Below, one piece after another: positions 1 to 64,000 of a stretch of DNA of 64,000 nucleotides. The stretch is from the NCBI RefSeq assembly GCF_013408925.1, contig NZ_JACCAB010000001.1:310001-374000 (forward strand), in the 5' to 3' direction. The notes below the pieces were generated by a model that saw only the letters and a list, made by a program, of their open reading frames with translations, did no database searches and was not told where the DNA came from. The stretch comes from Pedococcus badiiscoriae. Its GTDB lineage: Bacteria; Actinomycetota; Actinomycetes; Actinomycetales; Dermatophilaceae. The position numbers were made by a program, and so were the translations under genes. Positions within the stretch are counted from its first letter, which is position 1. Each line of letters starts with the position of its first letter.

Positions 1-80
1 CAGGGGACAACCGCCGGTGTGCGGGTCGGCCGACGCGCCGAGGTGGGTCCCTGTCGGGGTCACGTCCTACGCTCACGACC

Positions 81-719
81 ATGACCGCACCCGTCTCGAC
101 GCCGTCCGACCTGCGCACCGTGGTGGACGCCATCATGGTTGGCTTCGCACAGGTCCCCGACGACGGCTGGGCGCGCCCCGCCTTCGGTCTCGCGTGGGAC
201 TGCCGCGACACGGCTGCCCACCTCGTCGACGACCTCGCCTCCTACGCGCTGAACCTCTCCAGCCGTGAGGTCCACCTCGACGGCTACATCCCCCTCGTCA
301 ACCCGCCGCAGTGGCAGCCCACCACCCCGCCGAACCTGGTCTGGCCCGACCCGGCCGGCGGCACTGCGGCCATCGTCCGGTGTGTCGACGCTGCGGGAGG
401 GCTGCTGGTCGCCGTGACCACCACCGCTCCCCCGGGCCACCTCGGCTACCACCCCTGTGGCAGCTCCGACGCGTCCGGCTTCGCGGCCATGGGCATCGTG
501 GAGGGGGCAGCCCACGCCTGGGACGTGCTGAGCGCCCACGACCTGGACTTCCGCATCGACGGCGACATCTGCGAGCGCGTCCTCAACCGGCTCTTCCCCG
601 GAGCCACCCGCACGGGCGACGGCTGGCACGACTTCCTCACCGCGACGCACCGCACCCCCGACAACCGTGCACCGCACTGGCGCTGGGACTCGACGGTGCG
701 CGACACCTACGGCGACTGA
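81..719 (+). CDS. MDMPI/DinB-superfamily protein (maleylpyruvate isomerase N-terminal domain type)
   Basis: A 212-residue protein of the mycothiol-dependent maleylpyruvate isomerase / DinB-like helical-bundle family. An early His in an 'AAHLVDDL' helix (about residue 46) and a later 'EGAAHAWD' segment resemble the metal-binding His/Glu positions of the fold. Members typically use mycothiol, the actinobacterial low-molecular-weight thiol, as cofactor in small-molecule detoxification or isomerisation; the substrate here cannot be told. The ATG at 81 gives the family length. It stands alone and converges on the minus-strand SGNH hydrolase, leaving a 52-bp gap. Family assignment is fairly secure, function is not. 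Confidence 0.75.
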   Translation: MTAPVSTPSDLRTVVDAIMVGFAQVPDDGWARPAFGLAWDCRDTAAHLVDDLASYALNLSSREVHLDGYIPLVNPPQWQPTTPPNLVWPDPAGGTAAIVRCVDAAGGLLVAVTTTAPPGHLGYHPCGSSDASGFAAMGIVEGAAHAWDVLSAHDLDFRIDGDICERVLNRLFPGATRTGDGWHDFLTATHRTPDNRAPHWRWDSTVRDTYGD

Positions 720-771
720 GGTCGGCGCAGCCGCGAGACCACGGCCAGCAGGCGATCGGTCTCGTCGTCGG

Positions 772-1494
772 TCACCGTGGCTGCGCGAGACCGAGGGCCA
801 CGTCGAAGACGTGGGCCATGGCGGCATACCCCGCGTCGTTGGGGTGGAACGTGTCGGCCGCCAGCTTGCCGCGCCAGCTGCGGGGTCCGTGGGCTCGCAT
901 GTCGGCCACGACCAGCCGCCCCTCCCCTTCGCGCTGACGCAGCAGCGCCTCGACGCGCCGTGCCTCGCGGTGCGGGTTCGGGAGGTTGGCCACCACGGCG
1001 CCGTCCGGGAGGCCGTCGAGCAGCACGCTGAAGCGCTCAGTCAGACCGGACCGCCACCGTGGGGAGACGACGTCGTTGGAGCCGATGACCACGGTGACGA
1101 GGTCGGGGGCGAGCCCCGCGTCGAGCAGGTCACGCAGGGCCGGCAGCTGCTGGTCGATGACGTCCTGCACCCGGGCGCCGGTCACCGCCAGGTTGACCAC
1201 GCGGTGCGGACGACCCGCGGCCGCCAGGTGGTCGGCCAGCTGGCCGACCCAGCCCCGGTCAGGGGCGGACGCGCCGATCCCCTGGGTCATCGAGTCACCC
1301 AGGGCGACCCATAGCGGGTCCGCCCCCGGTCCGTCAGCCGCGAGGGCCGCGGCGTTGCCGGCGCGCCACGCCGCGGCATACGGCTGGGTCTGGCTGCCCA
1401 CGCTGGCAACACCGGGCAGCACCGCCGACAGCACCCTCATCACGACGCCGGGTGGACGCCCACTGGTGTTGTCGTAGTCGAAGGCGGTCGCCAC
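772..1494 (-). CDS. SGNH/GDSL-type hydrolase
   Basis: 240 residues. Block I 'ALGDSMTQG' carries the nucleophile Ser68, 'IGSNDVV' the oxyanion-hole Asn140, and 'DTFHPND' Asp214 and His217, so the catalytic set is complete. The family hydrolyses esters of lipids or acylated carbohydrates; the substrate is unknown. A short N-terminal hydrophobic stretch is not a convincing signal peptide, so it may be cytoplasmic or loosely membrane-associated. The start is GTG. It is followed upstream, only 29 bp away, by the end of the phosphoesterase gene, so the three minus-strand genes up to 4012 may be cotranscribed. Confidence 0.85.
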   Translation of the reverse strand: MATAFDYDNTSGRPPGVVMRVLSAVLPGVASVGSQTQPYAAAWRAGNAAALAADGPGADPLWVALGDSMTQGIGASAPDRGWVGQLADHLAAAGRPHRVVNLAVTGARVQDVIDQQLPALRDLLDAGLAPDLVTVVIGSNDVVSPRWRSGLTERFSVLLDGLPDGAVVANLPNPHREARRVEALLRQREGEGRLVVADMRAHGPRSWRGKLAADTFHPNDAGYAAMAHVFDVALGLAQPR

Positions 1495-1523
1495 CTCGGC
1501 ATCCTATGTCGGTGCCACCCACC

Positions 1524-2750
1524 TCAACGGTTGTAGACGTCGAGGCCGAACCGGTTGAGGCCTGCCTGGGCCGCATACCCGAGGTGCGCCCGGCCGAACA
1601 GGTCCTCGATGCTGGCCAGCAGCGAGTAGTGGTTGTACGAGGTGCTGCTGACACTGCCCGGGCGGACGAACGGTGACAGTGCGAGCGCGCCGACGCGACC
1701 GCCGCCCATCCCGGTGATGCCGGGCAGCGGGGTGTTCGGGCCGGGCCCTTCGCCGCAGCAGGCAGTGGCGTCGCTCTGCGGTCCGTCGGACTCGTCGAAC
1801 GTGATCAGCAGGAGGCCGTCACTCCGGTAGGCCGGCGAGGCCAGGATGGCCGGCACCGTCGCCTTGAGCCAGGCGTCCGCCGACGTCAGCCCGCCGGGCT
1901 GGCCGTCCACACAGGGGGTGTCGTGCCCGTCGTGGCACAGGTTGGGCGTGATGTAGGTCAGGTTGCGCGTGGTCGCGACCGACGCGAGGTCCTTGGTGAG
2001 CGCCGTGCTGTCGACGACGTGGGCGGCGCAGGAGGCCGGGTTGTCGATGATGGAGTGGAAGTACATGAACGGGTTGTGCCGGGTCGCATACTGGTCGCCG
2101 ACCTTCGCCTTCTGCGTGTCGTCAGCGGCGCCGACCGCGGGGTGCCGGCAGGGGGTGCCCATGTCCTCCATGTAGCCGCGCCAGGTCAGGCCGGCTGCCT
2201 GGAGCTGGCCCTGCAGGGTGGGCACCGTCGTGGGATAGACGCACCCGTCGCCGACGTACTGACCCGGGGCGACCGTGCCGGTCCCGGCGAAGTCACTGAA
2301 CGCCTGGCAGTCGCCCTGCGTCTGGGGGTTGGGACCCTGCCCGCTGACCTGGGCGATGTAGTTCGGCAGGCTGTTGTGGGCTGTGCCGTAGTACTGGCTG
2401 AGCAGGTTCCCCTGCGCCCGGAGGGTCTGGGACAGGTAGGGCGCGGCCGACCCGGGTCCCCAGGTCTCGTCGTAGCCCTTGTTCTCGAGGTTGATGACGA
2501 ACACGTGCTTGACCGGGGGCAGGTATGCCGCGGCCCTCGCCGCGGGCGCCGCCGCGGACTTGGCCGCGGGCTTGGCGGCGGGTGCGGCCGCGGCTCCCAG
2601 CGCGGTGGTCGTCGCGGTCGCCGCCACGACCACGAGGCCCACCAGGGCTGAAGCCACTGCGACGGCGAGGCGCCCTCGCCGACCGCGCAAGCGGCTACTC
2701 GGGCTGGTGCTCGGATTGGGGATGTGCGGGCTCGGGGTGCGGTCGGTCAT
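1524..2750 (-). CDS. Secreted phosphoesterase-family protein (phospholipase C / acid phosphatase-like)
   Basis: 408 residues from the ATG that overlaps the upstream stop codon. A Ser/Pro/Arg-rich N-terminus is followed by a long hydrophobic segment (about residues 30-55) and an Ala/Pro/Lys-rich linker, indicating export or membrane anchoring. The catalytic domain begins at 'VFVINLENKGYDETWG', the phosphoesterase (alkaline-phosphatase superfamily) metal-binding start, and later has 'LITFDESDG'. The family includes phospholipases C and acid phosphatases. It is directly coupled to the gene at 2750-4012 through a TGATG overlap. I infer extracellular phosphate-ester hydrolysis; the exact substrate is unknown. 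Confidence 0.8.
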   Translation of the reverse strand: MTDRTPSPHIPNPSTSPSSRLRGRRGRLAVAVASALVGLVVVAATATTTALGAAAAPAAKPAAKSAAAPAARAAAYLPPVKHVFVINLENKGYDETWGPGSAAPYLSQTLRAQGNLLSQYYGTAHNSLPNYIAQVSGQGPNPQTQGDCQAFSDFAGTGTVAPGQYVGDGCVYPTTVPTLQGQLQAAGLTWRGYMEDMGTPCRHPAVGAADDTQKAKVGDQYATRHNPFMYFHSIIDNPASCAAHVVDSTALTKDLASVATTRNLTYITPNLCHDGHDTPCVDGQPGGLTSADAWLKATVPAILASPAYRSDGLLLITFDESDGPQSDATACCGEGPGPNTPLPGITGMGGGRVGALALSPFVRPGSVSSTSYNHYSLLASIEDLFGRAHLGYAAQAGLNRFGLDVYNR

Positions 2751-4012
2751 CACAGGCTCCATCCGTGGGCTTTGGCGAGGTCCTTGAGCGCATGCCACTC
2801 CTCGTAGTCGGCCGTCCCCGCCGGCGGGCAGGGCGCGCTGACGAACGGGGGGACGGCATACCGGGGGGCGTGGGTGTTCGGCGCGCTGGCGAAGTCGAGC
2901 ACCTCCGCGAGGTTGCGGGCCGCGGCGTCACGAGGGGTGAGCGCGGGGAGCCCCCACCGCCACTCGATCATCTTCAGCACCGACGTGTGGTCGTACAGGT
3001 TCTTCGCGACGTGGGCGCGACGCGCGAGGGGGGAGACGACCAGGCAGGGCACCCGGAAGCCGCGCATGCCCCATGCGGGGTGGGCATCCGGGGCTGCGGT
3101 GGGGGCGACGTGGTCGAAGAAGCCACCCCACTCGTCGTAGTTGACGACCAGGACGGTCTTGTCCCAGCCGGGACCCGTGGTCACGGCGTTGTACACCTGG
3201 TCGAGGAAGTGCTGCCCGGCGCGGATGTCGGCGTGCGGGTGGTCGTCGGCGCTGGAGCCGGTCCCTTCGTCGAGGAACTTCGGGTCGACGAAGCTCACCG
3301 CAGGCAGCGTGCCGGCCGCGGCGTCGGCCAGGAACTGCGGGTAGGGCTTGGAGATGTCGAGGTACTTGCTGCCCCACAGCGCGGTGAAGGGCGTGTCGTA
3401 GTAGTAGTAGGTGCCCTTGACGCCAGCGGCGGCGAGCCGGTCCCAGATCGTGGGCATGGTCGCGATGGCGGTCGAGTTGTGGATGCGGTCGGTCTGCGCG
3501 GCGTGCTGGTAGAAGCGGTTCGGGTAGGTCTCGGCGAGGATGGCCGAGAAGTAGTTGTCGCAGACGGTCCAGTCGCGGGCCGCGTGGCCGTAGAACGCGA
3601 GGTCGGCGTCGGTGTAGTACCCGATGGCGAAGGTGTCGTTGTCGCCTGCCTTGAGCCAGCCGTCGCAGCGCCCGTTGTTGTACTCGACGCGACCCCCCTC
3701 GAACGAGTGGTCGGGGTCGGGGTGCGCGCAGCCCTGGAAGTCGGTCAGGTGGTGCGTCGTGTGTGGCACCCCGTACCGGTCGGTGTACGTCAGGCCGGCC
3801 TGGCGACCGCGCGCTCCGGGCAGCCAGCCGAGGTAGTGGTCGAACGACCGGTTCTCCATCATGACGACGACGACGTGCTCGATGCCGCTGCGGGCCGGGT
3901 TCGGCAGTGTGGTGCCGGCGGCGGACGCGGACGAGGACTCGGGCACGCCCAGGGCGGCCCCGCCCAGCGCTGCGCCAGCGCCGGCGAGAAGGTGTCTGCG
4001 AGTGATGGTCAT
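2750..4012 (-). CDS. Tat-exported phospholipase C-type phosphoesterase
   Basis: 420 residues starting at an ATG followed by a twin-arginine signal ('ITRRHLLAGAGAALGG', residues 3-18), which is why this start is preferred over the longer open frame. The mature domain has the diagnostic 'MMENRSFDHYLG' block (Asn54), the metal-binding start of bacterial phospholipase C / acid phosphatase proteins, plus 'NYDEWGGFFDHVAP' near the middle. Predicted to fold in the cytoplasm, be exported by Tat and hydrolyse phospholipids or other phosphodiesters. Its stop overlaps the start of the next phosphoesterase by one base, so the two are translationally coupled and probably supply phosphate together (inference). 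Confidence 0.9.
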   Translation of the reverse strand: MTITRRHLLAGAGAALGGAALGVPESSSASAAGTTLPNPARSGIEHVVVVMMENRSFDHYLGWLPGARGRQAGLTYTDRYGVPHTTHHLTDFQGCAHPDPDHSFEGGRVEYNNGRCDGWLKAGDNDTFAIGYYTDADLAFYGHAARDWTVCDNYFSAILAETYPNRFYQHAAQTDRIHNSTAIATMPTIWDRLAAAGVKGTYYYYDTPFTALWGSKYLDISKPYPQFLADAAAGTLPAVSFVDPKFLDEGTGSSADDHPHADIRAGQHFLDQVYNAVTTGPGWDKTVLVVNYDEWGGFFDHVAPTAAPDAHPAWGMRGFRVPCLVVSPLARRAHVAKNLYDHTSVLKMIEWRWGLPALTPRDAAARNLAEVLDFASAPNTHAPRYAVPPFVSAPCPPAGTADYEEWHALKDLAKAHGWSL

Positions 4013-4080
4013 GCCGGGACAACGGCGCGCGCCGGTGGTGGTCACGGCCCGGACGGTCCTGTTCACCCGACGTTCATGCA

Positions 4081-4115
4081 CGAAGGACCGGACACACGCC
4101 GTGTCCGGTCCTTCG
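4081..4115. terminator. Perfect 15-bp inverted repeat (terminator-like hairpin)
   Basis: Arms 4081-4095 and 4101-4115 are perfectly complementary around a 5-base loop. There is no long T tract, as is common in high-G+C actinobacteria. It lies between the start of the phospholipase gene and the tRNA-Ala gene, both on the minus strand, so it could end tRNA/phosphatase-operon transcription. Its stem shares sequence with the second hairpin at 4196-4236. Confidence 0.7.
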
Positions 4116-4122
4116 TCATGCG

Positions 4123-4135
4123 GTGGAGCTGAGGG
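4123..4135 (-). repeat. Partial duplicate of the tRNA-Ala 3' end
   Basis: Thirteen bases (GTGGAGCTGAGGG on the + strand) are identical to the tRNA-Ala 3' acceptor/T-stem end at 4240-4252, and each copy follows a related hairpin by the same distance. The 117-bp offset direct repeat suggests a remnant of a tandem tRNA duplication or of an attachment site. It cannot encode a tRNA because the rest of the cloverleaf is missing. Confidence 0.6.
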
Positions 4136-4195
4136 AGCCGTCGCTCGCTCGTTCCTCGCTCGTTCCTCCCGAATCCCCCCATACACATCAAGAAA

Positions 4196-4236
4196 CGAAG
4201 AACGACCGGACGAAAAGCGTGTCCGGTCATTCTTCG
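4196..4236. terminator. Terminator-like hairpin downstream of tRNA-Ala
   Basis: Arms 4196-4210 and 4222-4236 form a 15-bp stem with one mismatch and an 11-base loop. It starts a few bases beyond the 3' end of the minus-strand tRNA-Ala gene, the expected place for an intrinsic terminator. The stem contains the same ACCGGA core as the 4081-4115 hairpin, so the two look like diverged duplicates. Confidence 0.75.
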
Positions 4237-4240
4237 TTTG

Positions 4241-4313
4241 TGGAGCTGAGGGGATTCGAACCCCTGACCCCTTCCATGCCATGGAAGTGCGCTACCAACT
4301 GCGCCACAGCCCC
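4241..4313 (-). tRNA. tRNA-Ala (anticodon GGC)
   Basis: The minus strand folds as a complete 73-nt cloverleaf: acceptor GGGGCTG pairs with CAGCTCC (one G-U), the anticodon stem CTTCC/GGAAG encloses loop ATGGCAT with anticodon GGC, and the T-loop is TTCGAAT. It decodes GCC (and GCU) alanine codons, dominant at this G+C. CCA is not encoded; the discriminator A is followed by CAA. It lies downstream of the histidine-phosphatase gene on the same strand. Confidence 0.97.
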
Positions 4314-4409
4314 GGTCTCCCGAGTGGGACGCCCCCGTGAGGGGACTGCGGAAGTTTACCCAGTACCCCCACCCAATCTCCAAATCGGGGCACGGGTCGC
4401 GCCCTGTCC

Positions 4410-5096
4410 TCAGGCCGAGGCGTTCCAGGTCTGGATCCGCCACCCGTTCTCGGCCTCGACGACCTCGGCCCAGTGGCAGTTGCCGAACCCGCCCAGCACC
4501 CGCCAGGCCGTCAGCCGGTCGAGGTCGACGAGCTCGGCGATGACCACCCGCCCGGTCACGCCGTGCGTCGCCACCACCGCCGTCTGGCCCGGAGGAAGGC
4601 TGTCGAGCAGGTCGTCCAGGGCGGCACGGACGCGCTGCGCCACGTCCGACAACGACTCGCCGTCCACCCCGCGCACGAAGTCCTCCCCGCGCAGGTGCCG
4701 CAGCCGTTCCTCCGGGAACTCGCTGCTCACCTGCTCGGTGGTCATGCCCGCCCACTGGCCGACGTGGATCTCACGCCACCGCGCGTCATAGCTGATCGGC
4801 ACGCCACACGCCCTGGCCACCTCCGCGCCGGTCTCCGCCGCCCGTTTCAGGTCGGAGGCGACCACCACGGAGGGCGCGTATGCCGCGAGCGCGCCGGCCG
4901 CGTCGCGCGCCTGCTCGCGGCCGAGCGACGACAGGTCGCTGTCGACCTGCCCCTGCCAGACGCCCCGGGCGTTGTCGTCCGTCTGGCCGTGCCGCAGCAC
5001 GATGACGCGGCGCCGACCAGAGGTCCTCGGAGTCGTCGAGGTCGTCGCAGCGGTCGGGGTCGTCGCAGCGGTCGAGGCCGACGCCTCGCCGCTCAT
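4410..5096 (-). CDS. Histidine phosphatase family protein (possible glucosyl-3-phosphoglycerate phosphatase)
   Basis: 228 residues. 'VIVLRHGQTDDN' (about residues 31-42) carries the catalytic RHG histidine, and 'VVATHGVTGRV' carries the second His of the phosphoglycerate mutase-like superfamily. The first 28 residues are a Ser/Thr/Ala-rich leader made of imperfect Thr/Ala repeats. The start ATG overlaps the rsfS stop (ATGA). In Mycobacterium the gene after nadD-rsfS is gpgP, which dephosphorylates glucosyl-3-phosphoglycerate for methylglucose polysaccharide synthesis; that role is possible here from position alone. A general phosphatase is the alternative. Confidence 0.85.
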   Translation of the reverse strand: MSGEASASTAATTPTAATTSTTPRTSGRRRVIVLRHGQTDDNARGVWQGQVDSDLSSLGREQARDAAGALAAYAPSVVVASDLKRAAETGAEVARACGVPISYDARWREIHVGQWAGMTTEQVSSEFPEERLRHLRGEDFVRGVDGESLSDVAQRVRAALDDLLDSLPPGQTAVVATHGVTGRVVIAELVDLDRLTAWRVLGGFGNCHWAEVVEAENGWRIQTWNASA

Positions 5097-5467
5097 GCGT
5101 CCCGGCGCTTGGGCACGCCGAGGTCGATCTCGGGGCAGTCCTTCCAGAGCCGCTCCAGCTCGTAGAACTCGCGCTCCTCGTCGTGCTGGACGTGCACGAC
5201 GATGTCGCCGAAGTCGAGCAGCACCCACCGGCCGTCCCGCTCCCCCTCACGGCGGATCGGCTTGGCGCCCTTCTCGCGGAGCTGGTCCTCCACCTCGTCG
5301 ACGATGGCGCCGACCTGTCGGTCGGTGCTGGCGGAGACGATGACGAAGACATCGGTCAGGGCGAGCTGTTCGCTGACGTCGATGCCGGCCACGGTGGTGG
5401 CCAGCTTGTCGTCGGCGGCTTTGGCGGCCGTGATGGCCAGGTCAAGGGATCGTTCGGTGGCGGGCAC
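5093..5467 (-). CDS. rsfS: Ribosomal silencing factor RsfS
   Basis: 124 residues of the RsfS/Iojap/DUF143 family, which binds ribosomal protein L14 (uL14) and blocks subunit joining when nutrients are short. Family features seen are 'TDVFVIVSASTDRQVGAIVDEVEDQL' in broken form around residues 35-60, the conserved 'EGERDGRWVLLDFGDIVVHV' region and a C-terminal 'YELERLWKD'. The GTG start at 5467 gives the expected length; the frame is open further upstream but that part is the nadD coding region. It begins 7 bp after nadD and its stop overlaps the phosphatase start. Confidence 0.95.
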   Translation of the reverse strand: MPATERSLDLAITAAKAADDKLATTVAGIDVSEQLALTDVFVIVSASTDRQVGAIVDEVEDQLREKGAKPIRREGERDGRWVLLDFGDIVVHVQHDEEREFYELERLWKDCPEIDLGVPKRRDA

Positions 5468-5474
5468 TGCACTC

Positions 5475-6083
5475 CTACGTTCGTGCCGGTGCGCCGGCAG
5501 GTGAGCCGGCGGCATACAGGCGGTATTTGTTGACGTACTGGACGACGCCGTCGGGCACGAGGTACCAGACGGGTTCGGCGCGCTCGACGCGCGCCCGACA
5601 GTCGGTGGAGCTGATCGCCATGGCGGGGACCTCCTGCAAGGTGACCCGGTCGGCGGGCAGGCCGGACTCCGACAGGACGTACCCGGGGCGGGTGACACCG
5701 ATGAAGTGCGCGAGCTCGAACAGCTCGTCGGCGTCCTTCCAGGACAGGATCTGGGCCAGGGCATCGGCGCCGGTGATGAAGAAGAGCTCTGCGTCGGGCC
5801 GTTCGTGGTGCAGGTCGCGCAGGGTGTCGATCGTGTAGGTGGGTCCCGGGCGTTCGATGTCGACCCGGCTCACCGTGAAACGAGGGTTGGAGGCGGTCGC
5901 GACGACGGTCATGAGGTACCGGTGCTCCGGCGCGCTCACCTCGCGCTCGTCCTTCTGCCAGGGCTGGCCGGTGGGCACGAAGACGACCTCATCGAGCCCG
6001 AACCGGGTCTGGACTTCGGAGGCAGCCACGAGGTGGCCGTGGTGGATCGGGTCGAACGTCCCGCCCATCACCCCGAGCCGCAT
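5475..6083 (-). CDS. nadD: Nicotinate-nucleotide adenylyltransferase
   Basis: 202 residues. The nucleotidyltransferase signature '[11 protein letters not shown]' (residues 8-18, HxGH His14-His17) and the late '[10 protein letters not shown]' segment (ISSTxIR type) identify NadD, which adenylates nicotinate mononucleotide to deamido-NAD in NAD synthesis. The start is the ATG of 'MRLGVMGG', right at the beginning of the conserved Rossmann strand. The upstream small membrane gene ends 2 bp before it and rsfS follows 7 bp after, so an operon is almost certain. Confidence 0.95.
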
Positions 6084-6085
6084 GG

Positions 6086-6340
6086 TCAGTGGTGTCTGCC
6101 CTGGTGCTCGGTGTGCGCGCCGTGGGCGTCGTGCTGGTGGGCGCGGCCGTGTGCCTGGTGGCCGACGGCGATCCTCTGGGCGGTGCCGCGGAACATCCAC
6201 ACGACGCCCAGGAGCACGAGGAAGCACACGAACGCGATGGCCCCGAAGGCGTAGGGGGACATCGGAAGCTCGCGGGTCTGCCCCTCGGCGACAACGACGA
6301 CGTGCGAGACCGACGACAGGGACACGGAAGACAACGACAT
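6086..6340 (-). CDS. Small single-pass membrane protein with histidine-rich tail
   Basis: 84 residues: a short N-terminal region, one transmembrane helix (about residues 29-50) and a cytoplasmic or external tail (61-84) with nine histidines among 24 residues. I recognise no named family. Start is the ATG at 6340; an upstream in-frame extension exists but runs into the DnaA-box-like region. It ends two bases before nadD and is first in that operon. A metal-binding role for the tail is possible but purely inferred from composition. Confidence 0.75.
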
Positions 6341-6362
6341 GCGCCACAGCGTACAGCCCTGC

Positions 6363-6452
6363 CTGTCCACGGATGTTGTGCACAGGGGTGTGCACAACAG
6401 CGCGTGCGAGCACGGCCGGATGTGGACAAGCGTGTGGGAAACCCGTGGACGA
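6363..6452. promoter_or_regulatory. Array of DnaA-box-like 9-mers
   Basis: Compared with the actinobacterial consensus TTGTCCACA, one site matches perfectly (6421-6429, minus orientation) and two match 8/9 (6376-6384 plus, 6389-6397 minus; together an inverted repeat). Three weaker 7/9 sites lie at 6363-6371, 6433-6441 and 6444-6452. The two groups have steps of 13/13 and 12/11 bp. An A/T-rich patch follows at 6451-6475. It lies just upstream of the nadD operon start. DnaA binding is inferred, not shown. Confidence 0.5.
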
Positions 6453-6459
6453 ATAATCT

Positions 6460-6925
6460 TTCGCGAAACCTATTGCGGCGCAGTGGATGCGGGCACTAGA
6501 AATCTCTCACGCGCTCCGGTCGGAGGGTCGAAACGGGGAGACCCGGGACGGCCGTGAGACAGGAGCACAGGTCAGCCGGATAACGGACGACCGCCTCGAC
6601 CGGGTTCGCTCGGAAGGGGTCCTCGAAGCCCTCGGGCTGAGAGGTTCGCGGGCGACGCCGCGGAGGAACGCCGGGCCCGTTGACCAGATCGCATCGCCGT
6701 GGGTGCACCGGTTCGCCGGGGCAGACAGGGCGCCATCGTCGCAGTGGCCACATCGTCCGGTTCGCCGGAAGAGGTGGGCGATCGACAGGGGCAGAGTCAT
6801 GGCCGGTCCGCCGGCCCAGGAGCTGCACCATCCGTGGGGAGGGCTGTCACCTCGGTGACGGCAGCACCCGCACCGGTGATCCACCCAGCAGCTGGTTCTG
6901 CCAGCCGCAGGGAGGATCTCCACCC
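6460..6925. other. Gene-free stretch of unknown content
   Basis: About 460 bp without a convincing gene on either strand. Short open frames exist but lack a ribosome-binding site, family resemblance or typical codon bias; a minus-strand frame has a few Cys pairs but breaks into two frames. The plus strand ends in a perfect terminator-like hairpin (6926-6960) and contains local inverted repeats such as TCTCACG/CGTGAGA, so an untranslated RNA or a decayed gene are both possible. I did not recognise RNase P RNA, tmRNA or a riboswitch consensus. Confidence 0.4.
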
Positions 6926-6960
6926 GAGGGCCCCTCGAACTCATACTTCGAGGGGCCCTC
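6926..6960 (+). terminator. Perfect 13-bp terminator-like hairpin
   Basis: Arms 6926-6938 and 6948-6960 are perfectly complementary with a 9-base loop. Followed by a short pyrimidine stretch. It lies 60 bp ahead of the glycosyltransferase start and ends whatever is transcribed from the gene-free stretch before it, or attenuates the glycosyltransferase. Confidence 0.7.
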
Positions 6961-7021
6961 ACCTTTCCCCCCGCGACGCGTCCACCCCGATGACGGCGCC
7001 GAGCCCCGTAATCTGGTGCTC

Positions 7022-8065
7022 ATGCCCCCCGAGCTCAGCATCGTCATCCCCGTGTACAACGAGCAGGAGGTGCTGCCCCTGCTGGCCGCCCGCCTCCGGC
7101 CCGTCGCCGACGGGCTGGGCACGACGTACGAGGTGGTCGCGGTCGACGACGGCAGCGACGACCTGTCCCCTGCCGTGCTGGTCAGGATGGGACGCGAGTG
7201 GCCCCAGCTGCGGGTCGTCCGGCTGCGTGCCAACGCCGGGCACCAGGCCGCCATCTCCGCAGGGCTGGCGAGCGCCCGGGGCGCCTACGTGGTCACCCTC
7301 GACGCCGACCTGCAGGACCCGCCCGAGGTCATCCCCGAGATGCTGGCCCAGGCCCGGGCCCAGAAGGCCGACGTGGTCTACGGCGTGCGGTCGGACCGGT
7401 CGAGCGACTCGACCTTCAAGCGGCTCAGCGCGCGAGCCTTCTACCGGCTCATCCGCATCCTGTCGGGCACCCACGCCCAGGTCGACGCCGGCGACTACCG
7501 GCTCATGTCCCGGGCCACCGTCAACGCCATCAACTCGCTCCCGGAGCACCACCGCGTCCTGCGGTTCGTCGTGCCCACCCTCGGCTTCCCCTCGACGTCG
7601 GTGACCTACCGCCGCGACGAGCGCGCCGCAGGCAAGTCGAAGTACCCGCTGTCGAAGATGATCCGGCTGTCCCTCGACAGCGTGACCGGCTTCTCGACCG
7701 CCCCGCTGCGCGCGGCCACGTGGCTCGGGCTGCTCGGTGGGCTCGGGGCCCTCGCCCTGCTCGCCTACGCCCTCATCGCCGGCGCGCTGGGCCAGACCCT
7801 GCCCGGCTGGACGTCCACGGTCGTGGCGGTCGCGGGAGTTGGCGCGGTGCAGCTGTTGTGCGTGGGCATCCTCGGCGAGTACGTCGGGCGGATGTACGCC
7901 CAGCTGCAGGCCCGTCCGACCTACTACATCGCCTACGACTCGCTCACCGGGCCGGCCACGCCCGCGGACGAGCCTGCCCCGCTGGTGGCCGAGTCGGCTC
8001 CGGGCGCGGGCGAGGGTGTCACACCCGCGGACGAGCCCGCACCAGCAGCGTCACGCCAGGCATAG
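7022..8065 (+). CDS. Family 2 glycosyltransferase (polyprenyl-phosphate sugar transferase type)
   Basis: 347 residues. The GT2 domain starts at 'LSIVIPVYNEQE' (residue 5), has 'VDDGSDD' at 41-47 and the metal/nucleotide 'DAD' at 94-96 with 'DLQDPP'. Two transmembrane helices (about 232-256 and 264-286) follow, the layout of DPM1/GtrB-type enzymes that load sugars onto undecaprenyl- or polyprenyl-phosphate. The acidic C-terminal tail contains two copies of a TPADEPAP unit. The ATG at 7022 immediately precedes the conserved strand. The 3' end overlaps the convergent methyltransferase by 47 bp. Target sugar unknown. Confidence 0.88.
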   Translation: MPPELSIVIPVYNEQEVLPLLAARLRPVADGLGTTYEVVAVDDGSDDLSPAVLVRMGREWPQLRVVRLRANAGHQAAISAGLASARGAYVVTLDADLQDPPEVIPEMLAQARAQKADVVYGVRSDRSSDSTFKRLSARAFYRLIRILSGTHAQVDAGDYRLMSRATVNAINSLPEHHRVLRFVVPTLGFPSTSVTYRRDERAAGKSKYPLSKMIRLSLDSVTGFSTAPLRAATWLGLLGGLGALALLAYALIAGALGQTLPGWTSTVVAVAGVGAVQLLCVGILGEYVGRMYAQLQARPTYYIAYDSLTGPATPADEPAPLVAESAPGAGEGVTPADEPAPAASRQA

Positions 8066-8714
8066 CCTTCACGGGCAGGTAGCGCTCGACGGTCACGATC
8101 GAGCTCAGCGCCAGGTTCACGAGGGGGTGGACGGTGTCGAGGTCCGATCCCCTGGTCCTGCGCCGCCGCAGTGCCACGACAGGTCGCAGTAGGACGTTCC
8201 ACGAGGTCATCGAGTCGAGCTCGAAGCCGTTGCGCTCCAGCACCGCCCGCAGCGTCTCGCGGGTGTAGCGACGGACGTGGTCCACTGCGACGTCGTGGTC
8301 GGACCAGAGCCTCGGGTCTGCGGGCACCGCGATCAGGAACGTGCCGTCCGGGCGCAGTGCCCGGCGGACCTCGGTGACGGCGAGGTCGTCGTCGAGGATG
8401 TGCTCCAGCACGTCGAAGGCCACCACCAGGTCGAGGCTGGAGTCGTCCACCGGCAGCGCGGTCGCATCACCGCGAACCACCGGAAGGCCACGCTCGGCGG
8501 CCACCTCGGCTCCGTCCGCGCCGTACTCGAGCGCACTCACCGACCAGCCACGGTGCTGCAGCACGCGGGTGTTGCCTCCGCCGGCCGCCCCGATGTCCAG
8601 GGCGGTGCCGGGACGCAGCCCCTCGACCATCTGGCCCAGCAGGTGCCGGCGCTCGCGGTACCACCAGTGGGTGTCCTCGAGCGCGGCCAGCTTGCGTACC
8701 TCAGTGCCTTCCAC
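8019..8714 (-). CDS. Class I SAM-dependent methyltransferase
   Basis: 231 residues, GTG start. 'LDIGAAGGGNTR' (about residues 40-51) is the SAM-binding motif I, 'VVAFDVLEHILDD' the motif after strand 4, and 'FLIAVPADPRLWSDHDVAVDH' is typical of the methyltransferase-11/23 families near cell-surface glycosylation genes. It converges on the glycosyltransferase, overlapping it by 47 bp, so the two mRNAs are complementary at their ends. Substrate unknown; an envelope-lipid or sugar role is inferred only from the neighbour. Confidence 0.85.
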   Translation of the reverse strand: MEGTEVRKLAALEDTHWWYRERRHLLGQMVEGLRPGTALDIGAAGGGNTRVLQHRGWSVSALEYGADGAEVAAERGLPVVRGDATALPVDDSSLDLVVAFDVLEHILDDDLAVTEVRRALRPDGTFLIAVPADPRLWSDHDVAVDHVRRYTRETLRAVLERNGFELDSMTSWNVLLRPVVALRRRRTRGSDLDTVHPLVNLALSSIVTVERYLPVKAMPGVTLLVRARPRV

Positions 8715-8779
8715 GGGGGTTCATCCTGCCAGTTGGCGGTGGGGCAGCCCGACATGCCCGGGTATGCCGCGTCGAGACC

Positions 8780-10060
8780 TCACGCGCGGACCTGGCCGTC
8801 GCCCTCCACTATCCACTTGGTGGTGGTGAGCTCCGGGAGCGCCATCGGTCCCCTGGCATGCAGCTTCTGGGTGGAGATGCCGATCTCCGCGCCGAAACCG
8901 AACTCACCACCGTCGGTGAACCGGGTCGAGGCGTTGACCATGACGGCGGCGGCATCCACCTCGCTGGTGAACCGTCGGGCTGCCGCGCGGTCCTCGGTCA
9001 CGATCGCCTCGGTGTGGCCCGAGCCGTAGGTCCGGATGTGCTCGAGGGCCGCATCGAGGTCGGGGACGACCCGGACACTCATCTCCAGCGCGAGGTACTC
9101 GGTGGCGTAGTCCTCCTCGGTGACGCCCTGGTGGGCCACGCCGGCGGCATCTGCCGCGCCGCCCGACTCCGCGTCGGTGTGCAGGACCACCCCGGCACCT
9201 GAGAGCTCGGCCAGGACCTTGGGCAGGAAGTCCGCCGCGACCGCTTCGTGGACGAGCAGGGACTCGGCCGCGTTGCAGACGCTCGGCCGGTGGGTCTTGG
9301 AGTTGACCGTGATGGCCAGCGCCTTGTCGAGGTCCGCCGCCGCGTCCACGTAGACGTGGACGATGCCCACGCCGGTCTCGATGACCGGCACCGTCGACTC
9401 GGTCACGACGGTCTGGATGAGTCCCGCTCCCCCACGCGGGATGATCAGGTCGACGAGCCCCCGGGCGGTCAGCAGCGCACGCACGGCGTCACGGCCTCCC
9501 TCCAGCAGGGTGATCGCGTCGGCGGGCAGCCCCTGCGACTCCAGCCCGGCGCGCATCACGTCGACCAGCGCCCGGTTCGTCGACTCGGCGGCCGAACCTC
9601 CGCGCAGGATGACGGCGTTGCCGGACTTCAGGCCCAGCCCTGCCGCGTCCACGGTGACGTTCGGCCGAGCCTCGTAGACCATGCCGACGACCCCTATCGG
9701 CACCCGGACCTGGCGGATCTGCAGGCCGTTGGCCAGCGTCGAGCCCCGCACCACCTCGCCCACCGGGTCCGGCAGGGCGGCCACGTCGCGCAGTGCCTGG
9801 GCCACGCCGGCGAGCCGCTGCGGGTCGAGGGCCAGGCGGTCGAGGAGGCCCTGCGGCATACCCGACCCGCGGCCGCGCCCGAGGTCCTCGGCGTTGGCTG
9901 CCACGACCTGGTCCGTGGCGGCGTCGAGGCCGTCGGCGAGCGCGACCAGGGCCGCGTCCTTGTCGGCGCGGGACAGCAGCGCCAGTCGGCGCGAGGCCAC
10001 CCGCGCGGCGCGCGCGGCGGTGGCCACCTGCTCGACGGCAGCCTGGTCGATCTCAGCCAT
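8780..10060 (-). CDS. proA: Glutamate-5-semialdehyde dehydrogenase (gamma-glutamyl phosphate reductase)
   Basis: 426 residues, the usual ProA length. It reduces gamma-glutamyl phosphate with NADPH in the second step of proline synthesis. The catalytic Cys sits in '[13 protein letters not shown]', and '[18 protein letters not shown]' and '[23 protein letters not shown]' are ProA signature regions. Start is the ATG at 10060, before the '[11 protein letters not shown]' helix; the frame extends upstream but without similarity. proB, the kinase that makes its substrate, is nearby at 12013-13137 in the same orientation but separated by two plus-strand genes. Confidence 0.97.
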
Positions 10061-10163
10061 GCCCCAAGGGTATGCCGCGTCGGCGGACGCGAGTGGCGCC
10101 CGTCCGGACCGCAGGACGACAGGGCGGGGTGGTCCAGGGGCAGCCGGCTGGTTGAATGCGGGC

Positions 10164-11015
10164 GTGAGCATCCTGTCGATCCAGTCCTCGGTCGCCTACG
10201 GCCACGTGGGCAACAGCGCCGCCGTCTTCCCGCTCCAGCGGCTGGGGGTCGAGGTCTGGCCCGTGCACACCGTGCACTTCTCGAACCACACCGGGTACGG
10301 CGAGTGGCGCGGACCGTTGCTGGCCGCCGACGACGTGCGCGCGGTCCTGCGGGGCGTCGAGGAGCGGGGGGTGTTTCCCGGGGTCGACGCGGTGCTGTCC
10401 GGCTACCAGGGCGGTGAGGACATCGGCGACGTCATCCTCGACGCCGTCGCCCGGGTGAAGGAGGCCAACCCTGCGGCCATCTACGCGTGCGACCCGGTGA
10501 TGGGCAACGCCAGGAGCGGCTGCTTCGTCCACCCCGCGATCCCCGTCCTGCTGCGCGAGCGCGTCGTGCCGGCCGCCGACCTCGTCACGCCCAACCAGTT
10601 CGAGCTCGGCTACCTCACCGACACCGAGCCACGGACCATCGAGGAGACGCTCGCATCGGTCGAGCTGGTCCGGGCGATGGGACCGTCCACCGTCCTCGTG
10701 ACGAGCGTCGAGCAGCCGGACGCACCGCAGGACACCATCGAGATGATGGCCGTGACCGACGACGGCGCGTGGATCGTGCGGACCCCCCGGCTGCCGATGA
10801 AGGCCAACGGGTCGGGCGACGTGACAGCGGCCCTGTTCACCGCCCACCTGCTCTCGACCGCGGACCCGGCGGTGGCCCTGGCGCGGACGTCGAGCAGCGT
10901 CTTCGACCTCCTGCAGCTCACCCTCGACTCGGGCGAGCGCGAGCTCCAGCTCGTCCAGTCGCAGGCCACCATCGCCGAACCGCGCCTGCAGTTCGAGGTC
11001 ACCCAGCTGCGCTGA
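10164..11015 (+). CDS. pdxY: Pyridoxal/pyridoxamine kinase
   Basis: 283 residues. '[27 protein letters not shown]' in broken form at the N-terminus, 'CDPVMGNA', '[11 protein letters not shown]' and '[15 protein letters not shown]' are the PdxY/ribokinase-fold signatures; the last contains the GxGD catalytic Asp. It phosphorylates pyridoxal to pyridoxal 5'-phosphate in B6 salvage. GTG start chosen because it lies exactly at the first beta strand. It is divergent from proA, whose start is about 100 bp away. Confidence 0.93.
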
Positions 11016-11058
11016 GCTTCCTCGCAACCTTCCGGCCGGACCCGACGTCCTACCGGGT

Positions 11059-11979
11059 ATGAGTTGGCTCCCCCGCGTCGGCAGCGTGCTGACGACCTCC
11101 CTGCTGGTGGCCACGCTGGCGGCCTGCGGGTCGGTCGGCACGGACGCGTCGGGCGGTTCCCCGGCGCCGAGCCCCTCGGGCGACCAGGACCTGGCCCACC
11201 GGGCGGCCCAGCTGGCCGACCGTTATGCCGCCGCGAAGGCGGAGGCGGCTCCCCCGGCACTCGACCTCGGGGACCAGCTCGAGCAGCAGGACGGCGACTG
11301 GGAGCCGGCTGTCGGCGAGAACGACAAGCTCGCCTGGCTCACCGGGCACCTCGTGGCGGTCGCCACACTCCCGGCCGCGCCCGGTCCCGTCATGGTGCTC
11401 ACCGGGGCGGGGCAAGGCGTCTCCTCCACCGTGATCTCGGCGGGTGCCGCCCTCGCCGCGATGACCGCGCGGCGCAGCAGCTGCGGCGGGTGCACCGACC
11501 TGGAGGTGACCGGGGCGACGCTGACCACGATGGACGTGCGCACCGCGGCCGGGACCGTCACCGTGCCAGCCTGGCGGTTCTCGCTGCGGGGCACCGCCGT
11601 GACGCTTCGGCGGGTGGCGGTGCCCCCGTCCGCGCTGGTTCGCACGCCAGTCCCCTTGACCCCCGCGCCCGGCGACGGCCTGCGCGCGGAGTCGTTCGAG
11701 CAGGCCCCCGGTGGCCGGACCCTCACCGTGAGCTTCACCGGCGCGCACGACGAGCCGGGCCCGTGTGGGGCCGACTACCGCGGGGTCGCGTTCGAGTCCG
11801 ACCGAGCCGTCGTCGTTGCGGTCCTCGAGCTCCCGCGGAAGTCGAGCGGCCAGGAGATCGCGTGCGCGGACGTCGGCGCCGGGCGCAGCGTCGAGGTCCC
11901 GCTGCGCCGTCCGCTGGGCGACCGGACCGTGCTCAGCCTGGCCGACGGGCAGTCGGTGGTGCAGGGACCAGCCCGGTGA
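11059..11979 (+). CDS. Secreted lipoprotein of unknown function
   Basis: 306 residues. A hydrophobic signal peptide ends in a lipobox 'LVATLAAC' with Cys at about residue 23, followed by a Ser/Gly/Pro linker, so it should be lipid-anchored outside the membrane. The remainder is Ala/Val-rich with two Cys pairs ('SSCGGC', and a later Cys in 'PCGADY' / 'EIACADV') that could form disulfides. I recognise no named domain. It lies 43 bp after pdxY in the same direction and ends 33 bp from the convergent proB stop. Confidence 0.75.
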   Translation: MSWLPRVGSVLTTSLLVATLAACGSVGTDASGGSPAPSPSGDQDLAHRAAQLADRYAAAKAEAAPPALDLGDQLEQQDGDWEPAVGENDKLAWLTGHLVAVATLPAAPGPVMVLTGAGQGVSSTVISAGAALAAMTARRSSCGGCTDLEVTGATLTTMDVRTAAGTVTVPAWRFSLRGTAVTLRRVAVPPSALVRTPVPLTPAPGDGLRAESFEQAPGGRTLTVSFTGAHDEPGPCGADYRGVAFESDRAVVVAVLELPRKSSGQEIACADVGAGRSVEVPLRRPLGDRTVLSLADGQSVVQGPAR

Positions 11980-12012
11980 CCTGCCGGGGCCGGGCCAGCG
12001 GATCCGGCCGGG

Positions 12013-13137
12013 CTAGAGGATGACGAGGTCGTCGCGGTGGACGACCTCGCGCTCGTACTCGGGACCGAGCTCCTTGGCCAGGTCGTGGGTCGAGCGGCCG
12101 AGCATGCCCGGCAGCTCTGCCGAGCTGTAGTTGACCAGCCCCCTGCCGACCACGCGCCCCTCGGGGGCGCACAGGTCCACCGGGTCGCCGTCGGAGAACG
12201 TGCCCTCGACGCCGGTGATCCCGGCAGGCAGCAAGGACGTCCGCCGCTCGGTCACGGCGCGGACGGCTCCGGCGTCGAGCAGCAGCCGGCCCATCGGAGT
12301 GGTTGCGTGGGCCAGCCACAGCTTGCGCGACGTGCGCCGCGAGCCGGTGGGGACGAACACCGTGCCGACGTCCTCGCCGGCGAGGGCCCGCTCGACCTGC
12401 GACGCGCTGGTGAGCACGGTGGTGATCCCGGCCGCGTTGGCGATGGAGGCCGCCTCGACCTTGGTGATCATGCCCCCGCTGCCGACGCTCGAACCCGTGC
12501 CCCCGATCGTGATCGCCTCCAGGCCCGCCCCACCGACCACGGTCGGCACGCGCGTCGCGCCCGCGCGACTCGGCGGCCCGTCATACAGCGCATCGACGTC
12601 GGTGAGCAGGACGAGCCCGTCCGCGTGCACGAGGTGGGCCACCAGGGACGCGAGCCGGTCGTTGTCGCCGAACCGGATCTCGTGGGTGGCCACGGTGTCG
12701 TTCTCGTTGACGATGGGCACGATGCCCAGCTCGAGCAACCGGTCCAGCGTGCGGCGGGCGTTCGTGTAGTGCGACCGCCGGGTCACGTCGTCGGCCGTGA
12801 GCAGCACCTGCCCCACCGTCAGCCCGTGGACGCCGAAGGCCCGCTGGTATGCCGCCACGAGGGCTCCCTGCCCCACGCTGGCCGCCGCCTGCTGGGTCGC
12901 GAGGTCCCACGGTCGCCTGGTCAGCCCCAAGGGCGCGATCCCCGCCGCGATGGCGCCCGAGGAGACGAGCACGACCTGCTGCCCGGCGAGGCGCCGGGCG
13001 GCCAGCACGTCCACGAGGGCCACCAGCCGCTCCTCGTCGAGGGCTCCTCCCCCCACGTCGGTCAGGCTCGACGAACCGACCTTGACCACGAGGCGCCGGG
13101 CACGCGCCACGTCGCCCCGGCGGTCAGCGGTGCTCAT
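12013..13137 (-). CDS. proB: Glutamate 5-kinase
   Basis: 374 residues. The amino-acid kinase domain starts at 'LVVKVGSSSLTD' (about 16-27); 'VNENDTVATHEIRFGDNDRLAS' is the ProB glutamate/ATP site and 'GSGGMITKVEAASIANAAGI' the C-lobe signature. The C-terminal 90 residues are a PUA domain. It phosphorylates glutamate in the first, proline-inhibited step of proline synthesis. It ends the minus-strand obg-proB run: its ATG is 10 bp after the obg stop, suggesting co-transcription, the order also seen in Mycobacterium. Confidence 0.97.
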   Translation of the reverse strand: MSTADRRGDVARARRLVVKVGSSSLTDVGGGALDEERLVALVDVLAARRLAGQQVVLVSSGAIAAGIAPLGLTRRPWDLATQQAAASVGQGALVAAYQRAFGVHGLTVGQVLLTADDVTRRSHYTNARRTLDRLLELGIVPIVNENDTVATHEIRFGDNDRLASLVAHLVHADGLVLLTDVDALYDGPPSRAGATRVPTVVGGAGLEAITIGGTGSSVGSGGMITKVEAASIANAAGITTVLTSASQVERALAGEDVGTVFVPTGSRRTSRKLWLAHATTPMGRLLLDAGAVRAVTERRTSLLPAGITGVEGTFSDGDPVDLCAPEGRVVGRGLVNYSSAELPGMLGRSTHDLAKELGPEYEREVVHRDDLVIL

Positions 13138-13147
13138 GCCGCCGAGC

Positions 13148-14680
13148 TCATTCTTCGGCGTCCTCGTCCTTCGCCGTGGCCCAGTGACCGGCCCGGCGCT
13201 CGGCCGCGAGCTCGTCGCGAGCGGCGGTCTTGGCCGCACGTCGCTCGGCGTAGTCGGCGCGCTTGTCGTCCCGGGTCGGACGGGCGGCCTCCTCCAGACG
13301 CAGGTCGGTGCCCCGCGCCCCCAGCAGCTCGGCGCCCGCCACGAGGGTCGGCTCCCAGTCGAAGACGACGGCGTTGTCCTTGGGACCGATCAGCACCGTC
13401 GCTCCGGCCACGGCACCGGCCTTGAAGAGGGCTTCCTCCACGCCGGCCCGGCCGAGCCGGTCGGCCAGGTAGCCCACGGCCTCGTCGTTGGAGAAGTCGG
13501 TCTGGCGGACCCAGCGGGTGGGCCGCTCACCCTCGATGCGGAAGACCTCGCCGTCGGCGGTGTTCTCGCGGATGATCGTGAAGCCGGTGTCGTCGACGGC
13601 CTTGGGCCGGATCACGATGCGCTGCGGGGCGGCCGCTGCGGCAGCCTCGATCTCGGCCCGGGCGGCCTTGACCTGCCGGGCCATCGCGAAGGTCAGCTCG
13701 CGCAGGCCGGTGTGCGCCACGGCGGACACGACGAACACCTCGATGCCGCGCGCCTCGAGGTCGGGCTTGACCATGTCGGCCAGCTCCTGGGCATCGGGGA
13801 CGTCGGACTTGTTGAGCACCACGATGCGGGTCCGCTCGGCCAGGGGGCGGCCCCCCAGGGTCGCATCCGGCACGTACTGGGCGAGCTCGCGCTCGATGAC
13901 GTCGAGGTCGGTCATCGGGTCACGACTGGGCTCGAGCGTCGCGCAGTCGATGACGTGCACGAGGACCGAGCACCGCTCGACGTGGCGCAGGAACTCCAGG
14001 CCGAGGCCCTTGCCCTCGCTGGCGCCGGGGATGAGGCCGGGCACGTCGGCGATGGTGAACCGGGCGTCCCCGGCCTGCACGACCCCGAGGTTGGGCACCA
14101 GGGTCGTGAACGGGTAGTCGGCGATCTTCGGCCGGGCGGCGGACAGCACCGACACGAGCGAGGACTTGCCCGCGGACGGGAAGCCGATCAGCGCGACATC
14201 GGCCAGCGACTTGAGCTCGAGCACGATGTCCAGGGCATCACCGGGCTCCCCCAGCAGGGCGAAGCCGGGGGCTTTGCGGCGGGCGGAGGCGAGCGCCTTG
14301 TTGCCCAGGCCCCCGCGCCCCCCCTTGGCGACGACGAACTCAGCGTCGAGGCCGACGAGGTCCATCAGGACCTCCCCGGAGGCGTCCTTGACGACGGTGC
14401 CCTCGGGCACGGTGAGCACCAGGTCGCCGCCGTCAGCGCCGTTGCGCTCGTCCCCGGCGCCGGGCTTGCCGTTGGTCGCCTTGCGGTGGGGGTGGTGGTG
14501 GTAGTCGAGCAGCGTGGTGACATTGGGGTCGACGCGCAGGATGACGTTGCCGCCCCGCCCGCCGTTGCCGCCGTCAGGCCCACCGAGCGGCTTGAACTTC
14601 TCGCGCTTGACCGAGGCAACTCCGTGTCCGCCGTCGCCGGCAGCGACGTGCAGCACGACGCGGTCGACGAACGTGGTCAT
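13148..14680 (-). CDS. obg: GTPase Obg/CgtA
   Basis: 510 residues: N-terminal glycine-rich Obg fold ('[11 protein letters not shown]' type runs, residues 1-160), central GTPase domain with G1 '[15 protein letters not shown]', G3 '[16 protein letters not shown]' and G4 'NKSD', then a C-terminal OCT domain and a charged Lys/Arg/Glu tail. Obg binds the 50S subunit and links GTP/ppGpp status to ribosome assembly. Start is the ATG right before '[11 protein letters not shown]'. Separated from rpmA by a strong hairpin (14738-14772). Confidence 0.97.
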
Positions 14681-14737
14681 GGGGCTCTTCTTTCTGGTCG
14701 GGTGGGGCAAATCCTAGGTGTGCCCCGGAAGACGTGC

Positions 14738-14772
14738 GGAGGGGGCGGGCCCGTGTCGGGCCCGCCCCCTCC
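14738..14772. terminator. Strong G+C-rich hairpin between rpmA and obg
   Basis: Arms 14738-14752 and 14758-14772 are perfectly complementary over 15 bp with a 5-base loop. It lies downstream of rpmA and upstream of obg on the minus strand, so it likely reduces ribosomal-protein operon read-through into obg. No T tract. Confidence 0.75.
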
Positions 14773-14815
14773 GGTGCGGTGCGGCGCGTGGCGGGGCCAC
14801 GCGGCATACCGAGGA

Positions 14816-15085
14816 TCAGCTGGCGTCCGAGGTCTCCAGCGGGACGATGTTGACGACCTTGCGCCGACGCTTCGTGCCGAACTGGACGTTGCCCGCGACG
14901 AGCGCGAACAGCGTGTCGTCGCCGCCACGGCCGACGCCGTCACCGGGGTGGAAGTGCGTGCCACGCTGGCGGACGAGGATCTCGCCCGCGTTCACGAGCT
15001 GGCCGCCGAAGCGCTTGACGCCGAGGAACTGTGCGTTCGAGTCGCGACCGTTACGGGTCGAGGACGCACCCTTCTTGTGTGCCAT
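14816..15085 (-). CDS. rpmA: 50S ribosomal protein L27 (bL27)
   Basis: 89 residues starting '[16 protein letters not shown]', the typical mature-type L27 N-terminus that reaches the peptidyl-transferase centre; '[18 protein letters not shown]' and '[16 protein letters not shown]' are family signatures. No extra N-terminal cleavage peptide of the Firmicutes type is present. It follows rplU by 36 bp. Confidence 0.98.
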
Positions 15086-15121
15086 GTCAGTACCTGCCTA
15101 TGTCTTGTTCTGGTCCGAAAC

Positions 15122-15430
15122 TCAGGCGTCGATCGAGGTGATCTTGACCTGGGTCAGGTGCTGACGGTGGCCCTGACGCTTCTTGTAGCCCGTCTTGTTC
15201 TTGTACTTCATGATCGTGATCTTCGGGCCCTTGGCGGGCTTGACGACCTCGGCCTTGACGGTCACCTTGGCGAGCTTGTCAGCGTCGCTGGTCACGGTCG
15301 AGCCGTCGACGACGAGCAAGGGGGTCAGGTCGATGCTGTCGCCGGCCTTGCCGCTGACCTTGTCGATGATGAGGACGTCGCCGACGGAAACCTTCTCCTG
15401 GCGACCACCAGCGCGAACAATCGCGTACAC
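15122..15430 (-). CDS. rplU: 50S ribosomal protein L21 (bL21)
   Basis: 102 residues, '[17 protein letters not shown]' at the N-terminus and '[18 protein letters not shown]' near the C-terminus, matching bL21, which binds 23S rRNA. The start is GTG. First gene of the rplU-rpmA transcript; a candidate promoter lies about 100 bp upstream. Confidence 0.98.
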
Positions 15431-15531
15431 GTGGAACTCTTTTCTTCTTCGGGAGGCACGCGCTCTCTGTCTGGACCAGCCGACAGCTACCCGCTCGCGC
15501 GGACGCCGGATGGTGGGCGCACCAAGGATGA

Positions 15532-15561
15532 AGATTACCGGCTAGGGGCCTTGCCGACCAA
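15532..15561 (-). promoter_or_regulatory. Candidate sigma-70-type promoter for rplU-rpmA
   Basis: On the minus strand TTGGTC (15561-15556) is followed after 18 bp by TAATCT (15537-15532), acceptable -35 and -10 elements. The implied leader before rplU is about 95 nt long. This is pattern matching only. Confidence 0.4.
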
Positions 15562-15614
15562 ACCCGCGGTCGTGCGGCACACGGGCAGGTCACCCACCCG
15601 TATGCCGCAACGGC

Positions 15615-18600
15615 TCAGGCCTGCTCGGCCGCCGCCTCCGCGGACGGGCCGCCGTCGGCCTCGCCGGCCACCGCACGGGGCGGTCCGGCCGGTGCCACGA
15701 CGCGGCCGCGCTTGCGGCGCTTCGGGGTCTGTGCCACCGGCTCGGGGGCTGCTCGGACCGGTTCGGGGGTCGGTTCGGGGGTCGGTTCCGGCGTCGGTTC
15801 CGGCGCCGGCGCAGCCGCGGCCTCGGGAAGCGCCTGCTCGAGGTGCTCGCGCACTTCGAGCACAGGAGTGTCCTGCCCGACCTCGCCGAACCCGTGCTCC
15901 TGCGGGTGGTCGTCGTCGTGGCCGTGGTGGTCGTGGTCGTCGTCGTGGCCGTGGTGGTCGGCGGACTTGAGGGCCGCCGCGTGGGCCGCGGCGGCGATCT
16001 GCGCCGGGGTGGGACCGGAGTGGACCGGCTGCGGCGGGGCCTCTGCCTCGGGAGCCGAGGAACCGGAGCGCCCGCGCCGGCCGCGGCCGCTGCGGGAGCT
16101 CTGGCCGCTCGAGCCGGCACCCTGACCGCCACCGCTGTCACGGCCGTCTCGGTTGTCCCGGTTGTCCCGGCCATCGCCGCCGGACGACCTGTCGACCGGG
16201 TCGGCGTGCACGATGATGCCGCGTCCGCCGCAGTGCTCGCAGGTCTCGGAGAAGACCTCGATGAGGCCCGATCCCACGCGCTTGCGGGTCATCTGGACCA
16301 GGCCCAGGGAGGTCACCTCGGCGACCTGGTGCTTGGTCCGGTCGCGGCCCAGGCACTCCAGGAGGCGGCGGACCACGAGGTCGCGGTTGCTCTCCAGGAC
16401 CATGTCGATGAAGTCGATGACGATGATGCCGCCGATGTCGCGCAGCCGGAGCTGACGCACGATCTCCTCGGCTGCCTCGACGTTGTTCTTGGTGACCGTC
16501 TCCTCGAGGTTGCCACCCGAGCCGACGAACTTGCCGGTGTTGACGTCGACGACCGTCATCGCCTCGGTGCGGTCGATGACCAGCGAGCCGCCCGAGGGCA
16601 GCCAGACCTTGCGGTCCATGGCCTTGGCGATCTGCTCGTCCACGCGGTAGTGGGTGAACAGGTCCTCCTCGGAGGTCCACCGCTGGAGACGCTCGGCGAG
16701 GTCGGGGGCGACGTCGCCGAGGTAGTCACTGACCTCCGCGTAGGCCTGGTCGCCGGCGACCACGAGGGACGTGAAGTCCTCGTTGAAGACGTCGCGGATG
16801 ACCCGGACGGTGAGGTCGGGCTCCCCGTGGACGAGGGACGGCGCCCCGCCCTTGGCCTTGCCCTTGGAGTCCGCCTTGGCCTTGATCTTGTCCCACGTCT
16901 TGGTGAGGCGCTCCACGTCCGCGCGCAGCTCCTCCTCGCTGGCCCCTTCGGCGGCAGTGCGCACGATGACGCCGGCCCGGTCCGGGACGACCTCCTTGAG
17001 GATGCCCTTGAGGCGGCTGCGCTCGGTGTCCGGGAGCTTGCGGGAGATGCCGGTCATCGAGCCCTCGGGCACGTAGACCAGGTAGCGGCCGGGCAGGGAG
17101 ATCTGGCTGGTCAGGCGAGCGCCCTTGTGGCCGATCGGGTCCTTGGTCACCTGCACGAGCACGGTGTCACCGGACTTGAGGGCGTTCTCGATGCGCTTGG
17201 GCTGGTTGTTCTCCAGGCCGGCGGCATCCCAGTTGACCTCACCGGCATACAGCACGGCGTTGCGGCCCTTGCCGATGTCGACGAAGGCGGCCTCCATGGA
17301 CGGGAGCACGTTCTGGACCCGACCGAGGTACACGTTGCCGGCCATCGACACGTTGGTCTCGCGGGACACGTAGTGCTCGACCAGGACGTCGTCCTCGAGC
17401 ACGCCGATCTGGGTGCGGCCCTCCCGCTCCCGGACGACCATCACGCGCTCGACGCTCTCGCGGCGGGCCAGGAACTCGGCCTCGGTGATGATCGTGCGGC
17501 GACGGCCGGCCTCGCGGCCCTCGCGGCGACGCTGCTTCTTGGCCTCGAGGCGGGTCGAGCCCTTGACGCTCTGCGGCTCGTCGCGACGAGCCTCGCGCAC
17601 GCGGGTCACGGTGCCGGGCGGGTCGTCCCCCTCGGCGGAGGACCCGCTGCGGCGACGGCGACGACGACGACGGCTCGACGAGGCATCGCCGTCCCCGGGC
17701 TGGTCGTCTCCGGCGTCGGAGTCGGGGCCCTCGGTCGAGGACTCGTCGCCCTCTGCGGACTCGGAGTCCGCGTCGGAGTCGGTCTGCCCACGGCCACGGC
17801 CGCGGCCCTTGCCGCCGCGGCGACGCCGGCGGCGACCGCCGTCGGAGCCGCCCTCGGTGTCGTCGTCCGCGTGGCTGTCGTCACCCTGGTCGGCGCCCGA
17901 GGCGTCCTCGGAGCCGTCCGCGCTGTCGCGCGTGGCCTCAGCCGGGGAACCGGTCTGCTGCCTGGTCCCGCGGCCGCGGCGACGGCGCGGAGCGGGGCCC
18001 TGCGCCACCTCGTCGACCGCGACGTTGTCGGTGTCGGTGGTGTCCTGGTCGGCCGTGGCGGCCTCGTCGGGCGCGGTGGCCGGGGCGTCGGCTGCTACCT
18101 GCGGCGGTCCGGCGGCCTTGGTGGCCGCTCTCCGGCGGGTGGGACGGCCAGCCGCCGGGTCCGGCGCCTGGAACAGCACCCCGAAGCTGGGCACGACGGC
18201 GGTCGCCTGGTCAGTCGCGGCCTGCGCCGTGTCCTCGTCAGTGACCTCGTCAGTGACCTCGTCGGTGACCTCGGGGTCGTCCGTCGCCTCGTCCTCGGAG
18301 GTGCCGACGACGCCCTGGGAGGGCGCCGGCTCGGCCGCGGCGGAGCGCGCTCGACGGGACCTGGTCCTCGGGGCACGGGCAGCGGAGTCGGTGTCGCCTG
18401 CGGTATGCGGCTCGGCGCTCGTGTCGGTGCTCGTGTCGGTGCTCGTGTCGGTGCCGGCGTCCGCCGCCTCGTCGGCCGCGGCCGACGAAGCCTTCACGGC
18501 CTTGGCAGCCTTCGCGGGCGCCGCCTTCGTCGCCGCGGCCTTCTTCGTGGTCTTCTTCGCCGCGGCCTTCTTGGCCGTCTTCTTCGCCGGCGCGGGCTCG

Positions 18601-18830
18601 TCGGCGGCGTCCGTCACGTCGGCGGAGCCGGCGTCAGAGGCGTCAGAGCCGGACTCGGAGTCGACGGAGGCGTCGACCGTCGCCGGGGCGGACGCCTTCG
18701 TGGTGGCCCTGCGGGCGCGCTTGCGGGCCGGCGCCGGGGCGCTCACGTCGCCCTCGGCAGCGGGCTCCGGCGCCGCAGCGTCGGCAGTCTCCGCGTGGTT
18801 CGAGGCGAACAGGTCTTCGTTGGAGGCCAT
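15615..18830 (-). CDS. rne: Ribonuclease E/G family endoribonuclease
   Basis: 1071 residues, actinobacterial RNase E, central to mRNA decay and rRNA processing. A long disordered N-terminal half (1 to about 430) alternates acidic Asp/Glu/Thr runs, Lys/Ala-rich histone-like segments and Arg-rich blocks. Then come an S1 domain ('SMAGNVYLGRVQNVLPSMEAAF'), the 5'-sensor/RNase H-like region and the DNase I-like catalytic site ('VIDFIDMVLESNRD', preceded by 'VVDVNTGKFVG'), and a zinc-link 'CEHCGGRG'. The C-terminal tail has Arg/Gly/Asp repeats, a His/Asp-rich segment and PEPT repeats. The ATG at 18830 gives an Asn/Glu-rich start. Confidence 0.95.
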   Translation of the reverse strand: MASNEDLFASNHAETADAAAPEPAAEGDVSAPAPARKRARRATTKASAPATVDASVDSESGSDASDAGSADVTDAADEPAPAKKTAKKAAAKKTTKKAAATKAAPAKAAKAVKASSAAADEAADAGTDTSTDTSTDTSAEPHTAGDTDSAARAPRTRSRRARSAAAEPAPSQGVVGTSEDEATDDPEVTDEVTDEVTDEDTAQAATDQATAVVPSFGVLFQAPDPAAGRPTRRRAATKAAGPPQVAADAPATAPDEAATADQDTTDTDNVAVDEVAQGPAPRRRRGRGTRQQTGSPAEATRDSADGSEDASGADQGDDSHADDDTEGGSDGGRRRRRRGGKGRGRGRGQTDSDADSESAEGDESSTEGPDSDAGDDQPGDGDASSSRRRRRRRRSGSSAEGDDPPGTVTRVREARRDEPQSVKGSTRLEAKKQRRREGREAGRRRTIITEAEFLARRESVERVMVVREREGRTQIGVLEDDVLVEHYVSRETNVSMAGNVYLGRVQNVLPSMEAAFVDIGKGRNAVLYAGEVNWDAAGLENNQPKRIENALKSGDTVLVQVTKDPIGHKGARLTSQISLPGRYLVYVPEGSMTGISRKLPDTERSRLKGILKEVVPDRAGVIVRTAAEGASEEELRADVERLTKTWDKIKAKADSKGKAKGGAPSLVHGEPDLTVRVIRDVFNEDFTSLVVAGDQAYAEVSDYLGDVAPDLAERLQRWTSEEDLFTHYRVDEQIAKAMDRKVWLPSGGSLVIDRTEAMTVVDVNTGKFVGSGGNLEETVTKNNVEAAEEIVRQLRLRDIGGIIVIDFIDMVLESNRDLVVRRLLECLGRDRTKHQVAEVTSLGLVQMTRKRVGSGLIEVFSETCEHCGGRGIIVHADPVDRSSGGDGRDNRDNRDGRDSGGGQGAGSSGQSSRSGRGRRGRSGSSAPEAEAPPQPVHSGPTPAQIAAAAHAAALKSADHHGHDDDHDHHGHDDDHPQEHGFGEVGQDTPVLEVREHLEQALPEAAAAPAPEPTPEPTPEPTPEPVRAAPEPVAQTPKRRKRGRVVAPAGPPRAVAGEADGGPSAEAAAEQA
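15750..15805 (-). repeat. Tandem 12-bp repeats encoding PEPT units in rne
   Basis: A near-perfect 12-bp unit (TCGGGGGTCGGT on the + strand, with variants) is repeated about four times and encodes consecutive Pro-Glu-Pro-Thr units in the C-terminal tail. Similar short tandem arrays in the same gene encode VTDE (around 18240-18275) and TDTS (around 18420-18460). Such arrays can change length by slippage without shifting frame. Confidence 0.75.
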
Positions 18831-18870
18831 CCGTGGCGCCCTTCCGTCACCCACGGGCGAAGGCCACACC

Positions 18871-18889
18871 GAGAGTCCGGAAGACTCTC
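18871..18889 (-). promoter_or_regulatory. Short stem-loop in the rne 5' leader
   Basis: A perfect 7-bp stem (18871-18877 with 18883-18889) closes a 5-base loop, about 40 bp upstream of the rne start. The E. coli rne leader also carries hairpins used for autoregulation; a similar role here is only a guess. Confidence 0.3.
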
Positions 18890-19000
18890 CCATCGGCCAT
18901 GTGGTGCGCGGTGTTGCGTCGTGTCGGTGGCGGGTGCCGTCGGCACGGAAGTCGGGTGGGCTACGCCCGTCGAGGCTCGCGCAGTTCGCGCGGCACCACG

Positions 19001-19753
19001 TCAGGCGCCGTCGTCGTCCTCGTCGGCAGCCAGTGGATCAGCCACCCCAGCGGTTGCGGGTCGCAGCGGGCCTTGCGCCAGTCGAGTCACCAGGGGTGGC
19101 ATCGGTGGCGTGAGCTCCGTGGCTGCTCGCAGCGCGGTCAGGACGTCGTCGGGGCGTACGGCCGGTGTGGTGTGCCGTACAACCACCCGCAGTATCGCAC
19201 AGTCAGGGCGCTCGGACGGCGCGGTGGTCATCGACACGACGGCCGATCTCACGTCGAACGTCCTCGGCCCGGTCTTGAAGGTCCTGCTGACCTCGACCCG
19301 GTCGAGCGCGAGGAGCTGGTCGGCGGCCTGCTGCAGCTGTGCCTCGGTCAGGCCGGGGAAGTCCATCACCCAGTCGCTGCCCTGGAGCCGGTCGGCGAGT
19401 GCGCCCTGGGCGGCCTCGACGACCTCGAGCACGTCCAGCCCCTGGGGCAGTGCCTCGTCGAGGGCCGCCCGCACCGACTCCGGGTCGACCCGTTCGGTCA
19501 CCGAGATCTCGAAGTACTCGGCCTCGCTGGCCGTCCCGGTCGGGGCCGCGTTGGCGTAGCTGATCTTCGGGTGCGGGTGGAAGCCGGCGGAGAACGCCAT
19601 CGGCACCCCGGCCCGGCGCAGGGCGCGCTCGAGCGCCCGCTGGAAGTCCCTGGTGGAGGAGAACCTGAGCCGCCCCCGCTTGGCGTACCGGACCCGCAGC
19701 TTCTGCACCGCCAGGGCGGGTGGGGGTCCTTCGGGAACGCGCTGCCTGGCCAT
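19001..19753 (-). CDS. TIGR03936/DUF2344 radical-SAM-linked protein
   Basis: 250 residues. 'LRVRYAKRGRLRFSSTRDFQRAL' in broken form, 'PMAFSAGFHPHPKISYANAAP' and 'EYFEISVTERVDP' match the TIGR03936 family, which is encoded next to, or fused to, TIGR03960 radical-SAM proteins and upstream of rne. Exact role is unknown in the literature as far as I know; a tRNA or RNA modification link is often assumed. Here its partner lies 4.5 kb away at 24222-26234, beyond a plus-strand cassette. The highly acidic C-terminus (EDDDG) is typical. Confidence 0.88.
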   Translation of the reverse strand: MARQRVPEGPPPALAVQKLRVRYAKRGRLRFSSTRDFQRALERALRRAGVPMAFSAGFHPHPKISYANAAPTGTASEAEYFEISVTERVDPESVRAALDEALPQGLDVLEVVEAAQGALADRLQGSDWVMDFPGLTEAQLQQAADQLLALDRVEVSRTFKTGPRTFDVRSAVVSMTTAPSERPDCAILRVVVRHTTPAVRPDDVLTALRAATELTPPMPPLVTRLAQGPLRPATAGVADPLAADEDDDGA

Positions 19754-19857
19754 GGGGAAAGCCTAAGGGGCCCCCGCAGGCGGCTTCGCCACGCGGCATA
19801 CCGGACTGGCCACATCGGGCCATGGTGGGGCGGAGCAGACCGTGCCACCGTGGACTC

Positions 19858-20835
19858 GTGGCGGCGGGAGACGTCCTGCGCGACGTCGTGGAACGCACGG
19901 TGGTCTCCGACCACGTGGGCAAGTCGGGGGCCGGACTCGAGCGGGTCCGGCTCCGGGACGGCCGTGCGCTGGTGGTCAAGCGGGTCGATCCGCAGCACGA
20001 CGTGACCCTCGCCCTGACGGGCGGCGGCCCGTCCCGGGAGTTCCTGCTGTGGCGCGACGGGGTCTTCGACCGGTTGCCGGCGGGGATCGGTCACGCGGTC
20101 GTGGACGGCTGGGTGGAGGGCGACTGCACCGTGCTCGTGCTTCGCGACCTGGGTGACCGCGTCCTGTCCTGGGACGACAGGCTGTCGGCCGACCGAGCCG
20201 CACGGACGATGACGGCGATCGCCTCGCTGCACCGCTCGTTCCTCTGCCATCCGCCACCCGGCCTGGCACCCCTGGACCTCGTCGTGACGCTGTTCACGCC
20301 CCGGCGCATCCGGGAGGCGGCCGTCGCCGACGTCGACCTGATGCGGCTGGCCCTGCGGGGGTGGGAGCTGTTCGCGGACGCCGTCCCGGCCGATGTAGCC
20401 GGCCCCGTGCTCGCCCTGCTCGACGAGCCCGCACCCTTGGTCGCCGCCCTGCGGCGGGCGCCGACGACGCTGGCGCACGGTGACCTCGCCACGGTCAACA
20501 TGGCCTTCGAGGGCGATGACCTCGTCCTCATCGACTGGGCGATGGCGACGCAAGGACCCGGCACCCTCGACGTGGCCAGGTTCGTCGCCGGGTGCTCCTC
20601 CGTCGTGGATGCGACGAGGGAGGACCTGCTGGGCTGGTACCGCGCGGCGGCCGGGCCGGCCTGCGACGACCAGACCATGCACCTCGGGCTCCTGTCCGCC
20701 ATGGTCTGGCTGGGGTGGAACAAGGCCCTCGACGCGGTGGAGCACCCCGACCCGGTGGTCCGGGCCCGGGAGCGCGCGGACCTCGACTGGTGGGTGCAGG
20801 CAACCCGAACGGCACTGCAGAGCGGAGCGATCTGA
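19858..20835 (+). CDS. Aminoglycoside phosphotransferase/choline-kinase-fold protein
   Basis: 325 residues. 'ALVVKRVDP' holds the ATP-site Lys, 'TLAHGDLATVNMAF' the catalytic-loop HGD-x4-N, and 'LVLIDWAMATQGPGTLDVARFV' the metal-binding Asp of the protein-kinase-like small-molecule kinases. Substrate is unknown; resistance, choline or sugar kinases all share this fold. The GTG start is at the beginning of the N-lobe. Its stop overlaps the next ATG (TGATG), so it is coupled to the MDMPI-SnoaL fusion. First gene of a plus-strand cassette set between minus-strand housekeeping genes. Confidence 0.8.
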   Translation: MAAGDVLRDVVERTVVSDHVGKSGAGLERVRLRDGRALVVKRVDPQHDVTLALTGGGPSREFLLWRDGVFDRLPAGIGHAVVDGWVEGDCTVLVLRDLGDRVLSWDDRLSADRAARTMTAIASLHRSFLCHPPPGLAPLDLVVTLFTPRRIREAAVADVDLMRLALRGWELFADAVPADVAGPVLALLDEPAPLVAALRRAPTTLAHGDLATVNMAFEGDDLVLIDWAMATQGPGTLDVARFVAGCSSVVDATREDLLGWYRAAAGPACDDQTMHLGLLSAMVWLGWNKALDAVEHPDPVVRARERADLDWWVQATRTALQSGAI

Positions 20836-21752
20836 TGGACCTCAACACGCTGTACCACCGCACCCTGGAGCACTGGGCGGACGTCGTCGTCGCCGTCCGG
20901 GACGACCAGTGGGACGCTCCCACGCCCTGCAGCGAGTGGAGCGTGCGCGACCTCGTCAACCACGTGACGTCCGAGGACTTGTGGACCGCTGAGCTCATGG
21001 GCGGCAGCACCATCGAGGAGGTCGGTTCGCGCCTCGACGGGGACCTGCTCGGCGACGAGCCGGTAGCCCGGTCCATCGACGCGGCGAAGGCGGCGACCAC
21101 GTCCGTGGCCGAACGACTGCCCCGCGGTGGCACGGTGCCGCTGTCCTTCGGCGACACCGACGTGTCCGAGTACGTGTGGCAGCTCGCGTCCGACCATCTC
21201 GTCCACGCCTGGGACCTGTCGGCGGCGACCGGGACCGACCGGCGGCTGGACCCGGCGCTCGTGGCGGCCGTGGCCGGCTGGTTCGCCGAGCGCGAGGAGG
21301 CCTACCGCGGCGCCGGGGCCGTCGCACCCAGGGGCCTCTCCCACGGCGGGGGCCAGAGCGACCTGCTCGCCTCCTTCGGACGGGACTCGGAGTGGGGACC
21401 CAACCATGCCTGCGCAGCGCGGTTCCTGCGTGCCTTCGGCAACGGCGACCTGGATGCGATCATGCTCGAGATGACCCCGGACTGCGTGTTCGAGGCCACC
21501 GGTTCGGCGCCCGACGGCGTCCGCCACGAGGGAAAGGATGCCGTCCGCAGCGTCTGGGCCCAGATGTTCGCCGACACGACCGACCCGCTGTTCACGACGG
21601 AGGAGCAGGTCGTGGCGGGCGACCGCGCGCTGTTCCGCTGGTCCTACGGCTGGACCGAGCCGGACGGCGGACGCGGCCACGTCCGCGGGGTCGACGTCAT
21701 CCGCTTCCGGGACGGGCTGATCAGCGAGAAGCTCTCCTACGTCAAGGGCTGA
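20835..21752 (+). CDS. MDMPI/DinB domain fused to a SnoaL-like domain
   Basis: 305 residues with two domains. Residues 1-180 are a TIGR03086/MDMPI-type helical bundle ('CSEWSVRDLVNHV' about 33-45, with its metal His; 'ASDHLVHAWDL' about 120). Residues 190-305 are a SnoaL/NTF2-like cone ('FLRAFGNGDLDAIMLEMTPDCVFEATG', 'GKDAVRSVWAQMF', 'GVDVIRFRDGLISEK'). Separately these are common; the fusion suggests a thiol-dependent reaction next to a small-ligand pocket (inference). Translationally coupled to the kinase gene before it. Confidence 0.8.
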   Translation: MDLNTLYHRTLEHWADVVVAVRDDQWDAPTPCSEWSVRDLVNHVTSEDLWTAELMGGSTIEEVGSRLDGDLLGDEPVARSIDAAKAATTSVAERLPRGGTVPLSFGDTDVSEYVWQLASDHLVHAWDLSAATGTDRRLDPALVAAVAGWFAEREEAYRGAGAVAPRGLSHGGGQSDLLASFGRDSEWGPNHACAARFLRAFGNGDLDAIMLEMTPDCVFEATGSAPDGVRHEGKDAVRSVWAQMFADTTDPLFTTEEQVVAGDRALFRWSYGWTEPDGGRGHVRGVDVIRFRDGLISEKLSYVKG

Positions 21753-21816
21753 CAAGCGCCGCAACGGATTCCGCACTTGCCTGCGACCGGCTCGGCCGGG
21801 GTCCTAGCGTGGGCGC

Positions 21817-23184
21817 ATGCCCTCCATCGATCGCGCCCGGCTCACCATGCTCCTGGACCGTGAGCAGGCCGCCTACACCGACAACCACCCCCGCAGCCGC
21901 GCCCTGTTCGAGGAGGCCGGCAACCTCTTCGGCCGGGTGCCGATGACCTGGATGAACATGTGGTCCGGCGGCTTCCCGCTCTACCTCGACCGCGCCACCG
22001 GCAACCGGGTCACCGACGTGGACGGCCACACCTACGTCGACTTCGCCCTCGGCGACACCGGCGCGATGGCAGGCCACTCCCCCGCCGCCACGGTTGCCGC
22101 CGTGCAGGGCCGGGCCGGCGACCTCGGCGGGATCACGACGATGCTGCCGACCGCGGACGCCCAGTGGGTGGGTGCCGAGCTGGAGCGCCGCTTCGGTATG
22201 CCGTTGTGGAGCTTCACGCTGTCCGCGACCGATGCCAACCGCTGGGCGATCCGGCTGGCGCGGCTGGCCACCGGCCGACCCAAGGTGCTGGTGTTCGCGT
22301 ACTGCTACCACGGCTCCGTGGACGAGGCGTTCGCGCTGCCCGGCCCCGACGGCAAGGCCCAGAGCCGTCCCGGCAACGTCGCTCCCCCGGTCGACCTCGC
22401 GGTCACGACCCGCGTCGCGACGTGGAACGACCTCGCCTCCGTCGAGGCGGCCCTGGCGCACGGCGACGTCGCAGCGATCCTGACCGAGCCCGCCCTGACC
22501 AACATCGGGATCGTGCTCCCGGACGAGGGGTTCCTGTCCGGTCTGCGCGAGCTCGCCACCCGTCACGGCGCCCTGCTGATGATCGACGAGACGCACACGT
22601 TCTCGGCCGGGTGGGGCGGCGCGACCCGCGAGTGGGCACTGGAGCCGGACATCTTCGTCATCGGCAAGTCCATCGGTGGCGGCATCCCCTGCGGCGCGTA
22701 CGGCATCTCCCGCGAGGTCGCCGACGCGATCACCCGCCACACCGACGCCGGGGACGCAGACATCGTCGACGTCGGAGGCGTGGGAGGGACGCTGGCCGGC
22801 AACGCGCTCTCGACGGCGGCCATGCGCGCGACCCTCGGCGAGGTGCTCACGGAGCCCGCGTTCAGCCACATGACCGAGCTGGCGACGACCTTCACGGCAG
22901 GGGTCCAGGCCACCCTCGACGAGTTCGAGGTCCCCTGGTCGGTAAGCCAGCTGGGCGCGCGCGCCGAGTACCGCTTCGCGCGCCCGGCCCCCCGCAGCGG
23001 TGAGGAGTCGGCAGCGGCGGCCGACGACGTCCTGGACGCCTACCTCCACCTCGCCCTGTGCAACCGCGGCATCCTCATGACGCCGTTCCACAACATGGCC
23101 CTGATGTGCCCCGAGACCAGCCGGGCCGACGTCGACCTGCACACCGCCACCTTCCGCGAGGTCGTCGGAGCGCTCTACGCGTGA
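21817..23184 (+). CDS. Class III PLP-dependent aminotransferase (glutamate-1-semialdehyde aminomutase-like)
   Basis: 455 residues. 'DIFVIGKSIGGGIPCGAYG' carries the PLP lysine (Lys284), 'LLMIDETHTFSAG' the pyridine-contacting Asp257, and 'YCYHGSVDE' an aromatic/His active-site pair. The segment 'TWMNMWSGGFPLYLDRATGNRVTDVDG' resembles the N-terminus of the GSA-aminomutase-like subgroup. It is probably not HemL itself: the gene is not with heme genes, and the neighbours suggest a catabolic or specialised amine/amino-acid substrate. 64 bp after the fusion gene; likely same operon. Confidence 0.88.
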   Translation: MPSIDRARLTMLLDREQAAYTDNHPRSRALFEEAGNLFGRVPMTWMNMWSGGFPLYLDRATGNRVTDVDGHTYVDFALGDTGAMAGHSPAATVAAVQGRAGDLGGITTMLPTADAQWVGAELERRFGMPLWSFTLSATDANRWAIRLARLATGRPKVLVFAYCYHGSVDEAFALPGPDGKAQSRPGNVAPPVDLAVTTRVATWNDLASVEAALAHGDVAAILTEPALTNIGIVLPDEGFLSGLRELATRHGALLMIDETHTFSAGWGGATREWALEPDIFVIGKSIGGGIPCGAYGISREVADAITRHTDAGDADIVDVGGVGGTLAGNALSTAAMRATLGEVLTEPAFSHMTELATTFTAGVQATLDEFEVPWSVSQLGARAEYRFARPAPRSGEESAAAADDVLDAYLHLALCNRGILMTPFHNMALMCPETSRADVDLHTATFREVVGALYA

Positions 23185-23325
23185 ACACCCCCGGGCCGCG
23201 CCGGGCGGGCGACCGCTCGGCGCACGGCCCGGTATGTCCGGTGACGTCGCCCCGCCCCCGGCGTAACTTCGACAGGTGGACCACTTCAGCAGGAAGCGGC
23301 CCCTGCAACAGAGCGGAGGGTTGAG

Positions 23326-23952
23326 GTGTTCATCCAGATCATCCAGGGAAGGTGTCGCGACGCCGACGAGATGCACCGGCTCACCGACGAGTGGCGCGAG
23401 ACCCAGGCGCCACGGGCCCAGGGCTGGCTCGGCGGGACCTACGGGATCACCGACGACAACGAGTTCGTGGGGATCGTGCGGTTCGAGAGCCGCGAGGCAG
23501 CGGCCAGGAACTCGACCAGACCCGAGCAGGGCGAGTGGTGGAGCCGCATGGAGCAGTGCTTCGACGGTGACGTGACCTTCCACGACTGCGACAACTCCAT
23601 GATGTTCCTCGACGGCGGATCCGACGATGCCGGGTTCGTCCAGGTCATCCAGGGCCGGCTCGAGGACCCGGAGCGGTTCCGGCACTTCATGGAGCAGCCG
23701 ATGGACATGCTCCACGAGCAGCGGCCCGAGATCATCGGCGGCACGGTCGCCATCGACGAGGACGGCTGGTTCACCGAGACCATCTCGTTCCGCAGCGAGG
23801 CCGAGGCGCGCAAGGGTGAGCAGCTCGAGATGCCCGACCCGCAGCGTGGTGAGTTCGAGCAGGAGATGGCCCAGGTGAGGGACATGCGCTACCTCGACCT
23901 GCACCGTCCCTGGTTCGCCAGCGCACCGGCCGCCGGGATGGCGATGAGCTGA
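23326..23952 (+). CDS. Tandem-duplicated ferredoxin-like (dimeric alpha/beta barrel) protein of unknown function
   Basis: 208 residues made of two similar halves: 'FIQIIQGRCRDADEMHRLTDEW' (2-23) and 'FVQVIQGRLEDPERFRHFMEQ' (about 105-125) begin the repeats, each followed by Glu-rich helices and a beta strand. This resembles antibiotic-biosynthesis-monooxygenase/DUF-type dimeric barrels joined in one chain. No catalytic residues are certain. GTG start with GGAGGG upstream (23314-23319). Last gene of the plus-strand cassette; a hairpin follows. Confidence 0.65.
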   Translation: MFIQIIQGRCRDADEMHRLTDEWRETQAPRAQGWLGGTYGITDDNEFVGIVRFESREAAARNSTRPEQGEWWSRMEQCFDGDVTFHDCDNSMMFLDGGSDDAGFVQVIQGRLEDPERFRHFMEQPMDMLHEQRPEIIGGTVAIDEDGWFTETISFRSEAEARKGEQLEMPDPQRGEFEQEMAQVRDMRYLDLHRPWFASAPAAGMAMS

Positions 23953-23972
23953 CGACCCGCACGGAGATGAGT

Positions 23973-24015
23973 GCGCCGCCCGCGTCCCGGCCTTGGGCCT
24001 GGGCGCGGGCGGCGC
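23973..24015. terminator. Bidirectional terminator-like hairpin between convergent genes
   Basis: Arms 23973-23987 and 24001-24015 pair over 15 bp with one mismatch and a 13-base loop. It sits between the convergent ends of the plus-strand cassette and the radical-SAM gene. A second stem (24030-24037 with 24055-24062) follows. The remaining gap to 24221 holds a TATGCCG copy at 24200 and no gene. Confidence 0.65.
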
Positions 24016-24221
24016 CAGATCCGGTGGCTCTCCGCACGAGCTTCCCGGGGTCCGGTGCGGAGAAGGGGTCCGCGACCGGGTGCGGTCAGGAGGAAACGAC
24101 CGCTGCACTCATTGGACAACGGCGACAGCGACGGCCCCCATGACAACTGTCACCCGTTTCATGTGAGTTCCCTGGGGGCACTCAGCGGACTCTCAGCGTG
24201 GTATGCCGCGGGAACGCTGGG

Positions 24222-26234
24222 TCAGTGCGAGTGCGGTGCGCTGCTTGCCAGCATCGCGTCCCGACCCGCACCGAGGACCGTCAGCGGCAGCAGCGTCTTG
24301 CCCGTCGGGCCGACCTCGATGTCGGTGCCCATCTGGGGGCAGACGCCGCAGTCGAAGCACGGGGTCCAGCGGCAGTCGTCGACCTCGGTCTCGTCGAGCG
24401 CGTCCTGCCAGTCGGCCCACAGCCACTCCTTGTCGAGCCCGGAGTCGATGTGGTCCCACGGGAGCACCTCGGTCTCGCCTCGTTCGCGCGTGGTGTACCA
24501 GGCGACGTCGACGGGTTCCTGCGCCAGGGCCACGTCCGCGGCCTGCATCCACCGGTCGAACGAGAAGTGCTCGCTCCAGCCGTCGAACCTCCCGCCGTCA
24601 CGCCAGACCTGCTCGATGACGCGGCCGACCCGCCGGTCTCCCCGCGACAGCAGTCCCTCGACGATGCCGGGCTTGCCGTCGTGGTAGCGAAACCCGATGG
24701 AGGAGCCGTAGCGGCGGTCGGACCGGATCGCCTCGCGGAGCTTGGCCAGCCGGGCATCGGTCTCCTCGGCCCCGAGCTGGCCGCACCACTGGAAGGGCGT
24801 GTGCGGCTTGGGCACGAACCCACCGATCGAGACGGTGCAGCGGATGTCCCGTCGACCACTGACCTGGCGGCCGGTCTCGATGACCTTCTTGGCGAGCTCG
24901 GCGATCTGGAGCACGTCCTCGTCCGTCTCCGTCGGCAGGCCGCACATGAAGTAGAGCTTCACCTGGCGCCAGCCGGCCCCGTAGGCCGCGGCCACGGTGT
25001 TGATGAGGTCGTCCTCGGACACCATCTTGTTGATGACCTTGCGGATGCGTTCGCTGCCGCCCTCGGGGGCGAAGGTCAGGCCGGAACGGCGACCGTTGCG
25101 GGTGAGCTCGTTCGCGAGGTCGATGTTGAAGGCGTCGACCCGCGTCGAGGGCAGCGACAGCCCCGTCTGGGTCCCCTCGTAGCGGTCGGCCAGTCCCTTG
25201 GCGATGTCGGCGATCTCGGAGTGGTCGGCGGACGACAGCGACAGCAGGCCGACCTCCTCGAACCCGGTGGCCGCGAGCCCGCGCTCGACCATCTCGCCGA
25301 TGCCGGTGATCGAGCGCTCCCGCACGGGACGGGTGATCATGCCGGCCTGGCAGAACCGGCAACCACGGGTGCAGCCACGGAAGATCTCGACCGACATCCG
25401 CTCGTGCACCGACTCGGCCAGCGGGACCAGCGGCTGCTTGGGGTAGGGCCACGCATCGAGGTCCATCACGGTGTGCTTCGAGACCCGCCACGGCACTCCG
25501 TGGGCGTCCGCCTGGGGAGCGACGCGCTGGATCCGCCCGTCCGGCAGGTAGGACACGTCGTAGAGCGACGGCACGTACACCCCGCCGGTGCGCGCCAGGC
25601 GCAGCAGCAGCTCGCGCCGGCCACCCGGCATACCCTGCGCCTTCCACGCGCCGATGTGGTCGGTGACCGCGAGCACGGCCTCCTCGCCGTCGCCCACGAT
25701 GGCGGCGTCGACGAAGTCGGCGATGGGCTCGGGGTTGAAGGCGGCGTGGCCGCCCGCGACGACGATCGGGTCGTCGTCGGTGCGGTCCGTGGCATGCAGG
25801 GGTATGCCGGCGAGGTCCAGTGCGGTGAGCATGTTGGTGTAGCCGAGCTCGGTGGAGAACGACATCCCCACGACGTCGAAGTCACGCAGCGAGCGGTGGG
25901 CGTCGACGGTGAACTGGGGCACCGCGTGCTCACGCATCAGGGCCTCGAGGTCGGGCCACACGGCATACGTGCGCTCGGCCAGGGCATCGGGCTGCTCGTT
26001 GAGCACTTCGTAGAGGATCATGACGCCCTGGTTGGGCACACCCACCTCGTAGGCGTCGGGGTACATCAGGGCCCAGCGGGTGGTCAGCTCCTCGCCGCCG
26101 GGGCCGTGACCGCCGCAGTTCCAGTCCTTCACCGTCGAGTTCAGCTCGCCCCCGACGTACTGGATGGGCTTGCTGACCTGCTCGAGAAGGGGCTCGAGCA
26201 GCGGGAAGACGGAGGCACCGGGGGTCTGGGTCAT
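24222..26234 (-). CDS. TIGR03960 family B12-binding-type radical SAM protein
   Basis: 670 residues. 'RGCTRGCRFCQAGM' supplies the CxxxCxxC cluster (Cys288, 292, 295). Before it lies a cobalamin-binding-like region ('YPDAYEVGVPNQGVMILYEVLN', 'VVGMSFSTELGYTNML'), after it 'GLTFAPEGGSERIRKVINK' and 'VKLYFMCGLPTETDEDV'. The C-terminus has 'RWTPCFDCGVCP', a second Cys cluster characteristic of this family. It is usually encoded next to TIGR03936 upstream of rne; the biochemical reaction is not known to me. Oddly separated here from its partner by four plus-strand genes. Confidence 0.93.
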   Translation of the reverse strand: MTQTPGASVFPLLEPLLEQVSKPIQYVGGELNSTVKDWNCGGHGPGGEELTTRWALMYPDAYEVGVPNQGVMILYEVLNEQPDALAERTYAVWPDLEALMREHAVPQFTVDAHRSLRDFDVVGMSFSTELGYTNMLTALDLAGIPLHATDRTDDDPIVVAGGHAAFNPEPIADFVDAAIVGDGEEAVLAVTDHIGAWKAQGMPGGRRELLLRLARTGGVYVPSLYDVSYLPDGRIQRVAPQADAHGVPWRVSKHTVMDLDAWPYPKQPLVPLAESVHERMSVEIFRGCTRGCRFCQAGMITRPVRERSITGIGEMVERGLAATGFEEVGLLSLSSADHSEIADIAKGLADRYEGTQTGLSLPSTRVDAFNIDLANELTRNGRRSGLTFAPEGGSERIRKVINKMVSEDDLINTVAAAYGAGWRQVKLYFMCGLPTETDEDVLQIAELAKKVIETGRQVSGRRDIRCTVSIGGFVPKPHTPFQWCGQLGAEETDARLAKLREAIRSDRRYGSSIGFRYHDGKPGIVEGLLSRGDRRVGRVIEQVWRDGGRFDGWSEHFSFDRWMQAADVALAQEPVDVAWYTTRERGETEVLPWDHIDSGLDKEWLWADWQDALDETEVDDCRWTPCFDCGVCPQMGTDIEVGPTGKTLLPLTVLGAGRDAMLASSAPHSH

Positions 26235-26398
26235 GGTGGTACAAGGGTAACGGCGGCAGCCTCGGGCGCCGAAAACGAGCCGGTCAGGGCGCGGGGCCCC
26301 GGCCGAGGGTCGGACTTCTCACGTTTCTCACAGCAGCGCCCCCTAGCATCCGGCGGGTGCCCCGACACCACCCACCGCGGGACGGAGCCCCCGAGCCG

Positions 26399-27271
26399 AT
26401 GGTCCGCACGTCCGCCAGGCACCGAGCCAGGCGGACGGCCTCGACGGTCGCCCTCGCGGTGAGCGTCCTGACCGCGGGGGTGGCCCTCGCGGCGACGCTC
26501 GGCGGGGTCAGGCCGCCCGACCCGGTCAGTTCGGCGTCGGATGCCTCCCCGGCGAGACCGAGCAGCCCGTCGGCCTCATCCCGAGTCGCGAGGTCGTCCG
26601 CCCCGGCCCCGCTCTCGGTGGTCGGTCTCGGCGACTCGGTCACGGCCGGGTCGAACTGTGCATGCGCATCGTTCGTGGAGCGCTACGGCACGATGCTCGC
26701 GGCCCGCGACGGACGCCCCGTCACGACGACGAACCTCGGGGTACCGGGCCTGACGACCGCGTCGCTGGCCCAGCAGCTGAGCGAGCCGGCACCCTCTGCC
26801 GCGGTGGCGGCCGCCGACACGGTTCTCGTGACCATCGGCGCCAACGACCTGAGCGCCCTCGAGGACCAGTGGGACAGCGGAGGGTGTGACGCAGCCTGCC
26901 AGGGGCCGGCGGTGGCTGCGATGGCGAGCAGGCTCGCTCCCGACCTCGCGCGCATCAAGGCTCTCGGCCACCCCGGCCAGCGGGTCGAGGTGACGACCTA
27001 CTGGAACGTGTTCGAGGACGGGGACGTCGCGGACCAGCAGCGCGGGTCGGGGTTCGCCGACTGGAGCCACGGCGTGACCATGGCCGCCAACCAGGCGATC
27101 TGTGCGGCCGCACAGTCCTTCGGGGACATCTGCGTCGACCTCTATGTGCCGTTCCTGAGCGCTGACGGCACCCGCAACCCCACCCCGCTGCTGGCCGACG
27201 ACGGCGACCACCCGAACGCGGCAGGTCACGACGTGATCGCCCGCGCCCTGCTCGACGCGACCCCCCGCTGA
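26399..27271 (+). CDS. Secreted SGNH-type lipase/esterase
   Basis: 290 residues from the ATG with GGAG upstream (GTG at 26357 is the alternative). An Arg-rich N-terminus and hydrophobic helix (about residues 15-40) form a signal peptide or anchor, then a Ser/Pro linker. 'VVGLGDSVTAGSNC' gives the nucleophile Ser, 'TIGANDLS' the Asn, 'DDGDHPNAAGHDV' the Asp-His pair. Three or more Cys ('NCACASF', 'GGCDAAC', 'AICAAA', 'DICVD') suggest disulfides of an extracellular enzyme. Divergent from the TIGR03960 gene. Confidence 0.85.
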   Translation: MVRTSARHRARRTASTVALAVSVLTAGVALAATLGGVRPPDPVSSASDASPARPSSPSASSRVARSSAPAPLSVVGLGDSVTAGSNCACASFVERYGTMLAARDGRPVTTTNLGVPGLTTASLAQQLSEPAPSAAVAAADTVLVTIGANDLSALEDQWDSGGCDAACQGPAVAAMASRLAPDLARIKALGHPGQRVEVTTYWNVFEDGDVADQQRGSGFADWSHGVTMAANQAICAAAQSFGDICVDLYVPFLSADGTRNPTPLLADDGDHPNAAGHDVIARALLDATPR

Positions 27272-27316
27272 GGGCGCCACCCCGGCACCGGACCATCGAG
27301 CCAGGGCGGCCGTGGG

Positions 27317-28462
27317 TCAGGTGGTCCGCAGGTGGTCGGACAGGAAGTCCAGGGCCCGTGGCATCAGCGCCGACCACGTCGCGAAGTTGTGTCCCCCACC
27401 GGGGACGACCACGCTGGTCACGGACATCGGGGCGTGGACCAGGGAGACGAACCGGCGGGTGTCACGGATCCCGGTGGGACCGTGCTCACCGGAACCGATG
27501 GTCGCGAACAGCGAGACGGGGGGCGGAGGCTGGTGGCGCAGCAGCCAGACCGGGTCATTCAGGTCGCGCACCACCGGCGACCCACCCCAGAGATCGCCGG
27601 TCGTCCCGTCCTTGATGGTGTGGTAGTAGCCGGAAAGGGCCGCCCCCGTCGTGAAGACGGACGCGTGGGTCAGCAGGAGCTTGGTGGCGCAGTAGCCACC
27701 CGTCGAGTCACCGATCGCGCCCCAGCCCACCGGGGCGACACGCAGGGCCCTGGACACCGTCCTGGGGACGTCCTCACCGAGGTAGGTCAGCGTCTGGGGC
27801 CCGGCCGGGACGTCGGTGCACTCGGTGTCCCGTGGCGGCGCCACGGTCGGTCGCAGCATGACCAGGACCATCGGGCGCGCCCGGTGGGCAGCGATCTCCG
27901 ACAGCAGCACATCGGGGTACTTGAACCGTGACACGAGCGCCCGCGTTGCGCCGGGATACCCCGTCAGCACCTCGACCCCCGGGAACACCGACCGGGCGTA
28001 TGCCGGCTGGAAGTACTGCGGCGGCAGGTACACGAGGGCGGGCTCGGACAGCCCGCTGTGGGCTCCGGTGAGCCTCGTCGACTCCACCCGACCCCGCCTC
28101 GCCCACTGCGACGGGGGCGACCAGGTGTCCAGGCCCGACAGCGACGCGTCCTGGGTGAGCGACAACGGCAGCCCTGCGTGGTCCGGCACCGGGGCGGGGA
28201 CGCTGGTGTGGGCCACGGGGACGGCCACGGTCGGGGTGCTGACCAGGTCGGACCACGTCCCGTAGAAGTAGCCGTAGTTGTTCAGGGCGGCGGCAACCAG
28301 CAGCACCGCGGTGACCTGCCCCGTCACGACCAGGGCGACCCGCTGGGCCACCCGCAGCGGCGCCGGACCCCGCACCCGGGACCACAGCACCAGGGCAAGG
28401 ACGGTGCAGAGCACGGTCGCCATCCCCAGCGTGGCCAACAGCGGCCAACCCAGCAACGGCAT
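27317..28462 (-). CDS. Membrane-anchored esterase (esterase D / antigen 85-type alpha/beta hydrolase)
   Basis: 381 residues. Two to three N-terminal transmembrane helices (about 3-25, 40-65) are followed by a putative-esterase domain: 'PGVEVLTGYPGATR' with an oxyanion region, nucleophile in 'GAIGDSTGGYCATKLLL', and 'VPGGGHNFATWSALM' with the catalytic His. This is the PF00756 family that includes mycolyltransferases and siderophore esterases; substrate here is unknown. ATG at 28462 is preceded by GGAGAG. Divergent from the PCMT gene by 124 bp. Confidence 0.85.
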   Translation of the reverse strand: MPLLGWPLLATLGMATVLCTVLALVLWSRVRGPAPLRVAQRVALVVTGQVTAVLLVAAALNNYGYFYGTWSDLVSTPTVAVPVAHTSVPAPVPDHAGLPLSLTQDASLSGLDTWSPPSQWARRGRVESTRLTGAHSGLSEPALVYLPPQYFQPAYARSVFPGVEVLTGYPGATRALVSRFKYPDVLLSEIAAHRARPMVLVMLRPTVAPPRDTECTDVPAGPQTLTYLGEDVPRTVSRALRVAPVGWGAIGDSTGGYCATKLLLTHASVFTTGAALSGYYHTIKDGTTGDLWGGSPVVRDLNDPVWLLRHQPPPPVSLFATIGSGEHGPTGIRDTRRFVSLVHAPMSVTSVVVPGGGHNFATWSALMPRALDFLSDHLRTT

Positions 28463-28586
28463 TGAACTCTCCTCGAAACGGGCCCACGACGGGGCCACCC
28501 CCTCCAAGCATGCGTCATGGCTGTTGAGAGCAGGCTGATAGCCGGGCGGTGGGTCCCTGACCGACCCCTGCGGCGATACTGGCAGG

Positions 28587-29162
28587 GTGCCGAGCACGGC
28601 CGAACGAGTGGCTGAGGCGATGCAGGCTGTGCCCCGTCTGGCCTTCCTGCCGCTGGACCAGCGACCCCACAGCGAGCGCGACGCGCCGCTCCCGATCGGT
28701 CACGGGCAGACCAACAGCCAGCCGACGACCGTCCGCCAGATGCTCGAGCTGCTCGACGTCCAGCCCGGCGACCGCATCCTCGACGTCGGCTCGGGGTCGG
28801 GCTGGTCCACGGCCCTGCTCGCACACCTGACCGGCCCGACAGGCGGGGTGACGGGCATCGAGCGGGTCCCCGCCCTGGTGACCTTCGGGGCCGCCAACCT
28901 CGCATCGAGGGGTATGCCGTGGGCCCACGTCGAGGCGGCGGTGCCAGGGGTGCTCGGGCACGCGGCACACGGTCCGTTCGACCGCATCCTGGTGTCGGCC
29001 CAAGCGCGGACCCTACCCGCCGAGCTCGTTCGGCAGCTGGCACCGCGCGGGGTCCTCGTCATCCCCGTCGCGGGACGGATGCTGAGGGTGGTGGCACGCG
29101 ACGACGGGCCGACGGTCGAGGAGCACGGCTGGTACCGCTTCGTGCCCCTCGTGACCGACTAG
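28587..29162 (+). CDS. Protein-L-isoaspartate O-methyltransferase-family protein
   Basis: 191 residues. 'FLPLDQRPHSERDAPLPIGHGQTNSQP' in broken form is the PCMT substrate region, followed by SAM motif 'ILDVGSGSGWSTALLAHL' and 'RILVSAQARTLPAELV'. PCMTs repair isoaspartate in damaged proteins. It is shorter than E. coli Pcm (208) and has weak conservation around 'LVIPVAG', so it may be a relative with another substrate. GTG start. Convergent with the acyl-CoA synthetase, 14 bp apart. Confidence 0.85.
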   Translation: MPSTAERVAEAMQAVPRLAFLPLDQRPHSERDAPLPIGHGQTNSQPTTVRQMLELLDVQPGDRILDVGSGSGWSTALLAHLTGPTGGVTGIERVPALVTFGAANLASRGMPWAHVEAAVPGVLGHAAHGPFDRILVSAQARTLPAELVRQLAPRGVLVIPVAGRMLRVVARDDGPTVEEHGWYRFVPLVTD

Positions 29163-29176
29163 CCCTTCCGCGCGGT

Positions 29177-31045
29177 CTACTGGGTGTCGTAGAGCGCGTC
29201 GAGGGTCGCCTGGTACTTCTCGCTCACGGCCTTGCGGCGCAGCTTGAGGCTGGGGGTGAGGTCGCCGTCCTCGATCGTGAGGTCGTGGTCGAGGATCGTG
29301 AACTTCTTGATCTGCTCCCAGCGGTTGAGGGTGACGTTGAGGTTGTCGATGTACACCTGCACCATGTCCCGCACCGCCGGGGAGGTGACGATCGCGCGGT
29401 AGTCGCCGGTGACGCCGTGCACGGCGGCCCACTCCTTGATCGCGTCGGCGTCGAGGGTGACCAGCGCCGTCACGAAGTTGTGGTCGGCCCCGTAGACCAT
29501 GAACTGGCTGACGTACGGGCACAGCCCCTTGAAGGTCGACTCGATGAGGGACGGCCCGACGTACTTGCCTCCGGACGTCTTGAAGAAGTCCTTCTTGCGG
29601 TCGGTGATCGTGAGGTAGCCATTGGCGTCGAGGGTGCCGATGTCACCGGTGTGCAGCCAGCCGTCGGGGTCCTTGGCCTCCGCGGTGTCCTCGGGCTTGT
29701 CGTGGTAGCCCTCCATGACCCCGGGCCCGCGCAGGAGCACCTCACCGTCCTCCGCGATCCGGACCTCCGTGCCGGGCAGCGCCCAGCCGACCGTGCCGAT
29801 CACGTTGCTGGCCGGGCGGTTGACGAACGACGCGGCACTGGTCTCGGTCAGGCCGTAGCCCTCGAGGATGACCAGGCCGACGGAGTCGAACCACGTCGCG
29901 ATGTCCTTGTTGAGCGCCGCGGAGCCGGAGATGAAGAAGCGGATCCGGCCGCCGAAACGCTCGCGCACCTTGTGCAGCACCAGGCTGTCGGCGACGGCGT
30001 GCTGACGGGCCAGCAGGCCGGTGGGCTCCTCGCCCCTGGCGCGCAGGTCGGCGACCTTGGCGCCCACACCCGTAGCCCACCCGAAGAGCTTGGCCTTCAC
30101 GCCACCCTCGGTGGCGACGGTGGTCGTGATCCGCGCGTAGGCCTTCTCGAAGATGCGCGGCGCCGCCCCCATGAACGTCGGCTGCACGACGGCCAGGTTG
30201 TCCACGATCTTGTCGACGCGACCGTCGATCGCGGTCGGGAAGCCCACCTGCAGTGGCAGCGTCAGCAGCACCTTGCCGAAGACGTGCGCCAGCGGCAGCC
30301 AGAGGTACTGCAGGTCGCGGGGGTTGAGGATCCCGATCGAGTCGACTGCCGCGGCCTCGTAGACCCAGGCGTCGTGGCTGAGCCGGACGCCCTTGGGGCG
30401 CCCGGTGGTGCCGGACGTGTAGATGATGGTGGCGAGCTGGTCCTTGGTGAGGGCGTCGATCCGGTCGTCGACCGCCGAGGAGTTCGTCGTCAGCAGCTCG
30501 GCGCCCATCTGCTCGAGCTCGTCGAGGCTGATCACCCAGTCGCCGTCGGACGTCCCGTCGATGGTCACCACGCGGGTGATCTCGGGCAGGTCGACCCGCC
30601 GCTCCCACAGCTTGCCCACCTGGTCGTCGTCCTCGGCGAACACGACGACACTGCCCGAGTTGGCCAGGATGTACGCCACGTCCGGGGCGATCGTCGTCGG
30701 GTAGATGGTCGTGGTCGCGCCCCCGGCACACATCACGGCCAGGTCGCTCAGGGCCCACTCGTACCGCGTCGACGACGCGATGGCCACCCGGTCCTCGGGC
30801 CGCACGCCCAGGGCGATCAGGCCGGCCGCGAGGCGGTAGGCGCGCTCGCGCACCTGCGTCCAGGTCACCGACGACCAGGCCCCGTCCTCGGCGAAGCGGA
30901 ACGCCTCCGCCTGCGGCGTCGTGGCGACCCGGTCACGGAACAGGTGGGCGACGGTGGCGGCGCGCTGCTCCAGGACGGCGGTGTTGACCCGCTCGTTCGA
31001 GGCGGCGGCTCTGGTGGCGATGGCCTGGGGTGCGTGAGTCGACAT
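29177..31045 (-). CDS. Long-chain fatty acid-CoA ligase (AMP-forming)
   Basis: 622 residues of the ANL superfamily, FadD15/FACS type. 'IIYTSGTTGRPKGVRLSH' is the AMP-binding P-loop, 'EGYGLTETSAAS' motif A5, 'GWLHTGDIGTLDANGYLTITDRKKD' the hinge/A7-A8 region, and a C-terminal Lys region 'GDLTPSLKLRRKAVSEKY'. It activates fatty acids to acyl-CoA for breakdown or lipid synthesis. ATG at 31045. No obvious operon partner; the DGAT-like acyltransferase at 46.8 kb would use acyl-CoA. Confidence 0.92.
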   Translation of the reverse strand: MSTHAPQAIATRAAASNERVNTAVLEQRAATVAHLFRDRVATTPQAEAFRFAEDGAWSSVTWTQVRERAYRLAAGLIALGVRPEDRVAIASSTRYEWALSDLAVMCAGGATTTIYPTTIAPDVAYILANSGSVVVFAEDDDQVGKLWERRVDLPEITRVVTIDGTSDGDWVISLDELEQMGAELLTTNSSAVDDRIDALTKDQLATIIYTSGTTGRPKGVRLSHDAWVYEAAAVDSIGILNPRDLQYLWLPLAHVFGKVLLTLPLQVGFPTAIDGRVDKIVDNLAVVQPTFMGAAPRIFEKAYARITTTVATEGGVKAKLFGWATGVGAKVADLRARGEEPTGLLARQHAVADSLVLHKVRERFGGRIRFFISGSAALNKDIATWFDSVGLVILEGYGLTETSAASFVNRPASNVIGTVGWALPGTEVRIAEDGEVLLRGPGVMEGYHDKPEDTAEAKDPDGWLHTGDIGTLDANGYLTITDRKKDFFKTSGGKYVGPSLIESTFKGLCPYVSQFMVYGADHNFVTALVTLDADAIKEWAAVHGVTGDYRAIVTSPAVRDMVQVYIDNLNVTLNRWEQIKKFTILDHDLTIEDGDLTPSLKLRRKAVSEKYQATLDALYDTQ

Positions 31046-31196
31046 GGACCGTCCTCGGCTCGGTGACAGCAGTGCGGTGCTGACAGCGGTGTGCGTGCGA
31101 CAGGGGCTTGCCGGGATAGTGCCATGCACCGGCGGCCCACGGGAGGGATCCTCCGCGATTGTGGCCAAAGAGTTTGCAGGTGTGCTGCCCGGGGGG

Positions 31197-32345
31197 TCAG
31201 CGCCGACCCGCCGCCGCCACGTGGGCGTTGTTGACCAGGCCGACCGCCAGCCAACACGCGAACATCGAGGAGCCGCCGTAGGACAGGAACGGCAGCGGCA
31301 GTCCCGTGACGGGGGTGATCCCCAGGTTCATGCCGACGTTCTCGAAGACCTGGAACAGGAACCAGACGGCGACACCCGAGGCCATCAAGCGGCCGAAGGC
31401 GTCCTGGGCCCGGGCCGCGACGAGCACGGCGCGAAGCACGACGAACCCCAGCAGCACCAGCAGGCCCGCGGCACCGAGGAACCCGAGCTCCTCCCCCGCC
31501 ACCGAGAACACGAAGTCGGTCTGCTGGTAGGGGATGAACCCGCCCTGGGTCTGTCTCCCCTCGAACAGTCCCTGCCCCTGCCAGCCCCCGGAGCCGATCG
31601 CGATGCGCACCTGACGGGTCTGGTATCCGATGCCCTGAGGGTCCGCCTGCGGGTTGGCGAAGGCTGTCAGCCGGTCACGCTGGTAGGCGCTCAGGACGGG
31701 CGTGGTGAGCGCGACGACGACCCCGGCCACCACGAAGGCGGTGGCCGCGGCCAGGTAGCGCTTGGGGGTGCCCGCGACCGCGATCACGCCGAAGGCCAGC
31801 GCGCCGAGCACGGTGGCGGACCCCAGATCGGGTTGGAGCATCACGAGCCCGATGGGAACGGCGGCGACGACGACCGCCAGCAGCAGGTCACGGACGTCGG
31901 GCTCGGCCTGTCGGTCGATCCGCTCCCCCAGGATGATCGCAAGGCCCAGGCACAGGGCGACCTTGGCGAACTCCGACGGCTGCACCGAGAAACCCCCGGG
32001 CAGCAGGATCCAGGAGTGCGACCCGTTCACGGTCGAGCCGACCGGCGTGAGCACCAGCACCAGCCCCGCGACCGACACGAGGTAGAGCAGCGGCGCCAGC
32101 GCTCGCAGCAGCTGGTAGCCCGTCCTGGTCACAGCCGCGGCGAGCGCGACCCCCAGGACCGTGTTGAAGAGGTGCCGGACCAGGTAGGCCGACCCCGCCT
32201 GGTGCCGGGTCGCCGACCAGACGAGCAGTGCCCCGACCAGGGAGAGCCCCAGGGCCGCCACGACGAGCCCCCAGTCGCTGCGGCCCCACAGCGCCGCGCC
32301 GCCGCTCGCCCTGGACCAGGTCCCGCCGGGGCGGGACCTGGTCAT
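31197..32345 (-). CDS. RodA/FtsW/SpoVE-family SEDS glycosyltransferase
   Basis: 382 residues, about ten transmembrane helices. 'GSTVNGSHSWILLPGGFSVQPSEFAKVAL' in broken form contains the SEDS signature with the conserved loop, 'VMLQPDLGSATVL' the catalytic-Asp region, and 'GLPLPFLSYGGSSM' the C-terminal motif. SEDS proteins polymerise peptidoglycan glycan strands. No class B PBP neighbour is visible, so RodA versus FtsW is unresolved; RodA-like is more likely from length. Its ATG overlaps the ribF stop (TGATG). Confidence 0.9.
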   Translation of the reverse strand: MTRSRPGGTWSRASGGAALWGRSDWGLVVAALGLSLVGALLVWSATRHQAGSAYLVRHLFNTVLGVALAAAVTRTGYQLLRALAPLLYLVSVAGLVLVLTPVGSTVNGSHSWILLPGGFSVQPSEFAKVALCLGLAIILGERIDRQAEPDVRDLLLAVVVAAVPIGLVMLQPDLGSATVLGALAFGVIAVAGTPKRYLAAATAFVVAGVVVALTTPVLSAYQRDRLTAFANPQADPQGIGYQTRQVRIAIGSGGWQGQGLFEGRQTQGGFIPYQQTDFVFSVAGEELGFLGAAGLLVLLGFVVLRAVLVAARAQDAFGRLMASGVAVWFLFQVFENVGMNLGITPVTGLPLPFLSYGGSSMFACWLAVGLVNNAHVAAAGRR

Positions 32346-33313
32346 CAGGACGGGACGATCGAGGCGAGGACCTGCCGGCACTTCTCGATGTCCCCGGCCA
32401 TGGCCGAGAGCAGCTCGTCGATGGAGTCGAACCGCAGCGTGGGACGGATGTGCTCGACGAACTCGAGCGTGACCTCCTCGTCGTAGAGGTCGAGGTCGGT
32501 GCGGTCGAGCACGTAGGCCTCCACGGTCCGCACCGTCCCGTCGAAGGTGGGGTTGGTGCCCACCGAGATCGCCGCCGGCAGGGTGCGCTCGGGGTCCTCG
32601 GCGGGCTTGGCCACCCGGGTGAGCCACCCGGCATACACGCCGTCGGCTGGGACGAGTCCGAGCGAGTCGGCGGCGAGGTTGGCGGTGGGGTAGCCCAGCT
32701 CGCGACCCCGGTGGGCGCCGTGGACGACCGTGCCGGTCATCCGGTGCGGGCGCCCGAGGATCGCCGCGGCGGCTGCCACGTCGCCGGCGGCAAGGTGGCG
32801 GCGGACCGCCGAGGACGACCACCGCTCGCCGTTGCCGAGGTCGTCCAGGACGATCACGTCGAAGCCGTGCTCCTCCCCGAGCGCAGCGAGCGTGGAGACG
32901 TCACCGGTGTAGCCCCGGCCGAACCCGCGCGCGTCCTCACCGACCACGATCGCGCTCACCCCGAGCGTCTCGACGAAGGTGCGGACGATGAACTCCTGCG
33001 CCGTCTGCTGCGCGAAGTCCTGGGTGAACTCGAGCACGAGCAGGCCGTCGATGCCGGTCGTCGCGAGCAGGTCGTCCCGCAGCCGGCCGGGCGCGATGAG
33101 CTCGAGGGTCTCGGGGTGGAAGATCGTCGCCGGGTGCGGGTCGAAGGTGACGGCCACACTCGGCAGGCCACGCGCGCTGGCCTCCTCGACCAGCCGCGCC
33201 AACACCGCCCGGTGGCCGAGGTGGACCCCGTCGAAGTTGCCGAAGGTGGCGACGGAGGGCCGGAGCCCCTCGGGGGTCTGGGCGGGATCGGTCCAACGGT
33301 GCACGGAGGACAC
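32345..33313 (-). CDS. ribF: Bifunctional riboflavin kinase / FAD synthetase
   Basis: 322 residues: N-terminal FAD synthetase domain ('ATFGNFDGVHLGHRAVL', with 'TFDPHPATIF'), then riboflavin kinase domain ('RGRELGYPTANL', 'DGVYAGWLTR', 'GTNPTFDGTVRTVEAYVLD', 'EFVEHIRPTLRFDSIDELL'). It converts riboflavin to FMN and FAD. GTG start; truB ends one base before it. The FMN-dependent module at 56.7-59.4 kb depends on its product. Confidence 0.96.
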   Translation of the reverse strand: MSSVHRWTDPAQTPEGLRPSVATFGNFDGVHLGHRAVLARLVEEASARGLPSVAVTFDPHPATIFHPETLELIAPGRLRDDLLATTGIDGLLVLEFTQDFAQQTAQEFIVRTFVETLGVSAIVVGEDARGFGRGYTGDVSTLAALGEEHGFDVIVLDDLGNGERWSSSAVRRHLAAGDVAAAAAILGRPHRMTGTVVHGAHRGRELGYPTANLAADSLGLVPADGVYAGWLTRVAKPAEDPERTLPAAISVGTNPTFDGTVRTVEAYVLDRTDLDLYDEEVTLEFVEHIRPTLRFDSIDELLSAMAGDIEKCRQVLASIVPS

Positions 33314-33314
33314 T

Positions 33315-34229
33315 CTACGAACCAGCCGGGGCAAACACGACGTGCGCCCTGGCCTGTCGGCCGGACTCGTCGAGCACCGCGACCAGGCGGCCGTCCGGGG
33401 CGAAGGCCGCGACGGGCTCGGTGCGGCCCGGCTCGGCGGAGTCGACCCGCTGCCCGTAGCCCACCGCGGTGGTCTCGCGATCGGTGAGCTCGCGCACGGC
33501 GAACTGGGCTCGGGCGGCATCGGCCAGCAGGGTGACCGGGATCTGCTCGGGGTCCTCGATCCTGCCCAGGGCGTGGAGGCCGTGGGCCCGGTCGAGCGTG
33601 AACGCCCCGACCCGGGTGCGGCGCAGCGCGGTCAGGTGGCCCCCGACGCCGAGGTAGGCCCCCAGGTCGCGGGCGAGCGCCCGGACGTAGGTGCCGGAGC
33701 TCACCGTCACCTCGACGTCCACGTCGAGCACGGGTATGCCGGCCACCTCACCGGGGCGGGTCGCCAGGATGTCGAAGCGGCTCACCGTCACCGGCCGTGC
33801 GGGCAGGTCGACGTCCTGGCCCGAGCGCACCCGGTGGTAGGAGCGCTCGCCCTTGACCTTGATGGCCGACACCGAGCTCGGCACCTGCTGGAGGTCACCG
33901 GTCAGCCGTCGGACGGCCGCCTCGAGCTGTCCCGGGGTGACGGCGTCGGCGGCCGCGGACGAGGTCACCTCCCCTTCGGCGTCGTCCGTGAGGGTGGCCT
34001 GGCCCAGCCTGATGGTCGCGGTGTAGTCCTTGTCGCAGCCGACCAGGAAGGTCAGCAGCCGGGTGGCCCTGCCGATGCCGAGGACGAGCACCCCGGTGGC
34101 CATCGGGTCGAGGGTCCCGGCGTGGCCCACCTTGCGGGTGGCACAGAGCCGACGGGCCCGGCCGACGACGTCGTGGCTGGTCCAGCCGGCCGGCTTGTCG
34201 ACGACCAGGAGGCCGTCAGGCGCGGGCAT
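33315..34229 (-). CDS. truB: tRNA pseudouridine(55) synthase
   Basis: 304 residues. 'GLLVVDKPAGWTSHDVV' and 'VGHAGTLDPMATGVLVL' (catalytic Asp) are the TruB signatures, with 'QQVPSSVSAIKVKGERSYHRVR' and a C-terminal PUA-like region. It makes pseudouridine-55 in tRNA T-loops. The ATG overlaps the end of rbfA by 14 bp in another frame. Confidence 0.96.
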   Translation of the reverse strand: MPAPDGLLVVDKPAGWTSHDVVGRARRLCATRKVGHAGTLDPMATGVLVLGIGRATRLLTFLVGCDKDYTATIRLGQATLTDDAEGEVTSSAAADAVTPGQLEAAVRRLTGDLQQVPSSVSAIKVKGERSYHRVRSGQDVDLPARPVTVSRFDILATRPGEVAGIPVLDVDVEVTVSSGTYVRALARDLGAYLGVGGHLTALRRTRVGAFTLDRAHGLHALGRIEDPEQIPVTLLADAARAQFAVRELTDRETTAVGYGQRVDSAEPGRTEPVAAFAPDGRLVAVLDESGRQARAHVVFAPAGS

Positions 34230-34710
34230 CCGCGCCGGTGTCCTCGATGCCGGCGGGCTCGACGTCCTCGTCGGACTCGGCGTCCTCGTCGGGCTCGGGC
34301 TTGCGGTAGGGGTCGGCGTCGCCGGCGTAGGTCGCACCGGCGGCCGCAGCCGCCACGGCCTCGTCGCGCTCCTTGGCCTCGCGCAGGAGGTCTTCCATGT
34401 GCGCCGCGGTCTCGGGGATCGCGTCGGCGAAGAAGTCGAGGCTCGGGGTGAGCCGGATCTGGATCTGCTGGCCCACGAACGACCTCAGACGGCCCTTGTT
34501 CTTCTCCAGCAGGGCGGCCGTCTTCTCACGCTGGGTCTCGTCACCGAAGACCGTGTAGAAGACCGACGCGTGCTGGAGGTCGCCCGTCACGCGGACGTCG
34601 GTGATGGTGATGAAACCGAGGTCCGGGTCCTTGACGATCGACACGACGTTCGCGGCGATGAGGGTCTTGATGCGGTCGGCGATCTTGCGGGCGCGTCCGG
34701 CGTCAGCCAT
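34216..34710 (-). CDS. rbfA: Ribosome-binding factor A
   Basis: 164 residues. 'RIKTLIAANVVSIVKDPDLGFITITDVRVTGDL' in broken form is the RbfA KH-like domain that matures 16S rRNA in 30S assembly. The C-terminal 50 residues are an acidic Asp/Glu-rich extension typical of actinobacteria. ATG preceded by a GGAG ribosome-binding site. Confidence 0.95.
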   Translation of the reverse strand: MADAGRARKIADRIKTLIAANVVSIVKDPDLGFITITDVRVTGDLQHASVFYTVFGDETQREKTAALLEKNKGRLRSFVGQQIQIRLTPSLDFFADAIPETAAHMEDLLREAKERDEAVAAAAAGATYAGDADPYRKPEPDEDAESDEDVEPAGIEDTGADARA

Positions 34711-34799
34711 GCGGGACTCCTTGGTGGGTTCGGTGAGGATGAGGCTCTCAGGCGAAGTCGGGGGCGACCAGCGGCCGCCCCCGACCCACACGGCATACG

Positions 34800-37727
34800 T
34801 CAGGCGCGGGGCTTCTCGCGCATTTCGTAGGTGGCGATGAGGTCGCCGATCTGGAGGTCGTTGTAGGACCCCAGGTTGATGCCGCACTCGAAGCCCTCGC
34901 GGACCTCGGTAACGTCATCCTTGAACCGGCGCAGTCCGGCGATCTCGACGTTCTCGGAGATGACCACCCCGTTGCGGGTGATCCGTGCCCGGGTGCCGCG
35001 CTTGATCTCGCCGCTGCGCACGATGGAACCGGCGATGTTGCCGAACTTGCTGGAGCGGAAGATCTCGCGGATCTCGGCGGTACCGAGCTCCACCTCCTCG
35101 AACTCCGGCTTGAGCATGCCCTTGAGGGCCGCCTCGATCTCCTCGATGGCCTGGTAGATCACCGAGTAGTAGCGGATCTCGACACCCTCGCGCTCGGCGT
35201 AGTCGGCGTTCTGACCCTCCGCGCGCACGTTGAACCCGATGATCACGGCGTTCGAGGCCATCGCGAGGTTGATGTTGTTCATCGTGATCGCACCGACGCC
35301 GCGGTCGATGATCCGCAGGTCGACCTCGTCGCCCACGTCGATCTGCAGCAGCGCGTCCTCGAGGGCTTCGACGGAACCGGACACGTCACCCTTGAGGATG
35401 AGGTTGAGGGTCTCGACCTTGCCTGCTGCGAGGGCCTCGGTGAGGTCCTCGAGCGAGATGCGCTTGCGGGCCTTGGCCAGCGAGGCCTGACGGTCCGCGG
35501 CTTCGCGACGCTCGGCGATCTGACGGGCCGTGCGGTCGTCCGGGGCCACCACGAAGGTGTCACCGGCACGCGGCACGGAGGACAGGCCGAGCACCTGCAC
35601 GGGACGGGACGGACCCGCCTCGGTGAGGTTGTTGCCGTGCTCGTCCAGCATCGCGCGGACGCGGCCGTAGGCCGAACCCGTGACGATCGCGTCCCCGACG
35701 TGCAGGGTGCCGGCCTGGACCAGCACCGTGGCCGTGGCGCCACGGCCACGGTCGAGGTTGGCCTCGATCGCGACACCGCGGGCGTCGCGGTCGGCGTTGG
35801 CGCGCAGGTCGAGCGCGGCGTCGGCGGTGAGCAGGACGGCCTCGAGGAGGGCGTCGATGTTCTGGCCGGCCTTGGCCGACACGTCGACGAACATCGTCTC
35901 GCCGCCGTACTCCTCGGCGACGAGGTTGTACTCGGTGAGCTGCTGGCGCACCTTGGACGGGTTCGCACCCTCGACGTCGATCTTGTTGACCGCCACGACG
36001 ATCGGCACGTCCGCAGCCTGGGCGTGGTTGAGCGCCTCGATGGTCTGCGGCATGACGCCGTCGTCGGCCGCGACCACGAGGATCGCGATGTCGGTCACCT
36101 TGGCACCGCGGGCACGCATGGCCGTGAAGGCCTCGTGACCCGGGGTGTCGATGAAGGTGATCGGACGGTCGACGCCCTCGTGCATCTTGTGCACCTGGTA
36201 GGCACCGATGTGCTGGGTGATCCCACCGGACTCGCCACCGGCGACGTCCTCGTTGCGGATCGCGTCGAGCAGGCGGGTCTTTCCGTGGTCGACGTGGCCC
36301 ATGACTGTCACGACCGGCGGCCGCGGCTGCAGGTCCTCGTCGTCCTCACCCTCGATACCCGTCTCCAGGTCGATGTTGAAGGCGTCGAAGAGCTCCTTCT
36401 CCTCCTCTTCGGGGGAGACGACCTCGATGTTGTAGCCGAGCTCGGCACCGAGCAGCTTGAAGGTGTCCTCGTCTAGCGACTGGGTGGCCGTGGCCATCTC
36501 GCCGAGGTGGAACAGCACCGTCACGAGGGCGCCGGGGTTGGCGTTGATCTTGTCGGCGAAGTCGCTCAGGGACGAGCCGCGACGCACCCGGATGAGGGTG
36601 TCGCCGTTGCCGCGGGGCACACTGACGCCACCCAGCGACGGGGCCTGCATCTGCTCGAACTCCTGGCGCTTCGCGCGCTTGGACTTGCGACCACGCACGG
36701 GACGGCCACCGCCGCGCCCGAAGGCACCTGCGGTCGAGCCGCGACCGGCGCCACCACGGAAGCCACCACCACCGGGACGACCGGCGAATCCGCCGCCACC
36801 GGCGGGGCCACCGGGGCCACCGGGCCCACCCGGGCCACGACCACCGGCACCACCGGGGCCACCGGGTCCACGGGCGCCGCCGCGGGCGGGACGGTCACCG
36901 GGACGGCCGACCGCGCTGCGGTCGGGCATCATGCCGGGGCTGGGGCGGGGTCCGCCGGGACGCGGGCCACCGGGGCCCGCCGTGCCACCGGGCCGCGGAC
37001 CGGCAGCACCGGGACGGCTCTGGGGACGCGGCATACCCTGGCTGGGCGCGAAGGGGTTGTTGCCCGGACGGGCAGCGTCGCGGCCCGCACCCTCCCGAGG
37101 CGCACCCTCGCGCGGTGCGCCCTCGCGGGGCCCACCCTCACGGCCGGTGCGCATGCCCTGGCTGGGCGCGAACGGGTTGTTGCCCGGGCGCGGCGCGCCG
37201 GGACGCGGGGCGCCCGGAGCTGCACCGGCCGGGCGCGGGGCGCTGCCGGGACGCGGGGACGCGGGTGTCGCCGGACCGGCCTGGTCGCCGTCACGGGCGG
37301 CCTGGACGTCGGCTCGCGCGGCCGGAGCCTGCGGGGCTGCGGGAGCCTGCGGGGCCGGGCTCGCCTGGGCAGCGGCGGCCGGAGCCGCCACGGTCTCGGC
37401 AGCCGAGGGCGCAGCTGCGGCGGGCGCGGCCGGAGCCGGGCTCGAGGGGGCAGCAGCCGGAGCCGCAGCAGCCGGAGCCGCAGCAGCGGGGGCCGCGGCG
37501 GCGGGAGCAGCGGGAGCAGCCGGACCGGCCGGCTTCGCTGCAGCCTTCTTGGCGGGAGCCTTCTTGAGGTCCTCGGGGAATGTCTCGGTCGCCTTGCGGA
37601 CGACGGGTGCCTCAATGGTCGAGCTGGCGGTCTTGACGTACTCGCCAATGCTGTTGAGGTGGGCGATCAGCGTCTTGCTGTCGGTGCCGAGCTCTTTGGC
37701 GAGCGCGCTTACACGGACCTTGGCCAC
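34800..37727 (-). CDS. infB: Translation initiation factor IF-2
   Basis: 975 residues. Residues 1-45 are the IF2N domain ('[22 protein letters not shown]'). Then a long Ala/Pro/Arg/Gly-rich linker contains two copies of [11 protein letters not shown] and repeated REGAP units. The G domain follows ('[18 protein letters not shown]', '[17 protein letters not shown]', 'VAVNKID'), then domains II-IV. Start is GTG with AGGAG upstream. It brings initiator tRNA to the 30S subunit and promotes subunit joining. A candidate promoter lies upstream at 37803-37831. Confidence 0.98.
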
Positions 37728-37802
37728 GTTTCTCCTGTTCCTGGTCCGTGTGTCAGGTGACAGGCGCGGACCGTCGTTAAAGCTGGGGGCAGCTCATTGC
37801 TG

Positions 37803-37831
37803 AGTTCTCATCGAATGCTCATCAGCGTCAA
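37803..37831 (-). promoter_or_regulatory. Candidate promoter upstream of infB
   Basis: Minus-strand TTGACG (37831-37826) is followed after 17 bp by AGAACT (37808-37803). The -35 is good, the -10 weak. It would let infB be transcribed separately from ylxR-nusA-rimP. Confidence 0.35.
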
Positions 37832-37915
37832 ACCCAATCTCGGTTCGATGGACATAGCCGGTTCCACGGGGCCAGTTGGTCCCCTGGAGGTGGACGGTCC
37901 CCTCAGGTGAGGGGC

Positions 37916-38260
37916 TTAGGTGCTCGTGGTCGTGCCCAGGCCCTCGACGTATGCCGTGACCGCCGCCGGATCAGGCGCGGCGCTGACACGCAGCGCGCGA
38001 CCGAACGCCCGGCGGCGCAGGGCCTGCTCAAGACAGTCGCCCGTGGGGTGCAGCCAAGCGCCGCGCCCCGGCAGGCAACGCCGCAGGTCAGGAGTCAGCC
38101 GGATCGCTCCGGTCTCGTCCGTCTCCGCGACCACTCGCAGGAGTGCCGACCAGCTATCCGTCCGGCGGCATCCCACACACGTCCGGGTCGGTTGCCCGTG
38201 CGGGGTGTGGAGGGTCGTGCTCGATGCCGCTGGCCGGAGTCCAGTCCGGTCGGTCACCAC
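37916..38260 (-). CDS. ylxR: YlxR/DUF448 RNA-binding protein (RnpM)
   Basis: 114 residues. 'QPTRTCVGCRRTDSWSALLRVV' in broken form is the YlxR signature, and a second conserved part is 'GRGAWLHPTGDCLEQAL'. YlxR lies between nusA and infB in most bacteria; in B. subtilis it is reported to bind RNase P RNA. The GTG at 38260 leaves 11 bp to the nusA stop. Confidence 0.93.
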   Translation of the reverse strand: MVTDRTGLRPAASSTTLHTPHGQPTRTCVGCRRTDSWSALLRVVAETDETGAIRLTPDLRRCLPGRGAWLHPTGDCLEQALRRRAFGRALRVSAAPDPAAVTAYVEGLGTTTST

Positions 38261-38271
38261 CAGTCTAGCCC

Positions 38272-39363
38272 CTACTGCCGATCGGACGCGTCATCCGCAT
38301 CAGCGGTCGACGCCCCGACGGGGGCAGTGTCGGGGCGGATGTCGATGCGCCAGCCGGTCAGCTTCGCGGCCAGTCGGGCGTTCTGGCCCTCCTTGCCGAT
38401 GGCCAGCGACAGCTGGTAGTCGGGCACGATCACCCGCGCGGAGCGCAGGGTCGGGTCGACGATCTCCACCGACTGGACGCGTGACGGCGACAGGGCCGCC
38501 GCCACGAAGGTGCGAGGGTCCTCGGAGTAGTCGACGATGTCGATCTTCTCCCCGTGCAGCTCGGTCATGACGGCGCGGACGCGCGCCCCCATCGGCCCGA
38601 TGCAGGCGCCCTTGGCGTTGAGACCGGCCACCTTGGAGTGGACCGCGATCTTGGTGCGGTGGCCGGCCTCCCGCGCGAGCGCGGCGATCTCGACCGAACC
38701 GTCGGCGATCTCGGGCACCTCGAGGGCGAACAGCTTGCGCACCAGGTTGGGGTGGGTGCGGGACAGGCCGATCTGGGGCCCCTTGGGTCCACGCCGCACC
38801 GAGACCACGAAGCAGCGCAACCGCTCGCCGTGGACGTACTTCTCCCCCGGCACCTGCTCGGCCAGCGGCAGGATGCCCTCGACGGTGCCGAAGTCGACGG
38901 TCACGACACGCGGGTCCGGGCTCTGCTGGATGATGCCGGCCACGACGTCTCCCTCGCGGCCCTTGAAGTCGCCCATGATCGCGTCGTCCTCGAGGTCGCG
39001 CAGCCGCTGCACGATGACCTGGCGCGCGGTGGAGGCGGCGATCCGGCCGAAGCCGGTGGGGGTGTCGTCGAACTCCGGCCCGTACTCGCGGGGTGCGCGC
39101 TCGGCGGGAACGGACGGGGCGCCGGTGTCGGCGTCCTCGTCGGCCTCCGCGCCGCGCTCGGGCTGGGGCTGCTCGAGCTCCTCCCTGGCCCAGACGACGA
39201 CGTGCCCGGTCTTGCGGTCGAGCTCCACCCGCGCCGAGCGGTAGGCCCCGTCGGTGCGGTGGTAGGCCACGAGGAGGGCCTGCTCGATCGCGGGGATGAG
39301 GATGTCGAGGGAGATGTCGCGCTCGCGCTCCAGCGCCCTCAGTGCAGCCAGGTCGATGTCCAT
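38272..39363 (-). CDS. nusA: Transcription termination/antitermination factor NusA
   Basis: 363 residues. N-terminal RNAP-binding domain ('[26 protein letters not shown]'), an acidic insert (75-100), S1 domain ('[29 protein letters not shown]'), KH1 and KH2 ('PIGARVRAV'-like '[15 protein letters not shown]' and '[18 protein letters not shown]'). It modulates pausing, termination and rRNA antitermination. The ATG overlaps neither neighbour: rimP stops 2 bp upstream, an operon. Confidence 0.97.
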
Positions 39364-39364
39364 G

Positions 39365-39898
39365 TCAGTTCTCCTCAGAGTTGTCGTCGTCGCCGGCTGC
39401 CCTGGAGAACTCGACCTGCACCACAGCCCTGGACACGTCGGCATACGCCAGGTCCACGGACTGGGCGGGCGCCTGCTTGACCCCGGGCACCTCCAGGGTC
39501 ACACCGGTCTCACCTGCCGCAGTGATGCGGCCGGTGACAGCAGGACCGTCGAGCGGGGTGATGGTGACCAGCCGGGAGACGTTGCGCCGGAAGTGGCGAG
39601 GCTCGGTGAGCGGGCGGTCGATGCCCGGCGACCCGACCTCGAGGGTGTACGGCTGCTCGCCCATCGCCCCCGTCTCGTCGAGGGCATCGCTGACGGCTCG
39701 GGTGGCGTCGGCGACCTCGTCGAGGGTCAGCGGGGGCGTGGTGGACGTCGTGTCCCCGGTCGTGTCGAGGATGCGGTCGATCCACAGACGGACGAGGCGG
39801 CGCTTGCCGGCAGGGGTCACGGCGACGTCTTCGACCAGCAGGCCGAGGTCACGCAACGGGCCCTCGACGGCGGGACGAATCTGTTCCTTGACGCTCAC
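39365..39898 (-). CDS. rimP: Ribosome maturation factor RimP
   Basis: 177 residues from the GTG at 39898. '[23 protein letters not shown]' and '[28 protein letters not shown]' identify RimP, which assists 30S maturation; the latter is the most conserved block. An in-frame ATG upstream (39985) would add residues with no RimP match. First gene of the rimP-nusA-ylxR-infB-rbfA-truB-ribF run on the minus strand, divergent from the ferritin-like lipoprotein. Confidence 0.95.
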
Positions 39899-39963
39899 TG
39901 ACTCGTCCTCTCTGAAGTTTGGTGGCCGTGCACCAGTCACTCTATCGGCGGCGTCAGTGGCAC

Positions 39964-39987
39964 GCATGCCCGCACCCGCGGGCATGC
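39964..39987 (+). promoter_or_regulatory. Perfect 10-bp inverted repeat upstream of the lipoprotein gene
   Basis: Arms 39964-39973 and 39978-39987 are perfectly complementary with a 4-base loop, 13 bp before the ATG at 40000. It could be an operator for the divergent pair rimP/lipoprotein or an RNA hairpin blocking the ribosome site. Function not shown. Confidence 0.4.
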
Positions 39988-39999
39988 CATGATCGGCCC

Positions 40000-41025
40000 A
40001 TGCCCCAGGACGACACCCGTATGCCGGCGTGCCCCTCCCGGCGCCGCGTGCTCACCCTGGGCCTGGGTCTGGGACTGGGCGCGGTGACGGCGGGCTCGCT
40101 CGCCGCCTGTGGGATCCGGCTCGAGGACAACGCCCCGCAGCTTCCACTCATCCCGAAGCGCCCACCGGTGCCGAGTGAGTCGTTCCTGCTCGCCCTGTGG
40201 CGGCACAGTGAGGACCTGGCCATCCGCGCGGCGTCCCTGCGCGGCCCGGCGACCAGCGTGCCGGCCCGGCTGGCCGCCCTGCACCGCCGGCAGGTGGTCG
40301 TGCTGGAGACCGAGCTGTTGAGGCTGGGCGTCCCTGCCACCGCGCTGGACGCCGCCGCCCGCTCGTCCACCCGACCGACGGGGACGTCGACCGCGGCGTC
40401 GACAGGATCGAAGGCGACTGGGGCGGCCGGCACGGCCTCCGCGCTCCACGGGCCGAAGGGCCTGGGTGCCGAGGAGGCCAGCGACCTGGGGCCGACGGCC
40501 ATCTCCTCGCTCGCGAAGGTGCCCACGGCCGCCATCCCCCTCGTCGGCAGCGTCCTGGCCCAGCGGTCAGCGGCGGCCGCCCTGCTGGGCGCTCCCGCCC
40601 CGTGGCCGGGGTCCAACTGGTCGGCCACCTCCCTGGCGGCGTCCTACCTCGAGAGCACCCGGGCCGCGGTCTACGCGTTCCAGGTCGTCGCCGCACAGTC
40701 GCCCAGTGGTGCCCAGCACGCGCAGGCGCTGGCCACCCTCGCCACGCTGGAGGCGCGCGCGCAGGACCAGGAGTCACTGGCCGGCGCCTCTGCCGGACCA
40801 CCCGCCCTCGGTTATCCCCTGCCGTTCCCGGTGACGACCCCCGCGGCCGCCCGCAAGCTCGCCGTCCAGGTGCTCACCGAGCTGCGCGCGTCCGTCGCCC
40901 GGGACCTGGGCTCCACCGGCGGCGACACCGGTCCCCTGGGCGCGCTCGTCCAGTGGCTGGCCGACACGGAGGTCCTGGCGTCCCGGTGGGGCGTCCCGCT
41001 GTCGGCCTTCCCCGGCCTCACGTGA
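40000..41025 (+). CDS. Tat/lipoprotein with ferritin-like DUF4439-type domain
   Basis: 341 residues. An N-terminal 'SRRRVLTLGLGLGLGAVTAG' Tat-like region runs into a lipobox 'SLAACG' (Cys at about residue 38), so it is likely exported and lipid-anchored. The C-terminal half ('GYPLPFPVTTPAAARKLAVQVL ... QWLADTEVLASRWG') matches the ferritin-like DUF4439 pattern. In Mycobacterium a comparable protein lies beside rimP (Rv2843/Rv2844 region), which supports the call. Function unknown. The 3' end overlaps the start of the kinase-like gene by 4 bp (GTGA). Confidence 0.75.
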   Translation: MPQDDTRMPACPSRRRVLTLGLGLGLGAVTAGSLAACGIRLEDNAPQLPLIPKRPPVPSESFLLALWRHSEDLAIRAASLRGPATSVPARLAALHRRQVVVLETELLRLGVPATALDAAARSSTRPTGTSTAASTGSKATGAAGTASALHGPKGLGAEEASDLGPTAISSLAKVPTAAIPLVGSVLAQRSAAAALLGAPAPWPGSNWSATSLAASYLESTRAAVYAFQVVAAQSPSGAQHAQALATLATLEARAQDQESLAGASAGPPALGYPLPFPVTTPAAARKLAVQVLTELRASVARDLGSTGGDTGPLGALVQWLADTEVLASRWGVPLSAFPGLT

Positions 41026-41966
41026 CCCGTCCCGGCGACGTCGCACCACTGGTCCCCGAGCAGTTCACTGCCGCACTGCAGCGCTTCTCGGCACAGGACG
41101 GGACGGTCGGGGGGCCGTCCGGGTCCGACTGGGCCGCGCGACTTCCACGACTGCTGGCCGAGGTCCTCGACGACTGGCGGCTGGAGCCACTGGGGGTGGG
41201 CGCCACGGGGCACACCTCCCTCGTCGTCCCGGTCGATCGCGACGGCGAGCGGCTGGCCCTCAAGCTGGTCTGGCCGCACCTCGAGGCCCGTGACGAGCCG
41301 CTCGTGCTGCGTCACTGGGAGGGGCGCGGTGCGGTCCGCCTGGTCGCCGCCGACCCCGGTCGGGGCGCCCTGCTGCTCGAAGCCCTCGACGCCGACCGCG
41401 ACCTGGGTCACATCGAGGTCGACACGGCCTGCCAGGTCGTCGGCGAGCTGCTCCGGGAGCTGAATGTCCCTGCGCCGCACGGGCTCGCGACGCTGTCGTC
41501 GTTCGCCCGGGACCAGCTCGCGCGGCTGCAGGGCTCGGACGGGGCGCTCCCCCGCCGGATGCTCGAGCGCACCACCGGGCTGGTGCGCGAGCTCTCCTGC
41601 GACCCACTCTGTGACGCCACACTGATCCACACCGACCTGCACTACGGGAACGTGCTGGCGAGCCTGCCCGGGTCTGGTCGGCCCGACTGGCTGGCGATCG
41701 ACCCGCACGCGATGGCCGGACACCCGGGTTTCGAGCTCCAGCCGTTGCTGCGCAACCGCGTCGAGGAGCTGGGCACCGGATCCACCTTCCGCTACCTCGT
41801 GCGGCGTCGCCTCGAGATCTGCTGCGAGGCCGCGGGCATCGACGAGGACGAGGCACTGGCGTGGACCTTCGTGCACACGGCCTTCCAGGCCGGGTGGGCG
41901 GCGGCCGACGGTGACCGTGACGCGGTCTCCTTCAACGTCGCACTCCTGAAGGCCCTCGACGGCTGA
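41022..41966 (+). CDS. Antibiotic-type small-molecule kinase (APH(6)/hydroxyurea phosphotransferase-like)
   Basis: 314 residues, GTG start in a GTGA overlap. 'RLALKLVWPHLEARDEPLVLRHWEGRGAVRLVA' in broken form and 'LIHTDLHYGNVLASL ... WLAIDPHAMAGHPGFEL' match the aminoglycoside/hydroxyurea kinase family (PF04655): the HTDLHxxN catalytic loop and IDPH metal site are present. The family includes streptomycin 6-kinase, but most chromosomal members have unknown substrates. Coupling with a surface lipoprotein is unusual. It need not confer resistance. Confidence 0.82.
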   Translation: MTRPGDVAPLVPEQFTAALQRFSAQDGTVGGPSGSDWAARLPRLLAEVLDDWRLEPLGVGATGHTSLVVPVDRDGERLALKLVWPHLEARDEPLVLRHWEGRGAVRLVAADPGRGALLLEALDADRDLGHIEVDTACQVVGELLRELNVPAPHGLATLSSFARDQLARLQGSDGALPRRMLERTTGLVRELSCDPLCDATLIHTDLHYGNVLASLPGSGRPDWLAIDPHAMAGHPGFELQPLLRNRVEELGTGSTFRYLVRRRLEICCEAAGIDEDEALAWTFVHTAFQAGWAAADGDRDAVSFNVALLKALDG

Positions 41967-42013
41967 GCCTCGCCAGATCCCGACCGGACGCTCAGATCCC
42001 CGTCAGATCCCGG

Positions 42014-42772
42014 TCAGACCCCGGACAGCCAGCGGTACTCCACCTCGGGACGCCCGGCACCGGCATACCGCTGGGTGCGCATGGCGAGCCGGTTGTCGCA
42101 GAGGTGTTCGGCATAACGGCGCGCCGTCACCCGGCTCACGCCGCTGGCCTCGCCGAGCTCCGTCGCGGACAGGCCGGAGCCGGCGTCCCGCAGCGCCCGG
42201 GTGACGCGCGCCAACAGGTCCTCGCTCATGCCCTTGGGCAGTGCGGTCGGGGTGTTGGTGCGCACCCCGGCGACGACCTCGTCGACCTCCGCCTGGGTCG
42301 ACAGGTGCCGGGTGTCGCCGAGCTGGGTGCGGTAGGCGCGGTAGGCCTCGAGGCGGTTGCGCAGGGTCGCGAAGACGAAGGGCTTGAGGAGGTACTGCAC
42401 GACGCCGAGTGACACCGCGGCGCGGACGACGTCGAGGTCTCGGGCCGAGGTCACCGCGATGACGTCGGCCTGGTGCCCTCCGGCGCGCATGGCCCGGATG
42501 ACGTCGAGGCCGTGCCGGTCGGGCAGGTTCATGTCGAGCAGGACGACGTCGACCGGGGTGGACTGCAGCGCGCGCAGCGCCTCGTGGCTGGTGGTGGCCG
42601 TCGCCGCGACGACGAAGCCGGGCACCCGCCCGACGTATGCCGCGTGCGCCTCGAGGGCGACCGGCTCGTCCTCGACGACGAGCACGGTGAGCACTGCAGG
42701 CTGAGCGGGCCCCGCGGGCTGGGCGGGTCCGGCGGGCTGGGCGGGTCCGGCCGGACGGTCGTCCTCAGGCAT
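42014..42772 (-). CDS. CitB/DcuR-type response regulator
   Basis: 252 residues. Receiver domain 25-140 has Asp35/Glu36, phosphoacceptor Asp80, Ser/Thr109 and Lys130. The C-terminal half has a helix-turn-helix ('LSATELGEASGVSRVTARRYAEHL'). N-terminal residues 9-27 are a Pro/Ala repeat (AQPAGP three times). Overlaps the sensor kinase end by 8 bp and is on the same strand. Regulates C4-dicarboxylate or citrate uptake in this family; dctA is divergent from the kinase. Confidence 0.93.
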   Translation of the reverse strand: MPEDDRPAGPAQPAGPAQPAGPAQPAVLTVLVVEDEPVALEAHAAYVGRVPGFVVAATATTSHEALRALQSTPVDVVLLDMNLPDRHGLDVIRAMRAGGHQADVIAVTSARDLDVVRAAVSLGVVQYLLKPFVFATLRNRLEAYRAYRTQLGDTRHLSTQAEVDEVVAGVRTNTPTALPKGMSEDLLARVTRALRDAGSGLSATELGEASGVSRVTARRYAEHLCDNRLAMRTQRYAGAGRPEVEYRWLSGV

Positions 42773-44381
42773 GGATCTGCGCCCCCAGCGGCAGCCGCAC
42801 CGTGAACTCCGCACCCGGTGGGCCAGCCACCTCCAACGACCCGTCGAGGCGCGCCACGGACTGGGCCACGAGGGCGAGCCCGATGCCGCGGCGACCCGCT
42901 CCGCCCTGCTCCTTGGTGGAGAACCCCCGGCGGAACGCCTCGTCGGCGGCGTCGGGCGGCAGCCCCGGACCCGAGTCGGCGACGCTCAGCACGACGTGGC
43001 CGTCCTCGATCCGCGACGACACCTCGACGCGCCGTTGTCCCGGCGCGGAGGTGACGGCGTCGAAGGCGTTGTCGATGAGGTTCCCCACGATGGTCACCAC
43101 GTCGCGCACCGGCGCGACGTCCTGGGGCCAGACCGCATCATCCGAGATCCGGAAGTCGATCCCCCGCTCCCCGGCCTGGGCCGCCTTCCCCAGCAGCAGG
43201 GCGGTGAGCGCCGGTTCGCCGACCGAGCCGACCACGCTGTCGGTGAGGCGCTGCGACACCTGGAGCTCGTCGGTGGCGAAGGCCAGCGCGCGGTCCGGGT
43301 GCCCGAGCTCGATGAGCGACACGATGGCGTGCAACCTGTTGGCCGACTCGTGCGCCTGCGAGCGCAGCGCCTCGGTGAGCCCCCGGGCCGAGTCCAGCTC
43401 GCCGGTGAGGTGCTCGAGGTCGGTGCGATCGCGCACCGTCGCGACGAGTCCCAGCGCGCGCCCTTGCCACTGGGCCCTGGCCGTGTTGAGGACGAGCACC
43501 CGGGCCGAGGTGACGTGCAGCTCGTCCTGCCGAGGCTCCCCGTCCGTCAGTGCGGCCAGCAGCGGGGCCGACAGGCCCAGCTCCGCGAGGGGGCGGCCCC
43601 GCGCGTCCTGCGGCAGCCCCAGCAGCCTGACCGCCTCGTCGTTGGCCAGGCGCAGCCGCCCGTCGAGATCGGTGAGCAGCAGTCCCTCGGTCACGGCGTG
43701 CAGGACGGCGTCGTAGTACTCGACCATCTCCTGGAGCTGTCGCTCTCCCAGTCCGTGTGTCTGGCGGCGGATGCGGCGGGTGACCAGCGCCATGCCGAGG
43801 CCGGACAGCAGGGCGGCAGCCAGCCCCGCGAGCAGCAGCGCCGGGAGCTGGCTGCGGAGCCGCTCGCTCACCGCCGACTTGCGGATGCCGACCGCCACGA
43901 GACCGACGACGGAACCGCCGCCGTCCCGGACCGGCACGACGACGCGGCGGGACGGGCCGAGCGTGCCGGTGTAGTCCTCGACGACGGTCCCACCCGCGCG
44001 CGCCGCGGCGATGTGACCGATGAACTGGCCGCCGATCTGGCGGGGGTCGGGGTGGGTGTAGCGGACACCGTCGGGGCTCATCACGACGACGAAGTCGGTG
44101 CGCGTCCGGCGGCGGACCTCCTCGGCGAACGCCTGCAGGCCCGGTCCGGGCGCACCGCCACGCACCCCGGCGACCACCGACGGCGTGCTGGCCACCGTCT
44201 CGGCGACGGCGGTGGCTCGCGCGGTCGCCTCCTGCGTGCCGGCCCGCTGCGCCTGCGCATAAGCCGCCAGGGTCCCCACCCCGACGACGAGGAGGGCGAC
44301 CAGCACCTGGAGCGCGAAGGTCTGCGCCGCCACGCTCCAGCGCGCCGGCGCGGTGAGCCACCGTGGTGCGCTCACCGGCAT
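42765..44381 (-). CDS. CitA/DcuS-type sensor histidine kinase
   Basis: 538 residues. One transmembrane helix (about 20-43), a periplasmic PAS/Cache-like sensor (44-175, with the ligand-site-like 'RYTHPDPRQIG'), a second helix (about 180-200), a cytoplasmic PAS domain, the phosphoacceptor region 'LRSQAHESANRLHAIVSLIELG', and ATPase motifs 'GNLIDNAFDAV', 'VADSGPGLPPDAADEAF' and 'GIGLALV'. The SpoOB-type H-box is typical of actinobacterial CitA homologues. Partner regulator overlaps; transporter divergent, suggesting C4-dicarboxylate sensing. Confidence 0.94.
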   Translation of the reverse strand: MPVSAPRWLTAPARWSVAAQTFALQVLVALLVVGVGTLAAYAQAQRAGTQEATARATAVAETVASTPSVVAGVRGGAPGPGLQAFAEEVRRRTRTDFVVVMSPDGVRYTHPDPRQIGGQFIGHIAAARAGGTVVEDYTGTLGPSRRVVVPVRDGGGSVVGLVAVGIRKSAVSERLRSQLPALLLAGLAAALLSGLGMALVTRRIRRQTHGLGERQLQEMVEYYDAVLHAVTEGLLLTDLDGRLRLANDEAVRLLGLPQDARGRPLAELGLSAPLLAALTDGEPRQDELHVTSARVLVLNTARAQWQGRALGLVATVRDRTDLEHLTGELDSARGLTEALRSQAHESANRLHAIVSLIELGHPDRALAFATDELQVSQRLTDSVVGSVGEPALTALLLGKAAQAGERGIDFRISDDAVWPQDVAPVRDVVTIVGNLIDNAFDAVTSAPGQRRVEVSSRIEDGHVVLSVADSGPGLPPDAADEAFRRGFSTKEQGGAGRRGIGLALVAQSVARLDGSLEVAGPPGAEFTVRLPLGAQIHA

Positions 44382-44394
44382 ACCGGGAACTCAA

Positions 44395-44446
44395 TGAACA
44401 CAAACGTGACCCTAGCCACTGCGGGGCCCACGCTCGTCCTTGTTCA
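44395..44446. promoter_or_regulatory. Divergent sensor-kinase/dctA intergenic region with inverted TGAACA sites
   Basis: TGAACA (44395-44400) and TTGTTCA (44440-44446) form a widely spaced inverted pair in the 109-bp gap between the divergent genes. They could be binding sites for the CitB-type regulator. No footprint-type evidence can be had from sequence. Confidence 0.35.
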
Positions 44447-44490
44447 CCGCTCCCGGGCTCGGCCCGGGACCCGAGCCCCTGGAGACCACC

Positions 44491-45897
44491 GTGAGCACCA
44501 GCGCCGACACCGTCGTCGACCGCCCCGCACCGAAGCGGGACCGCACGCACTACCTCTACCTCGCCGTCATCGTGGCGATGGTCCTCGGCATCATCGTCGG
44601 GTTCGCCTTCCCCGAGTTCGGGGTCAAGCTGAAGTGGCTGGGCACCGGCTTCGTCAGCCTCATCAAGATGATGATCACCCCGGTCATCTTCTGCACGATC
44701 GTCCTGGGCATCGGCTCGGTGCGAAAGGCCACCCAGGTCGGCAAGGTCGGCGGTCTGGCCCTCGCCTACTTCGTCACCATGTCGACCTTCGCCCTCGGGC
44801 TCGGCCTGCTGGTCGGCAACGTCGTCAAGCCCGGCTCGGGGCTGCACCTGACCAAGGAGCTCGCCGCCACCGGCCAGAAGCAGGTGGGCGAGGCCCACAC
44901 GACGACCACGGACTTCATCCTCGGGCTCATCCCCGACACGGTCGTCTCGTCGCTGACCTCGGGCTCGGTCCTGCAGGCCCTGCTCGTGGCGCTGCTCGTG
45001 GGCTTCGCGCTGCAGAAGATGGGTCGCGCGGGTGAGCCGATCCTGGTCGGCATCAAGCACTTCGAGCGGCTCGTCTTCCGCCTGATGGCGATGATCATGT
45101 ATGCCGCGCCGATCGGTGCGTTCGGGGCCATGGCCGCGGTGGTCGGCGCCACCGGCGTGGACGCGCTCAAGAGCCTCGCCCAGGTGATGGTCGCGTTCTA
45201 CGTCACCTGCGCGCTGTTCGTCTTCGTCATCCTCGGGACGCTGCTCAAGCTGGCGACGGGCATCAATGTCTTCGCCCTGCTGCGCTACCTCGCCCGCGAG
45301 TTCCTGCTCATCCTCTCGACGTCGTCGTCCGAGTCGGCCCTGCCGCGCCTCATCGCCAAGATGGAGCACGCGGGCGTGTCCCGTCCGGTCGTCGGCATCA
45401 CGGTGCCGACGGGCTACTCCTTCAACCTGGACGGCACCGCGATCTACCTGACGATGGCGTCCCTGTTCATCGCCGACGCGATGGACAAGCCGTTCTCGAT
45501 CGGCCAGCAGCTCTCCTTGCTGGTGTTCATGATCATCGCCTCCAAGGGCGCCGCCGGGGTGACCGGTGCTGGCCTGGCCACACTGGCCGGTGGCCTGCAG
45601 TCACACCGCCCGGACCTCGTCGACGGCGTCGGGTTCATCGTCGGGATCGACCGGATGATGAGCGAGGCGCGTGCGCTGACCAACTTCGCCGGCAACTCGA
45701 TCGCCACGGTGCTCATCGGGCACTGGGTGGGCGAGCTGGACCGGCCACGGCTCGACGCGGTGCTCGCGGGCAGGCTGCCGTTCGACGAGTCGACCCTCGT
45801 CGACGACGACCACGATGCCGACCTCGTCGGTGACCCGGACGCTGGCCCGGGTCCAGCCACGGTCCCTGACCCGCACCTGGTCACGCAGCGCCGCTGA
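44491..45897 (+). CDS. dctA: C4-dicarboxylate:cation symporter (DctA/DAACS family)
   Basis: 468 residues with 8 membrane helices and two hairpins. 'SSSESALPRLIAKMEHAGVSRPVVGITVPTGYSFNLDGTAIYLTMASLFIA' in broken form contains the re-entrant Ser-rich HP1 and the TM7 substrate/cation motif, and 'SKGAAGVTGAGLATLAGGL' is the HP2 region. It imports succinate, fumarate and malate with H+ or Na+. GTG at 44491 is preceded by GGAG at 44481; TTG at 44440 is the alternative. Divergent from the CitA/CitB genes. Confidence 0.95.
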   Translation: MSTSADTVVDRPAPKRDRTHYLYLAVIVAMVLGIIVGFAFPEFGVKLKWLGTGFVSLIKMMITPVIFCTIVLGIGSVRKATQVGKVGGLALAYFVTMSTFALGLGLLVGNVVKPGSGLHLTKELAATGQKQVGEAHTTTTDFILGLIPDTVVSSLTSGSVLQALLVALLVGFALQKMGRAGEPILVGIKHFERLVFRLMAMIMYAAPIGAFGAMAAVVGATGVDALKSLAQVMVAFYVTCALFVFVILGTLLKLATGINVFALLRYLAREFLLILSTSSSESALPRLIAKMEHAGVSRPVVGITVPTGYSFNLDGTAIYLTMASLFIADAMDKPFSIGQQLSLLVFMIIASKGAAGVTGAGLATLAGGLQSHRPDLVDGVGFIVGIDRMMSEARALTNFAGNSIATVLIGHWVGELDRPRLDAVLAGRLPFDESTLVDDDHDADLVGDPDAGPGPATVPDPHLVTQRR

Positions 45898-45932
45898 CCG
45901 CGGCCGCATTCCGCCTGGTCGCCTCCCGGTCG

Positions 45933-46808
45933 TCAGGGACGGGCCCCACGGCCCGTCCCTGCTCGGCCGGGCGGCGACAGGTGGGAGTCGACGGTGAAGA
46001 GGCCGCGCAGGTGTCGCGGGGGCACGAAGGGTCGCCAGTCACCCGGGTCCTGCGCCAGCCGGTCGGCCACCACCCACAGGGCGGTGGGGCTGTGTCCGAA
46101 CCCCAGGTGCGAGGCGGGGACCGCGATGCTCTCGCGCCGCTCCCCGACGTCTTCGCGGCAGACGCGCCACGAGACGATCCCGTCCATCCGTGAGTAGACC
46201 GAGGTCGTGGGGACGGTGAGCGGGGTCGTCACGTCGGGACCGCGACCGGCCGCATCGCCCGCGTGCCGCCGCGAGAGCATCCGGTAGGCCGCGTCGGCGT
46301 GGGTCTGTCCGGAAACCGTTGAAGCGTAAGGGCTGCCGAGGGTGATCACCTGCCGGACCAGCTCGGGCGAACGGACCGCGAGCGCCCTGGCGAAGATGCC
46401 ACCGAGAGACCAGCCGATGACCGAGACGGTGGAGCCTGCCTCGCGGCCATCGGCTCCCTCGGGCCCCTCGGGTCCGGCGGTGGGCTGGCCGGCCAGCTCG
46501 CGCAACCGCAACGGGAGCTTGCGCACGACGCGGCTGGTCGGCCCCGTGTTGACCCCCAGCCCCCACCCGGCCGTGCGGTAGCCGAGCCTGTCGAGGAACC
46601 GCCGCAGGACCAGCGTGGAGGCGTCGGATGCGAGCAGTCCCGGGATCACCAGCACCCGGTGTCCGTCGCCGCGGGGGGCGCGCGCGAGCTGCGGAGCCGA
46701 GACGGTGAGCGCGCCGAGGTCGAGCACGCTGCGCAGGGGCTCGCTCAGCAGGAGCAACGACGAGGGGCGCCTCGGGCCAGGAGCGGCGGCGCGGTCGAAG
46801 GCTGTCAC
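45933..46808 (-). CDS. Alpha/beta-hydrolase (lipase/PGAP1-like)
   Basis: 291 residues. 'HRVLVIPGLLASDASTLVLRRFL' begins the hydrolase fold, 'VSVIGWSLGGIFARALA' holds the nucleophile Ser, and 'SHLGFGHSPTALWVVADRL' probably the catalytic His. Resembles triacylglycerol-lipase-type proteins next to DGAT genes. GTG start overlaps the WS/DGAT stop by 4 bp (GTGA); last gene of a tightly coupled operon. The 3' end contains a perfect 10-bp hairpin (45936-45959) that can serve as terminator for it and the convergent dctA. Confidence 0.87.
   Translation of the reverse strand: MTAFDRAAAPGPRRPSSLLLLSEPLRSVLDLGALTVSAPQLARAPRGDGHRVLVIPGLLASDASTLVLRRFLDRLGYRTAGWGLGVNTGPTSRVVRKLPLRLRELAGQPTAGPEGPEGADGREAGSTVSVIGWSLGGIFARALAVRSPELVRQVITLGSPYASTVSGQTHADAAYRMLSRRHAGDAAGRGPDVTTPLTVPTTSVYSRMDGIVSWRVCREDVGERRESIAVPASHLGFGHSPTALWVVADRLAQDPGDWRPFVPPRHLRGLFTVDSHLSPPGRAGTGRGARP
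45936..45959. terminator. Bidirectional terminator-like hairpin
   Basis: Arms 45936-45945 and 45950-45959 are perfectly complementary with a 4-base loop. It overlaps the last codons of the minus-strand hydrolase and follows the dctA stop at 45897. Confidence 0.65.
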
Positions 46809-48229
46809 GACTGGTCGGCGACCTGACCCTCGCCCACGGCCGCGGCGTCGATGAGCTCGTCGAAGCCAGCCCGGATGCCGTCGGCGATGACGTCCACGTC
46901 GGGGAAGCTGTCGAAGTCGGCGGTGATGCCGAAGCTGAAGGTGTCGAGGTAGGAGAAGATCCCCGTCGCGACCCGCACGCCCGCGAACACGGGGACGTAC
47001 GGGTGCGACTCGACCAGCTGGTGACCCAGCAGGTAGAGCGGGACCCGGGGGCCGGGGACGTTGGTGGTGCCCGTCTGGGTGAGCCGGTTGGGCATCCGCG
47101 ACATCGAGCGGGCGCCCAGGGCGAGCAGCGTGGGCGCCGCATAGTCGGCCAGCCCCACGATGGCGGCGGCGTCGACGGCCCCCATCCCCCGCTTGTTGCG
47201 ATCCATCTGTTCCCGGATCAGCTGCAGGCGACGCACGGGGTCGTCCTCCGCGACGGGTAGGTCGACCACGACGCTGGTGACCTGGTTGTTGACCTGGCCC
47301 CGACCAGAGGCCTGACGGGTGGAGACCGGCACGAGCGACCGCACGACCATGCCGGGGACGAGCTCACCCCTGCCGGCCACGAGGTCCCGGTAGCCGCGCG
47401 TCACGGCTGCGAGGATCACGTCGTTGACGGTGCCACCGAGAGCGGTGCGGATGGTCTTGACCTCGGCCATGGTGGCATCGGTCCAGACCCAACGTCGGTT
47501 GGGGCCGAGTGGCCCGTTGAGGCTCTTGGGGGTCGGCTGCCCACCCCCGGGCACCAGCTGGGCGAGCTGCTGCGGCACGAGCTCCTTGATGGCGACGGCC
47601 ACTCCTGCGAGCGCCGCGGGGAGCTTGGCCAGGTCGTCGAGGCTCGGGACGCCGATGGCCCGCAGGGGTTCCTGCACGGTCTCCACGAGGGACTCGGCCG
47701 TCAGGGAGAGCGTCGACGGGGCCGCCGAGGGCGTCCAGTCCGAGGGCTCGTGGCGGACGGGTTCGCGTTCGAGGTCGAAGATCACCTGCATGAGTTCGGT
47801 GCTGCCCTCGCCGTCGATCATGCAGTGGTGCGCCTTGGAGATCAGCGCCCACCGGTCGTCGGCGAGCCCCTCGACCAGCCATGCCTCCCAGACCGGCTTG
47901 GTCATGTCGAGGCGCTGCGCGAAGACCCGTCCGGCCAGGTTGCGCAGCTGCTTCGGCCCGCCCGGTTTGGGCAGGGAGGTGTGCCTCACGTGGTAGAGCA
48001 GCTGGAAGTGCGGGTCGTCCACCCAGATGGGTCTGCCGAGCTGGAACGGCACCGGCTTGATCACCTGCCGGTAGCGCGGGACCTGGTCCATCTTGGCGGC
48101 CAGCAGCCGGACGAGGTCCCCATAGGCGGGCGCGGGACCCTCCAGGACCGCCACCCCACCGACGTGCATGGGGGTGTTCTCGCCCTCCATGTAGTAGAAC
48201 ATCGCGTCCATCGCGCTCATCCGGTCCAC
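46805..48229 (-). CDS. WS/DGAT wax-ester / diacylglycerol O-acyltransferase
   Basis: 474 residues. The catalytic HHxxxDG motif ('KAHHCMIDGEG', His134-135 and Asp139) is present, with a C-terminal 'TNVPGPRVPLYLLG' and 'SYLDTFSFGITADFDSFPDVD', both typical. It joins acyl-CoA to diacylglycerol or alcohols, forming storage lipid. GTG start chosen because GAGGAG lies just upstream. It stops where the hydrolase starts, and starts 10 bp after the molybdopterin oxidoreductase gene. Confidence 0.93.
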   Translation of the reverse strand: MDRMSAMDAMFYYMEGENTPMHVGGVAVLEGPAPAYGDLVRLLAAKMDQVPRYRQVIKPVPFQLGRPIWVDDPHFQLLYHVRHTSLPKPGGPKQLRNLAGRVFAQRLDMTKPVWEAWLVEGLADDRWALISKAHHCMIDGEGSTELMQVIFDLEREPVRHEPSDWTPSAAPSTLSLTAESLVETVQEPLRAIGVPSLDDLAKLPAALAGVAVAIKELVPQQLAQLVPGGGQPTPKSLNGPLGPNRRWVWTDATMAEVKTIRTALGGTVNDVILAAVTRGYRDLVAGRGELVPGMVVRSLVPVSTRQASGRGQVNNQVTSVVVDLPVAEDDPVRRLQLIREQMDRNKRGMGAVDAAAIVGLADYAAPTLLALGARSMSRMPNRLTQTGTTNVPGPRVPLYLLGHQLVESHPYVPVFAGVRVATGIFSYLDTFSFGITADFDSFPDVDVIADGIRAGFDELIDAAAVGEGQVADQS

Positions 48230-48238
48230 GACGACTCC

Positions 48239-50404
48239 TCAGGCTGGCGTGACGGTGATCGGGATGCCGTTCAGGGCGGCTGTTCCCGTGAGGGCGTCGA
48301 CGAACAGGTCGTCGGCGAGGACGTTGCTGTTGACCCCGGCATGCTCGGCGGCGACCGTCGTCCGCGCTCCCGAGCTGGTGTGGCCCCAGCCGTGCGGGAT
48401 GCTCACGACGCCCGGCCGCACGGCATCGGTGACCTGCACCGGCACGGTGACCACGCCCGTACGGGAGCGGACGACCGCGGAGTCGCCGTCGCGCAGCCCG
48501 ATGCGCGCGGCGTCGTCGGGGTGCACGTGGGCGGTGCAGGTGTTGGCGCCCCGCACCAAGGGCGTCAGGTTGTGCATCCAGGAGTTGTTGGAGCTGAGCT
48601 GACGCCGCCCGATGAGCACCAGGCCATCAGCCGGGGTGGTGGCCAGCACGGCGACCAGGCGTGGGACGTCGGCCGTGATGGCCGGCGGGGTCAGCTCGAT
48701 CGTGCCGCTGGCGGTGCGCAGCACGGCGGGGACGCGTGGCGCGAGGGGCCCGAGGTCGAGCCCGTGGGGTGAGGCTTCGAGGTCGGCAAGGGTGAGGTCG
48801 TAGGGACCACCGCGCAGCATGAGGTCGAGCAGCCGCGCCGGTCCGCGGCGAGGCGCACTGACCGACGGGTCGAGCTGGTAGCGGGTGGCTGTCTGCGCAG
48901 CCAGGAGGTTGTCCAGCGCCTCGGTGTCGGCCCGGGGCCCCTGCCCTGCTGCGATCCCCGCCAGCCGCAGCAACGTCTGCCACTCCTGCGGCAGGTCGGT
49001 CTCGAGCGGCGCCGGCGTCCAGTTGGCCACATTGCGCACGGACAGCTGCGTGAACGTCAGGTCGAAGTGGTCGCGCTCGAGCGGGGTCGGTCCCGGGAGG
49101 ATGACGTCGGCATGCTCGCTCGTCTCGTTGAGGTAGACGTCCAGGGAGAGCATGAAGTCGAGGGTCTGCACCGCCTCGCGGAGCCGGTCGGCGTGCGGGG
49201 TGCTCAGGCAGGGGTTGCCTCCGACGACCACGAGGGCACGCACCTGGCCGGGACCGGGCGTGAGGATCTCCTCCGCCAGGGTCGCGACGGGCAGCTCCCC
49301 CATCACCTCCGGGAGCTGTCGCACCCGGCTGTGCCACCTGCCGTGCCGCCAACCCTTGCTCGTCGGACTGCCTTGCCGCACAGTGCTGTTCGCCTGACCC
49401 GCGGCAGCCAGCGGGAACATGGCGCCACCGGGGCGGTCGAGGTTGCCGGTGATGACGTTGAGGACGTCGACCAGCCAGCTCGCGAGGGTGCCGAACTCCT
49501 GCGTGGTCGTGCCGATGCGTCCGTAGACGGCGGCGCTCGGGGCGGTCGCGAGCTCGCGAGCCATCCGCTCGATCTCGGTGGCGCCGATGCCGGTGTGGTC
49601 GGCAACGGCCACCGGGGTGAACGGGGCAGCCAGTCCCGGCAGGGCGTCGAGCCCCGACACGTGGTCGGCGAGGCGGCCTAGGTCGGCCAGACCCTCGCGC
49701 AGGATGACGTTGACCAGCGCGAAGAGCAGGAGCGCGTCGGTGCCCGGCCTGATGGCGTGGTGCTCGTCGGCCACCTCTGCCGTCCGGGTGCGGCGCGGGT
49801 CGACCACGACGACCTTGCCGCCCCGCTCGCGGATGGCCTTGAGCCGACCCCTGGCGTCGGGGACCGTCATCAGGGACCCGTTGGACACCAACGGGTTCGC
49901 CCCCAGGAGCAACAGGTGCTGGGTGCGGTCGAGGTCTGGCACCGGGATGCTCAGCGGGTCGCCGAACAGGTAGCCGGACGAGTAGTGCTTCGGCAGCTGG
50001 TCGACGCTGCCGGCCGTGTAGAGGTTGTGCGTCCCCACGGCCTTGTAGAGGGCCCGGCCGTAGAGCGTCACCCCGAGGTTGTGCGACGACGGGTTGCCCA
50101 GGTAGAACGCGACCGCGTCAGCGCCGTGCTCGGCGATGATCGGCACGAGCCGTCGGTCGACCTCCTCGAAGGCCTCGTCCCAGCTCGCCTCCTCCCATCG
50201 CCCCTGACGCTTGACCATCGGGCCTCGCAGCCGGTCGGGATCCTCGTGCAGCGCCTTGAGCGAGGCGCCCTTGGGGCAGATGAACCCGTGCGAGAACGCA
50301 TCCTGGTCGTCGCCACGCACCGACGTCACGGTTTCGCCGTCGAGGGTGACGGCCAGGCCGCACGTCGCCTCGCACAAGGGACAGGTCAGGTATGCCGTGC
50401 TCAC
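48239..50404 (-). CDS. Molybdopterin-dependent oxidoreductase (formate dehydrogenase / DMSO reductase family)
   Basis: 721 residues. An N-terminal 4Fe-4S cluster is given by Cys8, Cys11, Cys15 and Cys43 ('CPLCEATC ... FICPKG'). The molybdopterin domain follows ('LYTAGSVDQLPKHYSSGYLFGDP', 'GANPLVSNGSL') and a C-terminal MopB-binding domain ('RRQLSSNNSWMHN', 'HPDDAARIGLRDGD'). No Sec/Cys at the usual Mo ligand position is obvious, and no Tat signal, so it is cytoplasmic; the substrate is unknown. GTG start overlaps the hydrolase stop (GTGA). Its place in a lipid operon is unusual. Confidence 0.92.
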   Translation of the reverse strand: MSTAYLTCPLCEATCGLAVTLDGETVTSVRGDDQDAFSHGFICPKGASLKALHEDPDRLRGPMVKRQGRWEEASWDEAFEEVDRRLVPIIAEHGADAVAFYLGNPSSHNLGVTLYGRALYKAVGTHNLYTAGSVDQLPKHYSSGYLFGDPLSIPVPDLDRTQHLLLLGANPLVSNGSLMTVPDARGRLKAIRERGGKVVVVDPRRTRTAEVADEHHAIRPGTDALLLFALVNVILREGLADLGRLADHVSGLDALPGLAAPFTPVAVADHTGIGATEIERMARELATAPSAAVYGRIGTTTQEFGTLASWLVDVLNVITGNLDRPGGAMFPLAAAGQANSTVRQGSPTSKGWRHGRWHSRVRQLPEVMGELPVATLAEEILTPGPGQVRALVVVGGNPCLSTPHADRLREAVQTLDFMLSLDVYLNETSEHADVILPGPTPLERDHFDLTFTQLSVRNVANWTPAPLETDLPQEWQTLLRLAGIAAGQGPRADTEALDNLLAAQTATRYQLDPSVSAPRRGPARLLDLMLRGGPYDLTLADLEASPHGLDLGPLAPRVPAVLRTASGTIELTPPAITADVPRLVAVLATTPADGLVLIGRRQLSSNNSWMHNLTPLVRGANTCTAHVHPDDAARIGLRDGDSAVVRSRTGVVTVPVQVTDAVRPGVVSIPHGWGHTSSGARTTVAAEHAGVNSNVLADDLFVDALTGTAALNGIPITVTPA

Positions 50405-51351
50405 AGGGCGTGCTCACCCAGCCAGGTGGTGATCCGCTCCCTGACCTGCTCGGGCACCTCGAGCTGGGGGGTGTGGCCCACCCCGGGCAGGAACATCGTC
50501 TCCCAGGACGGGTTGTCCGCGGCCACGGCCCGCGCGGCCGCGACGGGTACCAGCCGGTCCAGCTCTCCGTGCACCAGCAGGACCGGCTTGTCGATGCTGC
50601 GCATGGTCGACCGGTAGCGGCGCGGGACGGCCAGCACCTTCATCAGGGACCGCGCGGCACCGAGGAACGCCGCCTCCTGCCCGGGCACCGTGCGGCGGTG
50701 GGTCGCCAGCACGACTCCCGCGTCGACGACGGCCGGGTCGGCCAGGCTCGGGTCGGCGAAGCACAGGTTGACGACGCTCTGGACCCGTTGCCGGTCACTG
50801 GTCCGCCTGGTCATCAGCTCCATGTACCGCTCACCGACGAACGGGGTCGCGTAGACGAGGAAGGTGGCGCTGACGGCGAGGTCCGGCCGCTGGCGCGGCA
50901 CCGGGATCGACGGGTCGATGAGGACCAGCCCCTCGACCAGCTCGGGATGGGCGGCCGCCATCAGCAGGGACACCATGCCCCCCATGGAGTTCCCGACGAG
51001 GACCGCGGGCCGGCCCACGACCTCCCTGACGAACCGCGCCAGGAGGTCCGCGTTCGCGTGCACCGAGGTGGACCTGTGGGTGCCCGGCGTGAGCCCGAAC
51101 CCCGCTTGGTCGATCGCGTACACGTGGTGGCGTCGGGACAGCTCCGGCGCGATCCCGACCCAGTTGAGGTGCGACCCCCCGAGGCCGTGGACCATGACGA
51201 TCGGCACTGCCGCGGCGCCGTCCTCGGACCCGTCGGGTCCGCCGTAGTCCACCCAGTGCACCGGCCCGCCGAGGTCGACGACCCAGCCCGCCCCGCCCCA
51301 CGGCTCGGCCAGCTGCAGGCTCGCCGGCCGGGATGTCGTCTGTGCAGTCAC
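50401..51351 (-). CDS. Alpha/beta-fold hydrolase
   Basis: 316 residues. 'IVMVHGLGGSHLNWVGIAPEL' gives the oxyanion-hole region, 'AVLVGNSMGGMVSLLMAAAHPELV' the nucleophile Ser, 'VHGELDRLVPV' the catalytic Asp region and 'GVGHTPQLEVP' the His. No cleaved signal peptide. GTG start. First gene of the operon that runs through the molybdopterin oxidoreductase, WS/DGAT acyltransferase and second hydrolase. Substrate unknown; esters of lipids are likely from context. Confidence 0.9.
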   Translation of the reverse strand: MTAQTTSRPASLQLAEPWGGAGWVVDLGGPVHWVDYGGPDGSEDGAAAVPIVMVHGLGGSHLNWVGIAPELSRRHHVYAIDQAGFGLTPGTHRSTSVHANADLLARFVREVVGRPAVLVGNSMGGMVSLLMAAAHPELVEGLVLIDPSIPVPRQRPDLAVSATFLVYATPFVGERYMELMTRRTSDRQRVQSVVNLCFADPSLADPAVVDAGVVLATHRRTVPGQEAAFLGAARSLMKVLAVPRRYRSTMRSIDKPVLLVHGELDRLVPVAAARAVAADNPSWETMFLPGVGHTPQLEVPEQVRERITTWLGEHAL

Positions 51352-51514
51352 CTGAGCCTCACCGTCCGCACCGCCTCACGTCCGGAGCTCGGCGGGCGCC
51401 GCGCGAGGTGAAAGAGTTGGGTCATCACGCAGCATACGGTGAGGCATGGCCAACCAGGCCAACCGTTGAGGACGCCAGGAAATGGCGGGTGGTCAGCTTT
51501 GGGTAGACCCGTCC

Positions 51515-53060
51515 CTACCGAACGAGTCTGACGGGAGCGCCCTCAAGATTGGCGGTCCACGATGTCGTATCGCTCGGTTGGTTTCCCGCTCCGTAGGCGT
51601 ACTGCAACTTGAACCAACATTGGGTGGGATCGGTGTCGTCGCAGCTGTACCCGGCGGGAATGGGAACCGCGATCGTCTCCCACTTGCCATTGAAGCTGGA
51701 GTTGGCGGTGATGGAGCAGCTGCTCAGCGCCCCCGTGGCCGGGCCGGTTCCGGTGCATCCGCTCAGAGACGCACCCGACGGCGGCAGGATGGTGATGGCG
51801 CCGCTGCCGGTGGAGTCTCCGATGTCGAAGAGCTTGACGAGCAGGACGCTTCCTCCGGAGCCATTGGGGATTCTGGCGAGGTGGAAAAGCGTGGTCGCAC
51901 TGGGCAGGTTGGCGTAGATGGCCATCTTCTGGAAGCCGGCGATCGAGATCGCGTCCTTGGCCGAGACGTCACTGCTGGAGTAGGCGCGTAGACCGAAACG
52001 GTTGTGCCCGGCGGCCCCGTCGGTGCCAAGCCCATTGGTGTTCACCTGGATCATGTACGTCCCGGCCGGGGCGTACCCCACGCTGCACAGCGTCACCCAT
52101 TGACGAAATACCGGGGCGATGCTGGCCGGCACCGGGTTGAGGCTTCCGCTGTATCCCGCGTACTGGTTGGTGCATCCGCCGATTGCCCGGGTAGCTGTTC
52201 GGATCCCACGGATTCGAGGTGGACACCGGTTGGCGGACGGTGAACTTGGTCGTGACATCTCCGGTCCCGCCGTACCGGATGTCTCCGGTGCAGTAGGGGC
52301 TGTTCGCGCCGGGTGCGTATCTGGTCCCGGCGGCTCCGGTGAGGGAGCCGTTGTCACACAGGTCCCCGACGGCGATCAGGGCAGGGTCAAACGCCTGGAA
52401 CGTCAGGTTGGCCACGGGCCGGGACAGGGTCACGGTGTAGAAGTACCCGTTGGGGTCATAGTCGGTGTTCGTCGATCCGCTGCAGCCGTCACTGCCGGGG
52501 CAACCGCCGTCCTGGTAGGCGTCGCCGTAGCTCTTGGCGGAGGCGAGGCTGCCGACGTTGGCCCAGAACTGACCGGTATTGGCGCAGTTGCTGCTGCGGA
52601 CGGTCGTGGATTCGGGGTCGTTTCCGAACTCGTTGCAGGGGCTGCCCATCGGCACAGGGCCCTGGTAGTCGGCTACAGCCGTCTTGGTGATCGTCGTCTG
52701 GGGCAGCCCCAAGATCGGGCCGAAGAAGCTGTCGACGGTCTTGCTGATGGTGACCCTGAGCCGGGTCGGAGACCCATCCAGTTCGGGCTTGACCGACACC
52801 GTGTTGAGACCGTTGGTGAAGTCGTTCCGGGCCGTGAAGGTTTGAGCAGTCGAGTAGGCGAGCGCCTGGTTCGATGGCAGATTCGGGACCCCGGCCAGTG
52901 CGGCCGCGTCGGCGGCCCGCTGCTCCTGCAGCCCGACGAGGTACCAATGACCGACATCGATGGTGAAGGCGCAACAAGCAAGCAGGACAAAGCTGAGGAT
53001 TGCGACAAGCACGCCGACATAGCCGTCCTCGCGGCGGCGGCGGTTGCGACGCTTGGCCAT
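51515..53060 (-). pseudogene. TadG-like pilus-associated membrane protein, one apparent frameshift
   Basis: The N-terminus (from the ATG at 53060) is 'RREDGYVGVLVAILSFVLLACCAFTIDVGHWYLVGLQEQRAADAAALAG' in broken form, the TadG/RsaA-type N-terminal helix with the AADAAALAG motif. The frame breaks at the GGG run near 52186-52191: removing one G joins the upstream frame to the ORF ending at 51515, giving about 514 residues. The C-terminal part is Thr/Ser/Gly-rich and extracellular in character. The start overlaps the tadE stop (TAATG). Base composition is lower in G+C than neighbours. Either a decayed gene or a sequencing indel. Confidence 0.7.
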
Positions 53061-53692
53061 TACCGGCACCCACTGGTCACAGGCACCGGCTCCAGGGACA
53101 TCACGGTGTTCGTTCAGGGTGAGGGTCTGGAAGAGAATCCCTGTGATGGCCTGGTGCTTCACCTCGAGGTAGACCCCGATGGCATCATGTTGGGGGTCAC
53201 CGGCGCAGGCATTCTGGGTTGTGTACGCCCACGTGTTGGTCACCTGGACGAAGCTCTGGGTGCCGGCGTCCCAGCGGAATGTCACGCACGTGCTGCAACT
53301 CGCGAATGAACCGCCTCCCCCCACCGGGAACCCCTGGGCATCTGCCTTGTAGACCCACAGTTTCTGTATCGAAGCAGGGTTCAGCGCGGTGGAACTGGTC
53401 GCGACCTGATTCGCGGCGTCTTGCGCGAAAGAGGCGTTCCGGGCTCGGCCGAGGCGGTACGGGCCCCGGCTCGAACCGACGTCGAAACAGTCAGGGTGTC
53501 CTTGAACACCATGCCGAACTCCATGATGCCGAACACGATCAGGAGAATCAGTGGCGTGACGATTGCGGCCTCGACGGCGGCGGCCCCTCGATCGGGATGC
53601 CGGTGCGCGCTGGCGTGCCGACAGTCCGGCGTCCTCACAGGCAGTACCAACCCTTCCGATCGGAACCGCCTTCCCATCGGAGAAACCCACAT
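53060..53692 (-). pseudogene. TadE-like pilus assembly protein, two apparent frameshifts
   Basis: The N-terminus is 'RGAAAVEAAIVTPLILLIVFGIMEFGMVFKD', the TadE motif with a class III pilin-like helix. Frame changes at the G run 53441-53443 (one base missing) and near 53104-53113 (one base extra); repairing both restores a protein of about 210 residues ending in '...VMSLEPVPVTSGCR' at TAA 53060. Starts possible at 53692 or 53677. No tadA/B/C/Z genes are in the window, so it seems a remnant or a stray pair. Lower G+C than surroundings. Confidence 0.7.
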
Positions 53693-53998
53693 CTCTCGGC
53701 CAGTCCGCCTACGACCTTCGCCTCCCCTCGCGACAAGTCTCAGTTGACGGCCCGACTGAGACGGTTTCGCAAATTCGCCCGCCACTCCCCCGAACGTGCT
53801 AGCCGGAATCTGCGTTTCAACGCCGGTAGCACCCGCTGGGGTTCGGCGAGGACATGTTTCTGTGGGCCAAGTACGGGAGACCTTCGGTGTTGGCACCTGT
53901 ATGCGATCTCTTCCGTCCGATACGCCGGCGGGAAAGCGCTCAGGGTCGGCGATACCCCCTCTCGCTGTCACCGTGACCTGTGAGGGAGAGTGGGACGC
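53693..53998. promoter_or_regulatory. Divergent intergenic region with a perfect inverted repeat
   Basis: 306 bp without a gene between the tadE remnant and the thioredoxin-domain gene. It has a perfect 8-bp inverted repeat (53737-53744 with 53755-53762, 10-base loop containing TTGACG), which could be an operator overlapping a promoter, and nothing else clear. The base composition is lower in G+C than the flanks. Confidence 0.4.
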
Positions 53999-55975
53999 AT
54001 GCCGAACCGTCTGGCCGACTCGACCTCGCCGTACCTGTTGCAGCACAAGGACAACCCGGTCGACTGGTGGCCCTGGTGTCCGGAGGCCTTCGCCGAGGCG
54101 CGCGAGCGTGACGTCCCCGTCCTGCTGAGCGTCGGGTATGCCGCGTGCCACTGGTGTCATGTGATGGCCCACGAGTCCTTCGAGGACGATGAGGTGGCGC
54201 GAGTGCTCAACGCGGGTTTCGTTGCGGTGAAAGTGGATCGCGAGGAGCGACCGGACATCGACGCGGTGTACATGGCGGCCACGACGGCCCTGACCGGCCA
54301 CGGCGGCTGGCCGATGACCTGCCTGCTCACTCCCGACGGCGACCCGTTCTTCGCCGGCACCTACTTCCCGAAGGCACAGTTCCTGCAGCTCCTGGCCGGC
54401 GCCACCGACGCCTGGACCACCCAGCGCGCCCGCGTCCTCGACAGCGGCGCCCACATCGCCTCGCGGTTGCGGGAGCTGTCCGACGCCGGCGGTGGACAGG
54501 TCCTCGACGCCGACGCCCTCGACGCGGCCGTGCTGCAGCTGCGCGGCCAGTTCGACCATGGCGCGGCGGGCTTCGGCGGAGCGCCGAAGTTCCCGCCCTC
54601 GATGGTGCTGGAGTTCCTGCTGCGACACCACGCCCGGACCGGCTCCGAGGACGCCCTGGCCATGGCTGCCAGCACCTGCGAGGTGATGGCACGGGGCGGC
54701 ATCTACGACCAGCTTGCGGGTGGCTTCGCGCGGTACTCGGTCGACGCACGCTGGGTGGTGCCGCACTTCGAGAAGATGCTCTACGACAACGCCCAGCTGC
54801 TGCGGCTCTACACGCACCTGCACCGGACCACCGGCGACCCCCTCGCTCGACGGGTGGCGCTGGAGACGGCCGAGTTCCTGCTGCGCGACCTGCGCACCGA
54901 CGAGGGCGGCTTCGCCTCGGCGCTCGACGCCGACACCGACGGGGTCGAGGGCCTCACCTACGCCTGGACCCCGGCCCAGCTCGTCGAAGTGCTCGGCGAG
55001 GACGACGGCCGACGGGCCGCCTCCCTGCTGTCGGTCACGGACGCGGGCACCTTCGAGCACGGGTCATCGACGCTCCAACTGCTCACCGACCCCGAGGACG
55101 ACGCCTGGTGGGCGGTCACCCGCGAGCGCCTCTTCGAGGCCCGGAAGCTGCGTCCGCAGCCCGGTTGCGACGACAAGGTCGTCACGTCGTGGAACGGCCT
55201 GGCCATCGCCGGGCTGGCCGACGCCGGCACCCTGCTCGAGCGCCCCGACCTCGTCGACGCAGCCGTGCGCTGCGCCGAGTTCGTCACCGCCACCCACGTC
55301 GTGGACGGGCGTCTCCGCCGCACGTCGCGGGGCGGCGTGGTCGGCACCGCGGCCGGGGTCGCCGACGACTACGGCAACCTCGCAGAGGGGCTGCTCGCCC
55401 TTCACCAGGCCACCGGCGATGCCACCTGGCTTGGGGCGGCCCGCGGCCTGCTCACCACCGCGGTCGAGCGGTTCTCGGCCGACGACGGCGGGTTCCACGA
55501 CACGAGCGACGACGCCGAGGTCCTGTTCACCCGCCCACGAAGCCCAGCCGACAACGCGGAGCCGTCCGGGCAGTCGGCCCTGGCCGGCGCCCTGCTCACC
55601 TGCTCGGCACTCACCGGCGACCCGGGGCTGCGCGATCGGGCCGACGCGGCCCTGGCCGTGGCGGGACGGCTCGCCGTGCGCGACCCGCGCTTCGCCGGCT
55701 GGACGCTGTCGGTGGCCGAGGCGGCGCTCTGCGGCCCCCTGCAGGTAGCCGTCGTCGGGACCGGGGCAGACGCCGACGCCCTGGCCGAGACCGCGCGTCG
55801 CTCGGCCTCACCCGGCCTGGTCGTGGTGCAGGGCGCACCCGACGCAGCGGGCCACCCGCTGCTCGCGCAGCGGCCTCTGGTCGACGGCCACGCCGCGGCA
55901 TACGTGTGCCGGGGATTCGTGTGCGACGCGCCGGTGACGGACGTCGCCGCGCTCACCGCCGCGTTGGCTCGCTGA
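53999..55975 (+). CDS. Thioredoxin-domain protein of the DUF255/YyaL (spermatogenesis-associated protein 20-like) family
   Basis: 658 residues. The N-terminal thioredoxin-like domain has '[10 protein letters not shown]' (Cys50-x-x-Cys53), and '[13 protein letters not shown]' and 'GTYFP' follow. The central and C-terminal parts match the YyaL glycosidase-like fold ('[28 protein letters not shown]', 'GLTYAWTP', '[11 protein letters not shown]'). Role unproven in bacteria. ATG at 53999 is chosen because it precedes '[15 protein letters not shown]', with GAGGGAG upstream. Converges on the next gene with a 23-bp overlap. Confidence 0.92.
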
Positions 55976-56573
55976 CGAGCTCCGCCAGCGAGGCCGCGTC
56001 CCAGGCGGGAGCGATCCCCGGTCGCCCGAGCAGGTAGGTCACCAGCGCCTCGTCCGAGAGGTGGTGCGCCTCGCGCAGGCCGGCGACGATCGCCCGCAGG
56101 TAGGCGGCGGTGGGTGAGCTGCGTTGCAGCGCAGCCAGGTTCGGCGTCGTGAAGGTGAGGACCGGAGCCCCCTCGAGCTCGCCGACGAGGTGGAGCGACT
56201 CATAGCGCCCGGGGCCGAGCCGGTGCCGGGCCTCGTGCAGGACCTGGGTGAGGTCGAGATCGACCCCGGGCGCGCGATGCATCTCCTGGGCCGCGACGTC
56301 AGCGAACTGCTGCTCGGTCACGAGGTAGGCCCGCGCGAGGGTCACGCCCGGTGTGTCCGCGTCGTAGAAGGCCACTCCGCCGCCCCACGTGGGCGAGTCC
56401 CAGGCGAAGACCATCTCCCCGGGCAGGGTGAGTGCCCGGTCGTCCTGTGGTGGACTCTGGTCTCGGGCGCCCGGGTACGTGCGGCTCGCCCCCTCGGGCC
56501 GGCCGCCCGTCAGGTAGCACAGGAAACGGGAACGGGACAGGTTGCTGCCGTAGCCCGCGTACCAGACCTGCAC
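55953..56573 (-). CDS. Gamma-glutamylcyclotransferase-like protein (YGSN fold)
   Basis: 206 residues from the GTG at 56573; the frame is open to 56654 and an earlier start is possible. '[21 protein letters not shown]' in broken form is the gamma-glutamylcyclotransferase/AIG2 N-terminal YGSN motif, and a late acidic residue in '[17 protein letters not shown]' could be catalytic. Proteins like this are sometimes mislabelled histone deacetylase. Substrate unknown. The 3' end overlaps the convergent thioredoxin-domain gene by 23 bp. Confidence 0.7.
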
Positions 56574-56673
56574 GCCCACCACTGTTTCATGCCACCCCGC
56601 GTCGCCCCACCGCCGGACCGTCCCCCGCGCCGTCTCCCCGCCGTGTGCCGCCACGCCTCAGTTCAGCAACGCC

Positions 56674-57429
56674 TCAGAGCAGCAACGAGCGGTATGCCGG
56701 CTCCGCGGCTTCCAGCGCGCGCTCCCCCGCCAGCGGGTCCACGAACAGGGCAGTCGCCCAGACGTCGGCCCACAGCAGGCTCGGCCCCCAGACGGTCGCC
56801 GAACCGTCGCGGGCGATGACCCTGCCGGTCCGGGGGTCCACGATGTGCGCCCCCCGGGCGGCCGTGCCGGAGGTCGCCAACCCACCGCTGCGCAGCGGGA
56901 TCGTCGCGGCGACCTCCCCCGCCTCGCGGGGGTCCTGCACCCCGACCAGCCAGGTGCTCGGTGAGGTCGCGTGGCCGGCGCCGGCGAGGAGGTCTCCTCC
57001 GGCGTTGACGCACCAGGAGACTCCCGGCACGTGCCGCAGGTGCATCGCGGCCTGCTCGACGGCCCACCCCTTGACCAGCCCCGTCGGGTCGTAGGCGGCC
57101 CCGGTGGCGGCCCTGTCGAACGAGGCGCTGAACAGGCCGTCCGTGCGGCGTTCCGCCTCGGCGCACAGCCGCTCCACCTCGGCGAGCCAAGGATGTGCCT
57201 CGGCCGGGTCGAGGTCACCGCGCCGCAGCCGCATCAGGTCGGAGTCCTCGCGCCACGTGCTGAACACCGAGTCGACCCGGCGCAGCACGCCGAACACCTG
57301 CTCCACCGCCGTCGCGACCTGCGGATCCTCCAGCCCCGCGTCCGACTGCGCCCGCACGTGGATGGAGACCGGCATACCCATGACCTGTTCGACAAAGGCC
57401 CGCCGCGGGGTACTGCTCGCCACGGTCAC
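56674..57429 (-). CDS. apbE: FAD:protein FMN transferase ApbE-family protein
   Basis: 251 residues. 'VNAGGDLLAGAGH' and 'GTAARGAHIVDPRTGR' match the ApbE FAD-binding and Mg-binding blocks, with 'DRAATGAAYDPTGLVKGWAVEQA'. ApbE covalently attaches FMN to Ser/Thr in SGAT motifs. The upstream gene (57426-57968) is an FMN-binding protein with just such a motif, so it is the likely target. GTG start overlaps that gene's stop (GTGA). A signal peptide is not apparent. Confidence 0.92.
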   Translation of the reverse strand: MTVASSTPRRAFVEQVMGMPVSIHVRAQSDAGLEDPQVATAVEQVFGVLRRVDSVFSTWREDSDLMRLRRGDLDPAEAHPWLAEVERLCAEAERRTDGLFSASFDRAATGAAYDPTGLVKGWAVEQAAMHLRHVPGVSWCVNAGGDLLAGAGHATSPSTWLVGVQDPREAGEVAATIPLRSGGLATSGTAARGAHIVDPRTGRVIARDGSATVWGPSLLWADVWATALFVDPLAGERALEAAEPAYRSLLL

Positions 57430-57968
57430 AGGTGGGCCTTGTCGATCGCCGACTGCAACGACGACAGGTACCCATCGGAGGTCACCGTCGCGCCGGAGAC
57501 CATGTCGATGTTGGCGCTCTGGTGCTGCACGACCTCCTGGCTGAGGATCGGCAGGGCCACGGAGTTGATCTCCTCGTCCCGGCCGTTGCCACTGGGGTAG
57601 ACGACTGCCTGGGACGCGGTGATCTTGCCGTTCTTCACGGTGATCTGGACCTGCACCGGGCCCCAGCGGGTCTGCACCGTGTCGCCGGTGTACGTCTTCG
57701 CCGCGGCGGTGCTGCCTGAGCTCTTCGTCACCGAGGTGCTGCCCGAAGTGCTTCCGGAGGTCGCGCCCGAGGCGCTTCCGGAGGTGCTTCCGGAGGCGCC
57801 GGAGCCGGTGCTCGTCGGCCCGCCGGACGACGTGCCGCCGGCGGCCGGGGCCCGCACGGAGGTGCCGGCGCCCAGCGTCGTCCCCGAGCCCGCGGTCGAG
57901 GTGTGGTAGCTGAAGAGCAGCACCAGGGTGGTCAGGGTGGACAACGCCCACAACGTGATTCGTCGCAT
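57426..57968 (-). CDS. Secreted or anchored FMN-binding domain protein
   Basis: 180 residues. One N-terminal hydrophobic helix (about 5-25), a Ser/Gly/Thr-rich low-complexity linker (about 28-90), then an FMN-binding domain ('TVQTRWGPVQVQITVKNGKI', 'LSQEVVQHQSANIDMVSGATVTSDGY') with the flavinylation motif SGATVTS. FMN is expected to be attached to the Thr by the neighbouring ApbE. Lies 9 bp after the ferric-reductase-like gene, overlaps apbE, so a three-gene electron-transfer operon. Confidence 0.9.
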   Translation of the reverse strand: MRRITLWALSTLTTLVLLFSYHTSTAGSGTTLGAGTSVRAPAAGGTSSGGPTSTGSGASGSTSGSASGATSGSTSGSTSVTKSSGSTAAAKTYTGDTVQTRWGPVQVQITVKNGKITASQAVVYPSGNGRDEEINSVALPILSQEVVQHQSANIDMVSGATVTSDGYLSSLQSAIDKAHL

Positions 57969-57976
57969 GGGTGCTC

Positions 57977-59446
57977 CTAGTACTCGAACCGTTCGAGGTG
58001 GACGTTGGCGGCCGGGACCCCACAGTCGAGGGCGGCCTGCCGGGCAGCCTCCATCCAGGCGGGCGCCCCGCAGAGGAAGACATCGCGCTCGGCGACGTCC
58101 GGCACCAGCTGGGCCAGCCCGGCCGCGTCGGTCAGGTGCGCGGCCGCGGCCGGCAGCCAGGTGTCGCGTCCTGGCACCCGGTGCCCTTCGACGGTCACGT
58201 AGCGGGCGCCCCGGGCAGTCGCGAGCCGGAACATCTCCTCGCCGAGCACGAACTGCTCGGGGGTGCTGGCGCGGTGGATCACCACCACGTCGCCTGGGTC
58301 CTGGTCGAGGCCCTCGAGAAGGGCCCGGATCGGCGTGATCCCGATCCCGGCACCCATCAGCAGCACCTTGCGGCGGGTGCGGACTCCGGGGTGCAGACGG
58401 CCGTACGGCCCCTCGACGAGGACCCGCGTCCCCGGCTGCAGACTGGCAAGGCGCTGCGTGCCGTCCCCGACATGCGCCGCAGTCACCCGCAGGTGGCGTC
58501 CGTCCGGGGCCGCCGACAGCGAGTACGGGTTGGCCCGGGTCCAGCCGGGTCCGTCGACGAAGCGCCACTGGAAGAACTGACCGGCTGCGGGGCGCATCCG
58601 GGCCACGCCGGGGCCACCGACGACGACCGTGGTCACGCCGGGTGCCTCCTCGTGCACCGCGACGACCCGCAGCGGCGCCCGCAGGGACCGGACCAGGGGC
58701 AGCCCCACCCGGAAGACGAGCACGGTCGCGGCGCAGGCGGCATACAGGCCCCACCAGAAGACGGTCGACGCCGTCGAGGCGAGGAACTCCTGCCCGGTCC
58801 ACAGCTGGTGCGGGAGGGCCAGCCCGGCCCCGAGATAGCCGTAGAGGTGGATGAGGTGCCAGGACTCGTACCGCAGCCGGCGGCGGGCCTTGCGCACCGA
58901 GGTGACGACGACCAGGCACAGGGCGACCGTGCCGGCCAGCGCCAGCAGCATCCCGGGGTAGTTCAGGACGAAGTCGACGATGGTGCCCCACAACCCCAGC
59001 GGCGAGGCCGCGGCATACCCGAGGGTGATGAGCACGATGTGGGCCCACAGGAGGTTGAAGGACGTGAACCCGACGAGCCGGTGGGTGCGGGCGAGCTCGT
59101 CCTGACCCCAGGCCTGTTCGAACCACGGCACCCGGGCCATCAGGAAGACCTGCACGAGCAACAGAGCCGAGGCGACCAGCCCGGTCAGCCGCCCCGTGCT
59201 GGTGAGGGCGCCCGAGAGCGAGCCGAGATCCTGGATGCCGCCGTGCTGCACCCACAGGGCGGTGACCCACAGCAGCACCAGCCAGAACGCGCTGAGCGAC
59301 GCATCGCGCCACCAGCGGGGCACGACGCGGACGGGGCGCCTGACGGCACGACGCTCATCGGCGCGGCCGGCTTCGCTGCGGTATGCCGCGTGCGCGGCGT
59401 CTGTGCGGCGCGGCACCGCGTGGGGCGGCAGGTCGGTGGTGGTCAC
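57977..59446 (-). CDS. Ferric-reductase-like transmembrane protein with FAD/NAD(P)H domains
   Basis: 489 residues. An N-terminal ferric-reductase-like membrane domain (about six helices, 40-240, with His pairs in 'LLWAHIVLI' and 'SWHLIHLYGYLG' for heme) is followed by a ferredoxin-NADP reductase type domain: 'NPYSLSAAPDGRHLRV' FAD motif, 'LLMGAGIGITPIRALLEGL' NAD(P) motif, and 'CGAPAWMEAARQAAL'. GTG at 59446 is a reasonable start; the frame extends to 59488. It passes electrons from NAD(P)H, via FAD and heme, possibly to the FMN-binding protein (inference). Confidence 0.9.
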   Translation of the reverse strand: MTTTDLPPHAVPRRTDAAHAAYRSEAGRADERRAVRRPVRVVPRWWRDASLSAFWLVLLWVTALWVQHGGIQDLGSLSGALTSTGRLTGLVASALLLVQVFLMARVPWFEQAWGQDELARTHRLVGFTSFNLLWAHIVLITLGYAAASPLGLWGTIVDFVLNYPGMLLALAGTVALCLVVVTSVRKARRRLRYESWHLIHLYGYLGAGLALPHQLWTGQEFLASTASTVFWWGLYAACAATVLVFRVGLPLVRSLRAPLRVVAVHEEAPGVTTVVVGGPGVARMRPAAGQFFQWRFVDGPGWTRANPYSLSAAPDGRHLRVTAAHVGDGTQRLASLQPGTRVLVEGPYGRLHPGVRTRRKVLLMGAGIGITPIRALLEGLDQDPGDVVVIHRASTPEQFVLGEEMFRLATARGARYVTVEGHRVPGRDTWLPAAAAHLTDAAGLAQLVPDVAERDVFLCGAPAWMEAARQAALDCGVPAANVHLERFEY

Positions 59447-59530
59447 GTCGGAAACTCTGGCTCGCCAGTCTGGGTGTTTGCTGTGCATCGGCCATGACCG
59501 TTTCGTGAGTCCCCCCCAACGGCGCGGAAG

Positions 59531-60277
59531 TCAGCGGGTGGCGGGTTTCGCCACGATCCGGCCGTCGACCAGCACCAGGTCCGCCGCCTCGTGGCCGCCG
59601 ACGACCAGCCGGGCATTGGCCTCGTCGGACCGGTCGACCCAGGCCGTCGCCTCCTGCGGCGGACGTCCGCTCTCCACGTGACGGTCGATGAGGCGACGGC
59701 GGCGTTCGTCGCCGGGCAAGGCACAGAACCACACCTCGTCGAGCAGTCCCCGCACCGGACGCCACGCCGGGTCGTCGAGCAGCAGGTAGTTGCCCTCGGT
59801 CACGACCAGGTCCGCTCCGGAGCCGACCTCGATGGCCTCGGCCTCGGGCTCCCCCACCCCGTGGTCGAACGCCGGAGCCCGCACCACCGCGCGCGGCGAG
59901 GCACGGACGGCGGCGAGCACCGCGGCATAGGCCTCGACGTCGAAGGTGTCAGGCGCTCCCTTGCGACCCAGCCGACCCAGGCGCTGGAGCTCGGCGCCGG
60001 GGAGGTGGAAGCCGTCCATCGGCACGTGCGCGACGCGGCCGGCCAGCCGGGGGTCGGCGGCGGCCGCGCGCAGCAGCGTCGCGACCAGGGTCGTCTTGCC
60101 CGCGCCGGGTGGCCCCGCGATGCCGAGGACCCGACGGCGGCCGGCGGAGGCCTCCGACACGAGGCGCGCGCACCGCTCCAGGAGGATCACCAGCGACGGC
60201 ACTGATGGCACAGCAGGCGGCGCCGGTCCCAGCGGCGCTGGAGGTGCAGACGGCGCTGGGAGGTCCGGATCGCCCAT
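59531..60277 (-). CDS. P-loop nucleoside/nucleotide kinase-like protein (uridine kinase family)
   Basis: 248 residues. A Pro/Ala-rich N-terminus precedes the Walker A 'GIAGPPGAGKTTLVATLL' (about 55-72), 'MDGFHLPGAELQRLG', 'VVTEGNYLLLDDPAW' and a C-terminal 'RRRLIDRHVESGR' lid region, all like the uridine kinase/phosphoribulokinase/pantothenate kinase group. Substrate not resolvable; several actinobacterial proteins like this are annotated only as nucleoside/nucleotide kinase family. ATG at 60277 follows an upstream purine-rich stretch. Confidence 0.85.
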   Translation of the reverse strand: MGDPDLPAPSAPPAPLGPAPPAVPSVPSLVILLERCARLVSEASAGRRRVLGIAGPPGAGKTTLVATLLRAAAADPRLAGRVAHVPMDGFHLPGAELQRLGRLGRKGAPDTFDVEAYAAVLAAVRASPRAVVRAPAFDHGVGEPEAEAIEVGSGADLVVTEGNYLLLDDPAWRPVRGLLDEVWFCALPGDERRRRLIDRHVESGRPPQEATAWVDRSDEANARLVVGGHEAADLVLVDGRIVAKPATR

Positions 60278-60292
60278 GCGTCCCACCGTAGG

Positions 60293-61075
60293 TCAGCTCC
60301 ACCAGCCGAGCACCGAGCCACCGATCCTCACGATGAAGGCGACGAGCACGACGACGAAGACCACGCGGACGAACCTGCTGCCCCGTGCCACGGCGGTCCG
60401 GGCCCCGACATATCCACCCGCGATGTTGGCCACGGCCATCACGAGCCCGATCTTCCACATCACATGGCCACCGGGGACGAAGACGGTCAGCGCCCCGAGG
60501 TTGGTGGCGAAGTTCGCGATCTTGGCCTTGGCGCTCGCCTCGAGGAAGGCGTACCCCATCAGCCCGACGAGCGCGAAGACGAGGAACGATCCGGTGCCCG
60601 GCCCGAGGGCCCCGTCGTAGACCCCGATGGCGAACCCGGTCAGCATCGCCACGAAGGTGTGGCGGTGGCCGTCGAAGCGCAGCGCGGTCTCGTGGCCGAG
60701 GGAGGGCCTGGCGACGGTGTAGGCGCCCACGACGAGCAGCATCACGAGGATGATCGGGTTGAACGCACTCTTGGGGATGTGCAGCCCGAGCAGGGCACCG
60801 CCCACCGCCCCGAGGTAGGCCACGGCGGCCATCGGCAGGGCGGTGCGCAGGTCGGGACGCACCCTGCGCCAGTAGGTCACCGCGCTCGTCGTCGTGCCGA
60901 AGATCGAGGCGATCTTGTTGGTGGCGAGCAGCTGCGCGGGAGCCGCCCCGGGGAAGCCGAGCAGCAGGGCGGGCAGCTGCACCAGCCCTCCCCCGCCCAC
61001 GACTGCGTCGACCCAGCCGGCGCCGAACCCCGCGAGCACCATCAGCAGGACCGTGGTCGGGTCGAGGTGGGGCAC
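60293..61075 (-). CDS. TauE/SafE-family sulfite/anion exporter
   Basis: 260 residues with about eight hydrophobic helices in two halves; 'GWVDAVVGGGGLVQLPALLL' and 'FAIGVYDGALGPGTGSFLVFALV' are the duplicated TauE/SafE motifs. The family exports sulfite, sulfoacetate or other organosulfur anions; substrate unknown here. GTG start. It begins one base before the HAD gene stop in the same direction and ends 15 bp before the kinase gene, so cotranscription with both is plausible. Confidence 0.88.
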   Translation of the reverse strand: MPHLDPTTVLLMVLAGFGAGWVDAVVGGGGLVQLPALLLGFPGAAPAQLLATNKIASIFGTTTSAVTYWRRVRPDLRTALPMAAVAYLGAVGGALLGLHIPKSAFNPIILVMLLVVGAYTVARPSLGHETALRFDGHRHTFVAMLTGFAIGVYDGALGPGTGSFLVFALVGLMGYAFLEASAKAKIANFATNLGALTVFVPGGHVMWKIGLVMAVANIAGGYVGARTAVARGSRFVRVVFVVVLVAFIVRIGGSVLGWWS

Positions 61076-61843
61076 CTACCTGCCCAGCCAGCCGTCGACG
61101 ATCGCGAGGACGTCGAGCAGCTCGTGGGCCTGTGCGTCAGGGGTCACGTCGACGGGCACCACCTGGGACGCCGGGATGTCGCTGTGCGGCACCCAGATCG
61201 CGCGCATGCCGATCTGCTGCGGGCCGTGGACGTCCTCGTACAAGCGGTCGCCGACGTAGACGGCCTCCTGGGGCTGCACGCCGACGGCCGCGCAGGCCGC
61301 GCGGAAGGCGTCCGGGTGCGGCTTCACCACGTGGATCTCCGAGGAGTACACGTCGCCGTCCACGAGGTCGAGGACGCCGTCGCGCTGGAACACCTCCCGG
61401 TGGTACTCACGGCTCCAGATCGTGTTGGAGAGCACCCCGACCTTGAGCCCTCGGTCGTGCAGCCCCTCCCACAGCGGGCGGACCTGCGGGTCGGTGTGCG
61501 TGTGCGGCTCCCAGAACCGCCGGTATGCCGCGAGCGCGAGCAGGTGCCGGTCGTGGTCCGGGTCGACGCCCGCGTCCTCGAGGATCGCCTCGATCGACGC
61601 GCTCTCGTGGCTGTCCCTCCCCCGGGCCCAGGCGCGCTCCTCGGCAGCGTGGATCCGCAGCGCCAGCGAGTCCGCCTCGGCGAGGTCGTCGACCGGCATC
61701 TGCGGGTCCTCGACGGGCAGGCCGTGGACCTGGCGGGCGAACACCCGCCACTGCTGCGGGAGGTCGACGTCGTGCCAGGGGGTCAGCGTCCCACCCCAGT
61801 CGAAGATGACCGCCCTCAGCGGGGCCGTCGGGGACGCCGCCAT
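61076..61843 (-). CDS. HAD-superfamily hydrolase
   Basis: 255 residues. Motif I is 'VIFDWGGTLTPWHD': the nucleophile Asp is present but the usual second Asp is replaced by Gly (DWG instead of DxD), as seen in a group of actinobacterial HAD proteins. Motif II is 'VLSNT', motif III 'VVKPHPDAFRAACAAV' with Lys, motif IV 'YVGDRLYEDVHGPQQIGM'. Likely phosphatase, but the Gly may alter chemistry. The ATG overlaps the proS stop (TGATG), so it is coupled to proS. Confidence 0.88.
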   Translation of the reverse strand: MAASPTAPLRAVIFDWGGTLTPWHDVDLPQQWRVFARQVHGLPVEDPQMPVDDLAEADSLALRIHAAEERAWARGRDSHESASIEAILEDAGVDPDHDRHLLALAAYRRFWEPHTHTDPQVRPLWEGLHDRGLKVGVLSNTIWSREYHREVFQRDGVLDLVDGDVYSSEIHVVKPHPDAFRAACAAVGVQPQEAVYVGDRLYEDVHGPQQIGMRAIWVPHSDIPASQVVPVDVTPDAQAHELLDVLAIVDGWLGR

Positions 61844-63642
61844 CAGGACGCGCTGCCGGGCACCCCGGCGCCGCTGACCTCGCGGACGACCTCGGACACG
61901 ACGTCCTGCACCGGCACCTCCCGGCGCTCGCCGGTGGCGCGGTCCTTGATCTCGACGACGCCGTGCTCCAGGGACTTGCCGACCACGACGATCGTCGGGA
62001 CGCCGATCAGCTCGGAGTCCTTGAACTTCACCCCGGGGCTGACCTTCTGGCGGTCGTCGTAGAGCACCGACAGCCCGGCCGCCTCGAGCGCCCGGGTGAT
62101 CTCCTCGGACTTGGTGAAGACCTCGGGGTCGCGGGTGACGTCCTTGCCGGTGGCCACCACGTGCACGTCGACCGGGCTGATCTCGCGCGGCCAGCGCAGC
62201 CCCAGCTCGTCGTGGTTGCCCTCGGCGACGCACGCCACCGCGCGGGACACCCCGACGCCGTAGGAGCCCATGACGACCGTCTGCAGCTTGCCGTTCTGGT
62301 CCAGCACCTTGAGGTCGAGCGCCTCGGCGTACTTGGTGCCGAGCTGGAAGATGTGTCCCATCTCGATGCCGCGCGCGGACTCCAGACCGTGGCCACAGCT
62401 CGGGCACGCGTCGCCGGGCCGCACGTCCGCGGCCTCGATCGTGCCGTCGGCAGTGAAGTCGCGGCCGGCCACCAGGTCGATGACGTGCTTGCCGGACTCG
62501 TCGGCGCCGGTGACCCAGCGGGTGCCCTCGGCCACCCGCGGGTCGAGCAGGTAGCGGATCTTCGAGGCGGACTCCGACCCGAGCGCGCCCGGCCCGATGT
62601 ACCCCTTGACGAGGGCCGGGTTGGCCGCGAAGTCCTTCTCCTCGAAGGCTTCCACCGCGGCCGGGTCCACCTGCGCGCCGAGCCGCTTCTCGTCGATCTC
62701 GCGGTCGCCCGGCACGCCGATGGCCAGCGGCTCACGGGTGCCGTCGGGGTGGACGAGGGTGACGATGACGTTCTTGAGGGTGTCGCCCGCCGCCCAGGGC
62801 CGGTCCTCGCGCGGGAAGTGCGCGTTGAGGTGGGCCACCAGCGTCTCGATGGTGGGGGTGTCCGGAGTGGCCTCGACGTGCGCTGCGGGCACGTCGGCAT
62901 ACGGCACGGGGTCCGGGACCGGGACCCGGACGGCCTCGACGTTCGCGGCATACCCGCAGTTCGGGCAGCGGACGTAGGTGTCCTCGCCGTTCTCGGCGGT
63001 GGCGAGGAACTCCTCGCTCTTGCTCCCGCCCATGGCGCCGGCCATCGCCTGGACGATGACGTAGTGGAAGCCGAGGCGGTCGAAGATGCGGATGTAGGCG
63101 TCGCGGTGCAGCTGGTAGGCCTTGTCGAGGCCGGCGGCGTCGAGGTCGAAGGAGTAGGAGTCCTTCATGACGAACTCGCGGCCGCGCAGCACGCCGGCCC
63201 GCGGACGCGCCTCGTCGCGGTACTTGGTCTGGATCTGGTAGATCGCCAGCGGCAGGTCCTTGTAGGACGAGTACATGTCCTTGACCGCGAGCGTGAACAT
63301 CTCCTCGTGGGTCGGGCCGAGGAGGTAGTCAGCGCCCTTGCGGTCCTGCAGGCGGAAGATGTTGGGGCCGTACTCGGTCCAGCGCCCGCTCGCCTCGAAG
63401 GGCTCCTTGGGCAGCAGCGCCGGGAACAGCAGCTCCTGGGCGCCGATCTCGTCCATCTCCTCGCGCACGATGGTCTCGACCTTGCGCAGCACCCGCAGCC
63501 CCAGGGGCAGCCAGGTGTAGATGCCCGGGCTCACCCGACGGATGTAGCCCGCCCGCACGAGCAGCCGGTGGCTCGGCACCTCGGCATCGGCCGGGTCCTC
63601 GCGAAGGGTTCGCAGGAACAGGGTCGACATGCGCAGGGCCAC
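61843..63642 (-). CDS. proS: Prolyl-tRNA synthetase (bacterial type)
   Basis: 599 residues. The class II core ('[21 protein letters not shown]', '[21 protein letters not shown]', '[34 protein letters not shown]' in broken form) surrounds an inserted editing (INS) domain about residues 230-400, and a C-terminal anticodon-binding domain ends in '[21 protein letters not shown]'. It charges tRNA-Pro. GTG at 63642 is chosen because GAGGAG lies 6 bp upstream; ATG at 63630 is the alternative. Ends coupled to the HAD gene. Confidence 0.97.
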
Positions 63643-63763
63643 GTGGCACTCCTCGGTTGGTGGACAACCCCCAGAGGATATCGGTGGGTATGCCGTGGGC
63701 TCACCACGGTTTCCACGGCGCCGTGCGCGGGGGTGCGCTCAGGCGCCTCTCGAGAACTTGGCG

Positions 63764-64000
63764 TCAGCGTCCCGCGGCCCGCAGGGCGGTGCGGATCAAC
63801 GGGAGCTGCAGTGGCAGCCGGGCCACGGTGCCGGCGAAGGCGGCCCGGGCGGCCGGGGTCGCCCTGCGCTGGGCCCGCTTGCCGTAGTTGGCGCTCATCT
63901 GGACGTTGCCGGGCAGGATCGCCAGGAGCAGCCCGGCACTGGCCCAGCCGGCATACCGGCGGGTGCGGGGGTGGAGCAGTCCTGCCGCACAAGCCAGCTC
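63764..64000 (-). CDS. DoxX-like membrane protein, 5' end beyond the window (partial)
   Basis: The last 78 codons of a minus-strand gene are visible, open to the window edge. The sequence 'ELACAAGLLHPRTRRYAGWASAGLLLAILPGNVQMSAN' in broken form has the pattern of DoxX-family membrane proteins, including the final hydrophobic helix and 'PGNVQM'. A TATGCCG copy (63949) lies inside it. The gap between it and proS (63643-63763) holds only another TATGCCG copy at 63687. Confidence 0.65.
   Translation of the reverse strand, partial: ELACAAGLLHPRTRRYAGWASAGLLLAILPGNVQMSANYGKRAQRRATPAARAAFAGTVARLPLQLPLIRTALRAAGR

Follow-up and report, generated by a model that had tools for sequence, protein, structure and literature searches.

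GTATGCCG, a family-restricted octamer with polar spacing in Pedococcus badiiscoriae and its relatives: a candidate DNA-uptake word of Flp/Tad-dependent transformation

Introduction

To our knowledge, DNA-uptake words have been found only in the Pasteurellaceae and Neisseriaceae, both of which are Gram-negative. The DUS of Neisseriaceae is read by ComP, a minor pilin of the type IVa pilus. Polar words of 8 bp are also found in the Chi and KOPS/SRS systems, in which they are read by motors on DNA; the Chi of E. coli is an octamer, and Chi serving fork repair is strand-skewed. HIP1 is a palindromic octamer.

The USS of H. influenzae has about 1,471 copies at a spacing near 1 kb and no orientation bias round the chromosome, and molecular drive has been proposed for it (PMC1939737, PMC7811141). 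The distribution of DUS has been used for spotting integrated elements (PMC7371117). In Micrococcus luteus, tad-1 is needed for transformation (PMC4322843, PMC8467076). Among the open-access titles and abstract beginnings listed, with subscription papers and preprints outside this scope, there was no report of an actinobacterial uptake word, and the papers matching the letters of the word described here were unrelated, among the matches listed.

Results

An exact octamer far above expectation

The first-pass annotation had reported about 46 copies of TATGCCG, in both orientations, in the window, which is the whole 64-kb stretch of P. badiiscoriae DNA analysed here. We counted 48 copies spanning 822-63955, compared with 2.05 expected from dinucleotide shuffles (sd 1.47, maximum 6 in 100 shuffles), which bears out the over-representation. 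As G precedes TATGCCG in 45 of the 48 copies, the unit is the 8-mer GTATGCCG, which is not its own reverse complement and hence non-palindromic. This full word occurred 45 times in the window, compared with 1.1 expected under an order-2 Markov model, and the near-even strand split that had been claimed holds for it as well (22 copies on + and 23 on -); the copy mentioned near 25801 was recovered too (Table 1).

Table 1. Copies of the octamer, and of its 7-mer core in incomplete form, in the window
Feature	Position	Strand	Basis
GTATGCCG	822..829	-	exact match
GTATGCCG	1374..1381	-	exact match
GTATGCCG	2523..2530	+	exact match
GTATGCCG	2854..2861	-	exact match
GTATGCCG	4878..4885	+	exact match
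GTATGCCG	5510..5517	-	exact match
GTATGCCG	8762..8769	+	exact match
GTATGCCG	9854..9861	-	exact match
GTATGCCG	10070..10077	+	exact match
TATGCCG preceded by T, incomplete word	11224..11230	+	exact 7-mer match
GTATGCCG	12847..12854	+	exact match
GTATGCCG	14802..14809	-	exact match
GTATGCCG	15600..15607	+	exact match
GTATGCCG	17243..17250	-	exact match
GTATGCCG	19794..19801	-	exact match
GTATGCCG	22196..22203	+	exact match
GTATGCCG	24201..24208	+	exact match
GTATGCCG	25626..25633	-	exact match
GTATGCCG (copy singled out in the first-pass annotation)	25802..25809	+	exact match
GTATGCCG	25961..25968	-	exact match
GTATGCCG	27998..28005	+	exact match
GTATGCCG	28912..28919	+	exact match
GTATGCCG	32629..32636	-	exact match
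GTATGCCG	33734..33741	+	exact match
GTATGCCG	34791..34798	-	exact match
GTATGCCG	37029..37036	-	exact match
GTATGCCG	37949..37956	+	exact match
GTATGCCG	39439..39446	-	exact match
GTATGCCG	40019..40026	+	exact match
GTATGCCG	42061..42068	-	exact match
TATGCCG preceded by T, incomplete word	42109..42115	-	exact 7-mer match
GTATGCCG	42635..42642	+	exact match
GTATGCCG	44376..44383	-	exact match
GTATGCCG	45099..45106	+	exact match
GTATGCCG	50390..50397	+	exact match
GTATGCCG	54136..54143	+	exact match
GTATGCCG	55896..55903	-	exact match
GTATGCCG	56692..56699	+	exact match
GTATGCCG	57370..57377	-	exact match
GTATGCCG	58738..58745	-	exact match
GTATGCCG	59011..59018	-	exact match
GTATGCCG	59381..59388	+	exact match
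TATGCCG preceded by C, incomplete word	59923..59929	-	exact 7-mer match
GTATGCCG	61523..61530	+	exact match
GTATGCCG	62895..62902	-	exact match
GTATGCCG	62946..62953	-	exact match
GTATGCCG	63688..63695	+	exact match
GTATGCCG	63949..63956	-	exact match

The whole 3.39-Mb genome carries 963 forward and 971 reverse copies (1,934 in all), and the control, the same word read backwards, occurs 28 times forward and 32 times reverse. A 464-kb sample of this genome, consisting of the window and 20 stretches around the chromosome, with genes called by our own script, held 282 copies, or 36 times the order-2 expectation. Copies had been described both in genes and between them, which was the case: the coding part held 224, compared with a mean of 18.7 and a maximum of 29 in 200 synonymous-codon shuffles (about 12-fold), and the non-coding part held 55, compared with 1.9 expected (29-fold), so that the density was higher in non-coding DNA (0.94 per kb) than in coding DNA (0.56 per kb). 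The 24 one-mismatch neighbours, pooled, reached 0.91 of the codon-shuffle expectation in coding DNA, indicating no overall excess around the exact word. As had been supposed, rare codons are forced by the word, which contains 112 of the 253 TAT and 17 of the 35 ATA codons in the sample. Coverage of the chromosome was even, the 20 stretches giving an index of dispersion of 0.97, and no positional bias within genes was seen for 209 copies. The enrichment is confirmed as real and is greater than first noted: as with DUS and USS, exact short copies in the hundreds to thousands lie far above what composition and codon usage predict, and the return to Markov or codon-shuffle expectation that the first-pass annotation had named as refuting its claim was not seen.

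Strand symmetry and same-strand avoidance

Summed over the 86 enriched genomes of the family, the word occurred 82,758 times forward and 82,971 times reverse, and the same symmetry was seen in the whole P. badiiscoriae genome and in 21 sampled regions around its chromosome. A skew to one replication strand, of the Chi/KOPS/SRS type, was absent from all three sets, and on this symmetry we reject replication-polar words and fork-repair Chi. The word had been likened to both DNA-uptake and chromosome-organising words; the former comparison fits best, and a replication-polar chromosome word is unsupported because the copies are strand-symmetric.

Neighbouring copies lay on opposite strands in 206 pairs and on the same strand in 78 (p = 1.7e-14). 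Same-strand pairs were reduced to 0.12 of expectation below 200 bp and to 0.55 at 400-1000 bp, whereas opposite-strand pairs showed no depletion. The same-strand fraction was 0.275, compared with at least 0.43 in 46 other 8-mers of similar abundance; as these controls show no such avoidance, we set aside the instability of short direct repeats as its cause. The avoidance was absent in G060 (19 against 20) and G119 (13 against 13), and also for the dialect word of G040 (42 against 37). Among close pairs below 800 bp, 102 were convergent and 137 divergent (p = 0.028). Copies on the same strand thus keep apart over distances of up to about 1 kb, and those on opposite strands do not, so that reading of the word seems to be polar; the spacing suggests that each copy acts for one strand, or for one direction, across roughly 1 kb. 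Such polarity is not a property of the classical USS, as uptake by H. influenzae is not affected by USS orientation (PMC1939737).

Family distribution, dialect words and conserved sites

Comparison with related genera, which the first-pass annotation had proposed, showed that the word is limited to one family, which we take to be the Intrasporangiaceae/Dermatophilaceae and allies. It was enriched in 86 of 149 family genomes and in none of 273 other genomes of the same order (table read by eye), and carriers across much of the family have one exact copy per about 1-3 kb. In a blind scan for dominant words in 29 genomes (score threshold 5), the octamer ranked first in nine of the 12 sampled genomes rich in it. 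Among 12 low-copy genomes with a match to TadG, another word scored above 5 in six, and no word did so in the remaining six. These dialect words, found in some sister genera and mostly one or two letters off the octamer, are scattered on the tree (20 genomes), those of Flexivirga and L033 being based on 66 and 12 kb; related dialects in relatives are likewise a feature of DUS and USS. Even within one genus presence can differ, as in G069 and G096, the former having another word.

Orthologous sites, whose conservation had been suggested as a check, are retained in many cases: 12 of 16 and 10 of 12 in two relatives, in which identical 8-mers made up 36% and 22% of those aligned, but only one of 11 in L003.

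Tad pilus and competence genes

The P. badiiscoriae genome (G000) contains comEA, comEC and tad loci. A tad-1-like operon (operon B), likened to M. luteus tad-1 by its layout and by the pilin N-termini printed in PMC6370729, is accompanied by a second, compact tad locus (locus C). All seven genes of operon B followed the M. luteus tad-1 order in 19 of 25 genomes, with tadE2 of G126 in two pieces; among these 25, the complete order was not found in G000, G026, G037, G069, G088 and G092. In G000, tadA of operon B is truncated and adjoins a recombinase, and therefore a recent breakage of the operon has to be assumed. Beside tadA and the recombinase lies a 44.1-kb stretch, whose left end was not found, with five copies of the word compared with about 25 expected; scarcity in inserted elements, as for DUS and USS, is thus seen in this single stretch.

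With TadG as the marker of operon B, we compared the 131 genomes of at least 90% completeness. The octamer was enriched in none of the 10 genomes without the marker and in 73 of the other 121, the absences representing three independent losses only, with which a paired tree test cannot reach significance. Exceptions are the enriched genomes G017 and G092, both at least 90% complete, in which TadG is missing or fragmentary, and the enriched incomplete genomes G085 and G118, which have no TadG match. The word-free G066 was counted as TadG-less, and four T2SSF matches remain in it. Conversely, a full TadG match was found in 130 genomes, 48 of which showed no enrichment.

Word-bearing and word-free genomes were not separated by the presence of ComEC (145 of 149 genomes) or T2SSF (146 of 149), by alignment columns of comEA and comEC (18 and 20 genomes, respectively), or by locus C (12 stretches compared). 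Covariation of pilins with dialects gave p = 0.027 for TadE2 and p = 0.018 for the control, TadA. A type IVa pilus was rejected as reader, since its marker PilM was found in only five of 149 family genomes and was absent from G000 and eight others of its genus. A Tad minor pilin is possible as the reader, in the role of the DUS minor pilin.

Discussion

We consider that GTATGCCG is probably, though far from certainly, a DNA-uptake word by which cells recognise their own DNA in natural transformation, acting through Flp/Tad-dependent competence in much of the family. This option fits best because of the density, strand symmetry, dialects, family limit and scarcity in the island, and because the ten TadG-less genomes of at least 90% completeness show no enrichment. 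We infer a reader in the competence system, a bias at uptake or at the step just after it, and drive. The competence machinery, here a Flp/Tad-pilus system of the M. luteus kind plus ComEA/ComEC, would prefer DNA bearing the word, so that alleles with it would enter and recombine at a higher rate than alleles lacking it. Because of this proposed advantage, the word would accumulate genome-wide by transformation-biased drive, and some relatives may have drifted to dialect words. The reader would be polar, reading one strand or starting transport or recombination in one direction; strand-specific reading might take place on single-stranded DNA or go with one-way transport. More tentatively, the polar octamer may be an uptake word of a Gram-positive lineage, marking the genomes of the family and being read strand-specifically by the Flp/Tad competence system, with dialects limiting exchange between genera and mobile elements repeatedly entering the pilus operon.

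The main rival, which we regard as unlikely, is a Chi-like polar signal for incoming DNA, by which a helicase-nuclease working on linear DNA (AdnAB or another) would be switched from degradation to recombination, so that incoming self DNA with the word would survive and the word would build up, independently of any pilus. Same-strand avoidance over about 1 kb is what an enzyme arriving from one side would be expected to produce, and the octamer length is that of E. coli Chi. However, chromosomal strand bias is lacking in the 21 regions and 86 genomes, unlike for Chi in fork repair, and the association with tad-1 would be left unexplained. RecBCD itself is rejected as the reader, because RecC, which has matches in 60 of the 149 genomes of the family, is absent from G000, occurs in only one of the nine members of that genus and is also seen in many unenriched genomes.

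It is less probable still that the word is selected on the chromosome itself, as an intracellular organising or modification word (HIP1-like, a nucleoid-protein site or the target of a solitary methyltransferase). The even coverage (dispersion index 0.97 over 20 stretches) and the orthologous sites conserved in several relatives would agree with such a role, but the octamer is non-palindromic, unlike HIP1, its presence varies within one genus (G069 and G096), and strand-specific spacing is not expected for an ordinary double-stranded protein site.

We give slightly less credence to a polar word of the KOPS/SRS type whose reader would be the FtsK-family ATPase encoded next to tadA, an FtsK/SpoIIIE translocase that would act in transformation rather than segregation. 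The polar spacing is consistent with it, 19 of 25 genomes have a match to the FtsK/SpoIIIE family within the operon B stretch, and transformation of M. luteus fell at least 1000-fold when the gene next to tad-1 carried a point mutation (PMC8467076). Against it, replication-strand bias is absent, and the G068 protein, the sole one scanned with Pfam, has FHA and FtsK_SpoIIIE domains and no FtsK gamma match. Near tadA, moreover, no FtsK-family gene was found in G000, in the word-bearing G060 and G129, or in G057 and G092, and G069 has a distant fragment only.

A functionless compositional, codon or dicodon artefact, with which the predominance of one frame among sense-strand coding copies (Tyr-Ala, 112 of 130) would agree, is refuted by the non-coding count (29-fold, which dicodon bias as the whole explanation fails to cover), besides the 12-fold excess over codon shuffles, the lack of an overall neighbour excess, the dialects and the strand-specific spacing.

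If the uptake reading is true, self-recognition in transformation extends beyond bacteria with an outer membrane, and the pilus involved is of the Tad type instead of type IVa. Strand-specific spacing would then be a new handle on how uptake words act, about five dialects would be on hand for mapping the reader, and the word would help to single out actinobacteria in which natural transformation is likely.

Compared with known systems, the octamer resembles the DUS of Neisseriaceae in its many exact short copies in coding and intergenic DNA, its restriction to a family and its dialects (PMC3630211). It differs in its actinobacterial host, its length of 8 bp, the presence of Tad/Flp loci with PilM absent from G000, and the avoidance between same-strand neighbours only. 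The USS of Pasteurellaceae is similar in copy number, near-1-kb spacing and lack of chromosomal orientation bias, but is another word in another phylum, and its uptake is reported to be orientation-independent whereas the spacing of GTATGCCG is orientation-specific. From Chi and KOPS/SRS the octamer is set apart by the absence of replication-strand bias, of RecC in G000 and, in the single neighbour protein scanned (G068), of an FtsK gamma domain. For the Flp/Tad transformation of M. luteus (tad-1, tad-2, ComEA/ComEC), no uptake word is reported in PMC4322843 and PMC8467076, in neither of which 'uptake sequence' occurs; the tad-1 gene order, seen in operon B, a compact second tad locus and comEA/comEC are points of likeness, with tadA of operon B truncated in G000.

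Abundance and exactness of the word

The source genome is a single contig of 3,386,878 bp, of which the window covers positions 310001-374000. Its InfB is nearest, among named rows, to that of Pedococcus bigeumensis (98% over 644 columns), which places the genome in or near Pedococcus. The first-pass annotation had put TATGCCG at about 46 copies in the window, a several-fold excess, and this was borne out, with 48 copies found against 2.05 expected. Forty-five of them belong to the 8-mer GTATGCCG (TATGCCG preceded by G), for which an order-2 model expects 1.1 copies and whose order-2 z was the highest among the multi-copy 8-mers listed. Genome-wide, GTATGCCG occurred 963 times on the forward and 971 times on the reverse strand, or once per 1.75 kb, compared with 28 and 32 times for a control, the word read backwards.

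The window and 20 further 20-kb stretches spaced round the chromosome (464 kb) were then taken as a sample, in which our own codon-usage script called 390 genes (87% coding). The 282 copies of GTATGCCG in this sample were 36 times the order-2 expectation. Coding DNA held 224 copies, compared with 18.7 by within-gene synonymous-codon shuffles (200 shuffles, maximum 29), and non-coding DNA 55 compared with 1.9, indicating an excess that is more than composition or codon use. The suggestion that the word forces TAT and ATA codons also held, as 112 of 253 TAT and 17 of 35 ATA codons lay within it. Taken together, the 24 one-mismatch neighbours came to 0.91 of what codon shuffles predict for coding DNA; the neighbour with C as first letter occurred 17 times against 4.7 (order-2 model). 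A weak downstream preference, approximately C-G-T-G-S-N-C, followed non-coding copies (129 sites pooled from nine genomes).

Conservation and spacing

Conservation at orthologous sites, raised in the first-pass annotation, was found in part when ten relatives were aligned over window positions 22001-50000: four kept half or more of the sites, L003 kept just 1 of 11, and five others together kept 9 of 28.

Aligned GTATGCCG sites in the four relatives that keep them
Stretch	Sites kept	Aligned 8-mers identical	p
L001	12/16	36%	0.0017
L002	9/13	33%	0.008
Knoellia koreensis (L015)	10/12	22%	1e-5
L004	6/12	20%	0.02

Three of the sites lost in L003 now read GTACGCCG (6 copies there against 1.5 expected) and two GCATGCCG, a pattern suggestive of decay of the word in this relative.

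Adjacent copies were mostly on opposite strands (78 same-strand and 206 opposite-strand pairs, p = 1.7e-14; 23 segments of the source genome, 504 kb, 307 copies). Same-strand pairs reached 0.12 of expectation below 200 bp, 0.41 at 200-400 bp, 0.55 at 400-1000 bp, 0.79 at 1-1.5 kb and about 1 beyond, compared with 0.96-1.36 for opposite-strand pairs across the same distances. The same-strand fraction was 0.275 for GTATGCCG and at least 0.43 for each of 46 other non-palindromic 8-mers of similar abundance (230-400 copies). When eight further word-bearing genomes were pooled, 96 pairs were same-strand and 162 opposite-strand (p = 5e-5), and the avoidance was absent in two of them, G060 and G119, taken singly. 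One copy thus seems to make a nearby same-strand copy dispensable, and an opposite-strand copy not, from which we infer that the word is read on one strand or in one direction. Such polarity would also be accounted for by a Chi-like signal for incoming DNA, the nearest rival to an uptake word.

Distribution and association with Tad operon B

The criterion for enrichment was a GTATGCCG count no less than threefold that of the reversed control, and 50 copies per Mb or more. In the family (149 genomes, 53 genera), 86 genomes from 31 genera were enriched and 63 were not, with strand sums over the enriched genomes of 82,758 and 82,971; three genera were mixed, and in one of these, g35, two genomes fell just below the ratio. 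Across the order, none of 273 non-family genomes reached these values (297 surveyed, 24 in the family; table judged by eye). Named InfB loci with the word came from Pedococcus, Knoellia, Terrabacter, Nostocoides jenkinsii, Metallococcus, Flexivirga, Ornithinimicrobium and Serinicoccus, and those with few or no copies from Cellulomonas, Brachybacterium, Janibacter, Dermacoccus and several Phycicoccus. Mapping word-bearing status onto the InfB tree takes 12 to 13 changes.

ComEC was present in 145 of 149 family genomes, and of 20 fetched neighbourhoods, 18 also had comEA called next to it; neither separated word-bearing from word-free genomes. The comEC of G069 (L132) was called as two adjoining pieces, a possible frameshift. 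Of 149 genomes, 5 had a type IVa pilus marker, and no member of the source genome's genus was among them. By T2SSF positions, the Tad loci of 17 genomes fell into three kinds. One kind, operon B, has the order tadA-tadB-tadC-flp-tadE-tadE-tadG, which is the layout of Micrococcus luteus tad-1; of 25 genomes examined, 19 had it complete and 19 had an FtsK/SpoIIIE-family match within its stretch. Transformation of M. luteus is reported to require both tad loci (PMC4322843), and a mutant is reported to implicate the FtsK-family gene adjoining tad-1 (PMC8467076). TadE2 of operon B has a C-x4-C loop in most of 22 aligned loci, which, speculatively, could contact DNA. The compact tad locus of G014, a genome lacking both the TadG marker and any word, has a T2SSF match with an internal TGA.

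The operon B TadG profile (A2) matched 135 of 149 genomes, a match in G061 (E = 3.5e-4) being scored as absent. Among genomes at least 90% complete (n = 131), none of the 10 without TadG and 73 of the 121 with it were enriched (Fisher p = 1.8e-4, kinship uncorrected). Four of the 121 have a fragmentary TadG; with these moved to absent, 2 of 14 were enriched. Two incomplete genomes, G085 and G118, had no TadG match and yet were enriched, and G066, among the ten, may retain part of the operon because it has four T2SSF matches over 310 contigs. On a 40-genome comEC tree, the TadG absences made three events, all word-free with none reverse, too few for a test. A Chi-like signal leaves this pilus association unexplained, and we regard such a signal as unlikely. 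The best explanation, which we hold to be somewhat probable, is that GTATGCCG is the uptake word of a Flp/Tad-dependent transformation. The doubt over G066 shifts the balance very slightly from this reading toward the Chi-like one.

Dialects in relatives

A blind 8-mer scan, scored by the lower of the coding and non-coding z, covered 40-140 kb from each of 29 genomes: 12 rich in GTATGCCG (ten enriched; G015 and G099 just below the ratio), 12 with a TadG match and few copies, and five without TadG. It ranked GTATGCCG top in 9 of the first 12 (score 6.1-11.2) and missed it in G015, G081 and G124, the last two having few copies. Another word scored above 5 in 6 of the 12 low-copy genomes.

Top words of the six low-copy genomes scoring above 5
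Genome	Word	Score
G026	GGATGCCG	15.1
G040	GTACGCCG	9.8
G126	CGAAGGGG	8.8
G069	GTACGGCG	7.2
G024	GGCGTACG	6.1
G023	GTACGGCG	5.2

The other six reached 3.8-4.5. Because apparently unrelated words are among the leading ones here, we set the noise level at about 4.5; the word leading in G037 and G102, though, is a relative's. Scores in the five TadG-less genomes were 2.7-3.5. The dialect words are approximately strand-symmetric and scattered over a 20-genome tree; most fit GNAYGNCG, and CGAAGGGG, present also in two named Janibacter loci, does not. Smaller samples suggest GTATG[ACG]CG as a Flexivirga word and GAATGCCG in one assembly. In G057, CGATGCGG occurred 84 times against 25.5 (coding DNA only). 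The bias to opposite-strand neighbours recurred for GGATGCCG in G026 (25 same-strand, 60 opposite, p = 0.0002) and was not significant for the words of G040 (42/37), G126 (23/36) and G069 (17/22).

The Janibacter loci and G126 (L018, L039, L125, L134, L141, L151, L155-L158) share a differing, roughly strand-symmetric word, approximately GCGAAGGGG; close opposite-strand pairs (<100 bp) of the G126 word numbered 9 against 2.1 expected. Non-coding DNA of G134 held 15 copies of CTGTGGAC against 0.6.

Mobile elements within operon B

The operon B tadA of the source genome matches solely from residue 233 onward and adjoins a serine recombinase. A search of the preceding 44.1 kb, which hold 5 words against about 25 expected, did not recover its missing 5' part. 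A recombinase follows tadC in G088, with the pilin genes about 10 kb further on; tadC is broken near residue 256 in G069 and G026, with a recombinase adjoining in G069. Only fragments of operon B remain in G037 (L209), yet CGAAGGGG is still its top word (score 4.0).

Coordinates of Tad-locus features
Feature	Genome	Position
Serine recombinase abutting truncated tadA	source (G000)	L147:6610-8628 = G000:C1:2422610-2424628
Operon B interruption	G088	L153:9265-11478 with L197:500-1977
Operon B interruptions	G069 and G026	L200:11415-12883; L198:15796-16536
TadE2 of operon B (example)		L149:7720-8190
T2SSF match, compact tad locus	G014	G014:C1:713912-714262

Disruption of competence genes by mobile elements is reported in many species (PMC4774983), and the interruptions here support, without proof, the view that operon B serves transformation in this lineage.

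Comparison with known uptake words

In density, strand symmetry, exactness, dialects and a word-poor island, GTATGCCG resembles the uptake words of Neisseriaceae (DUS) and Pasteurellaceae (USS), from which it differs in the type of pilus. In gonococci, DUS shows a strand preference on single strands. Compared with USS, the spacing is strand-specific here, whereas the orientation of the USS is reported to make no difference to uptake by H. influenzae (PMC1939737). GTATGCCG would therefore be DUS/USS-like in its working, a candidate and not a proven member of this class.
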